DNA of 64,000 nt from assembly GCA_913063325.1 (NCBI GenBank), contig CAJXYE010000017.1, forward strand, positions 1-64,000, read 5' to 3'. The translations under genes and the position numbers were made by a program. Shown one piece after another: positions 1-64,000 of the stretch. Under the pieces are notes generated by a model. The model saw only the letters and a list, made by a program, of their open reading frames with translations. It made no database searches and was not told the origin of the DNA. The DNA comes from an uncultured Colwellia sp. Lineage in GTDB: Bacteria; Pseudomonadota; Gammaproteobacteria; Enterobacterales; Alteromonadaceae. Position 1 is the first letter of the stretch. Each line of letters begins with the position of its first letter.

Positions 1-459
1 CGTGTTGGTTGGTGTTTACCGGGCCGGTATAAAAATAAATTCATTCAACAGCGTATGATACGAACACTTGGTCATAATCAGCCAATACAACTAGCTTTGG
101 CCGACTATATTGCTAATGGTTATTATGAAACACATGTAAAAAAGATTAACCGAGCAATCTCAGGTCATTGCGCTGACTATATCAAATTTCTTAAAGACAA
201 TTTACCTGAGCAGTCAGAGGTATTCATACCGAATGGTGGTTTGGTACTTTGGATAAAACTTCCTAAGGTCGATACACAGAAACTAGCCATAATATTATTA
301 AAACAAGGGGTTCATATAACACCTGGTAACCTATTCTCTACGACAAAGTTATACCAAGATTGTATACGATTAAATATTGGAGTCATTCCGAGTAGAGAAA
401 TATATTTACAGCTAGAGCTATTGTGTAAATTAGCGCAAGTTGAAAGTAAAGTGCTATAG
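1..459 (+). CDS. MocR-type (GntR/aminotransferase) regulator, 3' part only
   Basis: The frame is open from the first base of the window, so the gene starts upstream and only its last 152 codons are seen. It begins RVGWCLPGRY, which aligns with RIGWLLPGKF just after the PLP-lysine region of the complete MocR-type protein at 46478-47953. Further matches are GGLVLWIKLP (GGSVLWLRCQ in the other), GVHITPGNLFS (GVSFAPGAIFS) and CIRLNIGV (YMRVSFGV). This is the small domain of a fold-type I aminotransferase. MocR proteins join an N-terminal GntR helix-turn-helix to such a domain; the helix-turn-helix lies outside the window, so a stand-alone aminotransferase cannot be excluded. Its target genes are unknown. 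Confidence 0.8.
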   Translation, partial: RVGWCLPGRYKNKFIQQRMIRTLGHNQPIQLALADYIANGYYETHVKKINRAISGHCADYIKFLKDNLPEQSEVFIPNGGLVLWIKLPKVDTQKLAIILLKQGVHITPGNLFSTTKLYQDCIRLNIGVIPSREIYLQLELLCKLAQVESKVL

Positions 460-471
460 GTGGATTAAGAT

Positions 472-597
472 AGATTTTCCATCTTTCTTGGTCATTTTAC
501 CAACAACCAACAAATATGAATTATCCATCATTATTTAAACTTCTCCTTGAGGGATAGAACCATCTAAAATGATGGTATTCCAATTCGCCTTATTCAT
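472..597 (-). pseudogene. Decayed 3' fragment of a YjbR/MmcQ gene (copy 1)
   Basis: Read on the minus strand this stretch encodes MNKANWNTIILDGSIPQGEV, a stop, then MMDNSYLLVVGKMTKKDGKS. That matches the C-terminal third of the intact YjbR/MmcQ protein at 2810-3217 (MNKSSWNSIILDGSIPQGEI and MMDNSYMLVVSKMTKKDQQS). An in-frame TAA stands where the intact gene has a Glu codon, and there is no 5' part. The rest of 460-657 holds no gene that I can recognise. Confidence 0.8.
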
Positions 598-657
598 ATA
601 ATCGTTAGCACTATCATTTAAGCCTATATTTAATACATAAGTGATGCATTAATAGAG

Positions 658-1308
658 TTAGTAATTGGTAGAAACTTCAGACTCTACTAACTGTTGTAGT
701 TGTTGATAACCAAAATGTACCAGTGGTTTTCCATTGACAAAAAAACCAGGCGTCTTACTTACGTTAAGCTGTTGAGCATCGAGTATATCCAGCTGAACTC
801 TCCTTGCAATCTCTTCGCTCTGGACATCCTTGTTTAACTTAACCATATCTAGACCGAGTCCACCAAGTTGTTGCCATAATTTTTGTGGTCTAGAAACATG
901 ATGTTCGATCCAAACTTCTCTAGTCTCATAAGCTCTTTCAAGAGTTTCCAAAAATCGATCCTGTAAGCGTGCGGCTTCTAATATACTGACAATGACATCG
1001 GAATTTTGGTGTAACGGTAAATACCGTAAGACCAAATTAACTTTATCTGGATTATCTTTCAGCAATTTTTTTACAAAGGGATAGAAAGCACTACATGTGC
1101 CACACGCAGGGTCAAAGAATTCAACAATAGTTACCTTCGCATCAACCGGCCCTATTATCGGAGAATAATCGCGTTGTAAATTTTCAATATTTTCTTGTGA
1201 AGCACTATTAAGTTCTTCATTTTTTTTATTGTTATAGATGGTAGACGTCACTATAAAAAGCACGAGAAAAAAAATCACAGTAGTGATTACAATCATGTTT
1301 TTTTTCAT
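658..1308 (-). CDS. DsbA-family thiol:disulfide oxidoreductase
   Basis: A 216-residue protein, membrane-anchored or secreted, with an N-terminal hydrophobic helix at about residues 5-24 and a DsbA-like thioredoxin fold. The active-site motif is C69-G-T-C72 in FFDPACGTCSAF, and a cis-proline loop is likely at KTPGFFVNGKPL. Such proteins oxidise or isomerise cysteines of exported proteins. I chose the ATG at 1308: it overlaps the dsbB stop codon as ATGA, has AAGG upstream, and puts the signal anchor at the N-terminus. A longer frame starting at 1422 would run into dsbB. The overlap implies translational coupling to the preceding dsbB-like gene, its likely redox partner. CGTC differs from the CPHC of classical E. 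coli DsbA, and the fold looks closer to the DsbA_4/BdbD group. Exact substrates are unknown. Confidence 0.85.
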   Translation of the reverse strand: MKKNMIVITTVIFFLVLFIVTSTIYNNKKNEELNSASQENIENLQRDYSPIIGPVDAKVTIVEFFDPACGTCSAFYPFVKKLLKDNPDKVNLVLRYLPLHQNSDVIVSILEAARLQDRFLETLERAYETREVWIEHHVSRPQKLWQQLGGLGLDMVKLNKDVQSEEIARRVQLDILDAQQLNVSKTPGFFVNGKPLVHFGYQQLQQLVESEVSTNY

Positions 1309-1760
1309 TGATAAAACCTTTTTCGATAAATAAGTAAAAGTACAATAATGGTGCTGTTTGCAAAAATAGAGAGCATGGGAATGGTGATAACCCCAAGCAG
1401 TTCCAAGTTGATTTTTGAGCAAGATAATTCTTCACTGCAAGGTTGCAGTGACTCGGGAATAAACCCCGAATATACTAAATAATGAAAGACAGCAAATCCC
1501 AACCCAATTACAGCCAATGGGAGGGTATAACGAACCAAGGACGGATCTATTTTTTCGCCTTGGGGAAACATCCCCACCAGAAATAACACCGCTAATGGAT
1601 AGATAAAAACACGTTGCCACCAACAAAGCACACAAGGTTTTAACCCCATAACCTCACTAAAGAACAAACTACCAAATAAAGCAGTCATTGCAATTATCCA
1701 GCAAAAGAATATTAAGCCCCAACCCTGTTGGCTAACTGGTTTTGTCTTGTCATCTGTCAT
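1305..1760 (-). CDS. DsbB/BdbC-family disulfide bond formation protein
   Basis: A 151-residue inner-membrane protein with about four transmembrane helices. C43-V-L-C46 in the segment GLKPCVLCWWQRV is the quinone-proximal cysteine pair, and C108/C114 form the periplasmic pair. DsbB-type proteins reoxidise a DsbA partner and pass electrons to quinone. The C-X-X-C-W-X-Q-R signature resembles the BdbC branch. It is the first gene of a two-gene operon whose second gene, a DsbA-like protein, overlaps it by ATGA. The pair sits between two decayed YjbR fragments, which suggests an acquired or rearranged locus rather than the housekeeping dsb genes. Confidence 0.88.
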   Translation of the reverse strand: MTDDKTKPVSQQGWGLIFFCWIIAMTALFGSLFFSEVMGLKPCVLCWWQRVFIYPLAVLFLVGMFPQGEKIDPSLVRYTLPLAVIGLGFAVFHYLVYSGFIPESLQPCSEELSCSKINLELLGVITIPMLSIFANSTIIVLLLIYRKRFYQ

Positions 1761-1987
1761 ATGGTTAAATTATTTTATCTTGCTAGTAATAATAAAGTAA
1801 AAATGTGATTAAAGAATAGCCCTAGGACACCTTAAATTCCCTCTCAAAGTCAAATTTTAGTGAGGTTCTCATTGCGATCCTAACAACTATTTTAATTGTT
1901 TAATTTCCATTGAACCAGCGGTATTTTATCCGGATTTAACCGCTTACCTTTTAACTGTTCCATAAATAGATCCAATTAGCCTTGTCA
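1761..1987. other. Gene-poor spacer
   Basis: No convincing gene. On the minus strand an ATG near 1964 opens a 23-codon frame (MEQLKGKRLNPDKIPLVQWK, three more residues, stop). It looks like a gene scrap, but I cannot assign it to a family. The motif CCAATTAGCCTT near 1975 recurs at 2113, inside the adjacent YjbR fragment, so small duplications have occurred here. Confidence 0.4.
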
Positions 1988-2130
1988 TTACATATGTAGA
2001 TGGATTGATTTTTGATCTTTCTTGGTCATTTTACTGACTACTAGCTTAAACGAATTATCGATCATGCTTTCAATTTCACCTGAGAGATTGAACCACCTAA
2101 AATGATAGTATTCCAATTAGCCTTATTCAT
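1988..2130 (-). pseudogene. Decayed 3' fragment of a YjbR/MmcQ gene (copy 2)
   Basis: The minus strand reads MNKANWNTIILGGSIS, then after a one-base deletion GEIESMIDNSFKLVVSKM and TKKDQKSIHLHM. This matches the C-terminus of the intact protein at 2810-3217, including the final HM and the stop codon. It has no 5' part. Just upstream of the homologous MNK codons, this copy and copy 1 (472-597) share TAATCGTT(A)GCACTA, which the intact gene lacks. The two fragments therefore look more closely related to each other than to the intact gene. Confidence 0.8.
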
Positions 2131-2169
2131 GTAATCGTTGCACTACTAATTTAGCTCAAATAGCTTATT

Positions 2170-2182
2170 TCGAACGATTCGA
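2170..2182. promoter_or_regulatory. Possible toxin-antitoxin operator
   Basis: TCGAA-CGA-TTCGA is a perfect inverted repeat 37 bp before the antitoxin start. A TATACT -10-like hexamer follows at 2184-2189, so a protein bound here would cover the promoter. Phd/YefM antitoxins normally repress their own operon from palindromes in this position. The role is inferred. Confidence 0.4.
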
Positions 2183-2219
2183 CTATACTGCAAGCATTAA
2201 CCATCATGAGTAATAAACA

Positions 2220-2480
2220 ATGCAAGCACTAACAGCAAATGATGCTAAAACACAGTTTGGCGATATGTTATTAAAAGCTCAGCGCGAGCCTGTTCAAATA
2301 AACAAAAACGGTAAACCAGTTGCTGTAGTGATCTCAATAGATGAGTACCAGCAAATGGAAGAAGTTAAATTCGCTTTGTTAAAAGAACGAGCTACACGAG
2401 CTAAAATTGATATAGAAAATGGTAATTTAGCAGAAGGGGAACAATTTATGTCAGATTTAATCTCAGGAAAATTAGATTAA
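2220..2480 (+). CDS. Phd/YefM-family antitoxin
   Basis: An 86-residue protein. The N-terminus (ALTANDAKTQFGDMLLKAQREPVQINKNGKPVAVVIS plus DEYQQME) is the typical Phd/YefM DNA-binding fold, and the acidic C-terminal part (residues about 50-86) would wrap the toxin. The stop codon is followed directly by the toxin ATG with no spacer, as in tightly coupled type II toxin-antitoxin pairs. By family it neutralises the toxin and represses the operon, with a possible operator at 2170-2182. It lies between two YjbR copies in a patch of gene remnants. Confidence 0.9.
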   Translation: MQALTANDAKTQFGDMLLKAQREPVQINKNGKPVAVVISIDEYQQMEEVKFALLKERATRAKIDIENGNLAEGEQFMSDLISGKLD

Positions 2481-2789
2481 ATGTTCACATATAAATTTAC
2501 ACAAGATGCTCGTGAAGATTTACTTAACATCAGAAAATATACTTTAAAAACATGGGGAAAAGAACAGTCAGCAAAATACTTACAAGAGCTGAACAAAACA
2601 TTGCAGTTATTATCTGACAGCCCTTCTATAGGAACTCAAAGAACTGATATTTCACTAACAACTTTCAGCTTCCCTTATGTTAGCCATATTATTTATTACA
2701 CATTAGATAGTAATTTTTTAATCGTATTTGCTGTTTTACATAAAAATATGGTGCCTGAAAAGCATATAGCCAAACGCAAACATCAATAA
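2481..2789 (+). CDS. ParE/RelE-superfamily toxin
   Basis: A 102-residue protein with the RelE/ParE pattern: FTQDAREDLLNIRKYTLKTWG in the N-terminal helical hairpin, GTQRTDIS in the middle, then HIIYYTLDSNFLIVFAVLHKNMVPEKH forming the C-terminal beta strands with the conserved Arg/His region. Based on the extended helical N-terminus and the Phd-type partner I favour a ParE-like protein (gyrase inhibitor in characterised members). RelE-type mRNA cleavage is not excluded. It starts immediately after the antitoxin stop and appears intact. Confidence 0.87.
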   Translation: MFTYKFTQDAREDLLNIRKYTLKTWGKEQSAKYLQELNKTLQLLSDSPSIGTQRTDISLTTFSFPYVSHIIYYTLDSNFLIVFAVLHKNMVPEKHIAKRKHQ

Positions 2790-2809
2790 CAAAATTGATA
2801 ATTTATTAG

Positions 2810-3217
2810 TTACATATGCAAAGAAAGCGACTGCTGATCTTTCTTGGTCATTTTACTGACCACCAGCATATAAGAGTTATCCATCATTCTCTCAATTTCA
2901 CCTTGAGGAATTGAGCCGTCTAGGATGATTGAATTCCAGCTAGATTTATTCATGTGGTAGCCTGGAATAACTGAGGGAAATATGTCTCGCAACATCACTG
3001 CTTCATCGGGATCACACTTTAAATTCATCCAAAAATGAGTTTTAGCCTCGTCGCTAGTTTTAGCACTTTTTGCGGTACTGCCATGAGCGATAGTGGCAAA
3101 CATTTTATTTTTAACCTTAAACACTTTGCAGTCGTCACCAAAGGGATAATAAAGTGATGTTTGGGGTTTGGACAATAAGTATGTCTCGACTTGCTGCTCG
3201 TTCAAACTTTTCATCAT
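2810..3217 (-). CDS. YjbR/MmcQ-family protein
   Basis: A 135-residue cytoplasmic protein with the MmcQ/YjbR (CyaY-like fold) pattern: LLSKPQTSLYYPFGDDCKVFKVKNKMFA, then NLKCDPDEAVMLRDIFPSVIPGYHMNK and WNSIILDGSIPQGEIERMMDNSY. Family members are suggested to bind DNA, but their function is not settled. The frame is intact and full length for the family. Two decayed copies of its 3' end lie at 472-597 and 1988-2130 in the same orientation. It converges on the toxin gene, with 20 bp between them. Confidence 0.85.
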   Translation of the reverse strand: MMKSLNEQQVETYLLSKPQTSLYYPFGDDCKVFKVKNKMFATIAHGSTAKSAKTSDEAKTHFWMNLKCDPDEAVMLRDIFPSVIPGYHMNKSSWNSIILDGSIPQGEIERMMDNSYMLVVSKMTKKDQQSLSLHM

Positions 3218-3322
3218 TCAACCCTGAATTAACCGTCTTTCATCTTATTGTGAGTACTTTGTTACACTGTTTATAAGATTGCAAGCGGATAATTGATGAC
3301 AATTCCCCTAACAATGGCACAA

Positions 3323-3635
3323 TATACCCATTCTACTTCAAGATGCATGGTTCAGTGGGAATTTAAAAGACTTTAGGCAAGGCATTCATTGTAAAGAATG
3401 GTTATTCCCTTCTTAAAATGAATAACGCGGCATAAAGTCTTTTAAAACCCACCCGAAGGGGAACACAGAGCAACCCCACTTTGTTGTTGCCTCCAAGGAT
3501 GGAGGTACTTAGTTTTTGCCTGGAGCAAAAAAACTGTGCACCAATTTGTAAGGGAGTGCCATGACTTCATTGGTGCGCCTAAAAGTTAAATTGCTCTGTG
3601 CTCCTGAATAAGCATCTTGAAGTAGAATGGGTATA
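3323..3635. mobile_element. Miniature inverted-repeat element A1 (313 bp)
   Basis: The ends 3323-3346 and 3612-3635 are perfect 24-bp inverted repeats (outer bases TATACCCATT, inner bases CAAGATGC). There is no transposase. An inner 11-bp inverted repeat ACACAGAGCAA / TTGCTCTGTG(C) lies around 3463-3475 and 3588-3602. The core at 3362-3447, bounded by AAAAGACTTTA and TAAAGTCTTTT, is shared with elements at 42117, 52601 and 61072. TA flanks both ends, consistent with but not proving a TA target duplication. Most of the gene-free stretch 3218-3662 is this element. Confidence 0.85.
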
Positions 3636-3662
3636 GTCGTAAGATAATAAAAAGGATAATAA

Positions 3663-4916
3663 ATGAAAGGCTTAATTAGCTTGTTATTGGTTTTAGTGTG
3701 CAATATCAGTGTTGCCGTAGAGCAAGCAGAAACCATTTTCAAACAGCATGCGCCATCTCTTTATCAAATACGTTTGATCGACAAAGCCAGTGGTGAAAAA
3801 TCTTCAATTGGTTCAGGTTTTCAAATAAGTTCCGATGGTTTAATCGCAACTAATTATCATGTTATTTCGAGCTATGCCCGCCATCCAGAGAAATACCGCA
3901 TTGAGTTTTTGGATCATCAAGGAAAGAAAGCTCATCTTGAACTAAAAAGCATCGACGTTATTAATGATTTAGCGCTAGTCAAACGAGACGTTGAGCAGGA
4001 AATGCCGTTTTTCACCATTGCCAACAGTGTGCCAACAAAAGGTGAAGAACTATATTCTCTTGGTAACCCTCATGACTTAGGGATGATTGTTGTTCCTGGT
4101 ACGTATAACGGCTTAAAAAAAGAATCTTTTAATGACCGTATTCATTTTACCGGTTCAGTGAATTCTGGCATGAGTGGTGGTCCCGTTGTTAATAAAAATT
4201 CAGATGTAGTTGGTATTAACGTGGCAACTTCAGGTAATCAAATTGGCTTTTTGGTGCCACATGATAAATTACTCGCCTTAGTTAAGGTTTATAACGAACA
4301 AAACAATTTGACTATAGATCAACAAATGGAGCAACAGCTCAATCAATATCAAAAAAACCTTATTGGTACCTTGCTCAAGAGTAACTGGCCATTAAGAAAG
4401 CTTGGTGAAGGGATGATCCCGATGATTGATGTACCCTTTATTCGTTGTTGGGGGGAATCTAACGCAGATAAATCTGATGCATTAGTGATGCTTGCTGTTG
4501 CCAATTGTTCATTAGAAGAAAACACTTATATTTCGGGCAACTTTTTTACTGGCGCCTTAGAGATGGAATTTCGTTACATGCAAGCCAAGAAATTAAGTGA
4601 TGTTAAATTTTATCAGTTATTTCAACGTCAAATTGCACGGGTAATGCCAGGTAATAAAGCAGGTAAAGATGATGTCACTGAGTTTCAATGTCAGCACGAT
4701 ATTGTGATGCCAGAAAATCAACTGATTAACAATAAAGCTATCTTATGTACTCGCGCTTACAAAGACTTTAATGACCTTTATGATGTATTGTATTTAGGCA
4801 TTTCTATTGACCGAGACGATCAAGCTTTTATCAGCCACTTCACACTTGCTGGTGTTGCTCAAAATAGCGCGCAAGCATTTACCAGCAAGTTTATGGAGTC
4901 TGTGTCATGGAAATAA
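3663..4916 (+). CDS. Secreted trypsin-like serine protease (S1, Deg-like catalytic domain)
   Basis: A 417-residue protein with an N-terminal signal peptide (MKGLISLLLVLVCNISVAVE), so probably periplasmic. The catalytic triad is visible: H66 in ATNYHVIS, D102 in NDLALVKRD and S171 in NSGMSGGPVVN. GSGF and the oxyanion-loop GMSGGP match the HtrA/Deg type S1 domain (about residues 30-215). No PDZ domain follows; residues about 225-417 form a C-terminal region I do not recognise, with six or more cysteines. The next gene, an FHA membrane protein, starts 10 bp before this stop codon, so the two are co-translated and probably act together. The substrate is unknown. Confidence 0.85.
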   Translation: MKGLISLLLVLVCNISVAVEQAETIFKQHAPSLYQIRLIDKASGEKSSIGSGFQISSDGLIATNYHVISSYARHPEKYRIEFLDHQGKKAHLELKSIDVINDLALVKRDVEQEMPFFTIANSVPTKGEELYSLGNPHDLGMIVVPGTYNGLKKESFNDRIHFTGSVNSGMSGGPVVNKNSDVVGINVATSGNQIGFLVPHDKLLALVKVYNEQNNLTIDQQMEQQLNQYQKNLIGTLLKSNWPLRKLGEGMIPMIDVPFIRCWGESNADKSDALVMLAVANCSLEENTYISGNFFTGALEMEFRYMQAKKLSDVKFYQLFQRQIARVMPGNKAGKDDVTEFQCQHDIVMPENQLINNKAILCTRAYKDFNDLYDVLYLGISIDRDDQAFISHFTLAGVAQNSAQAFTSKFMESVSWK

Positions 4917-5869
4917 TCATTGAAGAAATCAGCAGAGGACACAAACTGCTAGGTCGTCATAAATTTGCTAAACAAAGCATTAATGTCGGTCGAGGTTATC
5001 ACAGCGATATTATCCTTTCAGACCCCCATGTTTGCGCTGAGCATTTATCAATAGAGTTTGACGGTGATAATTGGCTCATTGCCGATCAAGATAGCATTAA
5101 TGGCTGCTTTTTAGATGATGGCAACAAACCGGCTAATGGTCACATTGTTCGTTCCGGCGATGTTATAACCTTAGGAAAAAGCCAGATAAGAGTAGTATTT
5201 CCTCACCACCCGGTTGAAACAAGTATTACCCTTAGCCCTTTTGAAAATTTAATTAATTTAACCAAACACCCGGTGGCACTTTTTGTAAATATCGCACTGT
5301 TTGCCATTATTACCGGCTGGATGTTTTTCTTAAATAACCCCAAAGAAGTCACCTTTACTCAGTTATTTGTCCCCTCAATAGGGTTAACATTAATGTTTGC
5401 GATTTGGCCTGCAAGCGTGGCCTTGATTTCGCATTTAACAAAACATGATGCCAGAATATTCACTCAACTTGGGCTTTGTTTTGTTTTTTATAATCTCACT
5501 TGGTTCAGTGACTTTATTGAAGCGCTAGTTAAGTTTAATACTTCAAGTCAATTTCCGCTTACCGCGTTGCTGGCTTTGTTACCTATTAGCATTGCCTTTT
5601 GCTTATTTTGGCTGAACTGCTACGTTGGTTTTCATATGAGCGGTAAACGAAGAACTGTTGTCGCTGTTTGTTTAACAACATTATTATTTGGTGGAAGTTT
5701 CTTGATTGAGATGAGTAAAAAACCAGATTTTAGTATCAGACCTCACTTTAACTCAACGTTATTAACACCAAGTTTCATGTTTGCCAAAAGCAGCAGTGTT
5801 GATGAGTTTATCGAAAACAGTAATGAGTTATTTAGCAAAGCTAAAAAAGCAGCTAAAGAGGATGAGTAG
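4907..5869 (+). CDS. FHA-domain integral membrane protein
   Basis: A 320-residue protein. Residues about 5-98 are a forkhead-associated domain: G28-R29 in INVGRGYHSD, H46 in HVCAEHLSI and N65-G66 in SINGCFLDD. The usual SRxH serine is replaced (CAEH), which may weaken phosphothreonine binding. Five hydrophobic segments follow at about 122-142, 151-176, 184-207, 217-243 and 250-268, then a charged tail. FHA domains bind phosphothreonine peptides, so this domain should face the cytoplasm. The gene overlaps the protease gene by 10 bp. I infer a membrane partner that links a cytoplasmic signal to the periplasmic protease, but this architecture is not one I recognise from a known system. Confidence 0.8.
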   Translation: MEIIIEEISRGHKLLGRHKFAKQSINVGRGYHSDIILSDPHVCAEHLSIEFDGDNWLIADQDSINGCFLDDGNKPANGHIVRSGDVITLGKSQIRVVFPHHPVETSITLSPFENLINLTKHPVALFVNIALFAIITGWMFFLNNPKEVTFTQLFVPSIGLTLMFAIWPASVALISHLTKHDARIFTQLGLCFVFYNLTWFSDFIEALVKFNTSSQFPLTALLALLPISIAFCLFWLNCYVGFHMSGKRRTVVAVCLTTLLFGGSFLIEMSKKPDFSIRPHFNSTLLTPSFMFAKSSSVDEFIENSNELFSKAKKAAKEDE

Positions 5870-5870
5870 C

Positions 5871-5897
5871 ATACTGGCTTAAAAATTAAGCCAGTAT
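5871..5897. terminator. Bidirectional hairpin terminator
   Basis: ATACTGGCTTAA-AAA-TTAAGCCAGTAT is a perfect 12-bp stem with a 3-base loop, placed between the convergent FHA gene and the solute-binding-like gene. Its last base is the first base of the latter's stop codon. There is no long T-run, so strength is uncertain. Confidence 0.7.
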
Positions 5898-6796
5898 TAA
5901 TGGGGTGTTAAGTACTTTTTCTTAGAGTAATTTTCTTTTAAATACGCTTGAAGTTTGAGCAGCTCTTTTTCGCCAAACCATTTTTTATGTGCTAGATAAT
6001 AATTTTCATTTTGATACATGGTGATGAGGGTTCGATTAATATCGTTAATGATTTTTTTACCTAATTCACCCTTAGAGCAGCTAAAATGAGCAATTAAATA
6101 AGGTGGAGCGCCTGCTATGGTATACTGTTCAAGTAAAGGTGCTTGCTGTTTAGTTGGATTCATATCGATAGGCAAAGCCAATAAAAAATCTACCCGCTTA
6201 GCATATAACATCGCTTCTAACGCCACTACTCGATTAATACCTCCACGAAAATAAATGTTATCTTGATTCACTTTAGCTATTTCACTATCCAAAAACTTAC
6301 CAAAAGACACTCCTTCAGTAACACCAAGGTTATGTGTTGGCAAGTGCTGAAAAACCGACTTAATCGAACTGATTTCGTTATCTCTCGTAAAGAGCGTTGA
6401 CGGCAAAGTGGTACTTGGGCTAAAACGAAATAATTTATGTGTCAAATAAAAAGCTTGAGGCGTTGAAAATATTGAATAGGTTTCTCTTTTGCTTAATTTT
6501 GCTCGATTAGCAACACATGCATTGTCATTCTTTTTCAATAAATAGTCGATCCGTTTTACTGATACACGTTTAAGCTTAACGTCATAATTCTTCAACTGAG
6601 CAATAATACGACTTTCTATATAAGAGGCAACTGAAGTTGTTGGCGAGGTTTGTTCTAATAAATTCTGATTTTCTTTTTTATCTTCAACAAGCCAAATAAC
6701 ATCCGTTTTCGGTTCAATGGTTGCATCGAATACAGTTGCTCTTATTGGTAAAGAAAAGAAAGTAATGATAAAAGCACTAAGTAAGTTAATGTTCAT
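5897..6796 (-). CDS. Periplasmic solute-binding-like protein
   Basis: A 299-residue protein with a signal peptide (MNINLLSAFIITFFSLPIRA). The layout resembles the bacterial extracellular solute-binding family 3 / TIGR02285-like proteins: an N-terminal lobe, YFRGGINRVVALEAMLYAKRVDFLLALP in the middle, and a C-terminal helix ending in HKKWFGEKELLKLQ. Family 3 proteins bind amino acids or similar solutes for ABC importers or act as sensors; no transporter genes are adjacent. It converges on the FHA gene and is separated from trpS by a strong hairpin, so it is a single-gene unit. The ligand is unknown. Confidence 0.6.
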   Translation of the reverse strand: MNINLLSAFIITFFSLPIRATVFDATIEPKTDVIWLVEDKKENQNLLEQTSPTTSVASYIESRIIAQLKNYDVKLKRVSVKRIDYLLKKNDNACVANRAKLSKRETYSIFSTPQAFYLTHKLFRFSPSTTLPSTLFTRDNEISSIKSVFQHLPTHNLGVTEGVSFGKFLDSEIAKVNQDNIYFRGGINRVVALEAMLYAKRVDFLLALPIDMNPTKQQAPLLEQYTIAGAPPYLIAHFSCSKGELGKKIINDINRTLITMYQNENYYLAHKKWFGEKELLKLQAYLKENYSKKKYLTPH

Positions 6797-6845
6797 TTAA
6801 TACTTTCCAATGGGCTTATCATTAAGCGTAGACAATAAACCAAAG

Positions 6846-6880
6846 TGTAGCAGGCTGAATAAGATATTCAGCCTGCTACA
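6846..6880 (-). terminator. Terminator after trpS
   Basis: A perfect 16-bp stem (TGTAGCAGGCTGAATA and its complement) with the loop AGA, 6 bp beyond the trpS stop codon. On the minus strand it is followed by a T-rich stretch (CTTTGGTTTATT). Confidence 0.8.
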
Positions 6881-6885
6881 AGTAA

Positions 6886-7890
6886 TTATGGCTTCGAAAT
6901 AAATCCAACCGCATCATAAACCGAAGTTAATATTTTACTGGCACGCTCTGATGCTTTTTCAGCACCACTGCGCATCACTTGTTCCATATAAGCTTGGTCA
7001 TTACGGTATTGATGATACTTCTCTTGAATAGGCTCAAGCATTGATACTACAGCATCAGCCACATCACCTTTTAAATGACCGTACATTTTATCTTCATATT
7101 GCGGCACTAACTGTTCTACTGTTTGACCGGTAGTACAAGACAATAAAGACAATAAGTTTGAAACACCCGGCTTCTCAGCTACATCAAAGTAAATGCGCGC
7201 TTGTTCGTCTGAATCAGTCACGGCACGTTTAATCTTCTTAGTGATTTTTTTCGGCTCTTCTAACAAACCAATAAAATTGCTTGGGTTGGTATCAGACTTT
7301 GACATTTTTTTGGTCGGCTCTTGTAAGCTCATCACCCGCGCACCAAATTCAGGAATATAAGGCTCAGGTACGACAAAAACATCACCATAAAGATTATTGA
7401 ATCGGGTGGCAATATCACGGGCTAACTCTAAGTGCTGCTTTTGGTCATCACCAACTGGCACACGATCCGCACGGTATAATAGAATATCAGCCGCCATCAA
7501 TACCGGATAAGTAAATAAGCCTGAGTTCATATTCGCTTCTGACTTTTGCGATTTATCTTTATATTGAGTCATGCGATTTAACTCGCCCATTTGGGTATAA
7601 CAATTTAATACCCAACTTAACTGTGCATGCTCTGGTACATGAGACTGAATAAATATAGTGCTTTGCTCTGGGTCAACACCACATGCAAGATATAAAGCTA
7701 AACCATCGAGTGTAGCTTTACGAAGGGCTTCAGGTTCAGGACGAACAGTAATGGCATGTTGATCAACCAACATATAATAGCAATTATGGCTATCTTGCAT
7801 ATTAACCCACTGCTTAAGTGCGCCTAAATAGTTGCCGATAGTTAATTCGCCCGATGGCTGACAGCCACTTAATACAACAGGTTTACTCAT
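6886..7890 (-). CDS. trpS: Tryptophan--tRNA ligase
   Basis: A 334-residue cytoplasmic class Ic synthetase that charges tRNA-Trp. The HIGH-like motif is in [12 protein letters not shown] (residues 12-23), the KMSKS motif is at 195-199, and [19 protein letters not shown] is typical of TrpRS. Length is normal for the family. It lies 60 bp downstream of rpe on the same strand, as in the dam-rpe-gph-trpS cluster of other gammaproteobacteria, but no gph lies between them here. A strong hairpin at 6846-6880 ends the unit. Confidence 0.97.
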
Positions 7891-7950
7891 GATATTTTTA
7901 CCTAATAACTCTATATAAATGTTAAAAACTGATTTATCTTCAATTCTTGA

Positions 7951-8625
7951 TTAATTTTTTACCGTTGCAAGTTGCTCACGCATCTCGTCAATCGCTTGTT
8001 TATAGTCTGGTTTTGAGAAAATCGCTGAGCCAGCAACAAACATATCAGCCCCAGCCGCGGCTATTTCAGCAATATTATCGGCTTTGACACCGCCATCCAC
8101 TTGTAAACGAATATCATAACCACTGGCATCAATTTTCTCGCGGACTAATTTTAGTTTATCCAATGTCGTTGGAATAAATGACTGCCCACCAAAACCTGGA
8201 TTTACTGACATCAGTAATATGACATCAAGCTTATCCATAACAAAATCTAAGCAATGCAACGGCGTTGCAGGGTTTAATACTAAACCTGCTTTACAGCCAT
8301 GATCTTTGATAAGCTGCAATGTTCTATCGATATGATCACTGCCTTCCGGATGAAAGGTAATAATATCAGCTCCTGCTTTTGCAAACCCAGGAATAAGACT
8401 ATCAACAGGCTTTACCATTAAATGTACGTCAATCGGCGCGGTTATACCGTAATCTCGAAGCGACTGACATATCATTGGGCCAAACGTTAAGTTAGGAACA
8501 AAGTGGTTGTCCATAACATCAAAATGAACAACGTCGGCACCCGCGGCTAGCACGTTAGCGACATCGTCACCTAAACGAGCAAAATCTGCAGATAATATTG
8601 AAGGAGCAATTAAATATTGAGACAT
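7951..8625 (-). CDS. rpe: Ribulose-phosphate 3-epimerase
   Basis: A 224-residue TIM-barrel enzyme that interconverts ribulose-5-phosphate and xylulose-5-phosphate in the pentose phosphate and Calvin pathways. Visible motifs are [14 protein letters not shown] at the N-terminus, [18 protein letters not shown] with the metal-binding His and Asp, [14 protein letters not shown], and [27 protein letters not shown] in the phosphate-binding region. Length is normal. It is upstream of trpS in what looks like one operon; dam, its usual upstream neighbour, is 6 kb away beyond accessory genes. Confidence 0.97.
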
Positions 8626-8895
8626 GATTTGATCTTCGCGAGTTAAAAACAGCGCTACTTTACCCTAAAATTGCCAATTAATCGACCACCAATGCGTTGC
8701 ACTTTTTTTGCACAATCAAATAATTACTTGCACCACGATCGCTCACCTTATCAAAATAAAAAATATAGCCCCTTCTTTCGCTCGACGCCAACCAATTGAA
8801 AATAAACAAATAAATATAATTTTTTTCGTTTGAGAGATAACAGGCATCTTCTTTGCAATTTCAAAACTAACAACAATAAACTTAATGAGTAATAC

Positions 8896-9567
8896 ATGAA
8901 AAATACACTACTAAAAATCGCTCTTGCTTCAACACTGTTAACTGCCTCTGTTACTTCTTTTAATGCTTCTGCTGATGGTCTTGCTGGCGTTGAAGGTTTA
9001 AGTGGTAATGCCGCTGTGGTATCACAATACTTTTTCCGCGGTATTGCACAAACAACAACGGCTTCAGCTAGCGGTGGTTTTGATTATGAAAAAGGCGGTT
9101 TTTACGCTGGTACATGGGCTGCCGACGTACAAGACGGTATTGAAGTAGATTTTTATGCTGGCTACGGCATAGAAACAGAAAGTGGTCTTAGTTTAGGTGC
9201 TGGTTTTACTACTTATCAATATACTGGTGGTTTTGATTCTGCTTATAATGAAATTAACCTAAGTGCTGGCTACGGCATATTTTCACTTGGTTATAACGTA
9301 GGTACTCACGAAGAAGATAAAGGCTTAGGAATCGATGAAGCCGATTATGACTTTCTTTCTGTAACAGTAGAAGCCGAGTCAGGACTTTATGCTACTTTTG
9401 GTACTTGGGGCAAAGACTTCTCAGGTGATTATGTAGAAGTTGGTTACGGTACTTCTGTAGGTGGTTTTGACCTTGGTGTTGCGTTAATCTCTAACGATGA
9501 AGATTTAGATCTTGAAACTGGTGCTGGTGATGAATCATTGGTATTTAGTATTGCTGCTTCATTCTAA
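8896..9567 (+). CDS. TorF-family putative outer-membrane porin
   Basis: A 223-residue protein with a signal peptide cleaved near SFNASA. The sequence alternates short amphipathic strands rich in Gly, Tyr and acidic residues (FYAGTWAADVQDGIEVDFYA, then LGYNVGTHEED) and ends in a terminal Phe, as beta-barrels do. The opening VSQYFFRGIAQTTTASASGG matches the TorF/TIGR02001 family, whose transport role is poorly defined. It is transcribed alone, divergent from rpe, with its own terminator at 9575-9609. The 270 bp upstream is AT-rich and contains no other gene. Confidence 0.75.
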   Translation: MKNTLLKIALASTLLTASVTSFNASADGLAGVEGLSGNAAVVSQYFFRGIAQTTTASASGGFDYEKGGFYAGTWAADVQDGIEVDFYAGYGIETESGLSLGAGFTTYQYTGGFDSAYNEINLSAGYGIFSLGYNVGTHEEDKGLGIDEADYDFLSVTVEAESGLYATFGTWGKDFSGDYVEVGYGTSVGGFDLGVALISNDEDLDLETGAGDESLVFSIAASF

Positions 9568-9574
9568 TACCATT

Positions 9575-9609
9575 TTCACTAGCAGCGGTAAAAATCCGTT
9601 GCTAGTGAA
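9575..9609 (+). terminator. Terminator after the TorF-like gene
   Basis: A 14-bp stem with one G-T wobble (TTCACTAGCAGCGG pairing with CCGTTGCTAGTGAA) around the loop TAAAAAT, just past the stop codon. Confidence 0.7.
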
Positions 9610-9679
9610 CTCTCTTAAACTGTTCCCTCTGAATTTTTACCTCTAAACTTTTACCTCTAAAATAATACAATTTTCTTCA

Positions 9680-12094
9680 TTATTCGTGGATCAAAGCTTC
9701 CCTAACTGGCATCTTCATAATACTTTGCATAGGGATCAACGATGCTATCGTTGTAACAGCAATACTAATAGGCAAGGTATAGACAAATATCAGTGGATTC
9801 AATACCAGTTCAAAAGGTGTTTGAATCAGTAATAATCCTAAAAAATAAGCAACAGCTAAACTTAACGGTAATGTCACTATACATCCCAAAAACCAAGCAA
9901 TAAAACCAATAAACACCGCTTCAGCAAATATCATTTTTGCTAATTCACTATTAGCCGCTCCAACTGCTTTTAATACCCCTGTTTCTCGTGTTCTTTCAAT
10001 AATATTTGTCATCATGGTTAACATAATACCGTTGCAAGCAATGAAGATAATGATAAGGGTCAATAACATCATCAAATAAAATATTATTTCGAAATGGTCT
10101 TCGACCACATCGACACTTTGCCATGCAGTATTTATGTAACTAAAGGCTAAATCCTGCTGCTCAGCTAATTTATATAGGTCTTTTTTTAATTGTTTCAACG
10201 ACGATTTACTGTGACTATCGACAGTAATATATACACCATTGGCTTTCATTAAATTTGCATTACTACTGGTATAAATACTAGCAGAGCCTATGTTCCTAAC
10301 AATGCCAACAACTTTGAACGATACTATTGTTCCTTTCGTTTCAATTTTAACACTCTCACCTACCAATAATTCGGGCATATGTTTGATGACCATTTGGCTA
10401 ACGACCACCTCAGGTAACTCTGCGGAATTGCCAGCCCTTAACCATCGACCTTTGATAATAGGCATGTTAAGCATCGATGAAGCGGGCTGTAAATCAGTTA
10501 AGGTGACTAATAATTTATGCGCTTCAAAAGGCTGTACTGCTCGCTTTTCGGCATCAATATGATCATCCATAATTGCCGCAGGTGAGCGATTAAATGCTTC
10601 TGTTGAAATGATACCATTGACACTCTTTAGCATCTTGGCCATTTTTTCCACGGATACCTCTTGTTTGAGTTTGACCTGCATACCCCAATTTTTAGAAGCT
10701 TGCTCAACGGTTATTGCGTTATCCATAGTCCGAGTGATGTTGAAAGTGGCTATTAGAAATGCAACTGAAAAAGCCAGTACTGCCAGGGTTAAGACAAAAC
10801 GCTCTCGATTACGCATACTGTTTCGAATAGCTAAAGAGATTGCAGGGCTAAAATGGGTCAATTTAACAATCAAGCGCTCAAAAAAAGTATCTATGTATTC
10901 ACTTTGTTCACTATATTCTAAAAGTGTTTCTCTGATGGTAAGTCGACTGGCGCGTTTTATTGGTACAAAAGCCGCTAACAATGGTATTCCTATTCCCACC
11001 GAGACCTGTACTAGTAGCACCCAAAAAGGTACATGATAGCTTTCAACATTAAAGTTCATCATTGGCAATAACATATCGACATACCAAGTTGCGACATAAA
11101 ATGCTAACGGCATGCTTAACAACATACCAACAAACCCCAGTAAAAGAACTCCACGATAATAAATAAGGCTGATTTGATTTTCGCTCGCGCCAAGTGCTTT
11201 CATTACACCAATTTGAGCGAGGTGTTTACTGAGTTTTGCTGAGATCAGGTTAAACACTAAAACAGCACTTAATAAACAACACAATACAGCAAATACTTTT
11301 TGGATCATAAACATGCCCCCTGTAATATTGGCATGTGGGTGCTCGCCTGGCGGCGCGACATTAACACTAGAGACGGGGTAATGATTAGTCACTAACCATG
11401 CCTTTAACTCACTACCAACTAGCGACATTTGTTGCTTACTTTGGCTTTGTTCGTTATCTATGTTTTTTACACTGACTTTTAATTGATTAAAATAGAGCTC
11501 CCCCCCCATATCCACCAATGTTTGTGCTGAAACATATCCATAAACAATATTCTCCCACTCAGCTTGAGCAAGGCCTACATCATGTGCAGTCCCAGCCATT
11601 GTCAATGTCGCAGATAAACCAGCTGAGGTTTTAAGTTGCACTCTTTCGCCAAGATCAGCACCAAGTACAGTAACGGCTTGCCTTTCGATTAGTATCTGAT
11701 TTTTTTGCGGCGGCCAACTTCCCTGATCTGGTCGTAAAATATCTAACTTAATATCGTTATAGTCATTTAAGACAAACAACAATAACGGCTTCCACTCCCC
11801 GGCAAGGGTTTTTATTTCGCCAAAAATAAGCCGCCTCGCATCTACTTGGTCTGTTGCAGGCTGTTGCTGCACTTTTTCAAGTAATTCTGCGGTAAACTTT
11901 TCAATATTAAATGAGATTGCAGTTGGGTTTGATTTTAGAAAGTCATTGCTCATTTCCCGAGAAAGAATGGCATAACTATTTAATATCACCCCCAAAGTAA
12001 AGGTACTTAACGTAATGGATAAAATAACCAGAGTTGAACGCCCTCTGTTTTGCCAGACGTCACGCCATGTTTTTAACCATAAAGTATTAAGCAT
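9680..12094 (-). CDS. ABC transporter permease, FtsX/MacB-like, 8+ TM
   Basis: An 804-residue inner-membrane protein with an N-terminal membrane anchor (about residues 18-40), a large extracytoplasmic domain, an FtsX unit with three TM helices (about 265-390), a second membrane anchor near 430-455, another extracytoplasmic domain, and a second FtsX unit (about 680-800) ending ASLIPMQSIMKMPVREALIHE. The duplicated FtsX layout is that of type VII ABC systems such as LolCDE/MacB relatives and YbbP-like permeases, which move substrates or transmit force across the periplasm rather than import solutes. It overlaps the ATPase gene by 8 bp. The substrate is not evident; a lipid, peptide or lipoprotein is possible. 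Confidence 0.85.
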   Translation of the reverse strand: MLNTLWLKTWRDVWQNRGRSTLVILSITLSTFTLGVILNSYAILSREMSNDFLKSNPTAISFNIEKFTAELLEKVQQQPATDQVDARRLIFGEIKTLAGEWKPLLLFVLNDYNDIKLDILRPDQGSWPPQKNQILIERQAVTVLGADLGERVQLKTSAGLSATLTMAGTAHDVGLAQAEWENIVYGYVSAQTLVDMGGELYFNQLKVSVKNIDNEQSQSKQQMSLVGSELKAWLVTNHYPVSSVNVAPPGEHPHANITGGMFMIQKVFAVLCCLLSAVLVFNLISAKLSKHLAQIGVMKALGASENQISLIYYRGVLLLGFVGMLLSMPLAFYVATWYVDMLLPMMNFNVESYHVPFWVLLVQVSVGIGIPLLAAFVPIKRASRLTIRETLLEYSEQSEYIDTFFERLIVKLTHFSPAISLAIRNSMRNRERFVLTLAVLAFSVAFLIATFNITRTMDNAITVEQASKNWGMQVKLKQEVSVEKMAKMLKSVNGIISTEAFNRSPAAIMDDHIDAEKRAVQPFEAHKLLVTLTDLQPASSMLNMPIIKGRWLRAGNSAELPEVVVSQMVIKHMPELLVGESVKIETKGTIVSFKVVGIVRNIGSASIYTSSNANLMKANGVYITVDSHSKSSLKQLKKDLYKLAEQQDLAFSYINTAWQSVDVVEDHFEIIFYLMMLLTLIIIFIACNGIMLTMMTNIIERTRETGVLKAVGAANSELAKMIFAEAVFIGFIAWFLGCIVTLPLSLAVAYFLGLLLIQTPFELVLNPLIFVYTLPISIAVTTIASLIPMQSIMKMPVREALIHE

Positions 12095-12806
12095 GCTGTC
12101 TTACCTCTTCTGTTGATAGAGGTCTCGAAGGACTATTTTTTATCTCTCCATCGACAATATGAATGGTTCTTGAGGAGTATTTTTGGCAATCAGGATCATG
12201 TGATACCAATACCACGGTTTTTCCCTGCTCATTAAGCTGGGAAAATAATTTAAAGATTGTTTTTGCCGTTGCTGAGTCTAAATTACCGGTTGGTTCATCG
12301 GCTAGAATAATATCTGGGTCATTGGCTAAAGCACGAGCAATGGCGACACGTTGCTTTTCTCCGCCAGACAGAATTGACGGGAATTTATTTGCCTTATCCA
12401 CCATACCCACTTTTGCAAGTAATTCTTCGGCACGGACTCGACGTTTAGTCGCAGGGATAACCTTACAAAAATCCATCGGTAGTATGATGTTTTCTAGTAC
12501 CGTTAAGGTGGGTATTAACTGAAAGAATTGAAAGACTAAACCAATATTTTTACCTCGCCATACATCTAGCTTATTAGCACTCATATGGGAAATATCAGTA
12601 CAGTTCACTAATACTTGTCCATTAGTAGGTTGATCTATTCCAGATAGGATATTAAGTAATGTCGATTTCCCACTTCCCGACTTTCCAATAATACTAACAA
12701 AGTCACCTTGATAAATGTTTAAGTCAATGTCGTTTAATACCGAGAATTGCTGTTCTTGATTATGGTAATTTTTTGAAACACCTGTACTGGTAATTATTTT
12801 TCTCAT
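12087..12806 (-). CDS. ABC transporter ATP-binding protein, LolD/MacB type
   Basis: A 239-residue ATPase; numbered from a possible TTG four codons upstream, Walker A is GKSGSGKST (45-53), the signature LSGGE (150-154) and Walker B IILADE (170-175), followed by PTGNLDS, the D-loop region typical of the LolD/MacB/FtsE group. I chose the ATG at 12806 because GGA lies 8 bases upstream; the in-frame TTG at 12818 would add four residues and lacks a visible ribosome site. It overlaps the downstream permease by 8 bp, so the two form one transporter. Confidence 0.9.
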
Positions 12807-12914
12807 TGTATTTTCCAAAGTTTAAGTAAGAAACTAAGGAAACTATGACAGCCTAAAAATAGAAGGTCGTCTCAGCCAATGCAATGAGACTTAAAATAGA
12901 AAATTTAATAAAAC

Positions 12915-14081
12915 TCAGCTTTTATCTGGGTTAGCGCTCGATTTTCGATATTCGCTAGGGGTTTGTCCGGCATTATTTTTGAAAATTCGATTAAAAGTGG
13001 CTTTGGAATTAAAGCCAGCAGAAAATGCTATCGATAAAATTGAACTGTCATTATTATTGGGATCTGTCAGTTGTTTTTTAACCTCGTTAATACGGTAGCT
13101 ATTAATAAGGTCATAAAAATTGTTACTTTGTTCATGGTTAATCACTTGTGACAAATGATGAGAAGATATCTGCAATTGTTCAGCTAAAGATTGTAAGTTT
13201 AACTCTGGGTCAATATAGGGTTTTTCTTTATCCATATGTTTTTGCAACAATGCGTAAGTATTAATAATCTGTTCATCATTCAAACTAGACTTTTGATATT
13301 TATTATTAGTTTTATCCCTCCCCTCATTATTTTTATTATTAGATTGAACAGTTAAAAATTCATCACTATTAACTGAAGGACTGGATGAAAATTTGGCAAA
13401 TATTTCCGGTCTAGATAATATTTTAAAGACAATAAAATAAGTGATCAGCGCTAAAATAACGGCTAAAGATTTATTAATCGGTAGATAATAAATACCATGA
13501 TTAAGTGCATAGACAATTGATAAGGCAGAGTAACCGAGTAACAAAGCAAATAGACTTTGCTCAATCCAAGCCTCATTTATTCTATCGATACTGGAGCATG
13601 ATTTTTTCAGTTGTTCGCGGTATTTTTTCAATAGCAATCGACAGATAAAATAGTAAAACCAAATCTGCACATAGACAGCAAGCGCCAACCAATTGATTTG
13701 TCCAAGATAGAACCTTTGATTGATAGCTAATGATAAAAATATCACAATAATCACAAAAGGGGCTAGATGCAGAACGTGTTTGAAGGCGGCAAGCTTAATT
13801 TTGCATAACCTGCATAAATAGAAATAATATAACGGGCCAATTAACAACTGAAAGGGCTCTGATAAGCTATGAGTTAACGGTTGTAATTTTACAAAATACA
13901 TTGCTATTAATGAGTTAGCCGTAGTACTTAAGGAAAACGTTAGCAGAATAAAACACAGTAGGTTAAGTAAGTGGTTTTTATTGTGATTGATGTTAAAAAT
14001 TACCAGAGATAATAATAAAGCAATGATTATGCTTGAGCTGATACCGACAATATAAAAGTGCTGCAGTATGCTATTTAACAT
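12915..14081 (-). CDS. AraC-family regulator with N-terminal membrane domain
   Basis: A 388-residue protein. Residues about 10-225 contain seven hydrophobic segments. A polar linker (about 235-280) leads to an AraC/XylS DNA-binding domain (about 280-382) with LQSLAEQLQISSHHLSQVIN in the first helix-turn-helix and ILSIAFSAGFNSKATFNRIF in the second, then GQTPSEYRK. Such 7TM-AraC proteins are thought to sense envelope or extracellular cues directly. It lies about 108 bp upstream of the ABC ATPase on the same strand, so I infer that it regulates that exporter. The ligand is unknown. Confidence 0.85.
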   Translation of the reverse strand: MLNSILQHFYIVGISSSIIIALLLSLVIFNINHNKNHLLNLLCFILLTFSLSTTANSLIAMYFVKLQPLTHSLSEPFQLLIGPLYYFYLCRLCKIKLAAFKHVLHLAPFVIIVIFLSLAINQRFYLGQINWLALAVYVQIWFYYFICRLLLKKYREQLKKSCSSIDRINEAWIEQSLFALLLGYSALSIVYALNHGIYYLPINKSLAVILALITYFIVFKILSRPEIFAKFSSSPSVNSDEFLTVQSNNKNNEGRDKTNNKYQKSSLNDEQIINTYALLQKHMDKEKPYIDPELNLQSLAEQLQISSHHLSQVINHEQSNNFYDLINSYRINEVKKQLTDPNNNDSSILSIAFSAGFNSKATFNRIFKNNAGQTPSEYRKSSANPDKS

Positions 14082-14250
14082 GGGGTTATAATTTAATAAG
14101 TTCGCCTAAATGAGAATAGTATACTTAATTCGTTTAGAGATGTTTGATTTCAGTGGAAATAAATTGATTCAAATTGCTATGATATTTTAGTTTTAACCAA
14201 GTCTGTCTCTTGATAAAATTAACTTCATCGATAAGCGAAATGATCATACC

Positions 14251-14478
14251 ATGTCAAAAAAAGAGCAAAATAGCCCCAAAGATACTGCTGAAGAAAGCTT
14301 TTCTATTAAAAATGTTATTGGCAGCGTTGCCGCCGCTTTTTTAGGCGTGCAGAGTAATAAAAATAGAGAGAAGGATTTTACTAAAGGAAAGTTTAGTCAC
14401 TTCGTTATTGTTGGTTTAATTGCTGTGATGTTATTTATTGGTGGATTAGTTACTGTTGTCTCTTTGGTGTTACCTTAA
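14251..14478 (+). CDS. DUF2970-family small membrane protein
   Basis: A 75-residue protein: a polar N-terminus, then SFSIKNVIGSVAAAFLGVQS, NREKDFTKG, and a C-terminal transmembrane helix (about residues 50-73). The VIGSVAAAFLGVQSxxNREKDF pattern is typical of DUF2970 proteins in gammaproteobacteria, which have no known function. It is divergent from the AraC-type gene and convergent with dam. Confidence 0.8.
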   Translation: MSKKEQNSPKDTAEESFSIKNVIGSVAAAFLGVQSNKNREKDFTKGKFSHFVIVGLIAVMLFIGGLVTVVSLVLP

Positions 14479-14479
14479 G

Positions 14480-14498
14480 CCCCTTATCTACAAAGGGG
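14480..14498. terminator. Small hairpin between DUF2970 gene and dam
   Basis: CCCCTT-ATCTACA-AAGGGG forms a 6-bp GC-rich stem immediately after the DUF2970 stop codon, in the convergent gap. There is no T-run, so it is only a possible terminator. Confidence 0.4.
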
Positions 14499-14546
14499 AA
14501 ATGCCAGAGCTTTTTATCATTGATGACAACAATTAATTTTTACGCT

Positions 14547-15368
14547 TCATTTTTTATAAAGCGCCATTAATTCTGCCACTTTCTTGCGGCCTCCGCCTTT
14601 TTGGCTAATAGTGCGCGCCACTTTAAATGACTTGATTTTACTTGCACCTTGATAGATTTTTCGTGTCCAAATCGTATCATGATTACTAATGAGAACACTG
14701 ACGTTTTTATTTTCTATAACCTCTTCCGCAGCATTTGCTAAATCTGCTTGCTCATCTAAACCAAAGCCATTGCCGGCATAACTGGTAAAACTAGCCGTTT
14801 TACTCAAAGGTACATAAGGTGGATCACAATAAATAACATCGCCATTTTTAGCACGTTCGAAGGTTTGTCGGTAACCTTCACAGATAAATATCGCCTTTTG
14901 TGCTTTTTCGGCAAAAAATAATAATTCAGCTTCTGGGAAGTAAGGCTTTTTATATTTGCCAAAAGGTACATTATAGCCACCAGACTTATTGTATCGGCAT
15001 AAACCGTTATAACCGTGGCGGTTTAAATACAAAAAAAGTAATGAACGATAATACTTATCAACCGTGGCATTAAACTCACTTCTTAAATGGTAATAGGCTT
15101 CAGCTTGATTATTTTCTGGGTTAAATAGTTTTTTTACATCATCAATGAAAACTTGCGGTTTCATTTGAATAATTTGATATAAATTAATGAGATCTTTATT
15201 GATATCGTTTAAAACATAATGCTGATGATCGCTATTTAAGAATACCGAACCGGCTCCAACAAAAGGCTCAATTAAACGGTCACCTTCTGGCAGCATTTTA
15301 TTGATAACATCACTAAGACTATATTTACCGCCAGCCCATTTTAGAAATGCTCGATGCTTTTTAACCAT
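14547..15368 (-). CDS. dam: DNA adenine methyltransferase
   Basis: A 273-residue type alpha adenine-N6 methyltransferase. AFLKWAGGKYSL at residues 7-18 and FVGAGSVF (36-43) form the AdoMet site, and DPPY (182-185) is the catalytic motif. The long match in layout to E. coli Dam and the position next to damX-aroB-aroK indicate GATC methylation, used in mismatch repair and replication control. In other gammaproteobacteria rpe follows dam; here dam is the last gene of its strand run and the next gene (DUF2970) is convergent. Confidence 0.95.
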   Translation of the reverse strand: MVKKHRAFLKWAGGKYSLSDVINKMLPEGDRLIEPFVGAGSVFLNSDHQHYVLNDINKDLINLYQIIQMKPQVFIDDVKKLFNPENNQAEAYYHLRSEFNATVDKYYRSLLFLYLNRHGYNGLCRYNKSGGYNVPFGKYKKPYFPEAELLFFAEKAQKAIFICEGYRQTFERAKNGDVIYCDPPYVPLSKTASFTSYAGNGFGLDEQADLANAAEEVIENKNVSVLISNHDTIWTRKIYQGASKIKSFKVARTISQKGGGRKKVAELMALYKK

Positions 15369-15406
15369 TCAACTTAAAACCCTAATACAACCCGCTAGCC
15401 TTATGG

Positions 15407-16894
15407 CTAAGAAGTGGGGATTGTAACTTGATTCTTTATTGATTGGGAGCGTTGATAGTAATTGATTTCACTATTAATCGTTGATATTTCTTTGATCCAA
15501 GGCGATCTATCTTTGATCGTTTGTGGTAACTCAATATAAGCTAGTTCAGCCAGTTCTCTGGTTGGGAAATATTTGCTTGTTAATATCGTCATTAAACTGT
15601 CATTGACTAGTCGCTGATATTGATGAAAGGCCATCTCATTATAATCAGCTAAAAATTCATTTAAGACCTCTTGTTGGGTAAAGCCTGATATTTGAATAAC
15701 GTAACCTTGCTGTTGGTTTAAATATAATGCACTACCATTTAGCTCATCGATAATTATTTTCGATATTGTGCTGGTTTGGTTATCTTCGGCTTCGATAGTT
15801 AAATCGGCTATTACTGGCGTAACAATAGTATTTTGAGCTGCTGACAATAATTCTGTAGACAGTGTATGACTGTCATCTTCAATAACAACATCAGCGGCTT
15901 GTGATATTTTTAATGAATGCTTACTCACCGCATTGTTATCAATATCAAAGTTCACCAACGCATTGAGAATATCTTCAGCTTCAGCTTTTTCTGGCATTAC
16001 TTTTATAGTCGCCGTAGGGGTGATTGTTTGACCATTTAACAATAAGTATATTTCTTCAACAGAAGCTGAATCTCCTTTAGTGGTTTTGTTGCTTCGTAAG
16101 CCAATGCTTCCAGTCAAAGAACTCTCGTTGGCAAAAGTTGGTGAGGTTATCGCTATAGCACCGGTTTTATTAGCATGTTGTTGACTGCCGTTAAGGATGT
16201 CTTTTGAAAAATTAAAGACATCACGTTGGTATAAAATACCGACCGTTATTGCTGAAACTAGCGTTAAAGCACTAAAAAACATCAGCCATTTTTTCAATGG
16301 TGTTAATTTAAAGAAAGTAGACTGCGTGTTAAATAATTTTGCATTCAGCGCAATTAGTTGCCCTGTTTTTGCTGAAATAATGGATAACTTTTTATGAAAT
16401 AATGATTGGTTTTGACTAACAACTATACCGGCTTGGGGAGTCGCTAACATTAATACATTAATGTGATAATCTGCTTTTTTAGCAATTTCTGCAAGTTGAG
16501 CTAATTCATGTATCAACTGTAATGAAAGGTGTTGGGCATTATCAATAACAATGCTTACTGCTTGTTTATTTTGTTTAACTAAGTTTATTAAGCTTACTGC
16601 TACTGATTGTTCGGGATCAAACAATGTATTGCCAAATAATTGCTCAATGATCCGACACCGCACTTGTAGATCATTTAGTTTTGCAGACATGGTGATATAG
16701 GCTGCATTTTGCTCAACAGCAAGATTAGCGAGAAATTGGCTGCCAATATCCGAACAAAAAGAGATTTGTTCATCAATCACCATAACCGCTTGTTTCGAAA
16801 AACGAAGTATATAATCAACACGAGCCGTGGCACTAATTGTAGTGACACTCTGAGGTTGTATTGGATTTTCTATCGTTTGTGCTAGCGCCGACAT
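15407..16894 (-). CDS. damX: DamX-like SPOR-domain protein
   Basis: A 495-residue inner-membrane protein. Residues about 1-190 resemble a degenerate AAA/ExeA-type ATPase domain: AVSIVIDNAQHLSLQLIHEL has the Walker B-like position, but I see no Walker A P-loop. One TM helix (about 202-224) is followed by a long polar region. The C-terminus (about 395-490) is a SPOR domain starting GYVIQISGFTQQEVLNEFL, which binds denuded septal peptidoglycan. DamX takes part in cell division. Position between aroB and dam is conserved. The start is supported by spacing of only 18 bp from aroB. Confidence 0.85.
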   Translation of the reverse strand: MSALAQTIENPIQPQSVTTISATARVDYILRFSKQAVMVIDEQISFCSDIGSQFLANLAVEQNAAYITMSAKLNDLQVRCRIIEQLFGNTLFDPEQSVAVSLINLVKQNKQAVSIVIDNAQHLSLQLIHELAQLAEIAKKADYHINVLMLATPQAGIVVSQNQSLFHKKLSIISAKTGQLIALNAKLFNTQSTFFKLTPLKKWLMFFSALTLVSAITVGILYQRDVFNFSKDILNGSQQHANKTGAIAITSPTFANESSLTGSIGLRSNKTTKGDSASVEEIYLLLNGQTITPTATIKVMPEKAEAEDILNALVNFDIDNNAVSKHSLKISQAADVVIEDDSHTLSTELLSAAQNTIVTPVIADLTIEAEDNQTSTISKIIIDELNGSALYLNQQQGYVIQISGFTQQEVLNEFLADYNEMAFHQYQRLVNDSLMTILTSKYFPTRELAELAYIELPQTIKDRSPWIKEISTINSEINYYQRSQSIKNQVTIPTS

Positions 16895-16912
16895 GTTTCA
16901 CCTATCTGTTTT

Positions 16913-17977
16913 CTACAGAATTTGCTGAAGCATGTCCTCACTAATATCATCACGCATAACTGACTGACCGATGCTGGTAGGGATAATTAAACGTAGCTTA
17001 CCGCCGATATTTTTTTTATCTCTTCGCATATGTTTAATAAACTCATCAAAGCCCATATTTTCTGGTGCTAATAACGGTAAATTAAATTCAGTCAATAAAT
17101 TTTCGATACGACGAAGTTCTGACGCTTCGAGCAAATTCATTGCTACTGCTAACTTAGCAGCAAGTACCATGCCAGTAGAAACCGCTTCGCCGTGTAACCA
17201 GTTTCCATAGCCTTGTTCAGCTTCAATCGCATGTCCGAAAGTATGACCAAGGTTTAACAATGCCCTGACACCTTTCTCAGTTTCATCAGCAGAAACAATA
17301 TCGGCCTTACATTGACAACATCTTTCGATCATTTGGATCAGTGCGGCTTTATCACCCGATTTAATGGCTTGGCAATTGTCTTCTAGCCAAACAAAAAAGT
17401 CTTTATCACCTAAAATACCGTATTTAATAACCTCAGCCATTCCTGCTGAAAACTCACGTGAAGGTAATGTATCTAAACTATCGATATCAATAATGACGGC
17501 TTTGGGTTGATAAAAAGCGCCAATCATATTTTTACCTAAGGGATGATTAACGGCAGTTTTTCCACCTACTGAAGAGTCTACTTGAGATAATAAGGTTGTT
17601 GGTATTTGAATAAAATCAATGCCACGTTGATAACATGCCGCTGCAAACCCGGTGATGTCACCGATAACACCGCCACCTAAAGCTATCAAGGTGGTGTCTC
17701 TACCATGAACATTAGTTAATAAATGTGACATGATCTTTTCAAAATTAGCTAAAGACTTCTCCGCTTCACCATCAACAAGGATCACTTCATCCACCTGATA
17801 GTCAGTTAATAGGTCTTTGAGTTTATTCAAATAGAGGGGAGCAACGATTTCATTGGTAACAATACATACTCGTGTTGCCCGAATATGTTGTGATAGTAAA
17901 TTATTTTCATTAAATAATTTACTATCAATATAAATAGGGTAGCTGCGCTCACCCAAGTCTAATTGTAGGGTCGCCAT
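16913..17977 (-). CDS. aroB: 3-dehydroquinate synthase
   Basis: A 354-residue NAD- and metal-dependent enzyme converting DAHP to 3-dehydroquinate, step two of the shikimate pathway. [23 protein letters not shown] and [20 protein letters not shown] (with [10 protein letters not shown]) are diagnostic; GHTFGHAIE and HGEAVSTGM carry the metal ligands. Length is normal. It starts 4 bp after aroK, in one operon that continues to damX and dam. Confidence 0.97.
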
Positions 17978-17981
17978 AATA

Positions 17982-18500
17982 TTAGAAATCTAATCGTTCA
18001 ACAATTTTTTGTGCAACAACTTTTGCACTTTGATCATCTGTTTGTACAATCACATCAGCGATGTCTTCGTATAGAGGGTTTCTCTCTACCGCCAAGTTTT
18101 CTAAAACCGTACGAGGATCAGCTGAAGTTTGTAATAAAGGACGACGACGATCACGTTGCGTACGTGCAACTTGTTTATCAATGGTTGTTTCAAGATAGAC
18201 CACAACACCACGTGCTGATAATCGATTGCGGACAAGATCGCTAACGACCGAACCACCACCAGTTGCTAAGACAATACCTTGCTTTTCAGACAAATCATCA
18301 ATGACTGTTTCTTCTCTTCTACGAAAGCCTTCTTCACCTTCAAGATCGAAAACCCAAGCAATGTCGGCACCAGTGCGGCGCTCTATTTCTTGATCAGAGT
18401 CAAAAAACTCTAAATGCAGTCTATCTGCTAATTCTCTACCTATGGTACTTTTGCCTGCGCCCATTGGGCCCACTAGGAAAATGTTACGTTTTTCTGCCAT
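17982..18500 (-). CDS. aroK: Shikimate kinase I
   Basis: A 172-residue P-loop kinase that phosphorylates shikimate. [15 protein letters not shown] (residues 11-25) is Walker A, D and R of [13 protein letters not shown] bind shikimate, ATGGGSV is the second substrate loop, and RDRRRPLL is the lid. It starts the aroK-aroB-damX-dam run. A promoter must lie in 18501-18597, because pilQ upstream ends in a strong hairpin. Confidence 0.97.
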
Positions 18501-18597
18501 GAGATTAACTTAATACTCGTTATAAATTGCGTTTCAGGTAAGAGGGAACCCCCTCGAAAATTTTAAGGGCGTAATTATCGCAATTGTTGGGTATAAA

Positions 18598-18636
18598 TTG
18601 CAAGTAAGCAATGGCTAAAACACCGCTTACTTGCAA
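18598..18636 (-). terminator. Terminator after pilQ
   Basis: A perfect 12-bp stem (TTGCAAGTAAGC and its complement) with a 15-base loop, followed on the minus strand by TTTATA. It begins about 7 bp after the pilQ stop codon and separates the pilus operon from aroK. Confidence 0.75.
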
Positions 18637-18642
18637 ATTAAT

Positions 18643-20694
18643 TTAAAATCGCTCTGTTACAATACGTGGAGTAACAAAAATCAATAGTTCTTTTTTCTCA
18701 TTAAAGCTATTACTATTTCTAAACATCCAGCCAAAATAGGGGATATCACCCAGTACCGGAACTTTTGAAACACTGCTAATAATAGCTTGTTGATAAATTC
18801 CGCCTAAGACGATGGTTTCACCATTATTAACGAGCACTTGTGTACCAATCCGTTGTGTATCAATTGCTGGTGCGCTACCACTTTGCACATCAGAAACGGT
18901 ATCTTGGGTAACGACCAAATCAAGAATAATTCTATCATCAGGCGTAATATGAGGAGTCACGGTTAAACTTAACACCGCCTTTTTAAACTGTGTTGATGTT
19001 GCCCCACTTGATGCAGCCTCTTGATAGGGAATTTCGACACCTTGTTCTATATATGCTTCTTTTTGGTTTGATGTGGTTATGCGTGGACTGGCAATTATCT
19101 CACCTTTGTTTTCTTTTTCCATCGCACTCAACTCAAGATCTAAAATGGTACCATCGGCTAAACGCGCTACTTGAAAAGCAAGGCTACCGGCAGAGGTTGC
19201 CACAGGTAAATTGACATTTAACCTTTCAGCTAACGCAGGAGCTATTCCTCCATTTGCAGAACTCGCACCTTCAAGTGTACCCGAACTGCCATATTCTCCA
19301 TCGGTATCAGTGACTCCCCAACGGATACCAAGCTCTTCGTTTATACTGTCTTTGACGGTTACCATACGTGCTTCAATAACAACTTGTCTAATAGGGACAT
19401 CAAGCACATTAACCATACGTTTGATGTCTTCAATGCTATTTGCCGTATCTCGAATCAACAATGTATTGGTTCTTTCATCAACACTAACACTTCCTCGAGT
19501 TGATAAAATCGAATTGTCTTCGCTTTTAATTAATGCAGCAAACTCTATCGCTTTAGCATAATTAACTTGTACATATTCAGAATATAAAGGCGCTAACTCA
19601 GCGACTTGCTGCTTGGCCTGAAGATCACGCGCCTCTCGAGCAGCTAATTCATCACTTGGGGCAACCATTAAAATATTGCCTTCCATGCGTTTATCTAACC
19701 CTTTAACTTTAAGGATGATATCTAGCGCTTGATCCCAAGGAACGCCATCAAGTCTTAAGGTTATATTACCGTTAACCGTATCACTGGTGACTAAATTAAA
19801 TCCATTGTAATCAGCAATGATCTGCAATACGGTCCTAACGGGAATATCTTGGAAGTTTAACGAGATAGCTCGGCCAGTGAAGTCATCTGAATCTCCTAAA
19901 TAACCAGGCAATTTAATTTCTTCTGTAACCGTTAAAGAAAATACATTATTGAGCTGTTGATGCTTAAAGGTAAAGTTTCCGGCTATATCAATCACTAAAC
20001 GGGCATTATTACCTTCTTTAAATGTCTCAATACTACTAACTAAAGTACCAAAATCCGTGACATCTAAAGTATATAATAAGTCTTCTACAATCTGAGTATT
20101 ATGAAACTCTACATACAACTTGCCTAATCTGTCACTAACATCAACAGCCACCATGCTATCATCAAGGTCAACTATAAGTTGTGCTTCATTCCCTTGCCCT
20201 TTTCTAAAGTCAATCGAAGCAATATTGTTAATGAATTCACCACCAACAGGTGCAAGACTCCCTAGCGATGCCGAAACAATATCCTTATTTAGCACCAGAG
20301 AAAATTCATTGTTGTGTTGACTGACATCAAAGATTGATAATTGATCCAAATTGACTGAAGCCACGACCTTACCGGCTAGCTTTTGTACAGTGATATCTCT
20401 CACTCCCGCGTGTGAAATAACCGTTTTGAGTAAATTATCAGAAAAATTATTCGCCTCAAAAGTAATATCAATACGAGCAGGGTTCATTGATGTTTTTACG
20501 ATTGGCTGGCTGACTATATTTTCCGTCAATGAAAAAACTAATTCAATTTCATCATTTTGCATGGTGTTATAACTAACACCAGTTAAATCTGCACTGACAG
20601 AGGTGACGGAAACAAGAGTAAGCAACATCAGACTGATGAACCTTTTACTCACGCGAAAAAAACTATTTTTATTCATTTGGTTAACTTGCAACAT
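18643..20694 (-). CDS. pilQ: Type IV pilus secretin PilQ
   Basis: A 683-residue outer-membrane secretin with a signal peptide after a short N-terminal extension. Two AMIN-like peptidoglycan-binding regions occupy about 35-250, an STN domain about 285-350, N0/N1-type NolW repeats about 370-440, and the secretin core about 470-683, containing ITPDDRIILDLVVTQD and VLVNNGETIVLGGIY, then VPVLGDIPYFGWMF. It forms the pore through which the pilus leaves the cell. The ATG at 20694 overlaps the pilP stop codon by one base and has GGGAAG upstream; an ATG six codons later is an alternative. Confidence 0.96.
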   Translation of the reverse strand: MLQVNQMNKNSFFRVSKRFISLMLLTLVSVTSVSADLTGVSYNTMQNDEIELVFSLTENIVSQPIVKTSMNPARIDITFEANNFSDNLLKTVISHAGVRDITVQKLAGKVVASVNLDQLSIFDVSQHNNEFSLVLNKDIVSASLGSLAPVGGEFINNIASIDFRKGQGNEAQLIVDLDDSMVAVDVSDRLGKLYVEFHNTQIVEDLLYTLDVTDFGTLVSSIETFKEGNNARLVIDIAGNFTFKHQQLNNVFSLTVTEEIKLPGYLGDSDDFTGRAISLNFQDIPVRTVLQIIADYNGFNLVTSDTVNGNITLRLDGVPWDQALDIILKVKGLDKRMEGNILMVAPSDELAAREARDLQAKQQVAELAPLYSEYVQVNYAKAIEFAALIKSEDNSILSTRGSVSVDERTNTLLIRDTANSIEDIKRMVNVLDVPIRQVVIEARMVTVKDSINEELGIRWGVTDTDGEYGSSGTLEGASSANGGIAPALAERLNVNLPVATSAGSLAFQVARLADGTILDLELSAMEKENKGEIIASPRITTSNQKEAYIEQGVEIPYQEAASSGATSTQFKKAVLSLTVTPHITPDDRIILDLVVTQDTVSDVQSGSAPAIDTQRIGTQVLVNNGETIVLGGIYQQAIISSVSKVPVLGDIPYFGWMFRNSNSFNEKKELLIFVTPRIVTERF

Positions 20695-21230
20695 TACTTC
20701 CCTTGCCCCTCTGCACCTGAATCAACTATAGCGACAATTGTTTCTCGCTCCACCCAACAGCCAGCGCCATCAGGGATCAGTTCAATGACTTTAACATTGT
20801 TCTGGCTTACATCTGTAATCCTACCATTATATAAACCAAGATAATTTCCTACTGCAACCCGATGTAACGTTGCATCTGATGCTTCAACCAGCGCCCAAGT
20901 AATGCCTAATTCGCCTAAGGTTCCTCTCATAAGCAAATTACTTAAAGAAAACTTTTCTAACGGCTGTTTTCTCCGCCTAGGATCAGGGCTTAAACAACCC
21001 GACATTTGCTGAATTTTTTCCTGAATAGCTTCCGGTCTAGGCACGTCAAAAGGGCTGCGTAATGAAGAAACAGAGTAATCAAAATGGTTAAACTCTGGCA
21101 CACTCGGTATCGGTTCTATGCTTTTAGGCGTATTAGCTTGCACTTCTGCAAGATGCACTTTTAAATCAGAGGTGTCATCAAAACACCCAGTAAGCGCAAA
21201 TGAGATAAATAGCGCGACTAACTTATTCAT
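20694..21230 (-). CDS. pilP: Type IV pilus assembly lipoprotein PilP
   Basis: A 178-residue lipoprotein: signal peptide with lipobox LTGC (Cys16). Then a disordered proline-rich stretch, and a C-terminal beta domain (about 90-170) with LSNLLMRGTLG and VAVGNYLGLYNGRI, which contacts PilQ. PilP links the PilN-PilO inner-membrane dimer to the secretin. It overlaps pilO (ATGA) and pilQ (one base), so the genes are translationally coupled. Confidence 0.95.
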   Translation of the reverse strand: MNKLVALFISFALTGCFDDTSDLKVHLAEVQANTPKSIEPIPSVPEFNHFDYSVSSLRSPFDVPRPEAIQEKIQQMSGCLSPDPRRRKQPLEKFSLSNLLMRGTLGELGITWALVEASDATLHRVAVGNYLGLYNGRITDVSQNNVKVIELIPDGAGCWVERETIVAIVDSGAEGQGK

Positions 21231-21823
21231 TGTACATTCGCCTCTCTATAACGATAGGTTTTTGCTTGTAATTTCAAGTTTAGTTGGCCATTACTCGTTT
21301 TATTTATATCAATATCAAAATCATGCAAGGTAACAATACGGGGCAGCCCCGCGATTTTACTAACAAAATTACCAAATTCATGATAAGTACCAATAACTTC
21401 CATATCTATAGGCAATTCAATATATATTTCTTGAGTAATTTCAGGTTGCCAATTAATTTTAACAAAATTAAGGCCACTCGTGGTGCCAACAAAAGTAATG
21501 TCGTCCAATAGACCAGGCGTTTCATGACTTTCTGGTAAACTCTTTAGCTGTGCAGCAAATAATACTTCCGCTTCGATCATTTGCTGTTTAAACAATTCTA
21601 AATTAGCCGCAACATGATACTTAGCTTGATACTGCTGCTTAAGGGTAGTCTCTTCTGCCTTTACGGCATCTAATCGAGTCAACTGATCACTAACCATAGC
21701 AACATAGCCTAAACCAAAAACAACAATAGCAATAAAGACTGAGAAAACACCTTTCGCTAACGGTGGCCAATTACCAATATTGTCTAGCTCAAGGTCGTCA
21801 AATTGTGAAAAATCTATATTCAC
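21227..21823 (-). CDS. pilO: Type IV pilus alignment protein PilO
   Basis: A 198-residue bitopic inner-membrane protein: a short cytoplasmic part, one TM helix at about 26-48, a coiled coil (about 50-100), and a ferredoxin-like periplasmic domain. It pairs with PilN in the alignment complex. It overlaps pilN by 4 bp at its start and pilP by 4 bp at its end. Confidence 0.95.
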   Translation of the reverse strand: MNIDFSQFDDLELDNIGNWPPLAKGVFSVFIAIVVFGLGYVAMVSDQLTRLDAVKAEETTLKQQYQAKYHVAANLELFKQQMIEAEVLFAAQLKSLPESHETPGLLDDITFVGTTSGLNFVKINWQPEITQEIYIELPIDMEVIGTYHEFGNFVSKIAGLPRIVTLHDFDIDINKTSNGQLNLKLQAKTYRYREANVQ

Positions 21824-22395
21824 TTGCTTGCTCCTTGAGTTTGTTCAGTATCAATTAATCCCTTAATGCGTATACGCATCTTAAAATCACTCAGTATTTT
21901 ACTTTCTGTGTCATTCGAAATAATGGATTCCAATACCGCATCGGTAAATAAATCTGAGGTATCAATCTTTCTGATCATATTTGCTAAATGATTGTTAGAT
22001 TCACTTTTACCAAACAGTTGTAAACTATTGCCCTGCTTTTCCATTTTAGTTAAGTATATGCCTGTCGGCACTATTTTAGCAATTTCGTCAAGAACTTGGG
22101 TACCGACATTTCGACTACGTTGTAGCTGTTCAACAACACTAGTGCGCTTTTCAAGCTCAGATTTTTTTTCGTTTAAGGTCTTAATTTGGCTAATGCGAGC
22201 ATCTAAAAGTTGAATTTCATGTTTTAGATACTGGTTACGTGCATTCTGACCATCAATGCGCATTTGATAAAATTGATTGACCAAAAAAACGAGCGCAAAA
22301 GATGTTAATGCCACTAGGGATATAGCCGTGAAAAATTGGCGCTGTTTTGCCTTTTCAGCTTCTTCTCGCCATGGGAGTAAATTTATATGTGCCAT
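21820..22395 (-). CDS. pilN: Type IV pilus protein PilN
   Basis: A 191-residue bitopic protein opening with MAHINLLPWREE, the conserved N-terminal peptide that binds PilM in the cytoplasm. A TM helix spans about 23-43, followed by a coiled coil (about 45-90) and a periplasmic alpha/beta domain. It overlaps pilM by 13 bp and pilO by 4 bp. Confidence 0.96.
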   Translation of the reverse strand: MAHINLLPWREEAEKAKQRQFFTAISLVALTSFALVFLVNQFYQMRIDGQNARNQYLKHEIQLLDARISQIKTLNEKKSELEKRTSVVEQLQRSRNVGTQVLDEIAKIVPTGIYLTKMEKQGNSLQLFGKSESNNHLANMIRKIDTSDLFTDAVLESIISNDTESKILSDFKMRIRIKGLIDTEQTQGASK

Positions 22396-23462
22396 GATGA
22401 AAAGCTCCTTAATGCTAAGCCCGCGGCAACCATATATTGAGAAGCGGTTTGGCTCAACTCATGTTCATCTGCTGACGAAATATTATTCATTTGAGCAAAG
22501 GGATTGGCAATAACGGTATAAATCCCTAACTCTTCATTAAGTAATTCCAGGATTCCTTCAAGCTGAGCACAGCCACCTGATATCACTAAATAATCAATCT
22601 TCTCTTTGCCACTTGACGTTAAAAACATTTGTATGGCACGCCGTATTTGTTGCACAAGTACGGTATGAAAGGGAGCAAGCACTTCAAAAGTGTAATTAGG
22701 CGGTAAATCATTGCTTATTTTATCGTTTTCAGCTTCTTCAAATGACTTATTGTAATAAGAAACAATCGAGCGGGTATATTGCTCTCCGCCAAACAGCTGA
22801 TCACGGCTATATAAATGTTCCCCGGCTTGAGTGACAGAAAACAAGGTCATCAGCGAGCCAATATCGACTATCGCAACGGTCTTATCAAAAGCATCATCCG
22901 GTAACAAAGGTAATACTAAATCATAGGAACGGCTAACAGCATACGACTCAACATCAATAACTTTAGTATCAAATCCACCAGCTTCTAATGCAGAGACTCT
23001 AGCCTCTACTGACTCAGTACGCGCAGCACTGAGTAAGACATTAATTTTAGTTGGATCTGATTCATTAACATCTAAGGGTTCAAAGTCTAAACTGACTTCA
23101 TCAAGTGGATAAGGAATTAAACTATCGGCTTCAATTTCAATTTGGCTGGCAAGTTCTTGCTCGTTTAGAGCAACATCCATGTAAATCACTTTGGTTATAA
23201 CGGTTTGACCTGATACCGCCGCAGCCGCATGTGTCGCTGAAGACGTAATTTTGGTACGTAATTTGGCAATAACATGACCAACCGCTTCAATATCTTGAAT
23301 TTCTCGATCAACAATAGCCCCTCTAGGCATAAGCTCAGTGGCTAGTGCTTCTAAAGTATATCCTTCACTTCCCTGACTGATCAGAACAGCCTTTGCAGAG
23401 TGCGACCCTATATCGATCCCAACCACTAAAGGAGTTTTCTTTTGTAACAGATTTTTCAGCAT
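22383..23462 (-). CDS. pilM: Type IV pilus actin-like protein PilM
   Basis: A 359-residue cytoplasmic actin-fold protein. VVGIDIGSHSAKAVLI is the phosphate-1 motif, TVAIVDIGSLMTLFSV phosphate-2, and DYLVISGGCAQLEGI the adenosine motif. It binds the PilN N-terminus and anchors the inner-membrane platform. It is the first gene of pilMNOPQ and is divergent from mrcA, the arrangement found in many gammaproteobacteria. The shared 126-bp intergenic region must hold both promoters. Confidence 0.96.
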   Translation of the reverse strand: MLKNLLQKKTPLVVGIDIGSHSAKAVLISQGSEGYTLEALATELMPRGAIVDREIQDIEAVGHVIAKLRTKITSSATHAAAAVSGQTVITKVIYMDVALNEQELASQIEIEADSLIPYPLDEVSLDFEPLDVNESDPTKINVLLSAARTESVEARVSALEAGGFDTKVIDVESYAVSRSYDLVLPLLPDDAFDKTVAIVDIGSLMTLFSVTQAGEHLYSRDQLFGGEQYTRSIVSYYNKSFEEAENDKISNDLPPNYTFEVLAPFHTVLVQQIRRAIQMFLTSSGKEKIDYLVISGGCAQLEGILELLNEELGIYTVIANPFAQMNNISSADEHELSQTASQYMVAAGLALRSFSSWHI

Positions 23463-23588
23463 AGCGTCCTACTAAATCATTTTATTATAATAAGATAATG
23501 ATAATTTCCGTTAAATGCATTTATTACATGCCTTTAAAGGATATACTAGCAGTATCGAACATTTTATCTATTTTATTGAGCATTTATT

Positions 23589-26147
23589 TTGTTTTCTTTC
23601 AAAAAAGTTCTAAAAATTGGCCTGTTTTTCTCCCTTTTTGGCTTATTCGCTTTAGTTTCTGTGTATTTGGCATTACGTGGCGAATTGCCGAGTGTTGATT
23701 CATTGAAAAATATTCAGTGGCAATCACCGATGAGAATATACAGTGCCAATGGTCAGTTGATGAATCAGTTTGGTGAGAAAAAAAGAATACCCTTGTCACT
23801 GGATAAAATGCCAAAACAGCTCATCAATGCGATATTAGCGACAGAAGACGATCGCTTTTATTTACACTTTGGTGTTGATCCAATCAGTATGTTTCGTGCG
23901 GTAGTGGGTCAACTGACCGGACAAAATAAAGGTGGTGCAAGTACCATCACCATGCAAGTTGCCCGTAACTTCTTTCTAACGCGTGATATCACTTACATTC
24001 GAAAAATCAGAGAAATTTTCACCGCCTTCCACATTGAACGCCTACTCAGCAAAGATGAAATTCTTGAACTCTACATGAATAAGATCCCATTAGGTCATAG
24101 ATCTTTTGGTTTTGGTGCTGCCGCACAAGTTTATTATAATAAAAACGTTAACGATTTAACTCTCGCACAAATAGCCGTATTAGCTGGATTACCTAAAGCC
24201 CCCTCAACAATGAACCCCATCAGTCGTCCACTTAGGGCTAAGGCACGCCGGGCAGTAGTCTTAAAACGTATGCTAGTCACTGATTACATCACAAGCCAAG
24301 AATACCAACAGGCCAATAATGCCCCTATTACCGCCAAGAAATACGGCGCTGAAATTGAGTTAAACGCCCCCTATGCTGCTGAAATGGCACATCAAAAATT
24401 GATCGAACGTTATGGTAAAGAACAGGCTTATACTGGCGGCTATAAAGTTTTCACCACAGTTTCATCAAAATTGCAAAGCGCAGCGGAGCAGGCTGTCATT
24501 AATAATCTACTTGCTTATGATAAAAGACATGGTTATCGCGGTGCATTATCTTCTCTTCGTCCAGTTAAGCCAAATAAAGATGAGCCGAGTATTGAGGAAA
24601 CCGATCCTCTCAATGCCATTGAAATTGAAAAAGTACTAAATGAAACCATCAGTTATCAGTCATTAATACCCGCAGTTGTCACAACAATAAATGAGCAAGA
24701 TATCGAGATCACCTTAAATAACAATCAGCTCGGAAACATTGATTGGCAAGGTTTAGCATGGGCACGTGAGTATATTAATGATGATAAACAAGGTGATGAA
24801 CCTTTATTTGCCCAAGATATTGTTAGTTATGGCGATGTTATCTATGTCATCAAAATTGATGATAAATATCAACTAAGCCAATTACCTAAAGCCAGTGCTG
24901 CACTCGTTTCATTATCACCTGATAATGGTGCAATTAAAGCAGTGGTTGGCGGTTTTAGCTTTCTACAGTCACAATTTAATCGTGTCACCCAAGCGAAACG
25001 ACAAGTCGGTTCAAATATTAAACCCTTTGTTTACTCAGCGGCGTTAGACAGCAACTTCACTTTAGCCTCTTTAGTGAATGATGTTCCCATTAATCAATGG
25101 GATAAAAGTTCAGGGGTTGTTTGGCGTCCAAAGAACTCTCCCGAAAATTATAGTGGTGAAATTAGAGTAAAAAGAGCCTTGGCTCAATCCAAGAACGTTG
25201 TCGCAGTAAGATTACTGAGGGAAGTTGGCCTTGATAGAGTGATCCCTCATTTAGCATCATTTGGCTTTGCTCCGGATGAACTACCCAGAGACGAGTCTCT
25301 TGCACTTGGTTCCGCCTCATTAACACCGCTTGAAGTAGCAACGGGTTTTGCAGCTTTTGCCAACAGCGGTTTTTTAATTGAGCCTTATTTAATCGAACGC
25401 ATCGAGGATTCCTTTGGCAATATTGTTTATCAAGCGAACCCCGCAATTGCTTGTGATATTTGTAGTCAATTTGAAAATCATGGTGAACTCACTGCCGAAC
25501 TAAATAGCGATGTAGCAACTTTAGATTTCGATCAAATCGATTTAGCTGCTGATTTTGATAAAGAACTGCCCTTGATAAAAGCTCAACGTGCAATTAGTGC
25601 TGAAAATGCCTTTTTAATTACCCAAGCGTTAAAAGAGGCGATTTGGGGAGCAGATTGGTCAGCATCTATACCTTGGCAAGGAACAGGTTACAGAGCGAGA
25701 ACATTAAAGCGTAGGGACATAGCAGGAAAAACCGGCACGACTAACGAAGCTAAAGATGCTTGGTTCTCAGGGTTTAGTCGACGATTAGTCACCACATCAT
25801 GGATTGGCTTTGATGATCCCAGTAAAAATCTTGGTAGCTCAGCATATAATAACAACTTAGGTAAAAACCAAATTACTGGTAAAGAGTTTGGCGCCAAATC
25901 AGCACAACCCGCTTGGATCTCATTTATGAAAACCGCGTTAAACGATTTACCTGAAGAACCCTTTGTGCAACCGGAGAATATTATTTCGGTTCGTATTGAT
26001 AAAACCAGCGGAAAATTAACTAAAAAAACAGATCGTAGCAGTATTTTTGAATATTTTAGTATTAACTCCGTACCAACCGAATATATCAATAAAGATAATA
26101 GCGATGAAATTTTCGATAACAACCTTGATGAAGATGAAATTTTCTAA
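23589..26147 (+). CDS. mrcA: Penicillin-binding protein 1A
   Basis: An 852-residue bifunctional peptidoglycan synthase. It has an N-terminal TM helix (about 7-29), a GT51 glycosyltransferase with ILATEDDRFYLHFGVDP (catalytic Glu near 87) and GGASTITMQVARNFF, an inserted OB-like region, and a transpeptidase with the active-site serine in GSNIKPF (about 473), SKN in ALAQSKNVVAVRL and KTGT near 712. The start is a TTG at 23589, which places the TM helix correctly; no better ATG is upstream. It is divergent from pilM, as is usual. Confidence 0.95.
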   Translation: MFSFKKVLKIGLFFSLFGLFALVSVYLALRGELPSVDSLKNIQWQSPMRIYSANGQLMNQFGEKKRIPLSLDKMPKQLINAILATEDDRFYLHFGVDPISMFRAVVGQLTGQNKGGASTITMQVARNFFLTRDITYIRKIREIFTAFHIERLLSKDEILELYMNKIPLGHRSFGFGAAAQVYYNKNVNDLTLAQIAVLAGLPKAPSTMNPISRPLRAKARRAVVLKRMLVTDYITSQEYQQANNAPITAKKYGAEIELNAPYAAEMAHQKLIERYGKEQAYTGGYKVFTTVSSKLQSAAEQAVINNLLAYDKRHGYRGALSSLRPVKPNKDEPSIEETDPLNAIEIEKVLNETISYQSLIPAVVTTINEQDIEITLNNNQLGNIDWQGLAWAREYINDDKQGDEPLFAQDIVSYGDVIYVIKIDDKYQLSQLPKASAALVSLSPDNGAIKAVVGGFSFLQSQFNRVTQAKRQVGSNIKPFVYSAALDSNFTLASLVNDVPINQWDKSSGVVWRPKNSPENYSGEIRVKRALAQSKNVVAVRLLREVGLDRVIPHLASFGFAPDELPRDESLALGSASLTPLEVATGFAAFANSGFLIEPYLIERIEDSFGNIVYQANPAIACDICSQFENHGELTAELNSDVATLDFDQIDLAADFDKELPLIKAQRAISAENAFLITQALKEAIWGADWSASIPWQGTGYRARTLKRRDIAGKTGTTNEAKDAWFSGFSRRLVTTSWIGFDDPSKNLGSSAYNNNLGKNQITGKEFGAKSAQPAWISFMKTALNDLPEEPFVQPENIISVRIDKTSGKLTKKTDRSSIFEYFSINSVPTEYINKDNSDEIFDNNLDEDEIF

Positions 26148-26490
26148 CTAATTGGTCAACTTTCAATATGTTGAAAACTTCTTTCGTTTCGAACCTAAAT
26201 AGCCACTTGAATAGGGTAGACAGGTCAATATTTTCAGTTTTTGTTGTATTATTTACAACATTTTAGAAAATTATTTTTTTACTGAGTCCTTGATTCTATC
26301 TAGCCTTGCTCTGATAACTGTCATTTAGAAGCCTTATATTCTTTAAATCACCCCGCCATAACTGAAAGTTCTAATGAAAACTTTCATAACGAAACAAATT
26401 TTTCTTTCGTTTTACTAAATGATCGCCTAAAATGCGCCATAATTACACTCATCTATATTAATATCGTCATCCTTTAGGAGCTGACTAGCT
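26148..26490. other. Intergenic region carrying the pckA control region
   Basis: No gene in this 343-bp stretch. It is AT-rich and contains the Cra-like palindrome described at 26363-26386. The ribosome site AGGAG lies at about 26476-26480 before pckA. I see no obvious terminator after mrcA. Confidence 0.6.
26363..26386. promoter_or_regulatory. Cra/FruR-like operator upstream of pckA
   Basis: TGAAAACTTTCA at 26375-26386 matches 10 of 12 bases of the E. coli Cra (FruR) consensus TGAAACGTTTCA. The 5' half is extended by a second half-site TGAAAGTT at 26363-26370, which is complementary to AACTTTCA at 26379-26386. The same 12-mer occurs at 53005-53016 before fbp, at nearly the same distance from the start codon. 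In enterobacteria Cra activates both genes. Whether a Cra or other LacI-type protein acts here is inferred. Confidence 0.6.
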
Positions 26491-28128
26491 ATGACCGTTT
26501 TGCAACACAACATCGATTTATCACAATATGGCATTAATAACGCAACAGAAGTTGTTTATAACCCGTCTTATGATTTGTTATTTGCCGAGGAAACTAAAGC
26601 AGATCTTGAAGGTTTTGATAAAGGTGTAGTCACTGAGCTTGGCGCGGTTAATGTAGATACCGGTATATTTACTGGTCGCTCTCCAAAAGATAAATATATT
26701 GTTCGTGATGATGTTAGCCGTGACACCGTATGGTGGTCTGATCAAGGTAAAAATGACAACAAGCCGATGAGTCAAGAAACCTGGTCTCATTTAAAGTCAT
26801 TAGTAACTTCACAATTATCTGAACAACGTTTATTTGTCGTTGATACTTTTTGCGGTGCTAACGAAGATACCCGACTTAAAGTACGTTTTATTACCCAAGT
26901 TGCTTGGCAGGCACATTTTGTTAAGAATATGTTCATCCGACCTACGGATGAAGAGCTGAAAGATTACCAACCTGATTTCATCGTGATGAACGGTGCAAAA
27001 ACCACTAATGATCAATGGCAAGAACAAGGGTTAAACTCTGAGAATTTTGTCGCTTTTAATCTCACTGAAAAAATTCAGCTCATTGGTGGTACTTGGTACG
27101 GCGGCGAAATGAAAAAAGGTATGTTCTCAATGATGAACTACTACCTTCCGCTGCAAGGTATTGCTTCAATGCATTGTAGTGCTAACGTTGGCGAAGATGG
27201 CGACACTGCAATTTTCTTCGGTTTATCAGGTACGGGTAAAACAACGTTATCAACAGATCCTAAGCGTCAACTTATCGGTGATGATGAACATGGTTGGGAT
27301 GATAATGGTGTATTTAACTTTGAAGGTGGTTGTTACGCTAAAACTATCAACCTAAGCAAAGAAAATGAACCAGATATCTACAATGCAATTCGTCGTGACG
27401 CTTTATTAGAAAACGTTACTGTTGATGCTGATGGTAAAATTGATTTTGACGATAACTCAAAAACTGAAAACACACGTGTTTCTTACCCAATTCACCACAT
27501 TGACAACATTGTTAAACCTGTTTCTCGTGCCGGCCATGCTAAGAAAGTAATTTTCTTAACCGCTGATGCTTTTGGTGTATTACCTCCTGTTGCTAAATTA
27601 ACGCCAGAGCAAACTGAATATTACTTCCTTTCAGGTTTTACTGCTAAATTAGCAGGTACTGAGCGTGGTATTACAGAGCCAACACCTACTTTCTCAAGTT
27701 GTTTTGGGGCTGCTTTCTTAAGCTTACACCCTACGCAATACGCTGAAGTATTACATAAGCGTATGGAAGCTGCAGGCGCTGAAGCTTACCTAGTGAACAC
27801 GGGCTGGAATGGTACTGGCAAACGTATTTCGATTAAAGCTACACGCGCTATCATTGATGCTATCTTAGATGGTTCAATTGACGATGCAGAAACAGAAATC
27901 GTTCCGTTATTTAATTTAGAAGTTCCTAAAGTATTAGCCGGTGTTGAAGGTGATATTCTTGACCCACGCAATACTTACGAAGATGTGAATGTTTGGAATG
28001 ACAAAGCAGAAGATTTAGCTAAACGTTTTGTTAATAACTTTGAGAAGTTCACTGATACTGACAACGGTAAAAAATTAGTTGCTGCGGGACCTCAGCTTGA
28101 AACTGAAGAATTAAAAGCAGTTAGCTAA
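26491..28128 (+). CDS. pckA: Phosphoenolpyruvate carboxykinase (ATP)
   Basis: A 545-residue cytoplasmic enzyme that converts oxaloacetate and ATP to PEP and CO2, the entry step of gluconeogenesis. [11 protein letters not shown] near 244-254 is the kinase-1a loop, IGDDEHGW is the kinase-2 metal site, and [13 protein letters not shown] and [15 protein letters not shown] are substrate-site motifs of the ATP-dependent class. AGGAG is well placed before the ATG. A palindrome shared with fbp lies about 105 bp upstream, and a strong terminator follows. Confidence 0.97.
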
Positions 28129-28145
28129 GCAGTAAATTCGACTAA

Positions 28146-28185
28146 TAAAAAGCCCCAAGTAATAACTTACTTAGGGCTTTTTTTA
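28146..28185 (+). terminator. Rho-independent terminator of pckA
   Basis: AAAAAGCCC paired with GGGCTTTTT, extended by AAGTAA/TTACTT around the loop, followed by a T-run, 18 bp after the stop codon. Confidence 0.88.
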
Positions 28186-28205
28186 TAACTGAAAATTGAA
28201 CTGAG

Positions 28206-28486
28206 TATTAGGTGCTGTTGATCTTTCGCGGTTAAATTTTGTTCGAGATAAAAGCATTTTAATCGCGGCGAGCAGTGTGTCGTGTGTAGCCTAGTCATTC
28301 TAAGAAAATACGACTCAACAAAGAATAAAACGCTTTTAGCCGAATTCTTCGAACAGCGTTTGTTGGACATTTTTACGGCGTTATCGCCTTTTTATGTGGA
28401 ATAACCACATGACAAAAGCTCTGCCTTGTATAAATACCCAACAAACAGCTGCAAAAATAATCTCGAAAGACCAACAGCCGCTAATA
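28206..28486. mobile_element. Miniature inverted-repeat element C (281 bp)
   Basis: The ends at 28206-28230 and 28462-28486 are inverted repeats of about 25 bp that agree at TATTAG, GCTGTTG, TCTTTCG and a final G, with four mismatches in total. There is no transposase or credible gene. The interior has the 11-mer TAGTCATTCTA (28292-28302), also found in the elements at 42117 and 61072. It occupies nearly all of the gene-free gap between the pckA terminator and envZ. Confidence 0.65.
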
Positions 28487-28538
28487 TTAACCTCCAAGAC
28501 AAATTCAGCTATGGTCGATCAATGACTGCTCTTTCACC

Positions 28539-29828
28539 CTAAAACTTAAGAGGTAAACAGACCTTAGCTTGCAAGCCACCTTCTGGTTTATTTGATAACA
28601 CGACATTACCACCATGAGTATCAACTATACGTTTTATAATAGCTAAACCTAAGCCACTACCTTCTGTTCCTCGAGCCATATCACCTTGAGTAAAGGGCTG
28701 AAATAATCGTTCAATATCCGCTTCAGGAATTCCCGCACCTCTATCGCTGACGATAAAAAAAGCATAGTTTTTTTCCATGCCGGTAAAGACTTCAATTTCT
28801 TCAGTGGTATAGCGAATAGCATTCTGTACTAGATTTGCCAATGCTCGTCTAACAGCCACATGCCGTAAAGGTATTTTATCACAATGCCCAGGGTGAAAAG
28901 TAATTAACCTCTCATTAGGCGTTTCAACGTTCAACACCTCTTCAACTAAAACATTTAAGTCACCTAACTCTGCTTTGTCTTTTGAGTCGTGACGAAGGTA
29001 ATCAATAAATTGGTCGATAATATTATTCATATCATCAATATCCGTTTCTATACCTTCTTTTAGAAAAGCATCTTGATCTTGCATCATTTCACTGGCTAAT
29101 CTGATGCGAGTCAAAGGCGTACGTAAATCGTGGGAAATACCGGCCATTAATAAATTACGGTCATCTTCTAGCTGTTTAATACCTTTAGACATATGATTAA
29201 AGGCTTGCGTTACCGCCATAATTTCAGAGGTACCACGTTCTACAAGTGGCTCAGGAAAGTCTCCTCTACCAACGTCTTCCGCAGCTATTTGTAGAGATTT
29301 TAACGGTCTATTAAGTTGCCGAACAAAAAGCCAGCCGCCCATGACACTTAATAATCCAATAACAACCATAAAGAAGATTATTAGGTTAAAGTCACCTTTT
29401 TCCATGCCACTTAATGGGATTTTCACCCAAAGCCTAGGTGCTTGCGGCGCACGTATCCAAAAAAGGTATTCATCACCTTGTGAAATACGAACTTCAGCTT
29501 TACCCCCTAGTAATTCTGACATTTGTTCAGAGCGATATGGGTAAAAACTTGCGTTAGCTAAACCAAATTTGTAAGCATCTTCTTCACGATAAACACCAAT
29601 GCCGGTTTCATTATGGAAGGCTTTAGCCATTTCGGGGCTTAATTTGGCATCATTAATATCGATAAAAACCACTCGTACTTGTTTAGCCAGCAACTGGTCC
29701 ATTTGTTTCGAGCTTGGCTCAATAACATAGATTGCAATAAATATGTAATAGACGATTTGATTGATGAAGAGTAAAAAACCTATCAATAAAACCGTCTGAC
29801 CAAACGAGCTACGAGGTAATAATTTCAT
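28539..29828 (-). CDS. envZ: Osmosensor-type histidine kinase EnvZ
   Basis: A 429-residue inner-membrane sensor kinase: TM1 about 9-32, a periplasmic domain about 35-150, TM2 about 150-172, HAMP about 173-225, a HisKA domain with H233 in [12 protein letters not shown], and a HATPase domain with [10 protein letters not shown] (N box), DRGAGIP (G1) and GSGLGLAI (G2). It lies 36 bp after ompR on the same strand, the order found in proteobacteria. It should phosphorylate OmpR. The gene ends next to element C. Confidence 0.93.
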
Positions 29829-29864
29829 ATAACTACTTGATGTAAAAGATTAACAAATAAACAG

Positions 29865-30587
29865 CTAAGCTGAAGTACCGTCCGGTACAAACACATAACC
29901 TAAACCCCAAACAGTTTGTAAGTACCGAGGTTTTGCCGGATCATCTTCAAGCATTCGACGTAGTCGTGAGACTTGTACGTCAATACTACGCTCTAATGCC
30001 GAGTAATCTCTACCACGCGCTAGATTCATCAGTTTATCACGTGACAATGGCTCTCTAGGGTGAGTCACTAATGCTTTCAGTACCGCAAATTCACCACTGG
30101 TTAATGGCATGCTGACATCATCTTTTTGCATTTCACGGGTTGCTAAATTTAAGTCATAACCACCGAAGCTGATAATATTTTCTTCTAATGCAGGTGCTCC
30201 AGGCGCTTCTTGAGTTCGGCGACGTAACACGGCTTTAATACGAGCAAGTAACTCTCTTGGATTAAAAGGTTTAGGCATATAATCATCAGCGCCTAGCTCT
30301 AGGCCGATAATACGATCAACCTCATCGCCTTTAGCGGTTAGCATAACAATAGGGATATTATTTGAATTTTGACGTAAACGACGGCAAATAGATAAACCAT
30401 CTTCACCTGGTAACATTAAATCGAGTACTAATAAGTGAAAATTCTCACGCTCTAGTAAACGATCCATCTGTTCGGAATTAGCGGCACTTCTTACAGTAAA
30501 GCCTTGTTCAACTAAATAACGCTCTAATAAAGAGCGTAAACGCATATCGTCATCTACCACTAAAATTTTAGGTGTTTCTTGAGTCAT
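29865..30587 (-). CDS. ompR: Response regulator OmpR
   Basis: A 240-residue response regulator. The receiver domain has VVDDDMRLR at the N-terminus, the phospho-acceptor D56 in LLVLDLMLPGEDG, and the conserved Lys in MPKPFNPRELLARI. The C-terminal winged helix includes LTSGEFAVLKALVTHP and RSIDVQVSRLRRMLEDDP, then RYLQTVWGLGYVFVPDG. This is the OmpR subgroup, and the next gene is envZ. It starts a two-gene operon with its promoter in 30588-30805, which has no gene. Confidence 0.96.
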   Translation of the reverse strand: MTQETPKILVVDDDMRLRSLLERYLVEQGFTVRSAANSEQMDRLLERENFHLLVLDLMLPGEDGLSICRRLRQNSNNIPIVMLTAKGDEVDRIIGLELGADDYMPKPFNPRELLARIKAVLRRRTQEAPGAPALEENIISFGGYDLNLATREMQKDDVSMPLTSGEFAVLKALVTHPREPLSRDKLMNLARGRDYSALERSIDVQVSRLRRMLEDDPAKPRYLQTVWGLGYVFVPDGTSA

Positions 30588-30805
30588 GGTTGTTTCACCT
30601 TATCCAAATTGTTTATTATTATAAATATATACCCGTACTATAAGGGATATTACTTACAATAAGAAAGTGGCAAAGGTAAAACTAGCCAAGTATTTGTTAC
30701 AATTTATGTAGTTGCTCAGCTTATTGGGTTATTTAACCTGAACTCTGGGAAATGAATTTTATCATATTATGAAATTTGAGTAATATTGCTTATCTAGAGA
30801 TCAGG

Positions 30806-31315
30806 TTATTTAAGATAGTGTATGCTCTGTTCAGTTACACACTGAGTAAAACTTTTTTTACGCTCTTCATGTGAAAGCGAGGAAACAGCTTGTTTTACTA
30901 ATTGCATTTTTTGCTCACGTTCTGCTTTAGGTAAATGGGCAAGTTGCTCGTGAAAACAACCAAACAAGCCAAAATTTAAAGCAACATCCGATTGCATAGT
31001 ATCTTCACCTAAGCACTTACCTAATTTTTCCGCTAGATTATTCTTATCCATCTTATTAATTAGGAAGCTTAATTGATAGTTTTCCTTGTCTGTCTTCCTT
31101 GTTTGATTACAGCTAAAAAACATGTCAGCAACGGCGACAACAGGGATCAGTTGTTGATGTTGTTCACTAAAGCGTTTTTTTAGCCACTCGTTATGCGCAT
31201 CATCCTTTTTTTCACTGACATCAGCAGTAGTATTAGTTGATGTCAACCACCAAGCGTGACTTGGTAGAGTGAAACAAGCTAAAGAAATCAACAATAATTT
31301 TGACAAGATTTTCAT
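30806..31315 (-). CDS. Secreted protein of unknown function
   Basis: A 169-residue protein with a clear signal peptide (MKILSKLLLISLACFTLPSHA). The mature part is mostly helical and polar with four cysteines (in SCNQT, GKCLG, FGCFH and TQCVT), compatible with two disulfides in the periplasm. I do not recognise a family. It is divergent from a TlpA-like thioredoxin gene, so a shared link to periplasmic thiol chemistry is possible but unproven. Confidence 0.6.
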   Translation of the reverse strand: MKILSKLLLISLACFTLPSHAWWLTSTNTTADVSEKKDDAHNEWLKKRFSEQHQQLIPVVAVADMFFSCNQTRKTDKENYQLSFLINKMDKNNLAEKLGKCLGEDTMQSDVALNFGLFGCFHEQLAHLPKAEREQKMQLVKQAVSSLSHEERKKSFTQCVTEQSIHYLK

Positions 31316-31429
31316 ATAATTAGGCTCTAAAGTCTGGTGGTAAAATGAAGGTAATTTCCTGAAGGATATTGTGCATCACAGCTGAAATTAAGTATAGTTA
31401 ACTTACATATAAAGAATATAGGAAAGTGT

Positions 31430-31906
31430 ATGCCCTTTTCCCTGAAAACCTTAGCCCTTTTATTACTGATGCCCATGGCTGTAATGTTTATTGGTAAAAG
31501 CGCACATGCCATTGATGCAGTGCACGAGTTTGAACAAATCATGGAGCAACATAAAGGTAAGATTGTTTATGTTGATTTTTGGGCTTCATGGTGTGTTCCA
31601 TGCAGAAAGTCATTCCCGTGGATGAATGCTATGCAAGCTAAGCATCAACAAGACGGCTTGGTCGTGCTGAGCATTAACCTTGACGCTCAAGCTGAGCTAG
31701 CCGAGAAATTCTTACAACAAACACCTGCAAACTTTGCCATTATTTATGATGCTAAAGGAAAATTGGCTAAGAAATTCAAATTAAAAGGCATGCCCAGTAG
31801 TTATTTGTTTAACCGCCAAGGTAAATTGATTAGTGCCCATAGTGGTTTTAATGGTAAAAAACAACAAATATACCAACAAGAAATAGAAAAAGCGCTAGAC
31901 CAATAA
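31430..31906 (+). CDS. TlpA/ResA-like secreted thioredoxin
   Basis: A 158-residue protein with a signal peptide (about residues 1-27, ending SAHA) and a thioredoxin fold: YVDFWASWCVPCRKSFPWMN holds the CVPC active site, and KGMPSSYLFNRQG holds the cis-proline. Family members reduce disulfides in periplasmic proteins, for example in cytochrome c maturation; no such partner is adjacent. It is transcribed alone, with 114 bp separating it from the divergent secreted-protein gene. Confidence 0.85.
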   Translation: MPFSLKTLALLLLMPMAVMFIGKSAHAIDAVHEFEQIMEQHKGKIVYVDFWASWCVPCRKSFPWMNAMQAKHQQDGLVVLSINLDAQAELAEKFLQQTPANFAIIYDAKGKLAKKFKLKGMPSSYLFNRQGKLISAHSGFNGKKQQIYQQEIEKALDQ

Positions 31907-31918
31907 GTTCCTCAATAG
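31894..31918 (+). repeat. Inverted repeat overlapping the end of the thioredoxin gene
   Basis: AGCGCTA and TAGCGCT are 7-bp arms (starting near 31894 and ending near 31922) spanning the stop codon with an 18-base loop. No T-run follows on the plus strand, so it may be chance or a weak terminator. Confidence 0.3.
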
Positions 31919-32077
31919 CGCTAAAAATTTATACCCGTTGTAACCATTAACGCTGAGTTTTTGTCATCTCGGTGGTTGCCAATAAAAACCAGGTTGAATA
32001 CAGTAACCCAAGCTGAATGACTCTTTAGCTTACGTTACTGCATATTCTTATACTGTAGTTTTAGTTACGACCAATGA

Positions 32078-34774
32078 CTAGTTGGTCACAGGCATTGCTC
32101 GTCCTGCTCTTTTTTGATCAAGTGTTCGTGCGCGTACTTCAACACCACCATTCACCTTTACCGGCGCTTGATAAGCTTTCCACTGACCATCTTGCACTTT
32201 GTACTCGATAGGTAGACCTTTAATCGCACTATTGGCTGATAATATACCTGATGCTACTTTTGCCCCTACGGTAGGTACGCGATAAAATACGCCAGCAAGG
32301 TCTAGCTTAGCCAACTCTTTCTCACCAATGGCATGAGAAAAAGCTAACCATTGCTTATCACGTATTTGACGTAATTTATCAGTAAAGGCATTACTCTCTT
32401 TACTAAAAGTATCACCTTGGGTTTTATAAGGTACTTGCCAGCTTGCTTGATGCCATGCACGCTCAGCTAATGCTAATAATCTTGGATAAATCATATACTC
32501 AGCCTGATCATCACTACGCACTGTTTCACTCCAAAGTTGGCCCTGAATACCACTAATAGTAAAGTTCTTTGGTAACGGTCTATGTGTTACTTCACCTGCT
32601 TCATTCAGTTGTTTTTCATCGTTAGCAACGTAGTTATTACCTAGGGTATCAACACGAAACTCCGCATGAATAGGTAAGTTATCTGGCATGAAATTGAACA
32701 ATGAGCGCGTCGTTACGCGTCTAGATGCCCAATGGTAACCACGTTCTTTTGGATCTATTTGGTAAGGGAAGTCAAAATAAAGTACATCCGGTGTTGCTAA
32801 GACAATGTTCCAATTACGGTGGGCTTGTTCACTCACTTGCTTATGAGCCCCCCAAGGTAATGCATCCCAGATGTATGAGTAAACATCGTTAGGCATTTTA
32901 CTAACATTGGTTTCTTTTAAACCATCATTCCAACCGCCAACAGTTATGCCTTTACTCGCCACCATGTGTGAAACACGTTCAATAAAATGTGCGCCTAAAT
33001 GTTTCGCATCGCCAAAGTCATTATTTTTATCAGCAACTAAGGCCTTACAAACAGGAGATTCGAGCCAAGCACCAGCCGTTTCGTCGGCACCAATGTGATA
33101 AAGTGATAACGGATGTTCTGCTTCTTCATGTAGCGCTTTCAAGTCCTCTAATACGCGGTCAACGAAGGCATAAGTAGACTCCATGCAAATATTTAAGGTG
33201 TTATCGTTATAATTTTGAATTGAGCTGTACTGAGTTTTATCATCAAAGTCCGTCAATAAATAACGTTTAGCCTCAACCTCATTTTCCTTACTCATGTAAT
33301 AATGATATCGCGCTTCCATCGCTTTAATGGCCGCTCTTGAATGACCCGGCATATCTAAAGAGGGAATGACTTGAATATGATGCTTAGTCGCTAACCGAAG
33401 AATTTCTTGGTAATCACTAATACTGTAAAAACCATTTTTTTCTGCTACACCACCTAATTGTGGTTGCATGCACTGCTTGTCTGATAAATCTAAACAACGC
33501 TTAGCACCGACTTGCGTTAGCTCAGGTAAACTAGGTAACTCTAAACGCCAACCTTCGTCTTCAGCTAAATGAAGGTGTAATTTATTAAGCTTGTAAGCCG
33601 CCATTTGTTTGATCAACTTGAACATGAACTCTTTACTATGAAAGTTTCGAGCTACATCGACATGTTGTCCACGATAATAGTAATGCGGTTGGTCATTCAC
33701 CGTTAACAACGGAATTTTTGTTGAGCCTAGAGTTACGAGACTAGCTAAACTTTGCAAGGCATAAAACGCACCTGAGCTATCTTGAGCTTCGACAATGATA
33801 GCGCTGTCATTAATAGTTAATTGATAATGTCCTTCGAGCCAATCAGCACTTTTCGCATCATTGAGCTCAATACTAACATCAACACCCGTTTCACTTTCTT
33901 TTATACCCAGTGACGCTAAACGTTCTAAAGCACCTGATAGCTCAGCGTATTTAATACCGCCTGCAAGTTTAATATTCAAACCAGACATTAATTCTAAACG
34001 TGCTGATTTATCCTTAATTTCAACTGATTTAGGCGTTGGTATAATAGCAAAATCAATCGAAATAGTATTAGCAGATAATTTAGATTCATTATCATATAAC
34101 CATGCTGAGGATGCATACTGATTAATATCACCTGGCGCTGATTTGATTTGCTTAACCGTATCACTAAAAGGAACAACCCAAGGCTGCAGCTCTAGCCCTG
34201 TTTCAGGCTCAATGGTTGTTTTAGTACTAGCGATTATGGCTGGCGTTAAACCATCCATTGTCAGCCAATAATTAGGCATTAACTCTGACTCAGTAATTAA
34301 GGTACTTTTAACCCATAACTTTACTTTTTGGCTTTGTCTGGCTGTAAAGCCAGCAAAGGTTTCTTTGGGGGTGATTTGATGAATATCACCATTAATGTGC
34401 TGTAAGTTAAAGTCTTCACTACTGCTGGCGTACACAGGATACACCTGAGAAAAATTTAGTTGCCAAGCTTGGGCCTTAGCAAAATAATCTTGCTCTGTTA
34501 CCGGTAAGTTAAAATGGATTACAGCACTATAACAGTGTTTAACTTCCTCACCTTTAAGTAGCGGGCAGTCTGTTTCGATATTACTTAGGAACTGATACTT
34601 CACATCGAGTGTATTTGCTAATTGCTCAAGTTGTTGCTGATCGCTTAATGGTAATAACGAACCAGCAGTTTTTTCTGTTTGTTTATCCGCTTCCCCACTG
34701 CAGGCTGCCAGCATTAAACTGGCACCAATAAGTGAAAATTTTGGAGTGTTGTTAATCATAGTCAATTTTCTCAT
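32078..34774 (-). CDS. Lipoprotein beta-N-acetylhexosaminidase (GH20, chitobiase-like)
   Basis: An 898-residue enzyme with a lipoprotein signal (lipobox LAAC, then SGEADK), so it is likely anchored in the outer membrane or periplasm. Domains in order are an N-terminal CHB_HEX carbohydrate-binding domain (about 40-210), a GH20b domain (about 240-360), and a GH20 TIM barrel starting YYYRGQHVDVARNFHS, with the catalytic Asp-Glu pair in YHIGADETAG near residue 561. A C-terminal Ig-like CHB_HEX_C domain ends the protein. It should cleave chitobiose to GlcNAc. The truncated FucP/NagP-type permease upstream supports a former chitin or GlcNAc operon. Confidence 0.93.
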   Translation of the reverse strand: MRKLTMINNTPKFSLIGASLMLAACSGEADKQTEKTAGSLLPLSDQQQLEQLANTLDVKYQFLSNIETDCPLLKGEEVKHCYSAVIHFNLPVTEQDYFAKAQAWQLNFSQVYPVYASSSEDFNLQHINGDIHQITPKETFAGFTARQSQKVKLWVKSTLITESELMPNYWLTMDGLTPAIIASTKTTIEPETGLELQPWVVPFSDTVKQIKSAPGDINQYASSAWLYDNESKLSANTISIDFAIIPTPKSVEIKDKSARLELMSGLNIKLAGGIKYAELSGALERLASLGIKESETGVDVSIELNDAKSADWLEGHYQLTINDSAIIVEAQDSSGAFYALQSLASLVTLGSTKIPLLTVNDQPHYYYRGQHVDVARNFHSKEFMFKLIKQMAAYKLNKLHLHLAEDEGWRLELPSLPELTQVGAKRCLDLSDKQCMQPQLGGVAEKNGFYSISDYQEILRLATKHHIQVIPSLDMPGHSRAAIKAMEARYHYYMSKENEVEAKRYLLTDFDDKTQYSSIQNYNDNTLNICMESTYAFVDRVLEDLKALHEEAEHPLSLYHIGADETAGAWLESPVCKALVADKNNDFGDAKHLGAHFIERVSHMVASKGITVGGWNDGLKETNVSKMPNDVYSYIWDALPWGAHKQVSEQAHRNWNIVLATPDVLYFDFPYQIDPKERGYHWASRRVTTRSLFNFMPDNLPIHAEFRVDTLGNNYVANDEKQLNEAGEVTHRPLPKNFTISGIQGQLWSETVRSDDQAEYMIYPRLLALAERAWHQASWQVPYKTQGDTFSKESNAFTDKLRQIRDKQWLAFSHAIGEKELAKLDLAGVFYRVPTVGAKVASGILSANSAIKGLPIEYKVQDGQWKAYQAPVKVNGGVEVRARTLDQKRAGRAMPVTN

Positions 34775-34876
34775 TAATAAAGATTGGGCAACTAAGTTGA
34801 GGTTTAAGTTGAGGTTGATGAAGCTGCTACTTCATTGCCTTTAAATAAATTGATGGTTTTATTATTTACTAATAGC

Positions 34877-35323
34877 TTAGCCCAAAAAACCAATGGCAAA
34901 TATATAAGCCAATGCGATATATACTACTATCATTCCGATACGTAAATCACCCGTTAAATCAGCCAGTAAAGCAACTAAAGGCGAAGCAAGACCACCACCA
35001 ATGATACCAGAGCACAAAATACCTGCAAATGAGCCGTGATGTTCTGGTAAGGAGTTTAATGCGAGTGAGAATATTACTGACCACATAATCGAGATGAAGA
35101 AGCCAACTAATGGGAATGCCGTTAATGCGACATCAGTGCTACCAAATAATGCAGAGGTGAGCGAAACAATAGCCCCTAAAGAAAACACTTTTAAAATTAA
35201 GCGGCTATCAAGTATTTTTAATAAGACTAAACCAACAACACAACCAACAGTAAGAATTTGCACTACCTTGCTCTGCAGAGAAGGCTCAACGTACTGATAA
35301 TCAATGTATATTTTCAGTAACAA
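34877..35323 (-). pseudogene. Truncated FucP/NagP-type sugar permease (C-terminal remnant)
   Basis: 148 codons, from a TTG just after an in-frame TAG. They encode four to five TM helices matching the C-terminal part of FucP-family MFS permeases: WSVIFSLALNSLPEHHGSFAGILCSGIIGGG, then SPLVALLADLTG. Full proteins have about 400-430 residues and twelve helices, so roughly two thirds is missing. The 170 bp upstream up to mscS contains only stops and the mscS terminator. It sits directly upstream of the GH20 gene, where a NagP-like GlcNAc importer would be expected in Alteromonadales. I judge it non-functional. Confidence 0.75.
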
Positions 35324-35411
35324 TATTAACTAAAACATCAGCAACAGCGGTTTTTCTCAGGAATTTATCAAGTAAGATTCTCTCGGGAATTTACATAACA
35401 CAGTAAAAAGC

Positions 35412-35452
35412 AATAAAAAAGCCAACATCAAATGAATGAAATTGGCTTTTTA
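35412..35452 (-). terminator. Terminator after mscS
   Basis: AAAAAGCCAA and TTGGCTTTTT form the stem around a loop of about 18 bases. On the minus strand the stem is followed by TTTTTTATT. It lies about 45 bp after the mscS stop codon. Confidence 0.75.
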
Positions 35453-35495
35453 ACGAATTAGCAGTACACATAGTGCTAATTATTGTTTTAAAAAA

Positions 35496-36332
35496 TTAAA
35501 CTTTTTGTGACTGATGAATATGCACGTCACGCTGTGGGAATGGAATACTGATATTTGCTTTATCAAATTCTATTTTCACTTTTTCCATCATATCAAAGTA
35601 AATTCCCCAATAATCTTCTGCATTCGCCCAAGGACGTACAAATAAGTTCACTGAACTTTCACCATGCTCACCCACCCAAATATCTACCGCTTGGTCTTTT
35701 AATACACGTTCATCGGCTTCAATTATAGAGCGTAACAAGGCTTTAGCTTTAGCTATGTCATCGTCATAACCAATACCAAAAACCATATCAACACGGCGCG
35801 TACCATTAACATTAATATTGGTTACACAGCCATTTGATAACAAACCGTTTGGAATGATAATACGTTGGTTGTCAAAGGTTTTTAATATGGTATTGAAAAT
35901 TTGAATTTCTTCTACGCTACCCACATAACCTTGAGCTTTGATAGCATCACCGTTTTTAAATGGACGGAATAATAATATAAGAACACCACCAGCGAAGTTA
36001 GCTAAACTGCCTTGCAGCGCTAGGCCAATGGCTAAACCTGCAGCACCTAATACAGCAATAAGTGAGGCTGTTTGAATACCAATCATAGAGGCAAATACAA
36101 TAATTTGAATCGCTTTTAGTAAGGTATTTAATATACTCAATAAAAAACGATGTAAGGTTACTTCTACTTTTTTCTTAGATAAACCTAATTCAACTAAATG
36201 AAGCACTCTTTTGATAATAAAATTACCAACGAAATAAACAACTACAGCTAATAAAAATTGCACGCCGAATTGCAGCCCCATTTCACCGAGCATTTGCATA
36301 TAATGTTCTATTTTTTCTATATTGCTTTCCAT
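35496..36332 (-). CDS. mscS: Small-conductance mechanosensitive channel
   Basis: A 278-residue inner-membrane channel with TM helices at about 20-42, 62-85 and 90-115. The pore helix region is AVLGAAGLAIGLALQGSLANFAGGVLILLFRPF, with the Gly/Ala packing typical of MscS TM3. The cytoplasmic beta domain follows with GDAIKAQGYVGSVEEIQIFNT and IIIPNGLLSNG. It releases solutes on hypo-osmotic shock. Length is typical of E. coli MscS. It is divergent from the DUF748 gene. Confidence 0.93.
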   Translation of the reverse strand: MESNIEKIEHYMQMLGEMGLQFGVQFLLAVVVYFVGNFIIKRVLHLVELGLSKKKVEVTLHRFLLSILNTLLKAIQIIVFASMIGIQTASLIAVLGAAGLAIGLALQGSLANFAGGVLILLFRPFKNGDAIKAQGYVGSVEEIQIFNTILKTFDNQRIIIPNGLLSNGCVTNINVNGTRRVDMVFGIGYDDDIAKAKALLRSIIEADERVLKDQAVDIWVGEHGESSVNLFVRPWANAEDYWGIYFDMMEKVKIEFDKANISIPFPQRDVHIHQSQKV

Positions 36333-36494
36333 GGAAATGATATCCTAACTTATGTTAAATAATGGTTAATCATAAAATTAACCCTTCATTTACAATTATA
36401 AGCCTTTTGCAAAGATGGTGTAAATTTTATTCCATTTTAATGCCCATTTACCAATACTCTAAACTTTGATACTCAACAAGGAAGATCCTAAATT

Positions 36495-39035
36495 ATGGCA
36501 AGCCTGCTATCTTTTTTTACTCACAAAATTTTCAAAGCCTTATTAGCTTTATATTTGGGACTTTTTTTCTTGATTTGGCTGATATCTTCTCCCGTAGCTA
36601 AATACTATATCAATCCTATTTTAGCTGAGCACCAACTACAGCTATCAGATAACGCCAGCATTCGATTTAACCCTTTTTTAATGCGTATAACCCTGTCTGA
36701 CATTAATTTATCAAGTACAAAAGACAACCAAGAAACAACGGTTTTTTCATTAGAAGAATTAAAACTGCAAGTCGCCTTATGGCAGTTAGCGTTTGATAAG
36801 GTTGTTTTAAGTCAATTTTCACTGACTCAAGGTACTTTAAAAATTACTCAACATGATGAACATTTAGTCATTGCTGGTATAACAATACCTAGCTCGGCTA
36901 AAGAAGCAGAGCAAGTTACTGAAGAAATTATCGTTCCAAGTACAGAAGAAACGGTTGAAAAATCAGGTAGTAGCCTTCCTTATCAACTAATAGTTCCTGA
37001 TTTTCTATTAAGTCATTTTACTATTGAAATAGAAAAGAATATCCCTCAGAAAAAAAATCAAAGCCATCTCATAAAAATTGAGCAACTGGTATTAAACCAA
37101 GTCAAAGCAACTCAAAATGAACAGCAAGCTAACTTAGTATTGGCGGCATTAATTGATAAAACACACTTGGCACTCTCTGCAAATGCACACTTAATCGCTG
37201 GTAAAGGGGATATAAGCAGTAATATAAGTTTAGATAATTACCCAGTTGAAAAATTAACCCATTACGTTGAACAGCTTACCGAACTTAACGGTTCACTGTC
37301 TTTTGATAGTCAATTAACAATGACGCTTGCAGAACAAGGTACAAACTTTAGAGTTAAAAAAGCAAGCTTGAACTTGCAAGATATCGTAGTCGGTCTCAAG
37401 CAGCAGCATTTAACCCTTACTAAGCTGCAATATGATTTCCGCGATCTTGCTATTGATCTGCAAGACAACTTGATTACTCACTTAGCAGGTGAAAGCAGTA
37501 TTATTTTAACCGATGCGATGTTTAATGATAACAAGAGTAAAGCCAAAATAGCCGCATTTAAGCAGCTGAAATTAGATGAAATGAGTTTTGTTCTAGACGA
37601 TGAGCCAAGTATTGATATTGCTAATATTGTACTTGATGGTTTTATGTTTTCTAAAAAGGCGACCTTAGCAGAAGCAGTAGCTCAGAAAGCAATCGACCGA
37701 ATTAATAAACTTTCAGCTGAAGATGGTATTGATATCGCCGCCAAAGAGATAGTCGAGCTACCACCCGTTATGCAATTAAAGCAACTCACGGTAAATAAAA
37801 TACATATCCATGCAAACAGTATCGCCATTAATAGTATTCTTTTTGATACTTTAACAGGAGATATTATTGTTAAAGAAAACAAAGAGCTTGCCAATTTGGT
37901 GGCGCTAGGAGATAAAGCTGGCCAAGAAGATACAGTGAAACCCATAGCAACAGAACAAGCACCTGAAAATGAACAGGAGTCAGAAACTAAAAATGATAAT
38001 TTCGTCTTTAGCTTCAATAAATTGAGTTTCATCAATGAAAATTCATTCGATTTTACTGATTTCAGTGTTTCTCCTATTTATCAACGCACCTTGTTTTTAG
38101 ACACCCTTGATGTCGGACCTTTAAGTAATAGTTCAGAGAAACAACAAGAAAAAACCCCGTTCACTCTAGTTGGCCGTAGTAATAAATATGCCAATTTTAA
38201 CCTCACAGGCTACTTACAGCCTTTTGCTAAGCTTGCTAGTTATCATCTAAAAGGAAGTTTCAAAGAGTTTTCTCTACCAGCAATTTCTTCTTATTTAAAA
38301 GCCTCTACCGGTCTTGAAATTAAGACAGGACAACTGAATACTGATTTAGACGTCACTCTAAACGGCGATATACTTGATGGTAACGTTATTGTTTTATTAC
38401 AAGCTTTAGAAACCGGATTAGTAGATAGTGAAGAAGCTGGCAGCTTAATTGATCAAGGTGCATTACCACTAAATATGGCGATGGGCATGTTAAAAGATAG
38501 TGATGGTAATGTTGAACTTGATGTTCCGTTAAGTGGCTCTACCTCAGATCCAAAATTTGGCTTAAGCAGTATAGTTACCTTAATCACTAAAAAAGCTATT
38601 ATTTCAGCAACACAAGATTACTTGCTAACCACCTTCGTCCCCTATGCCAACATAGTTTCTATCGCCATAACTGCCGGCGAAATTGCCTTAAAATTACGTT
38701 TTGATGATTTAGAATATCATGTAGCACAAATTGAGCCTGGTGATCACCAGAGCGGCTACTTAAACGACTTTATCGCCTTGATGCAAGAAAAAGAAGATAC
38801 CCGTGTCACTATTTGTGCCATTAGCACACCCGCAGATATAGGTCTTAAGGGTGGAACTTCTGTAACCGACAAAGCAGATATAAAACGTCTCATTGATATA
38901 GGTGAAAAACGCGAACATGCCTTTAAAGACCATTTAATTGAGACGGGTAAAATCGACTCATCACGTGTTTTATTCTGTAAACCACAAATAGACAGTGATG
39001 AAGATGCAATACCACGTATTGCAATATCCGTTTAA
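36495..39035 (+). CDS. DUF748 (AsmA-like) envelope protein
   Basis: An 846-residue protein with one N-terminal TM helix (about 13-32) and a long extracytoplasmic part. The body is repetitive beta structure as in AsmA/TamB-like bridge proteins (FSLTQGTLKITQHDEHLVIAG early; FNLTGYLQPFAKLASYHLKG later). The C-terminal region with FGLSSIVTLITKKAIISAT and the ending DAIPRIAISV is typical of DUF748. A strongly acidic low-complexity stretch lies around 480-500. Such proteins are thought to help lipid or envelope homeostasis; no direct evidence here. It is divergent from mscS. Confidence 0.8.
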   Translation: MASLLSFFTHKIFKALLALYLGLFFLIWLISSPVAKYYINPILAEHQLQLSDNASIRFNPFLMRITLSDINLSSTKDNQETTVFSLEELKLQVALWQLAFDKVVLSQFSLTQGTLKITQHDEHLVIAGITIPSSAKEAEQVTEEIIVPSTEETVEKSGSSLPYQLIVPDFLLSHFTIEIEKNIPQKKNQSHLIKIEQLVLNQVKATQNEQQANLVLAALIDKTHLALSANAHLIAGKGDISSNISLDNYPVEKLTHYVEQLTELNGSLSFDSQLTMTLAEQGTNFRVKKASLNLQDIVVGLKQQHLTLTKLQYDFRDLAIDLQDNLITHLAGESSIILTDAMFNDNKSKAKIAAFKQLKLDEMSFVLDDEPSIDIANIVLDGFMFSKKATLAEAVAQKAIDRINKLSAEDGIDIAAKEIVELPPVMQLKQLTVNKIHIHANSIAINSILFDTLTGDIIVKENKELANLVALGDKAGQEDTVKPIATEQAPENEQESETKNDNFVFSFNKLSFINENSFDFTDFSVSPIYQRTLFLDTLDVGPLSNSSEKQQEKTPFTLVGRSNKYANFNLTGYLQPFAKLASYHLKGSFKEFSLPAISSYLKASTGLEIKTGQLNTDLDVTLNGDILDGNVIVLLQALETGLVDSEEAGSLIDQGALPLNMAMGMLKDSDGNVELDVPLSGSTSDPKFGLSSIVTLITKKAIISATQDYLLTTFVPYANIVSIAITAGEIALKLRFDDLEYHVAQIEPGDHQSGYLNDFIALMQEKEDTRVTICAISTPADIGLKGGTSVTDKADIKRLIDIGEKREHAFKDHLIETGKIDSSRVLFCKPQIDSDEDAIPRIAISV

Positions 39036-39112
39036 TTACTTATTTTTGTAATAACTGTCATTAATAATTCAGTGTAGTAATATCAACGAATTAGATAACA
39101 AAGGAATGTAAA

Positions 39113-39961
39113 ATGAAAGGCTTCAATAAGATCTTGCTACCACTATTGCTACCATTACTTTTAAATAGTAATGCTTCAATAGCTGCGCAACCAGAACCAA
39201 GCACACAAGAAAAAATACAGAATCAGCATGGTAAATTAGTATGGGCAGATCTTTACACGGGTAATGTTAATGCTTCACTTAAGTTTTACCAAAACACCTT
39301 TGGTTGGACAGTTAAAGCATTTGCTAAAGATAACGCCAAATATCACATACTTTATGATAATGGCCAAGCAATTGCCGGCGTTCTTGCACGTGATTCTAAG
39401 CGCAATAAAACAGATAGCGCTTTGTGGGTTGGCAGTATAGATACTGATAATGTCGAAAGTAGGAGTGAACTCTCTGCTAAAAACAATGCCACAATAATAT
39501 TACCACCTCATGAATTTAAACTTTATGGTAAAAGAGCTGTTTTGGCAGATCCACAAGGCGCTATTATTGCGCTGCTTGAATTAGACCTTACCAACAAAAA
39601 TCATCAGAAAATAAGTACTAAATGGGACTGGGCACAGTTGTTCAGTACCAATACCCAAAAAGCCGCTTTGTTTTACCAAGATGCTTTTGATTATACGATA
39701 GAGCCACTCAACACTAACAAAGATAGCTTTTTTTTAATTCAATCTGAAAGTGTCCAAGCCAGCATTGTAAATCTACCTGAATCATTCGAGCAAAGAGACC
39801 GTTGGGTTAACTTTATCGAAGTTAATAACATCACAGCAGTATTATCAAAAGCCACTACACATGGCGCTACCATTATTTATCATGCAAAAGATAAAGGGCT
39901 GGCTATTATTAGTGATCCTCATGGCGCATTCATTGGTTTAACAGAGCAGGAGAGTGAGTAA
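39113..39961 (+). CDS. Secreted VOC (glyoxalase/bleomycin-resistance) family protein
   Basis: A 282-residue protein with a signal peptide (about residues 1-26, ending SIAA) and two vicinal-oxygen-chelate modules. The first is at about 38-155 (KLVWADLYTGNVNASLKFYQ, then VLADPQGAIIALLE). The second is at about 165-280 (KWDWAQLFSTNTQKAALFYQ, then IISDPHGAFIGLTE). VOC proteins span many reactions and binding roles, so no substrate can be given. Export to the periplasm is unusual for the family. Its stop overlaps the start of the next small gene by one base. Confidence 0.85.
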   Translation: MKGFNKILLPLLLPLLLNSNASIAAQPEPSTQEKIQNQHGKLVWADLYTGNVNASLKFYQNTFGWTVKAFAKDNAKYHILYDNGQAIAGVLARDSKRNKTDSALWVGSIDTDNVESRSELSAKNNATIILPPHEFKLYGKRAVLADPQGAIIALLELDLTNKNHQKISTKWDWAQLFSTNTQKAALFYQDAFDYTIEPLNTNKDSFFLIQSESVQASIVNLPESFEQRDRWVNFIEVNNITAVLSKATTHGATIIYHAKDKGLAIISDPHGAFIGLTEQESE

Positions 39962-40209
39962 TGAATAAATTTAGTACCCTATTACTTACAGCTACTGTCC
40001 TTGTTAGCACCTTCTTTCTTACTTCGTGTGAGAATACTCATGTAAGTGGCTCGATGAGCTTCGGTATGGGATACGGTGCGGGTTACCCAATGTATTATGG
40101 CAATGGGTACCATAGCCATAATAGTATTGTCGTTGTTAAACCCCATAGAAATAACAGATCACGACCTAGCAAACCACAATCTCGTCCCGCTAGAGCGAAA
40201 CGAAGATAA
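39961..40209 (+). CDS. Small lipoprotein with Gly/Tyr-rich and Arg-rich parts
   Basis: An 82-residue protein. The N-terminus is a lipoprotein signal (MNKFSTLLLTATVLVSTFFL, with lipobox LTSC at 24-27). A Gly/Met/Tyr-rich stretch (SFGMGYGAGYPMYYGNGY) follows, and the tail is strongly basic (SRPSKPQSRPARAKRR). No family is recognised. It is translationally coupled to the VOC gene (TAATG). The basic tail could bind nucleic acid, lipopolysaccharide or polyanions; this is a guess from composition. Confidence 0.65.
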   Translation: MNKFSTLLLTATVLVSTFFLTSCENTHVSGSMSFGMGYGAGYPMYYGNGYHSHNSIVVVKPHRNNRSRPSKPQSRPARAKRR

Positions 40210-40285
40210 CCTAAATTAAGATAATAACAGCGGGGTATGGCTGGTTATTTAATCTGCCTCCACGCCCGAATAAAGAGAAGCACTT

Positions 40286-41023
40286 TTGAAAACAATGACA
40301 CGCCAAGATAATTTTATTTATCTCACTTTTGCTTTAATTTTATTATTACTTGGTACGTCATTAGCGCAACAGTTTTTTGATGACTCAGTGCCGCGCTTAG
40401 TACAATCAGCCCTCATAGTCACTTTATTAGTTGCTGTTTGGGGGGTAGATTCTAAAGATTTTGTTTTACGCAAAACCTTTATTTTCCCCTTGGCTATATT
40501 AGTCTTTTCTTTTTTTGGTGCTTGGTTAGATAATGCCGGTTTTGACCAGCTTTATTTACTGCTTTTATTAAGCTTTCTTATTTCTACTGCGCTACGTACA
40601 ACCAAACAAGTGATGTTTACTGGTGATATTGATGGTAATAAAATTTTAGGTGCCATCTGTTTGTATTTATTAATGGGCTTGATTTGGGCGGTACTATACA
40701 CCCTAGTACAACTAAGCTTCCCTGGCTCTTTTACTAACATCAGTAGTGATAGTGCATGGTTTACTTTGTTTCCCGATTTCATCTACTTCTCTTTTGTTAC
40801 TATAACTACTTTAGGTTTTGGCGATATTTCGCCACTACTGCCTATCTCGCGATTTTTAGTTTATTTTGAAGCAATAGTAGGTCAATTTTACTTAGCTATT
40901 TTAGTGGCTAGTTTAGTCGGTTCACACATGAGCAATTTCGGAGCAAATAATGCTCCATCGATAAATATTCCACCTAAGGATTTGCCAGCTAAAAGCAAAT
41001 CAGAAGAACATAATAATAAGTAA
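40286..41023 (+). CDS. Potassium channel-like (2TM pore) membrane protein
   Basis: A 245-residue inner-membrane protein. Four hydrophobic helices (about 10-95) precede a pore module: a helix at 112-140, the pore loop with TTLGFGDI at about 173-180, and a final helix (about 190-215). TxGFGD/TVGYGD is the K+ selectivity filter; the LGFGD variant occurs in bacterial ion channels of the Ion_trans_2 family. The C-terminus is short and polar, without an RCK domain. It probably belongs to the operon starting at 39113 and lies 19 bp upstream of the AI-2E permease gene. Confidence 0.8.
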   Translation: MKTMTRQDNFIYLTFALILLLLGTSLAQQFFDDSVPRLVQSALIVTLLVAVWGVDSKDFVLRKTFIFPLAILVFSFFGAWLDNAGFDQLYLLLLLSFLISTALRTTKQVMFTGDIDGNKILGAICLYLLMGLIWAVLYTLVQLSFPGSFTNISSDSAWFTLFPDFIYFSFVTITTLGFGDISPLLPISRFLVYFEAIVGQFYLAILVASLVGSHMSNFGANNAPSINIPPKDLPAKSKSEEHNNK

Positions 41024-41042
41024 TTAACGTAAGGAAGCCACC

Positions 41043-42128
41043 ATGAAAACTTCACAAGAATTGACCAGTGATCAGGCATTTAACCGCCGGGTCATTGATA
41101 TTTCCATTAAACTATCCGCCATGGCAATGATCATGCTCTGGTGTTTCTCCATTATTAGGCCCTTTATATTAATTACTGTTTGGGCTGCTATTTTAGCTGT
41201 TGCTTTATACCCTTTACATGAAAAACTGACCGCGCTACTTAAGGGTAATAAAAAACTCGCCTCAACTATTGTTGCCCTTGTCGGCATATCAATTATCGCC
41301 ATCCCATCCATTAACCTTTCTTCATCTGCCATTGATTCTGCTCAGCATGTTTACAATGGTATTGAAGATGGCACCTTAAAAATCCCAGCCGCTGATGAAA
41401 GCGTTAAAGAATGGCCTCTGGTGGGTGAAAAACTGTTTAACCTTTGGCAAGATGCTTCACAAGACATCCAAAAAGTTGCAGGACAATACCCTGAACAATT
41501 AAAATCACTTTCAAGCACTTTATTATCTGCAGTAGCTGGTATTGGTGGTGGTATTCTACAATTTATCGTTTCATTAATTATTGCCGTAGTTTTTATGGCC
41601 AAGTCAGCATCTTTACATCTAGGTGTTAGTAAATTAATGCGTCGCTTAATGAATGATTCGGGCGATAGAACCATTAGTACCACTATTGCTACTATTCGTA
41701 GTGTTGCCACTGGCGTACTAGGCGTTGCAGTTATTCAATCACTCTTGTCTGGTGTTGGTTTAATGATTGCTGATATTCCCGGTGCTGGTATTTGGGCTAT
41801 CGCCGTGCTTATTTTAGCAATAGCACAATTACCACCAATACTAATTTTAGGCCCTGTCGCAGCGTATTACTTCTCTGTAGCAGACACCACACCAGCCATT
41901 GCCTTTTTAATCTTTAGTATTATTGTAAGTGCAAGTGACGCTTTCTTAAAGCCACTGTTTTTAGGTCGTGGTATGAGCATCCCTATGATAGTTATTTTAC
42001 TCGGTGCTATTGGCGGCATGCTACTTTCAGGTATTATTGGCTTGTTTGTTGGCGCCGTAGTCTTAGCATTAGGTTACGAATTACTGATGGACTGGCTAAG
42101 TCATACACCAGATGTTATACCAAGTTGA
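41043..42128 (+). CDS. AI-2E family (PerM-like) permease
   Basis: A 361-residue inner-membrane protein with about eight TM helices: pairs at about 20-60 and 70-90, a hydrophilic helix region 95-155, then helices at 160-185, 215-250, 255-290 and 310-350. GAGIWAIAVLILAIAQLPPILILGP and SDAFLKPLFLGRGMSIPMIVILLGAIGG are the conserved AI-2E blocks. Family members have been linked to AI-2 export or Na+/H+ antiport. The last three codons and the TGA lie within mobile element B1 (from 42117), so the original C-terminus may have been replaced. AAGGAAG precedes the start. Confidence 0.85.
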   Translation: MKTSQELTSDQAFNRRVIDISIKLSAMAMIMLWCFSIIRPFILITVWAAILAVALYPLHEKLTALLKGNKKLASTIVALVGISIIAIPSINLSSSAIDSAQHVYNGIEDGTLKIPAADESVKEWPLVGEKLFNLWQDASQDIQKVAGQYPEQLKSLSSTLLSAVAGIGGGILQFIVSLIIAVVFMAKSASLHLGVSKLMRRLMNDSGDRTISTTIATIRSVATGVLGVAVIQSLLSGVGLMIADIPGAGIWAIAVLILAIAQLPPILILGPVAAYYFSVADTTPAIAFLIFSIIVSASDAFLKPLFLGRGMSIPMIVILLGAIGGMLLSGIIGLFVGAVVLALGYELLMDWLSHTPDVIPS

Positions 42129-42380
42129 TTAAGTTCTTTCCCACTCAGCGAGAATTAAAAGGCTTAAAGGCAAGGCATTGATTGATGAGAATGGTTATTC
42201 CCTTCTCGAAATCAATAACGCTGCATATAAGCCTTTTAAACTCGCCCTTGGGAGCTCATTGATAAACTGATAACGTCACAAAATTAACTAAATATAGAAT
42301 GACTATGTTTAATAAATTTTGTTTGTTCTAAGCTCATCAATGTAGCTCTGAGTAGGGAAGAAATTTAATCAAATTGGTAT
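42117..42380. mobile_element. Miniature inverted-repeat element B1 (264 bp)
   Basis: The ends begin ATACCAA(G/T)TTGATTAA and the terminal inverted repeat continues, imperfectly, for over 30 bp (42117-42155 against 42344-42380). TTA flanks both sides of TACCAA...TTGGTA. The core at 42153-42240 is shared with A1, A2 and B2. TAGAATGACTA at 42295-42305 is the reverse complement of the 11-mer in element C and B2. The element overlaps the last 12 bases of the AI-2E permease gene. No transposase is present. Confidence 0.8.
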
Positions 42381-42441
42381 TATAGTTGAAGACAAAGAGG
42401 CTGAGGCTCAACAGAGCTAACATCCTTATCTGTACAATATA

Positions 42442-42476
42442 AAAAACGGCATAACCAGTAATGGTTATGCCGTTTT
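42442..42476 (-). terminator. Terminator after the GH3 gene
   Basis: A perfect 15-bp stem (AAAAACGGCATAACC and its complement) with the loop AGTAA(T), 25 bp past the GH3 stop on the minus strand, with T-runs on both strands. Confidence 0.88.
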
Positions 42477-42500
42477 TGTTTGTATGCTAATTAATGCGAG

Positions 42501-44507
42501 TTAATTTTTTAAAGTAACAGGTAACCGCCCTAACGCTTTACTTTCATTAACAATAACTGCCATACTGGCATTAAAACCAGGGCTAACTGCTTCTTTATTT
42601 TCACTCTCATAGATTCTATCGTCGAAGTTTAATAGCACAACATCGGCAAGCTCACTGTATTCATTGATTAAAAATGGCGAACCTTTCGCAATGAGAATGG
42701 AAGGCGTTTTGAACTTAGCTGCTAGCGTTAATTGTTGCTTTAGTAAGGTAGCGTAAGTGAGTTTTTGTTGCTGTTGAGTGGCGCTGCCATAACTTGGCAT
42801 TAAATCATCCATACCACCCAAATCAACTAAACTCGCGGTTTTAATATCAAGGGTAGCAATAACCACATCAGCTTCACTTAATAACATATTCACTTTTTTA
42901 GTAGACTCGTCACTATCCGCAACTAAATAACTAATAGCAATATTGTCGACTCCTCCTTCTGGTAATACTCTTGCTAAGACACTTTTTGCTGCATTAGTTA
43001 AGGCGATTAATTCTTGCTGATTAGCGACAACAAAATGCAGTTTTTTTACATCAGTAACATTCAGCGGTAACAACTGCTTGTTTTTCAGTAATGTTACCGC
43101 AGCGCTGGCAAGGTCTTGTTCGGTATTCAAATGTTTTTCATTGGCTATAATTGCATTTGCTGCTTGCAGCTGTTGCGCTATGGAAATATTTTCAACTTCA
43201 ACGTATTGTTTTTTATATCGGTTTAGCCGAGCAATCGATTGTTCGAATTCAGCGAGCTGATATTCCCCCTGTTCAACGCGTATCATTAAAGCTTTAGCAA
43301 CATCTTTAATAAAGACATTAAAAGCAGCAATATCTTCGGGCGTTCTGACCTTAAATGGCATGACCGCCAAATCTGCACCGGCAATAAAGGTTTCAACAAC
43401 AGCTTCAACATCGGTAAAAAAGTGAGTAACGCCCGCCATATCGAGTGCATCTGTAGCGATAATACCATCAAATCCCATATCCTGTCTTAGCAAGTCAGAT
43501 AAAATTTTACGGGACATAGTGGCTGGACGAATAATTTTATCACCACTTTGGCTGACAAAAACGCTGTTATCTAGTGCTGGATATTGAATATGAGCGGTCA
43601 TTATCATGGCGGGTTGGCTGTGCTTAATAGCCCAGGCAAAAGGAGCTAGATCAACGGCATCTATCAAAGCTCTATCATGATCAACTCGAGGTAAACCTAA
43701 GTGACTATCAACATGAGTATCACCATGGCCAGGGAAATGCTTCAACGTAGCCATTACGCCCTCTGCCTGTATAGCATTAACAGCGCTAGCGCCTAATTCG
43801 GCTACCTGCATTGCTGACTCACCAAAAGAGCGAGTATTAATGACAGGGTTATCAACATTGGTATTTACATCAACCACTGGGGCATAATTATTATTGATGC
43901 CCAATACTTTGAGCTCTTTAGCAATTGCGGCATTAACCTGTGCAGCAAAGTAAGTACCATGCTCAGGATAGCTAGCACCTATTGCCATATTCCCGGAAAA
44001 GCCAGTCATCTTAGCAAAGCGAGCTACTCGCCCACCCTCTTGATCCATTGAAATAATCAAAGGTTTAGCTTGTACTGACTTCATTGACGCTTGCTGTATA
44101 TCATGAGTTAACTGAACGACTTGTGCGATCTCTTGCACATTTTCAGCGAACAAAACAATACCACCGACATTGGTTGAGCTAATCATCTGTGCAAGCTTTT
44201 CAGGTAGCTCAGTTACTGGTTGTCGGCAATGTTTTGATGTGGGCACACTGGGTTTGCCATTTATATCCGCACAAAAGTAACGTATATCGAGCGACATTTT
44301 TTCAGCTATTTTCTGCTCAAATGCAGTGAACGTTGAAATATTATTGGGCTTATGGGTCATGGTTTTTTCTGTTGCCTGACTTTGACAAGCGCTAAGCGCA
44401 ATGGAAACTATCATTATTAGCGCGCTTGGCACTATGCGAATTCTCTTTTTCTTCTCAGAATAACGAGGAAAGTTGCTTGTTATAGAAATGGTTAAATTAT
44501 CCATCAA
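42501..44507 (-). CDS. GH3 beta-N-acetylhexosaminidase-like lipoprotein
   Basis: A 668-residue protein with an extended lipoprotein signal (SALIMIVSIALSAC, Cys about 40). The GH3 barrel (about 55-420) carries KHFPGHGDTHVDSHLGLPRV near 255-275, the NagZ-type signature with the His/Asp general acid loop, and the nucleophile region ATDALDM near 351. A second alpha/beta domain (about 440-668) is absent from cytoplasmic NagZ of about 340 residues. This resembles secreted two-domain GlcNAc-ases acting on chitin oligomers or muropeptides. It lies 8 bp downstream of elbB on the same strand. Confidence 0.87.
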   Translation of the reverse strand: MMDNLTISITSNFPRYSEKKKRIRIVPSALIMIVSIALSACQSQATEKTMTHKPNNISTFTAFEQKIAEKMSLDIRYFCADINGKPSVPTSKHCRQPVTELPEKLAQMISSTNVGGIVLFAENVQEIAQVVQLTHDIQQASMKSVQAKPLIISMDQEGGRVARFAKMTGFSGNMAIGASYPEHGTYFAAQVNAAIAKELKVLGINNNYAPVVDVNTNVDNPVINTRSFGESAMQVAELGASAVNAIQAEGVMATLKHFPGHGDTHVDSHLGLPRVDHDRALIDAVDLAPFAWAIKHSQPAMIMTAHIQYPALDNSVFVSQSGDKIIRPATMSRKILSDLLRQDMGFDGIIATDALDMAGVTHFFTDVEAVVETFIAGADLAVMPFKVRTPEDIAAFNVFIKDVAKALMIRVEQGEYQLAEFEQSIARLNRYKKQYVEVENISIAQQLQAANAIIANEKHLNTEQDLASAAVTLLKNKQLLPLNVTDVKKLHFVVANQQELIALTNAAKSVLARVLPEGGVDNIAISYLVADSDESTKKVNMLLSEADVVIATLDIKTASLVDLGGMDDLMPSYGSATQQQQKLTYATLLKQQLTLAAKFKTPSILIAKGSPFLINEYSELADVVLLNFDDRIYESENKEAVSPGFNASMAVIVNESKALGRLPVTLKN

Positions 44508-44515
44508 TACAAAAC

Positions 44516-45172
44516 CTACTTACAAAATGCAAGAACATACTTTACCAGTTTATTAATACCCACTGCGGCTTCACTAATTGATTCAGCTAACATATAAGCA
44601 GGTGTAGTCACTATTTTATGAGCTTCATCCACCACTACGTCAGTCACATCACAATCAATATGCACTAATCCTTTGGCAGACATTAATTTCGCCGTTGCAT
44701 TGTCCTTACCAATAGTACCTTTGACACCATTAGGATAAATTATAGGTAATAAAGCAGGTGCTATACACATAAATCCAGCCGGTTTATCTACACTAGCAAA
44801 CGATTTAGCTGCGCTAAGTACTTGCTCATGCACAGTGTAATTATCATTATCTAAAGCGAAAGTACTCAGGTTTTTTGCCGCGCCAAAACCACCAACAAAA
44901 ATGATGGCATCAAACTCTTTTTCAGTTAGCTCAGTTAAATCTTCTACATCACCACGACCAATACGTGCTGCCTCAACCAAGACATTACGACTCTCATCTT
45001 TACTCACTTCCCCTGTAAGATGATTAATAACATGATGTTGAGCTATATTTGGCGCAAAACAGCGATAAGTTGCACCCTGCTGGGCTATTGCCAACATTGT
45101 CAATACGGCTTCTTGAATCTCACTACCGTCATAAACACCACAACCACTTAATATAACTGCTATATTTTTCAT
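44516..45172 (-). CDS. elbB: ElbB/ES1-family glutamine amidotransferase-like protein
   Basis: A 218-residue class I amidotransferase-like protein. AVILSGCGVYDGSEIQEAVLTMLAI opens the fold, IIFVGGFGAAKNLSTFA and AGFMCIAPALLPIIY (nucleophile-elbow cysteine in FMCIAPA) are characteristic, and it ends with TTPAYMLAESISEAAVGI. E. coli ElbB has been linked to early isoprenoid synthesis and has glyoxalase-like activity in vitro; the in vivo role is unsettled. It is followed by the GH3 gene after 8 bp. Confidence 0.92.
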   Translation of the reverse strand: MKNIAVILSGCGVYDGSEIQEAVLTMLAIAQQGATYRCFAPNIAQHHVINHLTGEVSKDESRNVLVEAARIGRGDVEDLTELTEKEFDAIIFVGGFGAAKNLSTFALDNDNYTVHEQVLSAAKSFASVDKPAGFMCIAPALLPIIYPNGVKGTIGKDNATAKLMSAKGLVHIDCDVTDVVVDEAHKIVTTPAYMLAESISEAAVGINKLVKYVLAFCK

Positions 45173-45254
45173 TTTTATTCCTTTTATATATTCACTATAA
45201 CCCGTTAATTGACCTTAACACGTTAAATTATGTCTTTAAATTGATTGTATTCAA

Positions 45255-46481
45255 CTAGCTTTTATTACGAAACCATACCAGCAGTTGGCAACATAAAACG
45301 ACCAACACAGCGAAGAACATAAGCAAAGCAAATGGCTTAGCGCTGCCATCATAAAAGAATGCCAAAATAGGCCCAGCTAATGCACCAATACCCCAACGAA
45401 GGGTGCCGATTACCGCGGTAACCGTACCTGAATGTTCTGGAAATTTAGTTAAAGTTAATGCATCGCTATTAACAGCTACCAGAGAAATGCTACCCATTAA
45501 CGGAAATATTGTGATAACAGTAAAGATTAACGGTAGTTGTAATACATTTACTAACATCAATGCCGTTGCAGCTAACACTGCTAGCGTTAAGCCAAAACGT
45601 AACATAGTCCTTGAACCCATACGTACAACAAGCCTTGTGTTGGTAAAATGCGCGATCATTAACGCAAAAACATTTAGAGCGAATAACAAACTAAAAGTGT
45701 ACTCAGATACTGAAAACACTTTTAAATATACATACGGAATTGCGGTCAGGTAGGCAAAGAAAGCCAACGACACCATCATTGAAGTCAGAATATCTAATCT
45801 TGCTTCAGCATTACTTAATACAATTTTATAGCGCTCAATAAAGCTCAATTGAGCCTTCACCTTGACTGACAAATTTCCCCCTTTGGCATCAGCGATATTG
45901 GCTGCATCAGGTAAGTATTTCATCACTAATAACAAGACGATAAAACTATAAGCTGAAAGCACGTAAAAAATAAGCTGCCAGCTATGGGCAAGTAGCAAAA
46001 CACTACCAATACTTGGTGCTATCATGGGTGCCAGCATCATGATCATACTGACATAAGAAAGTCCTTTTGCAGTATCTTTACCGTAATATTCACGGACTGC
46101 GCCGGGTACCACTACGGTAGCAGCACTACTGACAAACGCTTGAAAAAACCTAACCGTCAGGAATTGCTCAATGTTACTCACAAAAGGTAACAATAAACTG
46201 GCGATACAAAAACCACCTATGCCTATCAAAACAAGATTGCGACGAGAATATTTATCCGCCATCGGACCGAATAAAATCAAGCCAAGTGCATAGCCCAGTA
46301 AATAAACACTTAAGCTATTTTGCACCATAGACATAGGAGTATTTAAATGCTCGGCCAGTGTTGGCATAGCCGATAAATACATATCTACAGCTAACGGAGA
46401 TACCGCTAAAATAGAGGCCAATAAAGGTAATAGTAACTTCAACGATACTTTTAGCTGTGGGGGATTACTTGATACTGTCAT
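45255..46481 (-). CDS. MFS multidrug exporter, Bcr/CflA family
   Basis: A 408-residue transporter with twelve predicted TM helices. The opening VSPLAVDMYLSAMPTLAEHLNTP and GYALGLILFGPMADKYSRRNLVLIG (motif A) are typical of the Bcr/CflA drug:H+ antiporters. It overlaps the MocR-type regulator gene by 4 bp (ATGA), so the two are co-transcribed and the exporter may be among its targets. The substrate is unknown. Confidence 0.88.
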   Translation of the reverse strand: MTVSSNPPQLKVSLKLLLPLLASILAVSPLAVDMYLSAMPTLAEHLNTPMSMVQNSLSVYLLGYALGLILFGPMADKYSRRNLVLIGIGGFCIASLLLPFVSNIEQFLTVRFFQAFVSSAATVVVPGAVREYYGKDTAKGLSYVSMIMMLAPMIAPSIGSVLLLAHSWQLIFYVLSAYSFIVLLLVMKYLPDAANIADAKGGNLSVKVKAQLSFIERYKIVLSNAEARLDILTSMMVSLAFFAYLTAIPYVYLKVFSVSEYTFSLLFALNVFALMIAHFTNTRLVVRMGSRTMLRFGLTLAVLAATALMLVNVLQLPLIFTVITIFPLMGSISLVAVNSDALTLTKFPEHSGTVTAVIGTLRWGIGALAGPILAFFYDGSAKPFALLMFFAVLVVLCCQLLVWFRNKS

Positions 46482-47953
46482 GGTTTTTCCATCAGTTTAG
46501 CGGCTTTTTGTTGACAGGTGTATTCAAACACCAGCTCACCTAATGTTTTAATCGCCTTTTCAACATCCTCGCCCCATTGCACGCCAAAACTGACTCGCAT
46601 ATAGTTTTGATATTTCCCTGATGGCGAAAAGATCGCTCCTGGGGCAAAACTTACCCCTTGGGCTAGTGCCTGTTGAAAAAACTCACCGGTATTGACATGT
46701 GATTGACAGCGCAACCAGAGCACACTGCCACCTTGAGGTTTTGAAATACAGACTTCTTTAGGAAAGTGTTCCGCAATTAATGCTCGCATTCGCTCGCAGT
46801 TATAAGACAAAGTTTTGCGCAACACACAAAGATGGCGATCATAGTCGCCACTGAGTAAGTACTCATTTAAGGTCCACTGCTGCAACATAGACGTAGAACA
46901 AGATTGTGCACGCTTAATACGCTTGGCTTGCTCCTCAAACTTACCCGGTAATAACCAACCAATGCGATAACCTGGCGCCGCAGTTTTTGAAAAGGACGAA
47001 CATGTCATCACTAAACCTTTTTCGGAATATAACTGCGCTGGCTTAGGTTTTTGTTCAGTGAAATGTATTTCGCTGTACACGTCATCTTCAATTAAAGGAA
47101 TATCATGCAACTCTAATAGCGCGACCATAGCTTGGCGTTGCTCATCAGTTTTCATTGAGCCTAGTGGATTATTTATTGCGGTAGAGAACAAACAGGCAGT
47201 TATATCATGTTGTTCAATCGCCTCAGTTAATTCATCTAAACAAACACCGTCTTCAGTACAGGTATAAACTTCTAAGGCTTTCATACCTAAAGTTTCGATC
47301 AACTCAATAATGCCAAAAAAACAGGGAGACTCTATGGCAATGATATCGCCACGCTTGGCCACACACTGCAAGGCAATAGAAAGTGCTTCTTGTGCGCCAT
47401 TGGTGATAACTATGTCATCTGGGTTGGCATCGACACCTTGATCTTGATATCTAAAGGCCAGCTGCATTCGTAATTTGGCATCACCAGTCACAGGACCATA
47501 ACTAACTGCTTTTTCCGAAACTTTACTCAATACAGAGCGCATTAACCTGGCAAGGGTTTTATCTGTTGGATGCGCCTGAATGGGATTAGAGATGCCCAAA
47601 GCAACAGTATCTGGTAAATGTACTGCCGCATGCACTTGCTCAATCATGCTACGGCTTTGTACCTCTACCGGGTTACATTGTGCCCACTTTGCCGGACGTG
47701 GTTTTAACGTTCTGGCCTGGGCCGCTTGCAAGTAATAACCTGACTGTGGTCTAGCACTGACCCTACCTTGACGCTCTAATTCAATATAAGCTTGCTTAAC
47801 CGTTGGTACACTGATCTCAAACTGGCGACTTAATTTTCGCAAACTAGGTAATTTATCGCCCGGCTGTAAAGCACCAATTTTCTCTTGATGCTCAATAAAA
47901 TCAATGACCTGCTGGTACAAATATGCCGAAGAACTTTTGTCTAATAATTTCAT
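46478..47953 (-). CDS. MocR-type GntR/aminotransferase regulator (PdxR-like)
   Basis: About 491 residues from the ATG at 47953. The N-terminal GntR winged helix (about 8-75) contains LPSLRKLSRQFEISVPTVKQAYIELE, joined by a linker to a fold-type I aminotransferase domain (about 110-480) with the PLP lysine in SSFSKTAAPGYRIGWLLPG. MocR proteins use PLP or its adducts as a signal. In-frame starts at 47965 and 47983 (GTG) are possible, but the domain begins only after 47953. It overlaps the MFS gene and is divergent from an EamA exporter (about 128 bp), so it probably controls one or both. Confidence 0.9.
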   Translation of the reverse strand: MKLLDKSSSAYLYQQVIDFIEHQEKIGALQPGDKLPSLRKLSRQFEISVPTVKQAYIELERQGRVSARPQSGYYLQAAQARTLKPRPAKWAQCNPVEVQSRSMIEQVHAAVHLPDTVALGISNPIQAHPTDKTLARLMRSVLSKVSEKAVSYGPVTGDAKLRMQLAFRYQDQGVDANPDDIVITNGAQEALSIALQCVAKRGDIIAIESPCFFGIIELIETLGMKALEVYTCTEDGVCLDELTEAIEQHDITACLFSTAINNPLGSMKTDEQRQAMVALLELHDIPLIEDDVYSEIHFTEQKPKPAQLYSEKGLVMTCSSFSKTAAPGYRIGWLLPGKFEEQAKRIKRAQSCSTSMLQQWTLNEYLLSGDYDRHLCVLRKTLSYNCERMRALIAEHFPKEVCISKPQGGSVLWLRCQSHVNTGEFFQQALAQGVSFAPGAIFSPSGKYQNYMRVSFGVQWGEDVEKAIKTLGELVFEYTCQQKAAKLMEKP

Positions 47954-48081
47954 CTTTTTTCTCATAGCAAGTGCTTTGATCACAACTTGAACTGTATAGG
48001 TTACATTTTCATATTTCTGTACATGTTATTAAATCAAACTATCACTACAATGTCATCTTTCCTGAGAAATTTCTTGATAGG

Positions 48082-49017
48082 GTGGTAAATTTAATGAGCA
48101 ATAATTTTTTATATATCGTTACGGTAATTATTTGGGGGTCCACTTGGATTGCTATCAATTATCAATTGGGTGACGTAGCCCCTGAAGTATCGATCGTTTA
48201 TCGCTTTGGCTTAGCTGCATTAATTATGTTTTTTTACTGTCGTTATAAGAAATTACCGCTGAAGTTTTCCGCTAAGCAACATGTGCAACTGTTCGCCTTT
48301 GGTTTAACTTTATTTGGCTGTAACTATTACTTACTTTATAACGCCCAAGCACATATTAACTCGGCCCTAACCAGCATTGCTTTTTCCACCTTGATGATCG
48401 TCAATATACTTAATGCTCGTCTTTGGTTTAAAACCCGTATCTCTAGCCAAGTCTATATTGGTGGTACGCTGGGTTTAATCGGTATTGTCACTTTATTTTG
48501 GCCACAGATAAGCAACGTAGAATTTGCTGATAGTACCTTATTGGGCCTAGGTTTTTGTATGGTTGGTGTGCTGTTCGCCTCAACGGGTAATATGATTTCA
48601 ATAAAAAATCAGCATAATAATATGCCAGTACTACCTGCCACCGCTTGGGGTATGTTATATGGTGCTTTGTTTATGTTCGTACTAGCACTGGTTCAAGGAC
48701 AAACCTTTAACTTCTCTTTTACCTTGCCTTATATAAGCTCGTTATTGTATTTATCAATTTTTGGCTCTGTTATCGCCTTTGGCTGTTACTTGACTTTATT
48801 AGCCCGTATTGGCGCACATAAAGCTTCCTATGCAACCATTATGTTTCCGGCAGTAGCGGTAGTTATTTCAACTTTTGTCGAAGGATTTACTTGGGATAAC
48901 TATACTTACATTGGCTTAAGCTTAATGTTAGCGGGTAATTTAGTGGTATTGGCTAAACCGAAAAGAAGTAAAGAGATTGAGCAAACAGCTCCTTTAACAG
49001 AAGTACTTAAAAATTAG
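48082..49017 (+). CDS. EamA/DMT-superfamily transporter
   Basis: A 311-residue inner-membrane protein with ten TM helices in two EamA repeats (about 6-140 and 155-290). IIWGSTWIAINYQLGDVAPEVSIVYRF is the typical start, and ATAWGMLYGALFMFVLAL begins the second repeat. Family members export amino acids and metabolites. It is divergent from a MocR-type regulator, a common pairing, and probably controlled by it. The annotated ATG is at 48082; an ATG at 48094 (MSNNFLYIV) is equally plausible. Confidence 0.88.
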   Translation: MVNLMSNNFLYIVTVIIWGSTWIAINYQLGDVAPEVSIVYRFGLAALIMFFYCRYKKLPLKFSAKQHVQLFAFGLTLFGCNYYLLYNAQAHINSALTSIAFSTLMIVNILNARLWFKTRISSQVYIGGTLGLIGIVTLFWPQISNVEFADSTLLGLGFCMVGVLFASTGNMISIKNQHNNMPVLPATAWGMLYGALFMFVLALVQGQTFNFSFTLPYISSLLYLSIFGSVIAFGCYLTLLARIGAHKASYATIMFPAVAVVISTFVEGFTWDNYTYIGLSLMLAGNLVVLAKPKRSKEIEQTAPLTEVLKN

Positions 49018-49040
49018 ATTTAAACGACGGGGCAAATAAA

Positions 49041-49065
49041 AATGAGCATCAAAATGATGCTCATT
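49041..49065. terminator. Hairpin between eamA-like gene and TonB receptor gene
   Basis: AATGAGCATCA-AAA-TGATGCTCATT is a perfect 11-bp stem in the convergent gap. The minus strand continues TTTATTT, favouring termination of the TonB-dependent receptor transcript. Confidence 0.75.
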
Positions 49066-49172
49066 AAATAAAATGACAGCCTATGGTAATAATTTCTCTA
49101 AATCTAAAAGTAGATAATAACTAATAACTACTTAACAATTTAGAGCGCGGCTGCCTTCAATCCTATTAACGC

Positions 49173-51728
49173 TTAAAAGTTGTAAGTTGCTTTTACGTAG
49201 TAGAAACCGCCGTTAAAACCAAACGGAGACGTTTCGTAGTACTTACCACCCCAGTTATTATCTGGAATATCATCTCCAGGGATGTCAATTTCAGTTGCTT
49301 GTTGATCAAGTAAGTTTTGTGCACCAACCGAAACGGTAAAAGAATCATTGATAAAGTAGCTTACTTCAGCATCAAGTGTTACTGCTGCATCGGCAGTAAT
49401 AGCCGTTGCATCATAATCAACGTGAACACCTTGATATTCGCCGTAATAGTTACCACGGAGTAAGAAACTAACTTTATCCCATGATTGTGACCAGGTAGCG
49501 GTAGCACGATGGTTTGGTAAATCGTTTTCTAAACGAGATACTTTAAAATCACCGGTTACTTCAGAGTAACTATCAACTTCGGTTTTATTGTAGTTGTATG
49601 CCAAGCTGAAGGTCGCATCGCCATCAAATATTTCAGTAGCGTAGTTACTAATAAGATCAATACCCGATGTGGTGGTATCAAAGTCATTAGTAAAGAAGCT
49701 TACGCCATTAATTGAATCTACATTTACCACACCAGCATCTTTTAAGGCATCTCTATCTGCATCTGTTAAGGTATAACTATCAGACTTAGAAACACGGTCT
49801 TCAACTTCAATATTGTAATAATCTAGCGTGATAAACACGTCACCAATAGTCCAAACAGCCCCTAAAGTATGACTGAATGATTCTTCTGGTGTTAGTTCTT
49901 GAGCGCCCAATTGAACCGCAATAGGGTTAGTTGCCGGTAGTAAAGCAGTATCAACTAACTTACCCTCTTTTAATTCAGTTTGTACGTTAGAGTAGTTAGC
50001 TTGGCCAACGGTTGGTGCACGGAAGCCTGTACTTACAGAGCCACGTAAAGAAAAATTATCTGTGATGTTATATTGACCTGTTATTTTGTAGTTAGTCGTA
50101 CTACCAAAACTACTATAGTCCTCGTAACGAACAGCGGTACCTATTAAAAAGTCCTGGGTTATTTGAGCTTCCATATCAACATATAATGCATAGTTTTGAC
50201 GAGAGAAAACACCCGCTGATTCAGGTTTGAAACCTGGGAAACCATTTGAACCAATACCAAAACCTTGATCTGTGTACGGACCTGCTGTATATGATGGAAC
50301 ATCACCAGCCGTTACTTCAAAAGATTCAGCATGCCATTCATAACCACCAGCAATCATTAAGGCATCAATTGAGTCAACATCAATATCTTTACTGAAATCT
50401 AGGTTAAATGTTTTCTCTAGTTGTCTATGTTTACCAGGATTAAAGTCACGCGGCGTTTCAAGGCCTAACGAAGAGTTTACGGTATCATAAATCACATAAC
50501 TTGATTCATTCATACCAACAGAGCCACTGACATCATACATAACGCCATTATCTAACTCACCACGAGTACCCATAGTGATTGAGGTATCAACAATATTACC
50601 ACCAAAGTTCGGAGTAAAACCGCCTGGCAATAATTCGTTAAAAGCAAAACAATTAGGGTTGTTTGCCACATTATCTATATAATTTTGTTGCGTTAATACG
50701 TTGCCACTAGTAATAGCGACATCTTGACAAGTTCTTTCCGCTCCGCCAGCTTGCGCAATATCACCAATAAGTAAGCTCGCGCCATCGTCATTTGAATAAA
50801 CACCACCACGTTTATGAGGATTACGGTAATAGAAACCGCCACGAACATCACGCTCTGAGAAGTTACCAAACATATAAGCTTCGTTATCGTTACCTAGATC
50901 TAAACCTACGTTAGCAAAAATGGTTATATCGTCATTTACTTCTGGAGAGCCCCAAATTTGTGCTAAAGAAGATACTGCGGTATTACCTGCATCAATTAAC
51001 CCTTGAGCATCGGGACGTTGCAAACTTCGGCTAGTGGCATCAGAATTTTTATATTGGAAACTAAGATTAACAAAACCGTCTTTAGTAAGTGGCATGCCAA
51101 CATTGCCTGATACTTCCATGGTATCGCCGTCGCCCTCGTAATAAGAACCATAACGAGCTGTTAAAGAGCCACCTTCTGCATCATCTCTTAATACAAAGTT
51201 CATTACACCAGCGATAGCATCCGAACCATACTGTGCAGCTGCGCCGTCACGTAAAACTTCTACTTGCTTTAATGCGGAGCTAGGGATAACTGAAATATCA
51301 GATCCTTGTGCACCATCGTTAATGCCGCCACCTAACATGGCAATAACTGATGCTTTATGGCGACGTTTACCGTTGACCAATATCAAGGTACTGTCTGATG
51401 ATAAACCACGTAAATTTGCTGGTTTTACTAAACTAGCAGCATCTGAAATAGGGTTTTCGTGAACGTTGAAAGACGGTACAGTGCCTTTTAATAGCTCAAG
51501 CATATTGGTATTACCGCCGCGCTTTAATTCTTCGCTACCAATTAAATCAATTGGTACTGGAGAATCATTTACTGAACGTGGTGCGCCACGAGAGCCAACC
51601 ACAACGATCTGTTCAATATCTTTCTTATCTATTTTACTTGTATTATCTTCTGCAGCATTTGCAGATACAGTACCTAACGCTATGCTAATTGCCAGCGCTA
51701 AAGTTCCCGTACGGAATTTATTAGACAT
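49173..51728 (-). CDS. TonB-dependent outer-membrane receptor
   Basis: An 851-residue protein with a signal peptide (residues about 1-25, ending SANA). A TonB-box-like IEQIVVVGSRG at about 38-48, a plug domain (about 55-185) with NLRGLSSDSTLILVNGKRRHKASV and VEVLRDGAAAQYGSDAIAGVMNFVL, and a 22-strand barrel ending in the terminal Phe of YYVKATYNF follow. The cysteine pair in the barrel (RTCQDV and PNCFAF) is likely on an extracellular loop. The sequence is closer to the large Alteromonadales receptors for carbohydrate or peptide uptake than to siderophore receptors; the ligand cannot be stated. It is monocistronic, with a long upstream region. Confidence 0.9.
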   Translation of the reverse strand: MSNKFRTGTLALAISIALGTVSANAAEDNTSKIDKKDIEQIVVVGSRGAPRSVNDSPVPIDLIGSEELKRGGNTNMLELLKGTVPSFNVHENPISDAASLVKPANLRGLSSDSTLILVNGKRRHKASVIAMLGGGINDGAQGSDISVIPSSALKQVEVLRDGAAAQYGSDAIAGVMNFVLRDDAEGGSLTARYGSYYEGDGDTMEVSGNVGMPLTKDGFVNLSFQYKNSDATSRSLQRPDAQGLIDAGNTAVSSLAQIWGSPEVNDDITIFANVGLDLGNDNEAYMFGNFSERDVRGGFYYRNPHKRGGVYSNDDGASLLIGDIAQAGGAERTCQDVAITSGNVLTQQNYIDNVANNPNCFAFNELLPGGFTPNFGGNIVDTSITMGTRGELDNGVMYDVSGSVGMNESSYVIYDTVNSSLGLETPRDFNPGKHRQLEKTFNLDFSKDIDVDSIDALMIAGGYEWHAESFEVTAGDVPSYTAGPYTDQGFGIGSNGFPGFKPESAGVFSRQNYALYVDMEAQITQDFLIGTAVRYEDYSSFGSTTNYKITGQYNITDNFSLRGSVSTGFRAPTVGQANYSNVQTELKEGKLVDTALLPATNPIAVQLGAQELTPEESFSHTLGAVWTIGDVFITLDYYNIEVEDRVSKSDSYTLTDADRDALKDAGVVNVDSINGVSFFTNDFDTTTSGIDLISNYATEIFDGDATFSLAYNYNKTEVDSYSEVTGDFKVSRLENDLPNHRATATWSQSWDKVSFLLRGNYYGEYQGVHVDYDATAITADAAVTLDAEVSYFINDSFTVSVGAQNLLDQQATEIDIPGDDIPDNNWGGKYYETSPFGFNGGFYYVKATYNF

Positions 51729-52600
51729 ATTACTTCTTCCCTATTTTGGATTATTTTTATAATTATTCATTTTTTTAGTGTTTTTATTATTTTCTTCGAT
51801 TGTTTATTACCCTGTTCACAAAACAATTCAGACATTATTTATAAAACAGCGCTACATCGATTTCAATAGTAAAAAGGTCAAATCGTCTACAGTGTTTTGA
51901 GTAGAACTTAAATAGCACGTACATATTGATACACTTTAAAACGATACTAATGCCGAGAGAGCCAGAATAAATCTACCTCTGACGCAAATTTGTATACAAG
52001 AAAAATTCAACATTCTTTGTAAAAAGAATTTTTAAATATAATAAAAAAATAAAGCTGTTTTTTTTAAAAAAAACCTGACACAGATCAAGCATCAAATAAA
52101 CAAGTATCACAATTAACCCATAATTAACACCATGGCAACACTGTATACAGTATAATTAATATTGTTCGTATAATTTAAAAGTGTACTTATGCCTTGTAGA
52201 ATATAACCTGCGCGCACTGAAATGAATATTAACACACAAATAACGCATAAAAATACAGAGGCAACTTTATTCTATAAAAATTCTCTAGGTATAGACAACA
52301 TATATAATTAAGGGACAGGCGAAAACTTTGGAGTTAATTTTAGGGCATGCAGAAATAGTTGAAAAAAGCCATATTATTTATTTAAGCAAGAAAGTCGTTT
52401 ATTTAGATAAATAAACGAATAGGGATTTTCGTATATACTTTGATTATTTATACAGTGAATGGAGTACTCGTATTAAGAATAAAGACTTTCCACTACACAC
52501 TAACCTGCATTTTACTGTTACAGAAAAAACTCATATTACTTCCTTAAATAGGCAGTCAGTACTGAACATCTAACAAATGATAGCTTCGCTACTATAAATC
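51729..52600. other. Long AT-rich gene-free region upstream of the TonB receptor
   Basis: 872 bp without a credible gene. It holds a symmetric A/T tract (G, eight T, eight A, C at 52057-52074), a 12-bp palindrome ACTGTATACAGT at 52140-52151, and a 22-bp perfect palindrome at 52396-52417 with arms CGTTTATTTA. These may be regulatory sites for the receptor gene, but most lie more than 300 bp from its start. A small RNA cannot be ruled out. Confidence 0.5.
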
Positions 52601-52916
52601 TATACCCAAGTAACTTGAAGATGCTCGTTTCAGGATGCCAGAGCTAATCATGACCAAGACGTCTATTTTTATTAATGGTTATTCTGGAGAATTACATCTC
52701 CTGCATTCTCTAATAAGCTACATCCATGTAGCGCCCTTAAAAAGGGGACAACGAAGTACATGGTTAGCTCAGACATCCCCGCAGGGCTGTTTTAAAAACG
52801 ATTTATACAGCGTTATTGATTTCGACAATGGAACAACCATTCTCTTCAATCAAAGCCTTGTCTAAATACGTTTTTAATTCCAGCTGAATCCGGTATCTTT
52901 ATGTTGCTTGGGTATA
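52601..52916. mobile_element. Miniature inverted-repeat element A2 (316 bp)
   Basis: The ends read TATACCCAAG(T/C)AAC at 52601 and its inverted form ...TGCTTGGGTATA at 52916, a terminal inverted repeat of about 24 bp with a few mismatches, related to A1. TA flanks both ends. The core lies on the minus strand at 52789-52880. A second module at 52675-52738 is shared with B2 (61261-61326). A 76-codon frame across the element has no family resemblance. Confidence 0.82.
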
Positions 52917-53004
52917 TAAACACAAACGAAATAACAAGGAAACGCTACTAAGATCAGCTATAAGCTTGCTATAATTATCATGAATGTCATTCTTGATGAT
53001 TTCA

Positions 53005-53016
53005 TGAAAACTTTCA
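53005..53016. promoter_or_regulatory. Cra/FruR-like operator upstream of fbp
   Basis: TGAAAACTTTCA is identical to the site before pckA (26375-26386) and matches 10 of 12 bases of the Cra consensus. It lies 86 bp before the fbp start codon and is itself enclosed by TGTCATT (52985-52991) and AATGACA (53022-53028), which are complementary. The binding protein is inferred. Confidence 0.6.
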
Positions 53017-53102
53017 CCCGTAATGACAAGCTACGGTGTGCCATTATTCTTGGCACATTTTATAAAGCATATAATTAACTTTAAAGTATTTTAGGTAACC
53101 TA

Positions 53103-54071
53103 ATGCAACGACTAGCCCCAGCTTTACGTCAAGACAACGTACCTCTTGATTTAATTTCATTAATAAAAACTATTTTAGCTGCCACGAAAGAAATTTCATT
53201 TCGTGTTAGCCAAGGCCACTTAGGTGACGTAATGGGCTCAACCCTTGATGAAAACATTCAAGGCGAAGTTCAGAAACAATTAGATGTCGTTGCCAATGAG
53301 CTATTCAAAGATATTTTACTTGAGTCTGGTTTTGTAAAGGCTATTTCATCAGAAGAAGAAGACCACTCAGTTGCTGGTAATGAAAACGGCAAATATATCG
53401 TTTCTTTTGATCCTCTTGATGGTAGTTCAAACATAGACATCAATTCATTGATTGGTACTATCTTCTCAATTCATGAAGCTCCTGAAGATATCGCGGCTGG
53501 TGATGATGATATGTTCAAACAAACAGGTAACAGCCAAGTATGTGCAGGTTATGTGCTTTATGGCCCATCAACTATGTTAGTCATGACAACAGGTATTGGC
53601 ACGCACTTTTATGTATTAGACAGAACCCATGGCGGTTTCTTATTGGTAGAGCGTAATGTACAAGTCCCTGTTGATACGCAAGAGTTTGCCGTTAATATGT
53701 CTAACCAGCGTTTTTGGCAGGCACCTATGCAAAATTACATAGACGATCTACTTGCAGGTGATACTGGCCCACGTGGTAAAAACTTCAATATGCGTTGGAT
53801 AGCTGCCATGGTCGGTGATATTCATCGTGTATTATGTCGTGGTGGTATCTTTACTTATCCTGCAGATAGCAGAAAGCCTGAGCAACCATACAAACTACGT
53901 TTAATGTATGAAGCTAACCCAATGGCATTTTTACTTGAACAAGCTGGCGGTTTAGCAATGACTAGCCAAGGCCGCATTATGGATATAGAGCCAGAAAGTA
54001 TCCATCAACGTGTTGAAGTGATTATGGGCTCTAAAAACGAAGTTGAGAAATGCTTAAGCTACTATAAATAA
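53103..54071 (+). CDS. fbp: Fructose-1,6-bisphosphatase class I
   Basis: A 322-residue cytoplasmic enzyme that hydrolyses fructose-1,6-bisphosphate to fructose-6-phosphate in gluconeogenesis. SSEEEDHSV and [24 protein letters not shown] carry the metal and phosphate ligands, and RYIGSMVGDIHR-like [14 protein letters not shown] and [20 protein letters not shown] close the active site. Length is slightly below the 332 residues of E. coli. It has its own operator-like site and terminator, so it is a single-gene unit. Confidence 0.97.
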
Positions 54072-54102
54072 GCTTACCAACAAAATTAACCCCATAAAAA
54101 CT

Positions 54103-54138
54103 AAAAAGGCTTATTGTTTTAAACAATAAGCCTTTTTT
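54103..54138. terminator. Strong terminator between fbp and the DUF945 gene
   Basis: A perfect 17-bp stem (AAAAAGGCTTATTGTTT and its complement) with a 1-base loop as written, so the actual loop opens a few pairs, followed by a T-run. It can act in both directions between convergent genes. Confidence 0.9.
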
Positions 54139-54193
54139 ATAGGTGTACGTTTAGCTCAATCAAATTAAGTTAAACAGACAAAGTTCTTTAACC

Positions 54194-55483
54194 TTATAAC
54201 TGAAATGCTTTACCATTAACAGTTAACTGGTTTTCTAGATATTTAGCTTCAAAGCTAATGTTATTATCTTGCTTACTTAAGTAACCTTGTTCAACAAAGC
54301 TATTAACCATAGGCGCCATGCCTAACTTAGTCAGGAATGCTATTGGCGCTTTCCCCTTAGCATCAGCTTCCAATGCCATAATAAAAGCCATTGAATTGAC
54401 GTTACTCATATCGAATAAATCTTTATTGATAGTAAAGTTAAGCTCGCTGGCAATCTTTCCTTCATCTGTGACAATACTTAAATCAGTGACTTTTAAGCTT
54501 GGGTTATTAGCTAATACCTTTTCAGCTACCGCAGATAAGGCTTGTAAAATTTCTTCTGAGCTAGCTGAATCTAAAGCGTTAACTGGCATGTTAGCCATAG
54601 TAGTGTTCAACTCTTGCAGGGCATGAATGTCAATATTAGCTAACACAATATCTAAATTTGGTTTTTCAAAATTCTGGCCAGAAGCGCTAATACTTTTAGC
54701 ATAATAACTTAACGTTAGCGCTAATAAATTATTGTCTAATGAAACGGTTGTTGTGAGTCCGGCACCATGCAACGAAAAAACGTGACTAGCCTGGCTATAC
54801 ATATCTATTTTTTCTACAATAAAACTCGCATCACCCGTTAAAATTGCTGTACCTTGTAAGTAGTCACCACTAACCACCTTTTGTTCCGTTGACATTGCAA
54901 CCTTACCAAGAACAAAACGCTCACCTAACTCTTCAAATTTAAGACCACCCCATGAGAAATCTCCAGCAATACTCGCATTATCGGTTAAGGTAAATTGAGC
55001 TGAGGCTGGTGCAGAAACAAGTGTAGACTCCCCATCTTGATAGCTCATTTCATCCGTTTTAATAAAACTGGTGACATCTTTATTGAAACTTAGCAAGGCG
55101 CCAAGGTGAATTTTTTCATTAATCAGCTTAATAATTTCTTCATCAACTTCAACGGCAGAAAATTTAAATTTTACTGCTGAATAACCTAAACCTAAATGCC
55201 AACCTTGTGAGGTAATAATGACAGGTCCGAAAGTAAGCTCTTCTTCTAACGATAGCGTTATATCAGTTAAACCATCCTCTTCAAGTGCAATGGTTAATTC
55301 TGAGGTCACATCAGCGCCAAACCAACCCGTGTGATATTGACTGGTGGTTAAGGTAATACCGTCAGTTTCATTAAGGTTTACCAATACCTTCTCGCGTTCA
55401 CTTTCAACCATAGCGCCAATAAATTTTGGCGCAATAAGTAAACTTGCTAGGATTAAACCTACGGCAATAGACAGATTTTTCAT
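54194..55483 (-). CDS. DUF945 (YdgA-like) family protein
   Basis: A 429-residue protein with an N-terminal signal anchor (about residues 4-24). The body is repeated beta-sheet rich sequence with short helices, including LTTSQYHTGWFGADVTSELTIAL near 40-62 and the C-terminal KLGMAPMVNSFVEQGYLSKQ. This is the layout of DUF945/YdgA proteins, conserved but poorly characterised periplasmic proteins of gammaproteobacteria. It follows rlmB after 38 bp on the same strand and could share its transcript. Confidence 0.78.
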   Translation of the reverse strand: MKNLSIAVGLILASLLIAPKFIGAMVESEREKVLVNLNETDGITLTTSQYHTGWFGADVTSELTIALEEDGLTDITLSLEEELTFGPVIITSQGWHLGLGYSAVKFKFSAVEVDEEIIKLINEKIHLGALLSFNKDVTSFIKTDEMSYQDGESTLVSAPASAQFTLTDNASIAGDFSWGGLKFEELGERFVLGKVAMSTEQKVVSGDYLQGTAILTGDASFIVEKIDMYSQASHVFSLHGAGLTTTVSLDNNLLALTLSYYAKSISASGQNFEKPNLDIVLANIDIHALQELNTTMANMPVNALDSASSEEILQALSAVAEKVLANNPSLKVTDLSIVTDEGKIASELNFTINKDLFDMSNVNSMAFIMALEADAKGKAPIAFLTKLGMAPMVNSFVEQGYLSKQDNNISFEAKYLENQLTVNGKAFQL

Positions 55484-55521
55484 TTTAAAAATTCCCTTTT
55501 TTATAAATCATATACTCAAGA

Positions 55522-56277
55522 TTAGATTGAGCGTTGGCGCACCATTTCAAATAAACAAATACCTGTTGCCACTGATACATTTAAGCTTGAAACAGTTCCT
55601 GCCATAGGAAGCTTAACTAATTGATCACAGTTTTCACGGGTTAATCGACGCATGCCTCTTCCTTCAGCGCCCATAACGAGTGCCATCGGTCCAGCCAATT
55701 TAACATCATACAAACAAGTATCTGTCTCACCGGCTGTTCCAACAATCCATACACCTTGTTTTTGAAGCTGTTTCATTGTTCGTGATAAGTTAGTTACTTG
55801 CACTAAAGGTACGCTTTCAACAGCTCCTACCGCAACTTTACGCACAGTAGGGGTAATTTGTGCAGCATTATCTTTTGGCACTATGATGGCTTGTACCCCA
55901 GCCGCATCAGCGTTACGTAAACAAGCACCTAGATTATGAGGATCAGTAACACCGTCTAAAATTAGAAAAAATGCAGGGTTACCTTTTTTTTCTGCTGCAA
56001 GAATGATGTCATCAATATCATTTTCTGTATAACTTTTCCCTGGTCTTACACGGGCAATTACGCCTTGGTGTTGCTCACCTTCACTTTTTTCATCAAGCGC
56101 TTTACGACTCGCCAATTGTGTCCCGATACCGTATTTTCTTGATAAATTAATGATTGGCATTATGCGGTCATCTTCACGACCTTTTAATAACCATATTTCA
56201 ATAAAACGCTCAGGTGCTGCGTCCATTAAGGCATTAACTGCATGAATACCAAAAACTAACTCTTCATTTTTCGCCAT
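55522..56277 (-). CDS. rlmB: 23S rRNA (guanosine-2'-O)-methyltransferase RlmB
   Basis: A 251-residue SPOUT methyltransferase that modifies G2251 of 23S rRNA in E. coli. The N-terminal L30e-like domain starts [24 protein letters not shown]. The knotted domain has [62 protein letters not shown] and [20 protein letters not shown]. It lies about 100 bp after rnr, the order conserved in gammaproteobacteria. Confidence 0.97.
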
Positions 56278-56376
56278 GATCTTTCTCTATTTTATATGAA
56301 CAACAGGCTGACAAGCCTTGTATTTAGCCAAGCTACTTGAATTTAAATCTTCAGGTCTCTTAGTTATAACTATTAT

Positions 56377-58845
56377 TTAAGTACTGTCTTTCGAACTTTT
56401 GCGCGCATTTTTACCCGGGCGTTTTTTACGTGCACTGCGCTTTTTCGCTTTACTCTTTTCTTTTGGCTTATCTTTAGAACCACCTTTGGGTTTACTTTTA
56501 GGTTTGTCTTTTTTAGCTGTCGCTGCTTGAGTTCCAGTTTTAGCTTCTGACTTAGCATCAGCTGATTTTGACGTTGAGCGTCTTGCGCTTGTGCCTTTTG
56601 ACTTCCCTTTAGGTTTGCCTTTAGATTTCCCTTGTTTTTCTTCTACTTCAATGCCTTCAAGTCGTAAATCTATTTTCTTTTCATCAAGATTTACTGCAGC
56701 AACTTGAACCCGAATTTCATCACCAACGCGATATTTCTTACCACTATTTTCACCGGTAAGACACATACGTACATCATCAAAATGATAAAAATCACGACCA
56801 AGAGAAGTAATGTGAACTAAACCTTCAATATGCAAATCTTGTAAGCGAACAAACATGCCAAAATTAGTGACTGTTGAAATAACGCCAGTGAAATTATCAC
56901 CAACATGGTCCTGCATAAACTCACACTTGAGCCAATCAGCAACATCACGAGTTGCTTCATCTGCACGTCGCTCTGTCATTGAGCAATGCTCACCTAACTC
57001 AACAACTTCTTGTAAGGCATAATCATAACTACCTTCGTTAGCATCATTTTTAGCTTCTTTTTCAAGAATTGCTTTAATTACGCGATGCACCACTAAATCA
57101 GGATAGCGGCGAATAGGTGAAGTAAAATGGCTGTATGAAGGAAGCGCTAAACCGAAATGACCTTCATTATCACTTTGATAGACCGCTTGACGCATTGAGC
57201 GTAACAACATGGTTTGAATCAGCTCTTGATCAGGACGACCCGCAACTCTGGCTAGAATATCACCATAATCTCTTGGCTCTGGTGCTTCTTTCGATGGTAG
57301 TGACAAACCAAGTTCATTTAAATAGGTGACAAAATTACGGTACTTATCTTCATTTGGTTTTTCATGAACACGGAACAATCCTGGTTTTTCATGTTTTTCA
57401 ATAAATTTAGCTGTCGCGACATTGGCCAAAATCATACATTCTTCAATGATTTTATGGGCATCATTACGAATGAGTGGCACAACACCGGAGATCTTCTTAT
57501 TTTCATTAAAAAGAAAAATAGATTCTTGTGTTTCAAATGCGATAGCGCCACGTTTAAGGCGAGCATCGGTTAGTGCATGATACATTTGTTCAAGGTTTTT
57601 TAAATCAGGCACCAAAGGTTGGTATTCTTGACATAGCGCTTCATCACCATCAAGAATGGCAGCCACTTTAGTGTAAGTAAAACGAGCATGAGAACGCATT
57701 ACTGCCGGATAAAATTTACTGCCCGTTAGTTTACCTTTCGCACTAACCGTCATTTCACAGACCATACAGAGACGATCTACATCAGGATTTAATGAACAAA
57801 GGCCATTAGAAAGTTTCTCTGGCAACATAGGAATAACTTGGCTGGGAAAATACACCGAGTTACCACGAGATATAGCTTCATCATCTAAAGCTGTGCCGTG
57901 TTGAACATAATAGCTCACATCAGCAATGGCAACCCATAAACGCCAACCGCCTGATTTTTTGGCTTCACAATAAACAGCATCATCAAAGTCTCGCGCATCA
58001 TCGCCATCAATAGTAACCAATGGTAGGTCACGTAAATCTTTACGTGGTAATTTAGCTGACTCTTCAACTTCATCAGCAATGCCAGCCACTTCAGCTTGTA
58101 CTGCGTGAGAAAATTGATGTGGTAAGTCATGAGCGCGTAAGGCTATTTCAATTTCCATTCCAGGCGCTAGGTGATCTCCTAAAACTTCGATAACCTTACC
58201 AATAGCATGAGAGCGTTTGGTCGGTCTTTGTACTAATTCCACCACCACCATTTGACCGTGACGAGCACCCATTTTTGTTTGTGGATCAATCAGTACTTCT
58301 TGTTTTATTTTACTGTCTTCTGAAACCACTGAACAAACATGATGATCGACATATAATCGACCAACTATTGGGGCTTTTCTTGGTTCAATCACTTCAATTA
58401 TTTTGACTTCTTTACGGCCTTTACGATCAGTACGGTCAACCAAAATAGCTTGCACTATATCTCCATGAAAAACACGCTGCATCTCATGCGAGGAGATATA
58501 AAAATCTTTGCCTCTTTTATCAGTAATCGATGAGTCATCAGGAGAAAAGAAACCAAAACCGTCACGATGGCCAATAACTTTGCCGGTAAGCAGGCTATTT
58601 TTTTCCGGTAAGGCGTATTGTTTGAATTTATTAAAGATCAACTGACCACTGTTTTCCATGGCGCGCAAACGACGTTTCAAACCAATAAGCTGATATTCTT
58701 CATCATACTTAAGAGTTTTGACCATTGTATTGAAGCTTGGTGGTGGCGAGCATTTTTCGATGATTGATAGCAATAATTCGCGTGAGGCGACTGGCTTCTC
58801 ATATTTTTTGGCTTCGCGTTTAGCGTGTGGATCGTTATAGGTCAC
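56377..58845 (-). CDS. rnr: Ribonuclease R
   Basis: An 822-residue 3'-5' exoribonuclease that degrades structured RNA. Domains: an N-terminal helix-turn-helix (about 20-85), two cold-shock domains (about 85-245), the RNB catalytic domain (about 265-600) with DDARDFDDAVYCE carrying the catalytic Asp cluster and SHFTSPIRRYPDLVVHR, then S1 (about 650-735) and a very basic lysine/serine-rich tail from about 740. Such tails vary in length and help binding. RNase R is important at low temperature, which fits a cold-water host. It is upstream of rlmB and downstream of motX. Confidence 0.96.
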   Translation of the reverse strand: MTYNDPHAKREAKKYEKPVASRELLLSIIEKCSPPPSFNTMVKTLKYDEEYQLIGLKRRLRAMENSGQLIFNKFKQYALPEKNSLLTGKVIGHRDGFGFFSPDDSSITDKRGKDFYISSHEMQRVFHGDIVQAILVDRTDRKGRKEVKIIEVIEPRKAPIVGRLYVDHHVCSVVSEDSKIKQEVLIDPQTKMGARHGQMVVVELVQRPTKRSHAIGKVIEVLGDHLAPGMEIEIALRAHDLPHQFSHAVQAEVAGIADEVEESAKLPRKDLRDLPLVTIDGDDARDFDDAVYCEAKKSGGWRLWVAIADVSYYVQHGTALDDEAISRGNSVYFPSQVIPMLPEKLSNGLCSLNPDVDRLCMVCEMTVSAKGKLTGSKFYPAVMRSHARFTYTKVAAILDGDEALCQEYQPLVPDLKNLEQMYHALTDARLKRGAIAFETQESIFLFNENKKISGVVPLIRNDAHKIIEECMILANVATAKFIEKHEKPGLFRVHEKPNEDKYRNFVTYLNELGLSLPSKEAPEPRDYGDILARVAGRPDQELIQTMLLRSMRQAVYQSDNEGHFGLALPSYSHFTSPIRRYPDLVVHRVIKAILEKEAKNDANEGSYDYALQEVVELGEHCSMTERRADEATRDVADWLKCEFMQDHVGDNFTGVISTVTNFGMFVRLQDLHIEGLVHITSLGRDFYHFDDVRMCLTGENSGKKYRVGDEIRVQVAAVNLDEKKIDLRLEGIEVEEKQGKSKGKPKGKSKGTSARRSTSKSADAKSEAKTGTQAATAKKDKPKSKPKGGSKDKPKEKSKAKKRSARKKRPGKNARKSSKDST

Positions 58846-58922
58846 TATAATGGGTCAGTATTTAAGGAAAACTACCTGCAAGTATACCATAAACTTGTTA
58901 TTTACTGCGCTAAGGCTATCGC

Positions 58923-59549
58923 TTAATTTGTGTAACTATTTCTTTTCGCTTGCTCTATGACTTTACTTGGCATTTTACTGGCAAGATCTAAAAGTAAGCC
59001 ACTGATTTTTTTGTGTATTACTTTATCTTCGGTTAAAGAGTGATGTAATTGAGAATACAATGCAGGGTAGTCTAACGGGCTGCCATAACCTTCTTCATAG
59101 ATATCAGCTAGTCGCATTTGCGCGGGTAAATTATTTAAACTCGCCGCCGTTTTTAAATAAACAATGGCGCGGTCAATATCTATTTGCATAAATTTACCAA
59201 TATGATAATAACGCCCTAGCTGCTCTAATCCCTCAGCTAAGCCCTGGTCGGCAGCTAAGTGCATGTAATGTAAACCTAGCGGAACGTCTTTTTTAACACA
59301 AACACCATAAGCTAACATATCACCCCATAAATATTGATACGAAGGCATATTAGCTTTATTCGCACGTGCTTCTATATCCTGCACTAACTGGCATTCATCA
59401 AGTACTACTTGGCTTAAATGCTTGTTGTCTTTAATCAGATCAAGCAATTGGTTATCAGTGTAAATCTGCACGGCTTGCATGTTTTGCTTTAGGGCGAATG
59501 CTGAAGAACAAGTAAATAAAAAAACAAAAAACAAAGGCAATATACGCAT
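58923..59549 (-). CDS. motX: Sodium-driven polar flagellar motor protein MotX
   Basis: A 208-residue secreted protein (signal peptide ending SAFA, about residue 19) with Sel1-type repeats: AAxxGLAEGLEQLGRYYHIGKF and AASLNNLPAQMRLADIYEEGYG. Two cysteines occur at DECQL and YGVCVKK. Together with the location immediately upstream of rnr-rlmB, as in Vibrio and Shewanella, this identifies MotX, a T-ring component that holds the PomA/PomB stator. No other motility gene is in the window. Without the synteny it would be called only a Sel1-repeat protein. Confidence 0.85.
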   Translation of the reverse strand: MRILPLFFVFLFTCSSAFALKQNMQAVQIYTDNQLLDLIKDNKHLSQVVLDECQLVQDIEARANKANMPSYQYLWGDMLAYGVCVKKDVPLGLHYMHLAADQGLAEGLEQLGRYYHIGKFMQIDIDRAIVYLKTAASLNNLPAQMRLADIYEEGYGSPLDYPALYSQLHHSLTEDKVIHKKISGLLLDLASKMPSKVIEQAKRNSYTN

Positions 59550-59799
59550 AACAATCCTAACTTGGCTGAATCAGTTGACTCTCCTGTATCGGCAATCAAA
59601 CTGCATTGATGAGAGTTATTTAAAAATGATGTATATTTTAAAGCAATTTTAACGCCAACATAAAATTTTAAAGCTATAATGAAATTGAATTATACATTCA
59701 TTATAGCTACTCTTATTTATCGCAGACTCGCAAGAGTAAAAAAATTACATATTTTAATGAATGATTAGAGTATTAACCCCTTAATAATGGCGTTTTTTC
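59550..59799. other. Intergenic region between motX and HD-GYP gene
   Basis: A 250-bp divergent region, AT-rich. It must contain both promoters. No repeat, terminator or small gene stands out. Confidence 0.5.
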
Positions 59800-60969
59800 A
59801 TGCTAATTGAAAAAGATCTTTCAGAGTTAACTATTGGACACTATGTAGTAAAGATCATTCAGCAAGAAGGTAATTGCTCTTTGATTGAATCTGGAAATAT
59901 AAAAAGTAAATCAGTTATTGACCTTCTCAAGAGAAAAAATGTTTACCGTGTTTTAATTGATGATAGTAAAACACTCATAACGAGCAAGATAACCGATAAC
60001 ACTGATTCAACTAGCAACTCAGCTGTTAACCGAGAGAACCTTAAGCAAGCAAAGGCAATTTTTGACCAGTCTAAATCTATTCAAAAAAAGCTATTCAGTG
60101 ATGCACTCAGTGGTAGTAGTTTAGACTTATCACCCGTTGTTGAAGTAACCAATAAATCTATTGATGCAATATTTAACAGCCCAGACTCACTTGCCTGTAT
60201 GCTAAACATTCGTGAAAAAGATGAGTATTTATTAGAGCACTCTGTTGCCGTTTCTGTCTATATCACTATTTTTGCGCGTTATTTGGGTTTAACAAGGGAT
60301 ATTATTGAACAACTCTCGATTGGAGCATTTCTGCATGATATAGGTAAGATAAAAATACCTGATAAAATCCTTAATAAACCGGGTAAATTAACTGATGATG
60401 AATTTACCATCATGAAAACACATGCAAATCATTCTATAAACATCATTACACAAACCCCTGGAATTAGTTCACTTAGTCTTGAAGTGGCTGCCCTGCACCA
60501 TGAGAAGCTCAATGGCTGTGGTTATCCTTTTCAATTAAAAGCAGAAGATATCAATCAATATGGTCGAATGATTGCTATTTGTGATATTTTTGACGCGTTA
60601 ACAGCCACCCGTGTTTATAAAGAAGGTTTTGCTCATGGTAAAGCTTTTGCTATTTTACGGGAATTGGCAAAACAAGAACAACTAGACTCCCGGTTGGTTG
60701 ACCAATTTATTAAATGTGTAGGTGTATTTCCCGTTGGCTCATTAGTACAGTTAAAGTCAAACAAATTAGCATTAGTTAAAGTTCGTAATGATGAAGATCC
60801 AACAAACCCACAAGTTCACTCTTTTTATAACGTACAACTAAGCCAGTTCCACAATAAACAAGAAATTGACTTATCATGCTGTGAAGACTCCATTTTAAAA
60901 GGGGTCAGAGCAGAAGAGTTTGATCTTGATATGAATACCATTGTTGAAATGTTGTTGATGGAGGGTTAA
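59800..60969 (+). CDS. HD-GYP domain protein, likely c-di-GMP phosphodiesterase
   Basis: A 389-residue cytoplasmic protein with an N-terminal DUF3391-like domain (about 1-125) and an HD-GYP domain (about 130-300). H147 in LLEHSVAV, H179-D180 in FLHDIGKIKIP, H208 in MKTHANHS and HHEKLNGCGYP at 233-243 are the metal and signature residues. The signature has Cys at 240 where Ser/Thr is usual. Active HD-GYP proteins degrade cyclic di-GMP and thereby favour motility over biofilm. It is divergent from motX. The C-terminal 75 residues (LVQLKSNKLALVKV onward) are typical of the group. Confidence 0.9.
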   Translation: MLIEKDLSELTIGHYVVKIIQQEGNCSLIESGNIKSKSVIDLLKRKNVYRVLIDDSKTLITSKITDNTDSTSNSAVNRENLKQAKAIFDQSKSIQKKLFSDALSGSSLDLSPVVEVTNKSIDAIFNSPDSLACMLNIREKDEYLLEHSVAVSVYITIFARYLGLTRDIIEQLSIGAFLHDIGKIKIPDKILNKPGKLTDDEFTIMKTHANHSINIITQTPGISSLSLEVAALHHEKLNGCGYPFQLKAEDINQYGRMIAICDIFDALTATRVYKEGFAHGKAFAILRELAKQEQLDSRLVDQFIKCVGVFPVGSLVQLKSNKLALVKVRNDEDPTNPQVHSFYNVQLSQFHNKQEIDLSCCEDSILKGVRAEEFDLDMNTIVEMLLMEG

Positions 60970-61071
60970 TAAATTTAGCTAGAAATACATAACTCAATGA
61001 GAATAAAACCCCATTAAGCTATGTGTTAGACCATTCCATCTAAGCTTTGAAATTACACCAAGTAAAGACTT

Positions 61072-61396
61072 ATACCAATTTGATTAAATTTCTTCCCAAC
61101 TCAGAGTTATGCTCGATGTTCAATAACAAGGAAAATTTGTTTCGGTCTAGTCATTCTAAATCAAATAAATTTAACGACGTTAGTGGATATCGAGCAAGCT
61201 CCCAAAGGGCGAGTACCTAATAAAAGGCAAAGGCTTACATGCGGCGTTATTGATTTTGATAAGGACGCTACAAGGATGTAGCTTCTTAGAGAATGCAGGA
61301 GCTTATTCTCCTGAATAACCATTATCTTCTATCAATGCCTTGCCTCTAAGCCTTTTAATTCTCGCTGAGTGGGAAAGAACTTAATCAACTTGGTAT
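61072..61396. mobile_element. Miniature inverted-repeat element B2 (325 bp)
   Basis: The terminal inverted repeats start ATACCAA(T/G)TTGATTAA and extend about 35 bp with mismatches. TTA flanks TACCAA...TTGGTA on both sides, as for B1. The core is on the minus strand, split into 61220-61260 and 61316-61361 by the module 61261-61326, which A2 also carries. TAGTCATTCTA is at 61148-61158. The last base of the element is the first base of the RND gene stop codon. No transposase is encoded. Confidence 0.82.
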
Positions 61397-64000
61397 TAAG
61401 CAGCGTTACTCACCTCTTTAATTTGCTTAGCTTGAACAGCTTCTTTTTGTAGGATAATTGTTGCAGTTGCCTGTTTGTCTTCCTTACGCTTATCTCTTAA
61501 CACTAATAGACAAGGCGTTAAGACTAAAGTTAATACCGTAGCAAAAGCTAAACCGCCTGCGATAGCTGTGGCAAGCTGTGTCCACCATTGTGTTGATGGC
61601 GCTCCGAAAACAATAGTACGCTCAAAGAAGTCTAAGTTCATTTGCAAGACCATAGGTAATAAACCCAAAATGGTAGTTATGGTGGTTAACATTACTGGCC
61701 TTAGACGCTGTGCACCGGTACGTAAAATGGCATCAATCACAGGATAGCCTTCTTTACGCAAGACATTGTAGGTATCAATCAATACAATATTGTTATTCAC
61801 CACAATTCCCGCTAACGAGATAACACCAATACCCCCCATAACAATGCCAAACGGTTTTTGCACCAGTAACAATGCTAAAAATACGCCTACGGTTGAGAAT
61901 ATTACCGCACTTAAAATCAATAAGGCCTGATAAAAGCTATTAAATTGGGTCACTAAAATCATTGCCATAACAAAGAGCGCGATAGCAAAAGCATTAACTA
62001 AGAAGGCTTGTGACTCTTGCTGATCTTCATTTTGACCTTTGACATCAATATCAACAGAAGGATGTAAACCCAGTGTAGGTAACTTCTCTTTCAACAAAGG
62101 TAACTCATTCAACAACTGAGCACCGGCAATTAAATTCGCTTGTACGGTAACCACTCGCTTAGCGTCAACTCGACGAATGGTATCAACCTTAGGTGCTGCT
62201 TTACGCTCAACAAAACTACCAACCGGCACTAGACCTGATGATGTTTTTAATCGTAATGAATCCAACCGGCTTATATTACGTTTATCTTCAGGAAAGCGAA
62301 CCCGAATATCGAGTTCGTCATCAACATCGTCTGGACGATATTCACCCAATTTTAAACCGTTAGTAACCATTTGCACACTAGAGCCCACTAATGCTGCATC
62401 GGCGCCGTAAGTAGCGGCTTTATTTCGATCGATAATAAGCTGCCATTCTATGCCAGGTTTAGCCCCCGTATCTTCAATATCAGTGAATTTTCCAGAGGCT
62501 TGTAATGCATCACGAATTATTTTTACCGATCTATCCAGTTCTTCTGGAAAACGTGAACTCAGTTCAAGCTTGAGGTCTTTACCACTTTGTGGACCGTTTT
62601 CATTTTTCCTGACTTCAATTTCCAATCCGGCTAAATCATCTGTTAACTCATGGATATTAGCGACAATGTCATCCGCTGAACGTCTTATTTGCCAATCAAC
62701 AAAGTTTAATTTAAAGGTACCTATTTGGTTATTACCACCCGTTCGAGTATATAAGGTCTCTATCTCTTCTAGTGGTAAAATACGCTCTTCTATAGAGCGC
62801 ATGATTACATCTTTTTCTTTTACCGATAAATCGCCATGCGAACGTACTACCATAGTGGCACTTTGCGGTTCTACTTCAGGGAAAAAGCTTACACCAAGAC
62901 CAGAAGCGCCATAAAGCCACATAACCACAAAAGATATAGCTAAGGTAGCTGCAACTATTTTCCAAGGATGTTTAATAGCTGTAGTTAATACGCGAATATA
63001 ATTGCCGGTAAAGCCCGACAGCTTACTGAAATCGCCCGCTTCTGCATGCTCTATTTGCTGTTGTTCATTTTTACTGACAACACGCGCTTTACCTAAAACA
63101 GTACCTAAGGTAGGTACAAAAATGAGTGCCATTGCTAAAGAAGCGGTTAAGACGGCAATAAGAGTGAAAGGTAGATATTTCATGAATTCACCCATGATAC
63201 CTGGCCAAAACATCAAGGGGGCAAAGGCTGCTAATGTTGTCGCTGTCGAGGCAATAATCGGCCATGCCATACGACGAGCTGCGGTGCCATAAGCTGCACT
63301 TTTACTGTGCCCTTCATTCATTTGTCTGTCTGCAAACTCGGTGACCACAATGGCACCATCCACTAGCATTCCCACTGCCATGATAAGACCAAACAACACC
63401 ACGATATTAACTGTCATTCCAGCTAAGGCGATGACTAAAATTCCGGTTAAGAAGGCGCCTGGAATAGCTAAGCCAACCAATAAGGCTGTGCGACCACCTA
63501 AAGCGACAATAATAACGATAACAACCAATAATACCGCTGAAAAAACATTGTTTTGTAAATCTGTCAGCGTATTTTTTATTTCAATAGATTGGTCACCAAC
63601 ATAATCTACTTGCACTTGCTGTGGCCATTTAACACGACTTTCTTCAACAATAGCTTTAACCTTATCAACCGTTTCAATCAAGTTTTCGCCTGAACGTTTT
63701 TTAACTTCTATTGAAACAGAGCGATGGCCATTTAACCTGGCAAAACTAGTTGGATCTTTATAAGCTCTACGCACCGTTGATACATCTTGAAAAGTAATCA
63801 CCCGGTCGCCATCGACCTTAATAGGCAACTCAAGTAAGTCTTGTATATTTTCAAAAACAGAAGGTACTTTGATGGCAAAACGTCCTTTGCCAGTATCCAT
63901 TGTTCCTGCGGGCACTAACCGGTTGTTTCGTTCAACTAAGTTATAAATATCTGCTTGGTCAAGGCCGTAACTTTCCATTAATAACGGGTCGACTATGATT
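61396..64000 (-). CDS. RND efflux pump inner-membrane subunit, 5' end outside window
   Basis: The frame is open to the window edge (codons IIVDPLLMESYGLDQADIY at the edge), so about 868 C-terminal residues of a protein of about 1040 are present. Visible parts are the periplasmic porter segments, TM2-6 with AIPGAFLTGILVIALAGMTVN and GMLVDGAIVVTEFADRQMNEG (proton-relay Asp region), the central loop, a second porter domain, and TM8-12 with IGVISLAGIVVNNNIVLIDTYN. The sequence is of the HAE1/AcrB-like superfamily. The substrate is not evident. Its membrane-fusion and outer-membrane partners would lie beyond the window. The stop codon touches element B2. Confidence 0.92.
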   Translation of the reverse strand, partial: IIVDPLLMESYGLDQADIYNLVERNNRLVPAGTMDTGKGRFAIKVPSVFENIQDLLELPIKVDGDRVITFQDVSTVRRAYKDPTSFARLNGHRSVSIEVKKRSGENLIETVDKVKAIVEESRVKWPQQVQVDYVGDQSIEIKNTLTDLQNNVFSAVLLVVIVIIVALGGRTALLVGLAIPGAFLTGILVIALAGMTVNIVVLFGLIMAVGMLVDGAIVVTEFADRQMNEGHSKSAAYGTAARRMAWPIIASTATTLAAFAPLMFWPGIMGEFMKYLPFTLIAVLTASLAMALIFVPTLGTVLGKARVVSKNEQQQIEHAEAGDFSKLSGFTGNYIRVLTTAIKHPWKIVAATLAISFVVMWLYGASGLGVSFFPEVEPQSATMVVRSHGDLSVKEKDVIMRSIEERILPLEEIETLYTRTGGNNQIGTFKLNFVDWQIRRSADDIVANIHELTDDLAGLEIEVRKNENGPQSGKDLKLELSSRFPEELDRSVKIIRDALQASGKFTDIEDTGAKPGIEWQLIIDRNKAATYGADAALVGSSVQMVTNGLKLGEYRPDDVDDELDIRVRFPEDKRNISRLDSLRLKTSSGLVPVGSFVERKAAPKVDTIRRVDAKRVVTVQANLIAGAQLLNELPLLKEKLPTLGLHPSVDIDVKGQNEDQQESQAFLVNAFAIALFVMAMILVTQFNSFYQALLILSAVIFSTVGVFLALLLVQKPFGIVMGGIGVISLAGIVVNNNIVLIDTYNVLRKEGYPVIDAILRTGAQRLRPVMLTTITTILGLLPMVLQMNLDFFERTIVFGAPSTQWWTQLATAIAGGLAFATVLTLVLTPCLLVLRDKRKEDKQATATIILQKEAVQAKQIKEVSNAA

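Follow-up and report, generated by a model that had tools for sequence, protein, structure and literature searches.

The repeats described here are likely to be MITEs of the IS630 world that carry two types of end, A and B, each recognised by a different group of IS630 transposases. Four of them, A1, B1, A2 and B2, lie in the window (the whole stretch of 64,000 nucleotides analysed here) and belong to a set of more than 100 non-coding copies in a Colwellia genome. Both kinds of end enclose one internal core, which is probably a passenger that either IS630 group can move. The proposal of two end types on one core, made in a preliminary description of this DNA, is borne out: the A and B types have different sequences, different flanking duplications and different partner IS630 groups.

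A shared core that folds as a hairpin arm

A1 is a complete A-type element of 311 bp (3324-3634, plus strand), whose ATACCC...GGGTAT ends form a 24-bp perfect inverted repeat, with TA at 3323-3324 and 3634-3635. B1, a complete B-type element of 264 bp (42117-42380, plus strand), is flanked by TTA, at 42115-42117 and 42380-42382. The minus strand holds A2, a complete A-type element of 314 bp with TA flanks (52602-52915), and B2, a complete B-type element of 325 bp (61072-61396) flanked on either side by TAA (61396-61398 and 61070-61072). The first of these two triplets, at 61396-61398, doubles as the stop codon of an ORF at 61396-63978. The ends first proposed for these elements were too short: each element has an imperfect inverted repeat end of about 28 bp, followed by TCAG or TTAG and then by the core. 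A weak B-end match at position 14155 was rejected as a further element by its fold (z -0.09).

The similarity of the four cores lies far beyond chance and holds in alignment, with 83.5% over 97 bp between A1 and B1 (E 1.6e-21), 76% over 130 bp between A1 and A2 (E 2.4e-19) and 95% over 84 bp between B1 and B2 (E 4.6e-34). Chance is further ruled out by pattern counts in the whole genome, where 122 matches to the left-core pattern (at most three mismatches) compare with 0 for a reversed-pattern control, and 129 to the right-core pattern (at most two mismatches) with 2 for its control. The core is not a known Rfam family, as the window has 0 Rfam matches at gathering scores.

The architecture of the element is a terminal stem with two hairpin arms, of which the shared core is the left one. 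As folded, this arm spans 3351-3457 in A1 (plus strand, -37.6 kcal/mol, z -5.67), 42146-42251 in B1 (plus strand, -41 kcal/mol, z -6.21) and 52783-52888 in A2 (minus strand, -31.8 kcal/mol, z -5.04); the whole elements B1 and A2 fold with z -11.53 and -7.00. The right half, described earlier as if there were one arm only, forms a second, inverted hairpin (42252-42348, plus strand, in B1). The core of B2 (61220-61361, minus strand) is interrupted: it contains an extra module of about 50 bp after GGTTATTC and an altered 3' arm, and a relative of this module is found in the right half of A2. Most elements measure 262-276 or 310-325 bp, in two clusters near 264 and 312 bp; a few copies have 156-176 bp, and many of the longer ones have an extra module within the loop of an arm. 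The longest ATG-started ORF closed inside the element has a median of 25 amino acids in A copies and 26.5 in B copies (maximum 76 and 53), and no transposase is encoded. In length, ORF content and copy number, these are short multi-copy elements without a transposase, as MITEs are.

The complementary arms had been defined by their letters, AAAAGGCTTA/TAAGCCTTTT, which are found only in B1 and, in part, in B2. In A1 and A2 the arms differ in letters and pair nonetheless (AAAAGACTTT/AAAGTCTTTT; AAAAACGTATTT/AAATCGTTTTT), which indicates that pairing rather than lettering is conserved. When 80 distinct left arms are aligned, with the structure taken from one sequence, B1, both-sided changes occur at 23 of 36 stem pairs, and 278 doubly changed cells compare with 21-47 when partners are slid, the fairer control because a shuffle control is inflated by relatedness. 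The 80 arms are those of a set of 83 remaining after L030, L012 and L021:1643-1748 were left out; L171, L043 and L059 lack the 3' core motif at which arms were cut, and the arm class labels are crude patterns under which some arms are misnamed. Outside the paired changes, AAGGC, AACG and GGTT are also kept in most copies. We infer that the fold is under some constraint. The earlier suggestion that the core, and not the ends, is what is maintained is consistent with the paired stem changes, with any function of the core putative.

B1 overlaps the 3' end of a neighbouring gene for an AI-2E family transporter (PF01594; 41043-42128, plus strand). The final codons of this gene now lie inside B1, and its product ends in ...HTPDVIPS*, compared with ...HTPDSKESDSEVQQS* in the relative L348. 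B1 is missing from L348 and from three other aligned relatives (L351, L354 and L355). That the single TTA at this site is fixed by the reading frame was considered and rejected, since a 3-bp copy keeps the frame either way. L002 and L003, very recent copies, are 99-100% identical to B1, and such copies are under-counted because identical cores were merged before counting, which reduced 197 matches to 146 distinct cores; 128 of these passed score and start filters, 121 were read and 111 passed the end filter.

Ends, flanking bases and candidate IS630 partners

Terminal inverted repeats, taken as at least 18 of 28 end positions complementary together with a TAT or TAA terminus, are present in 111 of the 121 copies read, and these 111 comprise 56 A, 52 B and 3 others. 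Identical 3-mers flank 37 of the 52 B copies (TAA in 19, TTA in 18), compared with 19.2 expected from re-paired flanks. The same pattern is seen in other records, where 40 of 67 B copies have identical TTA or TAA against 20.3 expected, in a set of 128 copies left after 53 of 181 matches were dropped (24 with no right end, 13 with no ATACC, 10 with a late start and 6 duplicates). Together with the absence of B1 from four aligned relatives, the identical TWA flanks argue for a target-site duplication of B copies. The 3-mers are identical in just 2 of 56 A copies, and in 2 of 58 in other records. TA/TA flanks 43 of the 56 A copies, a count equal to the 43.0 from re-pairing, and the TA flanks of A copies are by themselves uninformative. 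Searching with the flank of A1, which matches a repeated cluster, returned no empty site, and the evidence for A insertion consists of these TA flanks.

Candidate partners were sought through the DDE_3 domain (PF13358) in 39 Colwellia genomes, 14 of which gave matches, with 30 loci returned. Both IS ends were read in 16 of these loci; the other 14 are fragments, contig ends or loci with the second end not established. Five of the 16 ISs are A-ended and represent three separate insertions (L415 and L416 share flanks, as do L417 and L418; L429 is the third), all three with TA/TA. The remaining 11 are B-ended and 1094 to 1116 bp long, eight of them from one genome (G022), and two overlapping ORFs are present in both examples examined. 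With the interrupted L444 set aside, identical TWA (TAA or TTA) flanks 6 of 10 B-ended ISs; the 4 of 10 without identical 3-mers have TAA/TTA, TGA/TCA, TTA/TAA and TAA/TTA, and TA/TA occurs in one of the ten (L438).

The end profiles of the MITEs split all 16 ISs, L444 included, by their own type and without overlap. A-ended ISs score +20 to +32 with the A profile and -11 or lower with the B profile, and B-ended ISs score +16 to +34 with the B profile and -20 or lower with the A profile. All five ORFs tested are IS630-like: the L415 transposase matches PF13358 at 3.6e-37 and NF033545 with 227.5 bits, the two B ORFs of L434 score 147.9 and 100.1 bits, and those of L424 score 148.7 and 97.3 bits, the last under the 100-bit cut-off. 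The A and B proteins share 35% identity over 71 amino acids, compared with 68% over 182 between B proteins. Other genomes of the genus thus contain autonomous elements that share these ends, as expected of a MITE. In the draft genome of the window itself, which is 87.6% complete, PF13358 was not matched at E <= 1e-10, and among matching ends 700-3500 bp apart in the window and 414 loci (1.73 Mb), eight spans were found, with no obvious transposase by eye.

From these ends and flanks, A ends would be recognised by an IS630 group that inserts at TA and B ends by one that inserts at TWA (3 bp), and the MITEs may be moved in trans by the A- and B-ended ISs. The differences in flanks and the end profiles on the ISs reject A and B ends as one undivided family. 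A divergent kinship between them is another matter, as 109 of 127 copies, from both types, keep ATACC at a constant distance from the TCAG/TTAG motif (and seven more are at most four bases off), and some ends, such as ATACTCATG, are intermediate in letters.

Copy number does not follow the presence of these ISs. The core is matched in all 39 Colwellia genomes searched, with 1 to 172 matches each. G010, a genome in one contig, lacks any PF13358 match in spite of its 138 core matches, and PF13358 is likewise unmatched in G003, G008 and G012, with 90, 113 and 124 core matches; G022 has 12 PF13358 matches and 9 cores. This pattern fits past bursts, and also a transposase that escaped detection. 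Named records with the core are mostly Colwellia among the matches listed, where the other hosts are Thalassotalea, Pseudoalteromonas, Shewanella, unclassified Alteromonadaceae and one named Endozoicomonas. Among 274 genomes sampled evenly over the class, the core occurs in 2, one of them the window's own.

Histories of the core and its ends

A tree of 108 left arms, built from 102 columns (few for so many rows), contains a branch with 100/92 support that separates 46 A-ended copies from a group of 55 B, four A-star (ATACT) and three A copies; five changes are needed among the three end labels. Seven A-ended copies thus fall within the B core clade, two of which (L153 and L021) are on a long branch and have other outer arms. 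The flanks of the seven are TA/TA in four and an identical 3-mer in one, which suggests that flanks tend to go with ends. A further copy, L070, which failed the end filter and is not on the tree, is a chimera of a B left end and arm with an A right half and end; its flanks follow neither the A nor the B rule, which either recombination or an assembly join would explain. The Photobacterium replicon L445 combines A ends with a B-like outer arm, which extends the mixture of core and ends beyond Colwellia. Recombination between families, as first proposed, therefore applies to a minority, the seven A-ended copies and L070; most copies have inherited core and ends together, with rare exchanges.

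The second end type may have been gained by recombination or by divergence jointly with the transposases, and later occasional end swaps could have come about through recombination in the shared core. A reading that we place just short of an even chance is that one old MITE family had ends that drifted apart as two IS630 transposase lineages diverged, the core being inherited and idle and the mixed copies being products of ordinary homologous recombination. It is compatible with two end types recognised by two IS630 groups, since the machinery is the same in both; the point of difference is the origin of the second end type. The equal distance of ATACC from TCAG in both types, the intermediate ends and the well-supported split of the core tree by end type all favour it; indeed, ATACC with a constant spacing fits plain divergence as well as it fits capture of a new end, and leaves room for the whole element to go back to one ancient ancestor. 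Against it stand the lack of overlap between the A and B profiles on the ISs, and the paired stem changes, which require some further process. The core is also missing from the 16 ISs read, where the core profile has no match at E <= 10. This result rejects the core as a piece of those ISs and implies that it did not come with the ends from such ISs.

That further process could be the correction of imperfect palindromes by template switching in replication, with the fold idle, which would also keep the two ends alike within a copy. We consider this possible but hold it at appreciably less than even. Left and right ends do agree more within copies than between them (0.786 compared with 0.436 at A positions 7-11, with a maximum of 0.546 in 2000 permutations), a within-copy value somewhat inflated, in a way that permutation leaves in place, because the right end of each copy was picked as the best match. 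Strand-neutral pairs point the same way, with an excess of G-U over A-C that is not significant in five of six stem sets and clear only in the B left arm, and so does the lack of an orientation bias to neighbouring genes. However, G-U exceeds A-C at 11 positions of the B left arm and the reverse is never seen there, and the retention of AAGGC, AACG and GGTT outside the paired changes is not explained.

More doubtful still, and put forward tentatively, is the proposal that descent runs through the core itself, as a structured module derived from neither IS. Such a module would persist by wearing whichever IS630 ends are currently served, and recombination inside it would let it change from a transposase that cuts at TA to one that cuts at TWA, or back, across Alteromonadales and into Vibrionaceae. 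A role of the hairpin arms as RNA, in which element transcripts fold and alter the stability or termination of neighbouring messages so that insertions are tolerable and the fold is preserved, is improbable: stable folds (whole B1, z -11.53), energies that favour the arm's own strand in two of four arm sets and the reported effects of ERIC on mRNA in Yersinia (PMC10969869, PMC2229807) speak for it, but the strand test is mostly null (over left arms, 83 G-U and 23 A-C cells, at 18 and 6 positions, an excess that strand-neutral pairs retain in the B left arm only), whole B elements fold better as antisense in 36 of 52, the window has no Rfam match, and the 101 copies whose settings were read with a rough ORF caller have no orientation bias to neighbouring genes (25 sense and 29 antisense; the settings of 34 others are divergent and of 13 convergent).

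Relation to known IS630-linked elements

The Colwellia elements resemble ERIC, IRU and MITEPlu5, which are described, in the parts of the literature consulted, as short, mostly intergenic and multi-copy, with TATACC- or TATACT-type ends, a TA target and a strong fold; MITEPlu5 is linked there to CCC-type IS630 ends (PMC6267812). They too are short, multi-copy, mostly intergenic and strongly folded, and the A type has TATACCC-type ends and a TA target, unlike the B type. ERIC differs in having 127 bp and one arm, compared with 264 or 312 bp and two arms here, and B-type ends with TWA flanks are not part of the ERIC descriptions consulted. One E. coli ERIC locus (L411; L412-L414 are the identical locus) holds AAGGC..AACGCNGC, as do the Colwellia cores, and this motif, picked after both had been seen, occurs in 3 of 5000 shuffles. 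Whole-length alignment of ten elements to ERIC gives z of 2.0 to 4.2 (-0.6 to 4.0 for the inner part). As this similarity is weak, we call the elements ERIC-like and do not claim membership of ERIC.

The ends of the elements, and for most copies the flanks, match those of A- or B-ended DDE_3 ISs in Colwellia, from which the elements differ in having no transposase. TA is given as the usual target of the IS630-Tc1-mariner group, and the TWA of the B group is unlike it. Within this group, accounts of Fot/pogo and Sailor, with duplications of TAA in most Fot and TATA in most Sailor (PMC7386202, PMC8533490), offer a precedent for duplications other than TA. RUP of pneumococcus is held to be a MITE moved by IS630-Spn1, at TA (PMC2229807); it has one end type as described, compared with two here. 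Among the open-access papers listed, no title or opening of an abstract gave an account of these Colwellia elements or of a bacterial IS630 with TWA duplications.

Our observations suggest that one transposase-less element can be served by two machines. With two candidate IS630 groups named for one core, the trans-mobilisation of an ERIC-like element becomes directly testable. If a bacterial IS630 group does duplicate TWA (3 bp), the TA rule, as it stands in the accounts consulted, would have to be extended. A core that outlives its ends, if true, would cleanly exemplify a change of host transposon by a non-autonomous element.

An additional module in the arm loops

The B-ended MITE copy B2 carries an extra module of about 50 bp at 61260-61324, in the loop that follows GGTTATTC, and a relative of this module lies at 52673-52739, in the right half (the second, inverted hairpin arm) of the A-ended copy A2. 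Long loops of the same kind are found in 25 of 108 left arms, in A-ended and B-ended copies alike. An AcrB-family ORF lies upstream (61396-63978), and its stop codon is the TAA flank of B2 (61396-61398).

Single-armed, short and apparently interrupted elements

A third family, about 159 bp long, has one arm and B-type ends, and is represented in the window's own genome at loci L381, L382, L383-L389 and L405. Its right end closely resembles that of the B-ended IS630-family element, GTGATCT, and AAGGC..AACGC is present in half of the copies examined (5/10). Of the six copies read at both ends, four have identical TWA flanks. Two A ends with nothing else form 44-bp near-palindromes (L399, 469-512; L400, 549-592), and a 105-bp remnant is found at L398. 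At L444 the B ends are 1727 bp apart, as against 1094 bp in the others, and this locus is apparently a B-ended IS interrupted by other sequence.

Direct repeats and contig ends

Near the window start, three related direct repeats of about 94 bp (454-547, 1988-2081 and 2810-2903) lie in a cluster that matches many Colwellia genomes; the third repeat overlaps a YjbR-like ORF. Contig ends of the window's own genome (for example C7, C25, C34, C47 and C63) have B ends within about 80 bases, as if assembly had stopped at near-identical copies.
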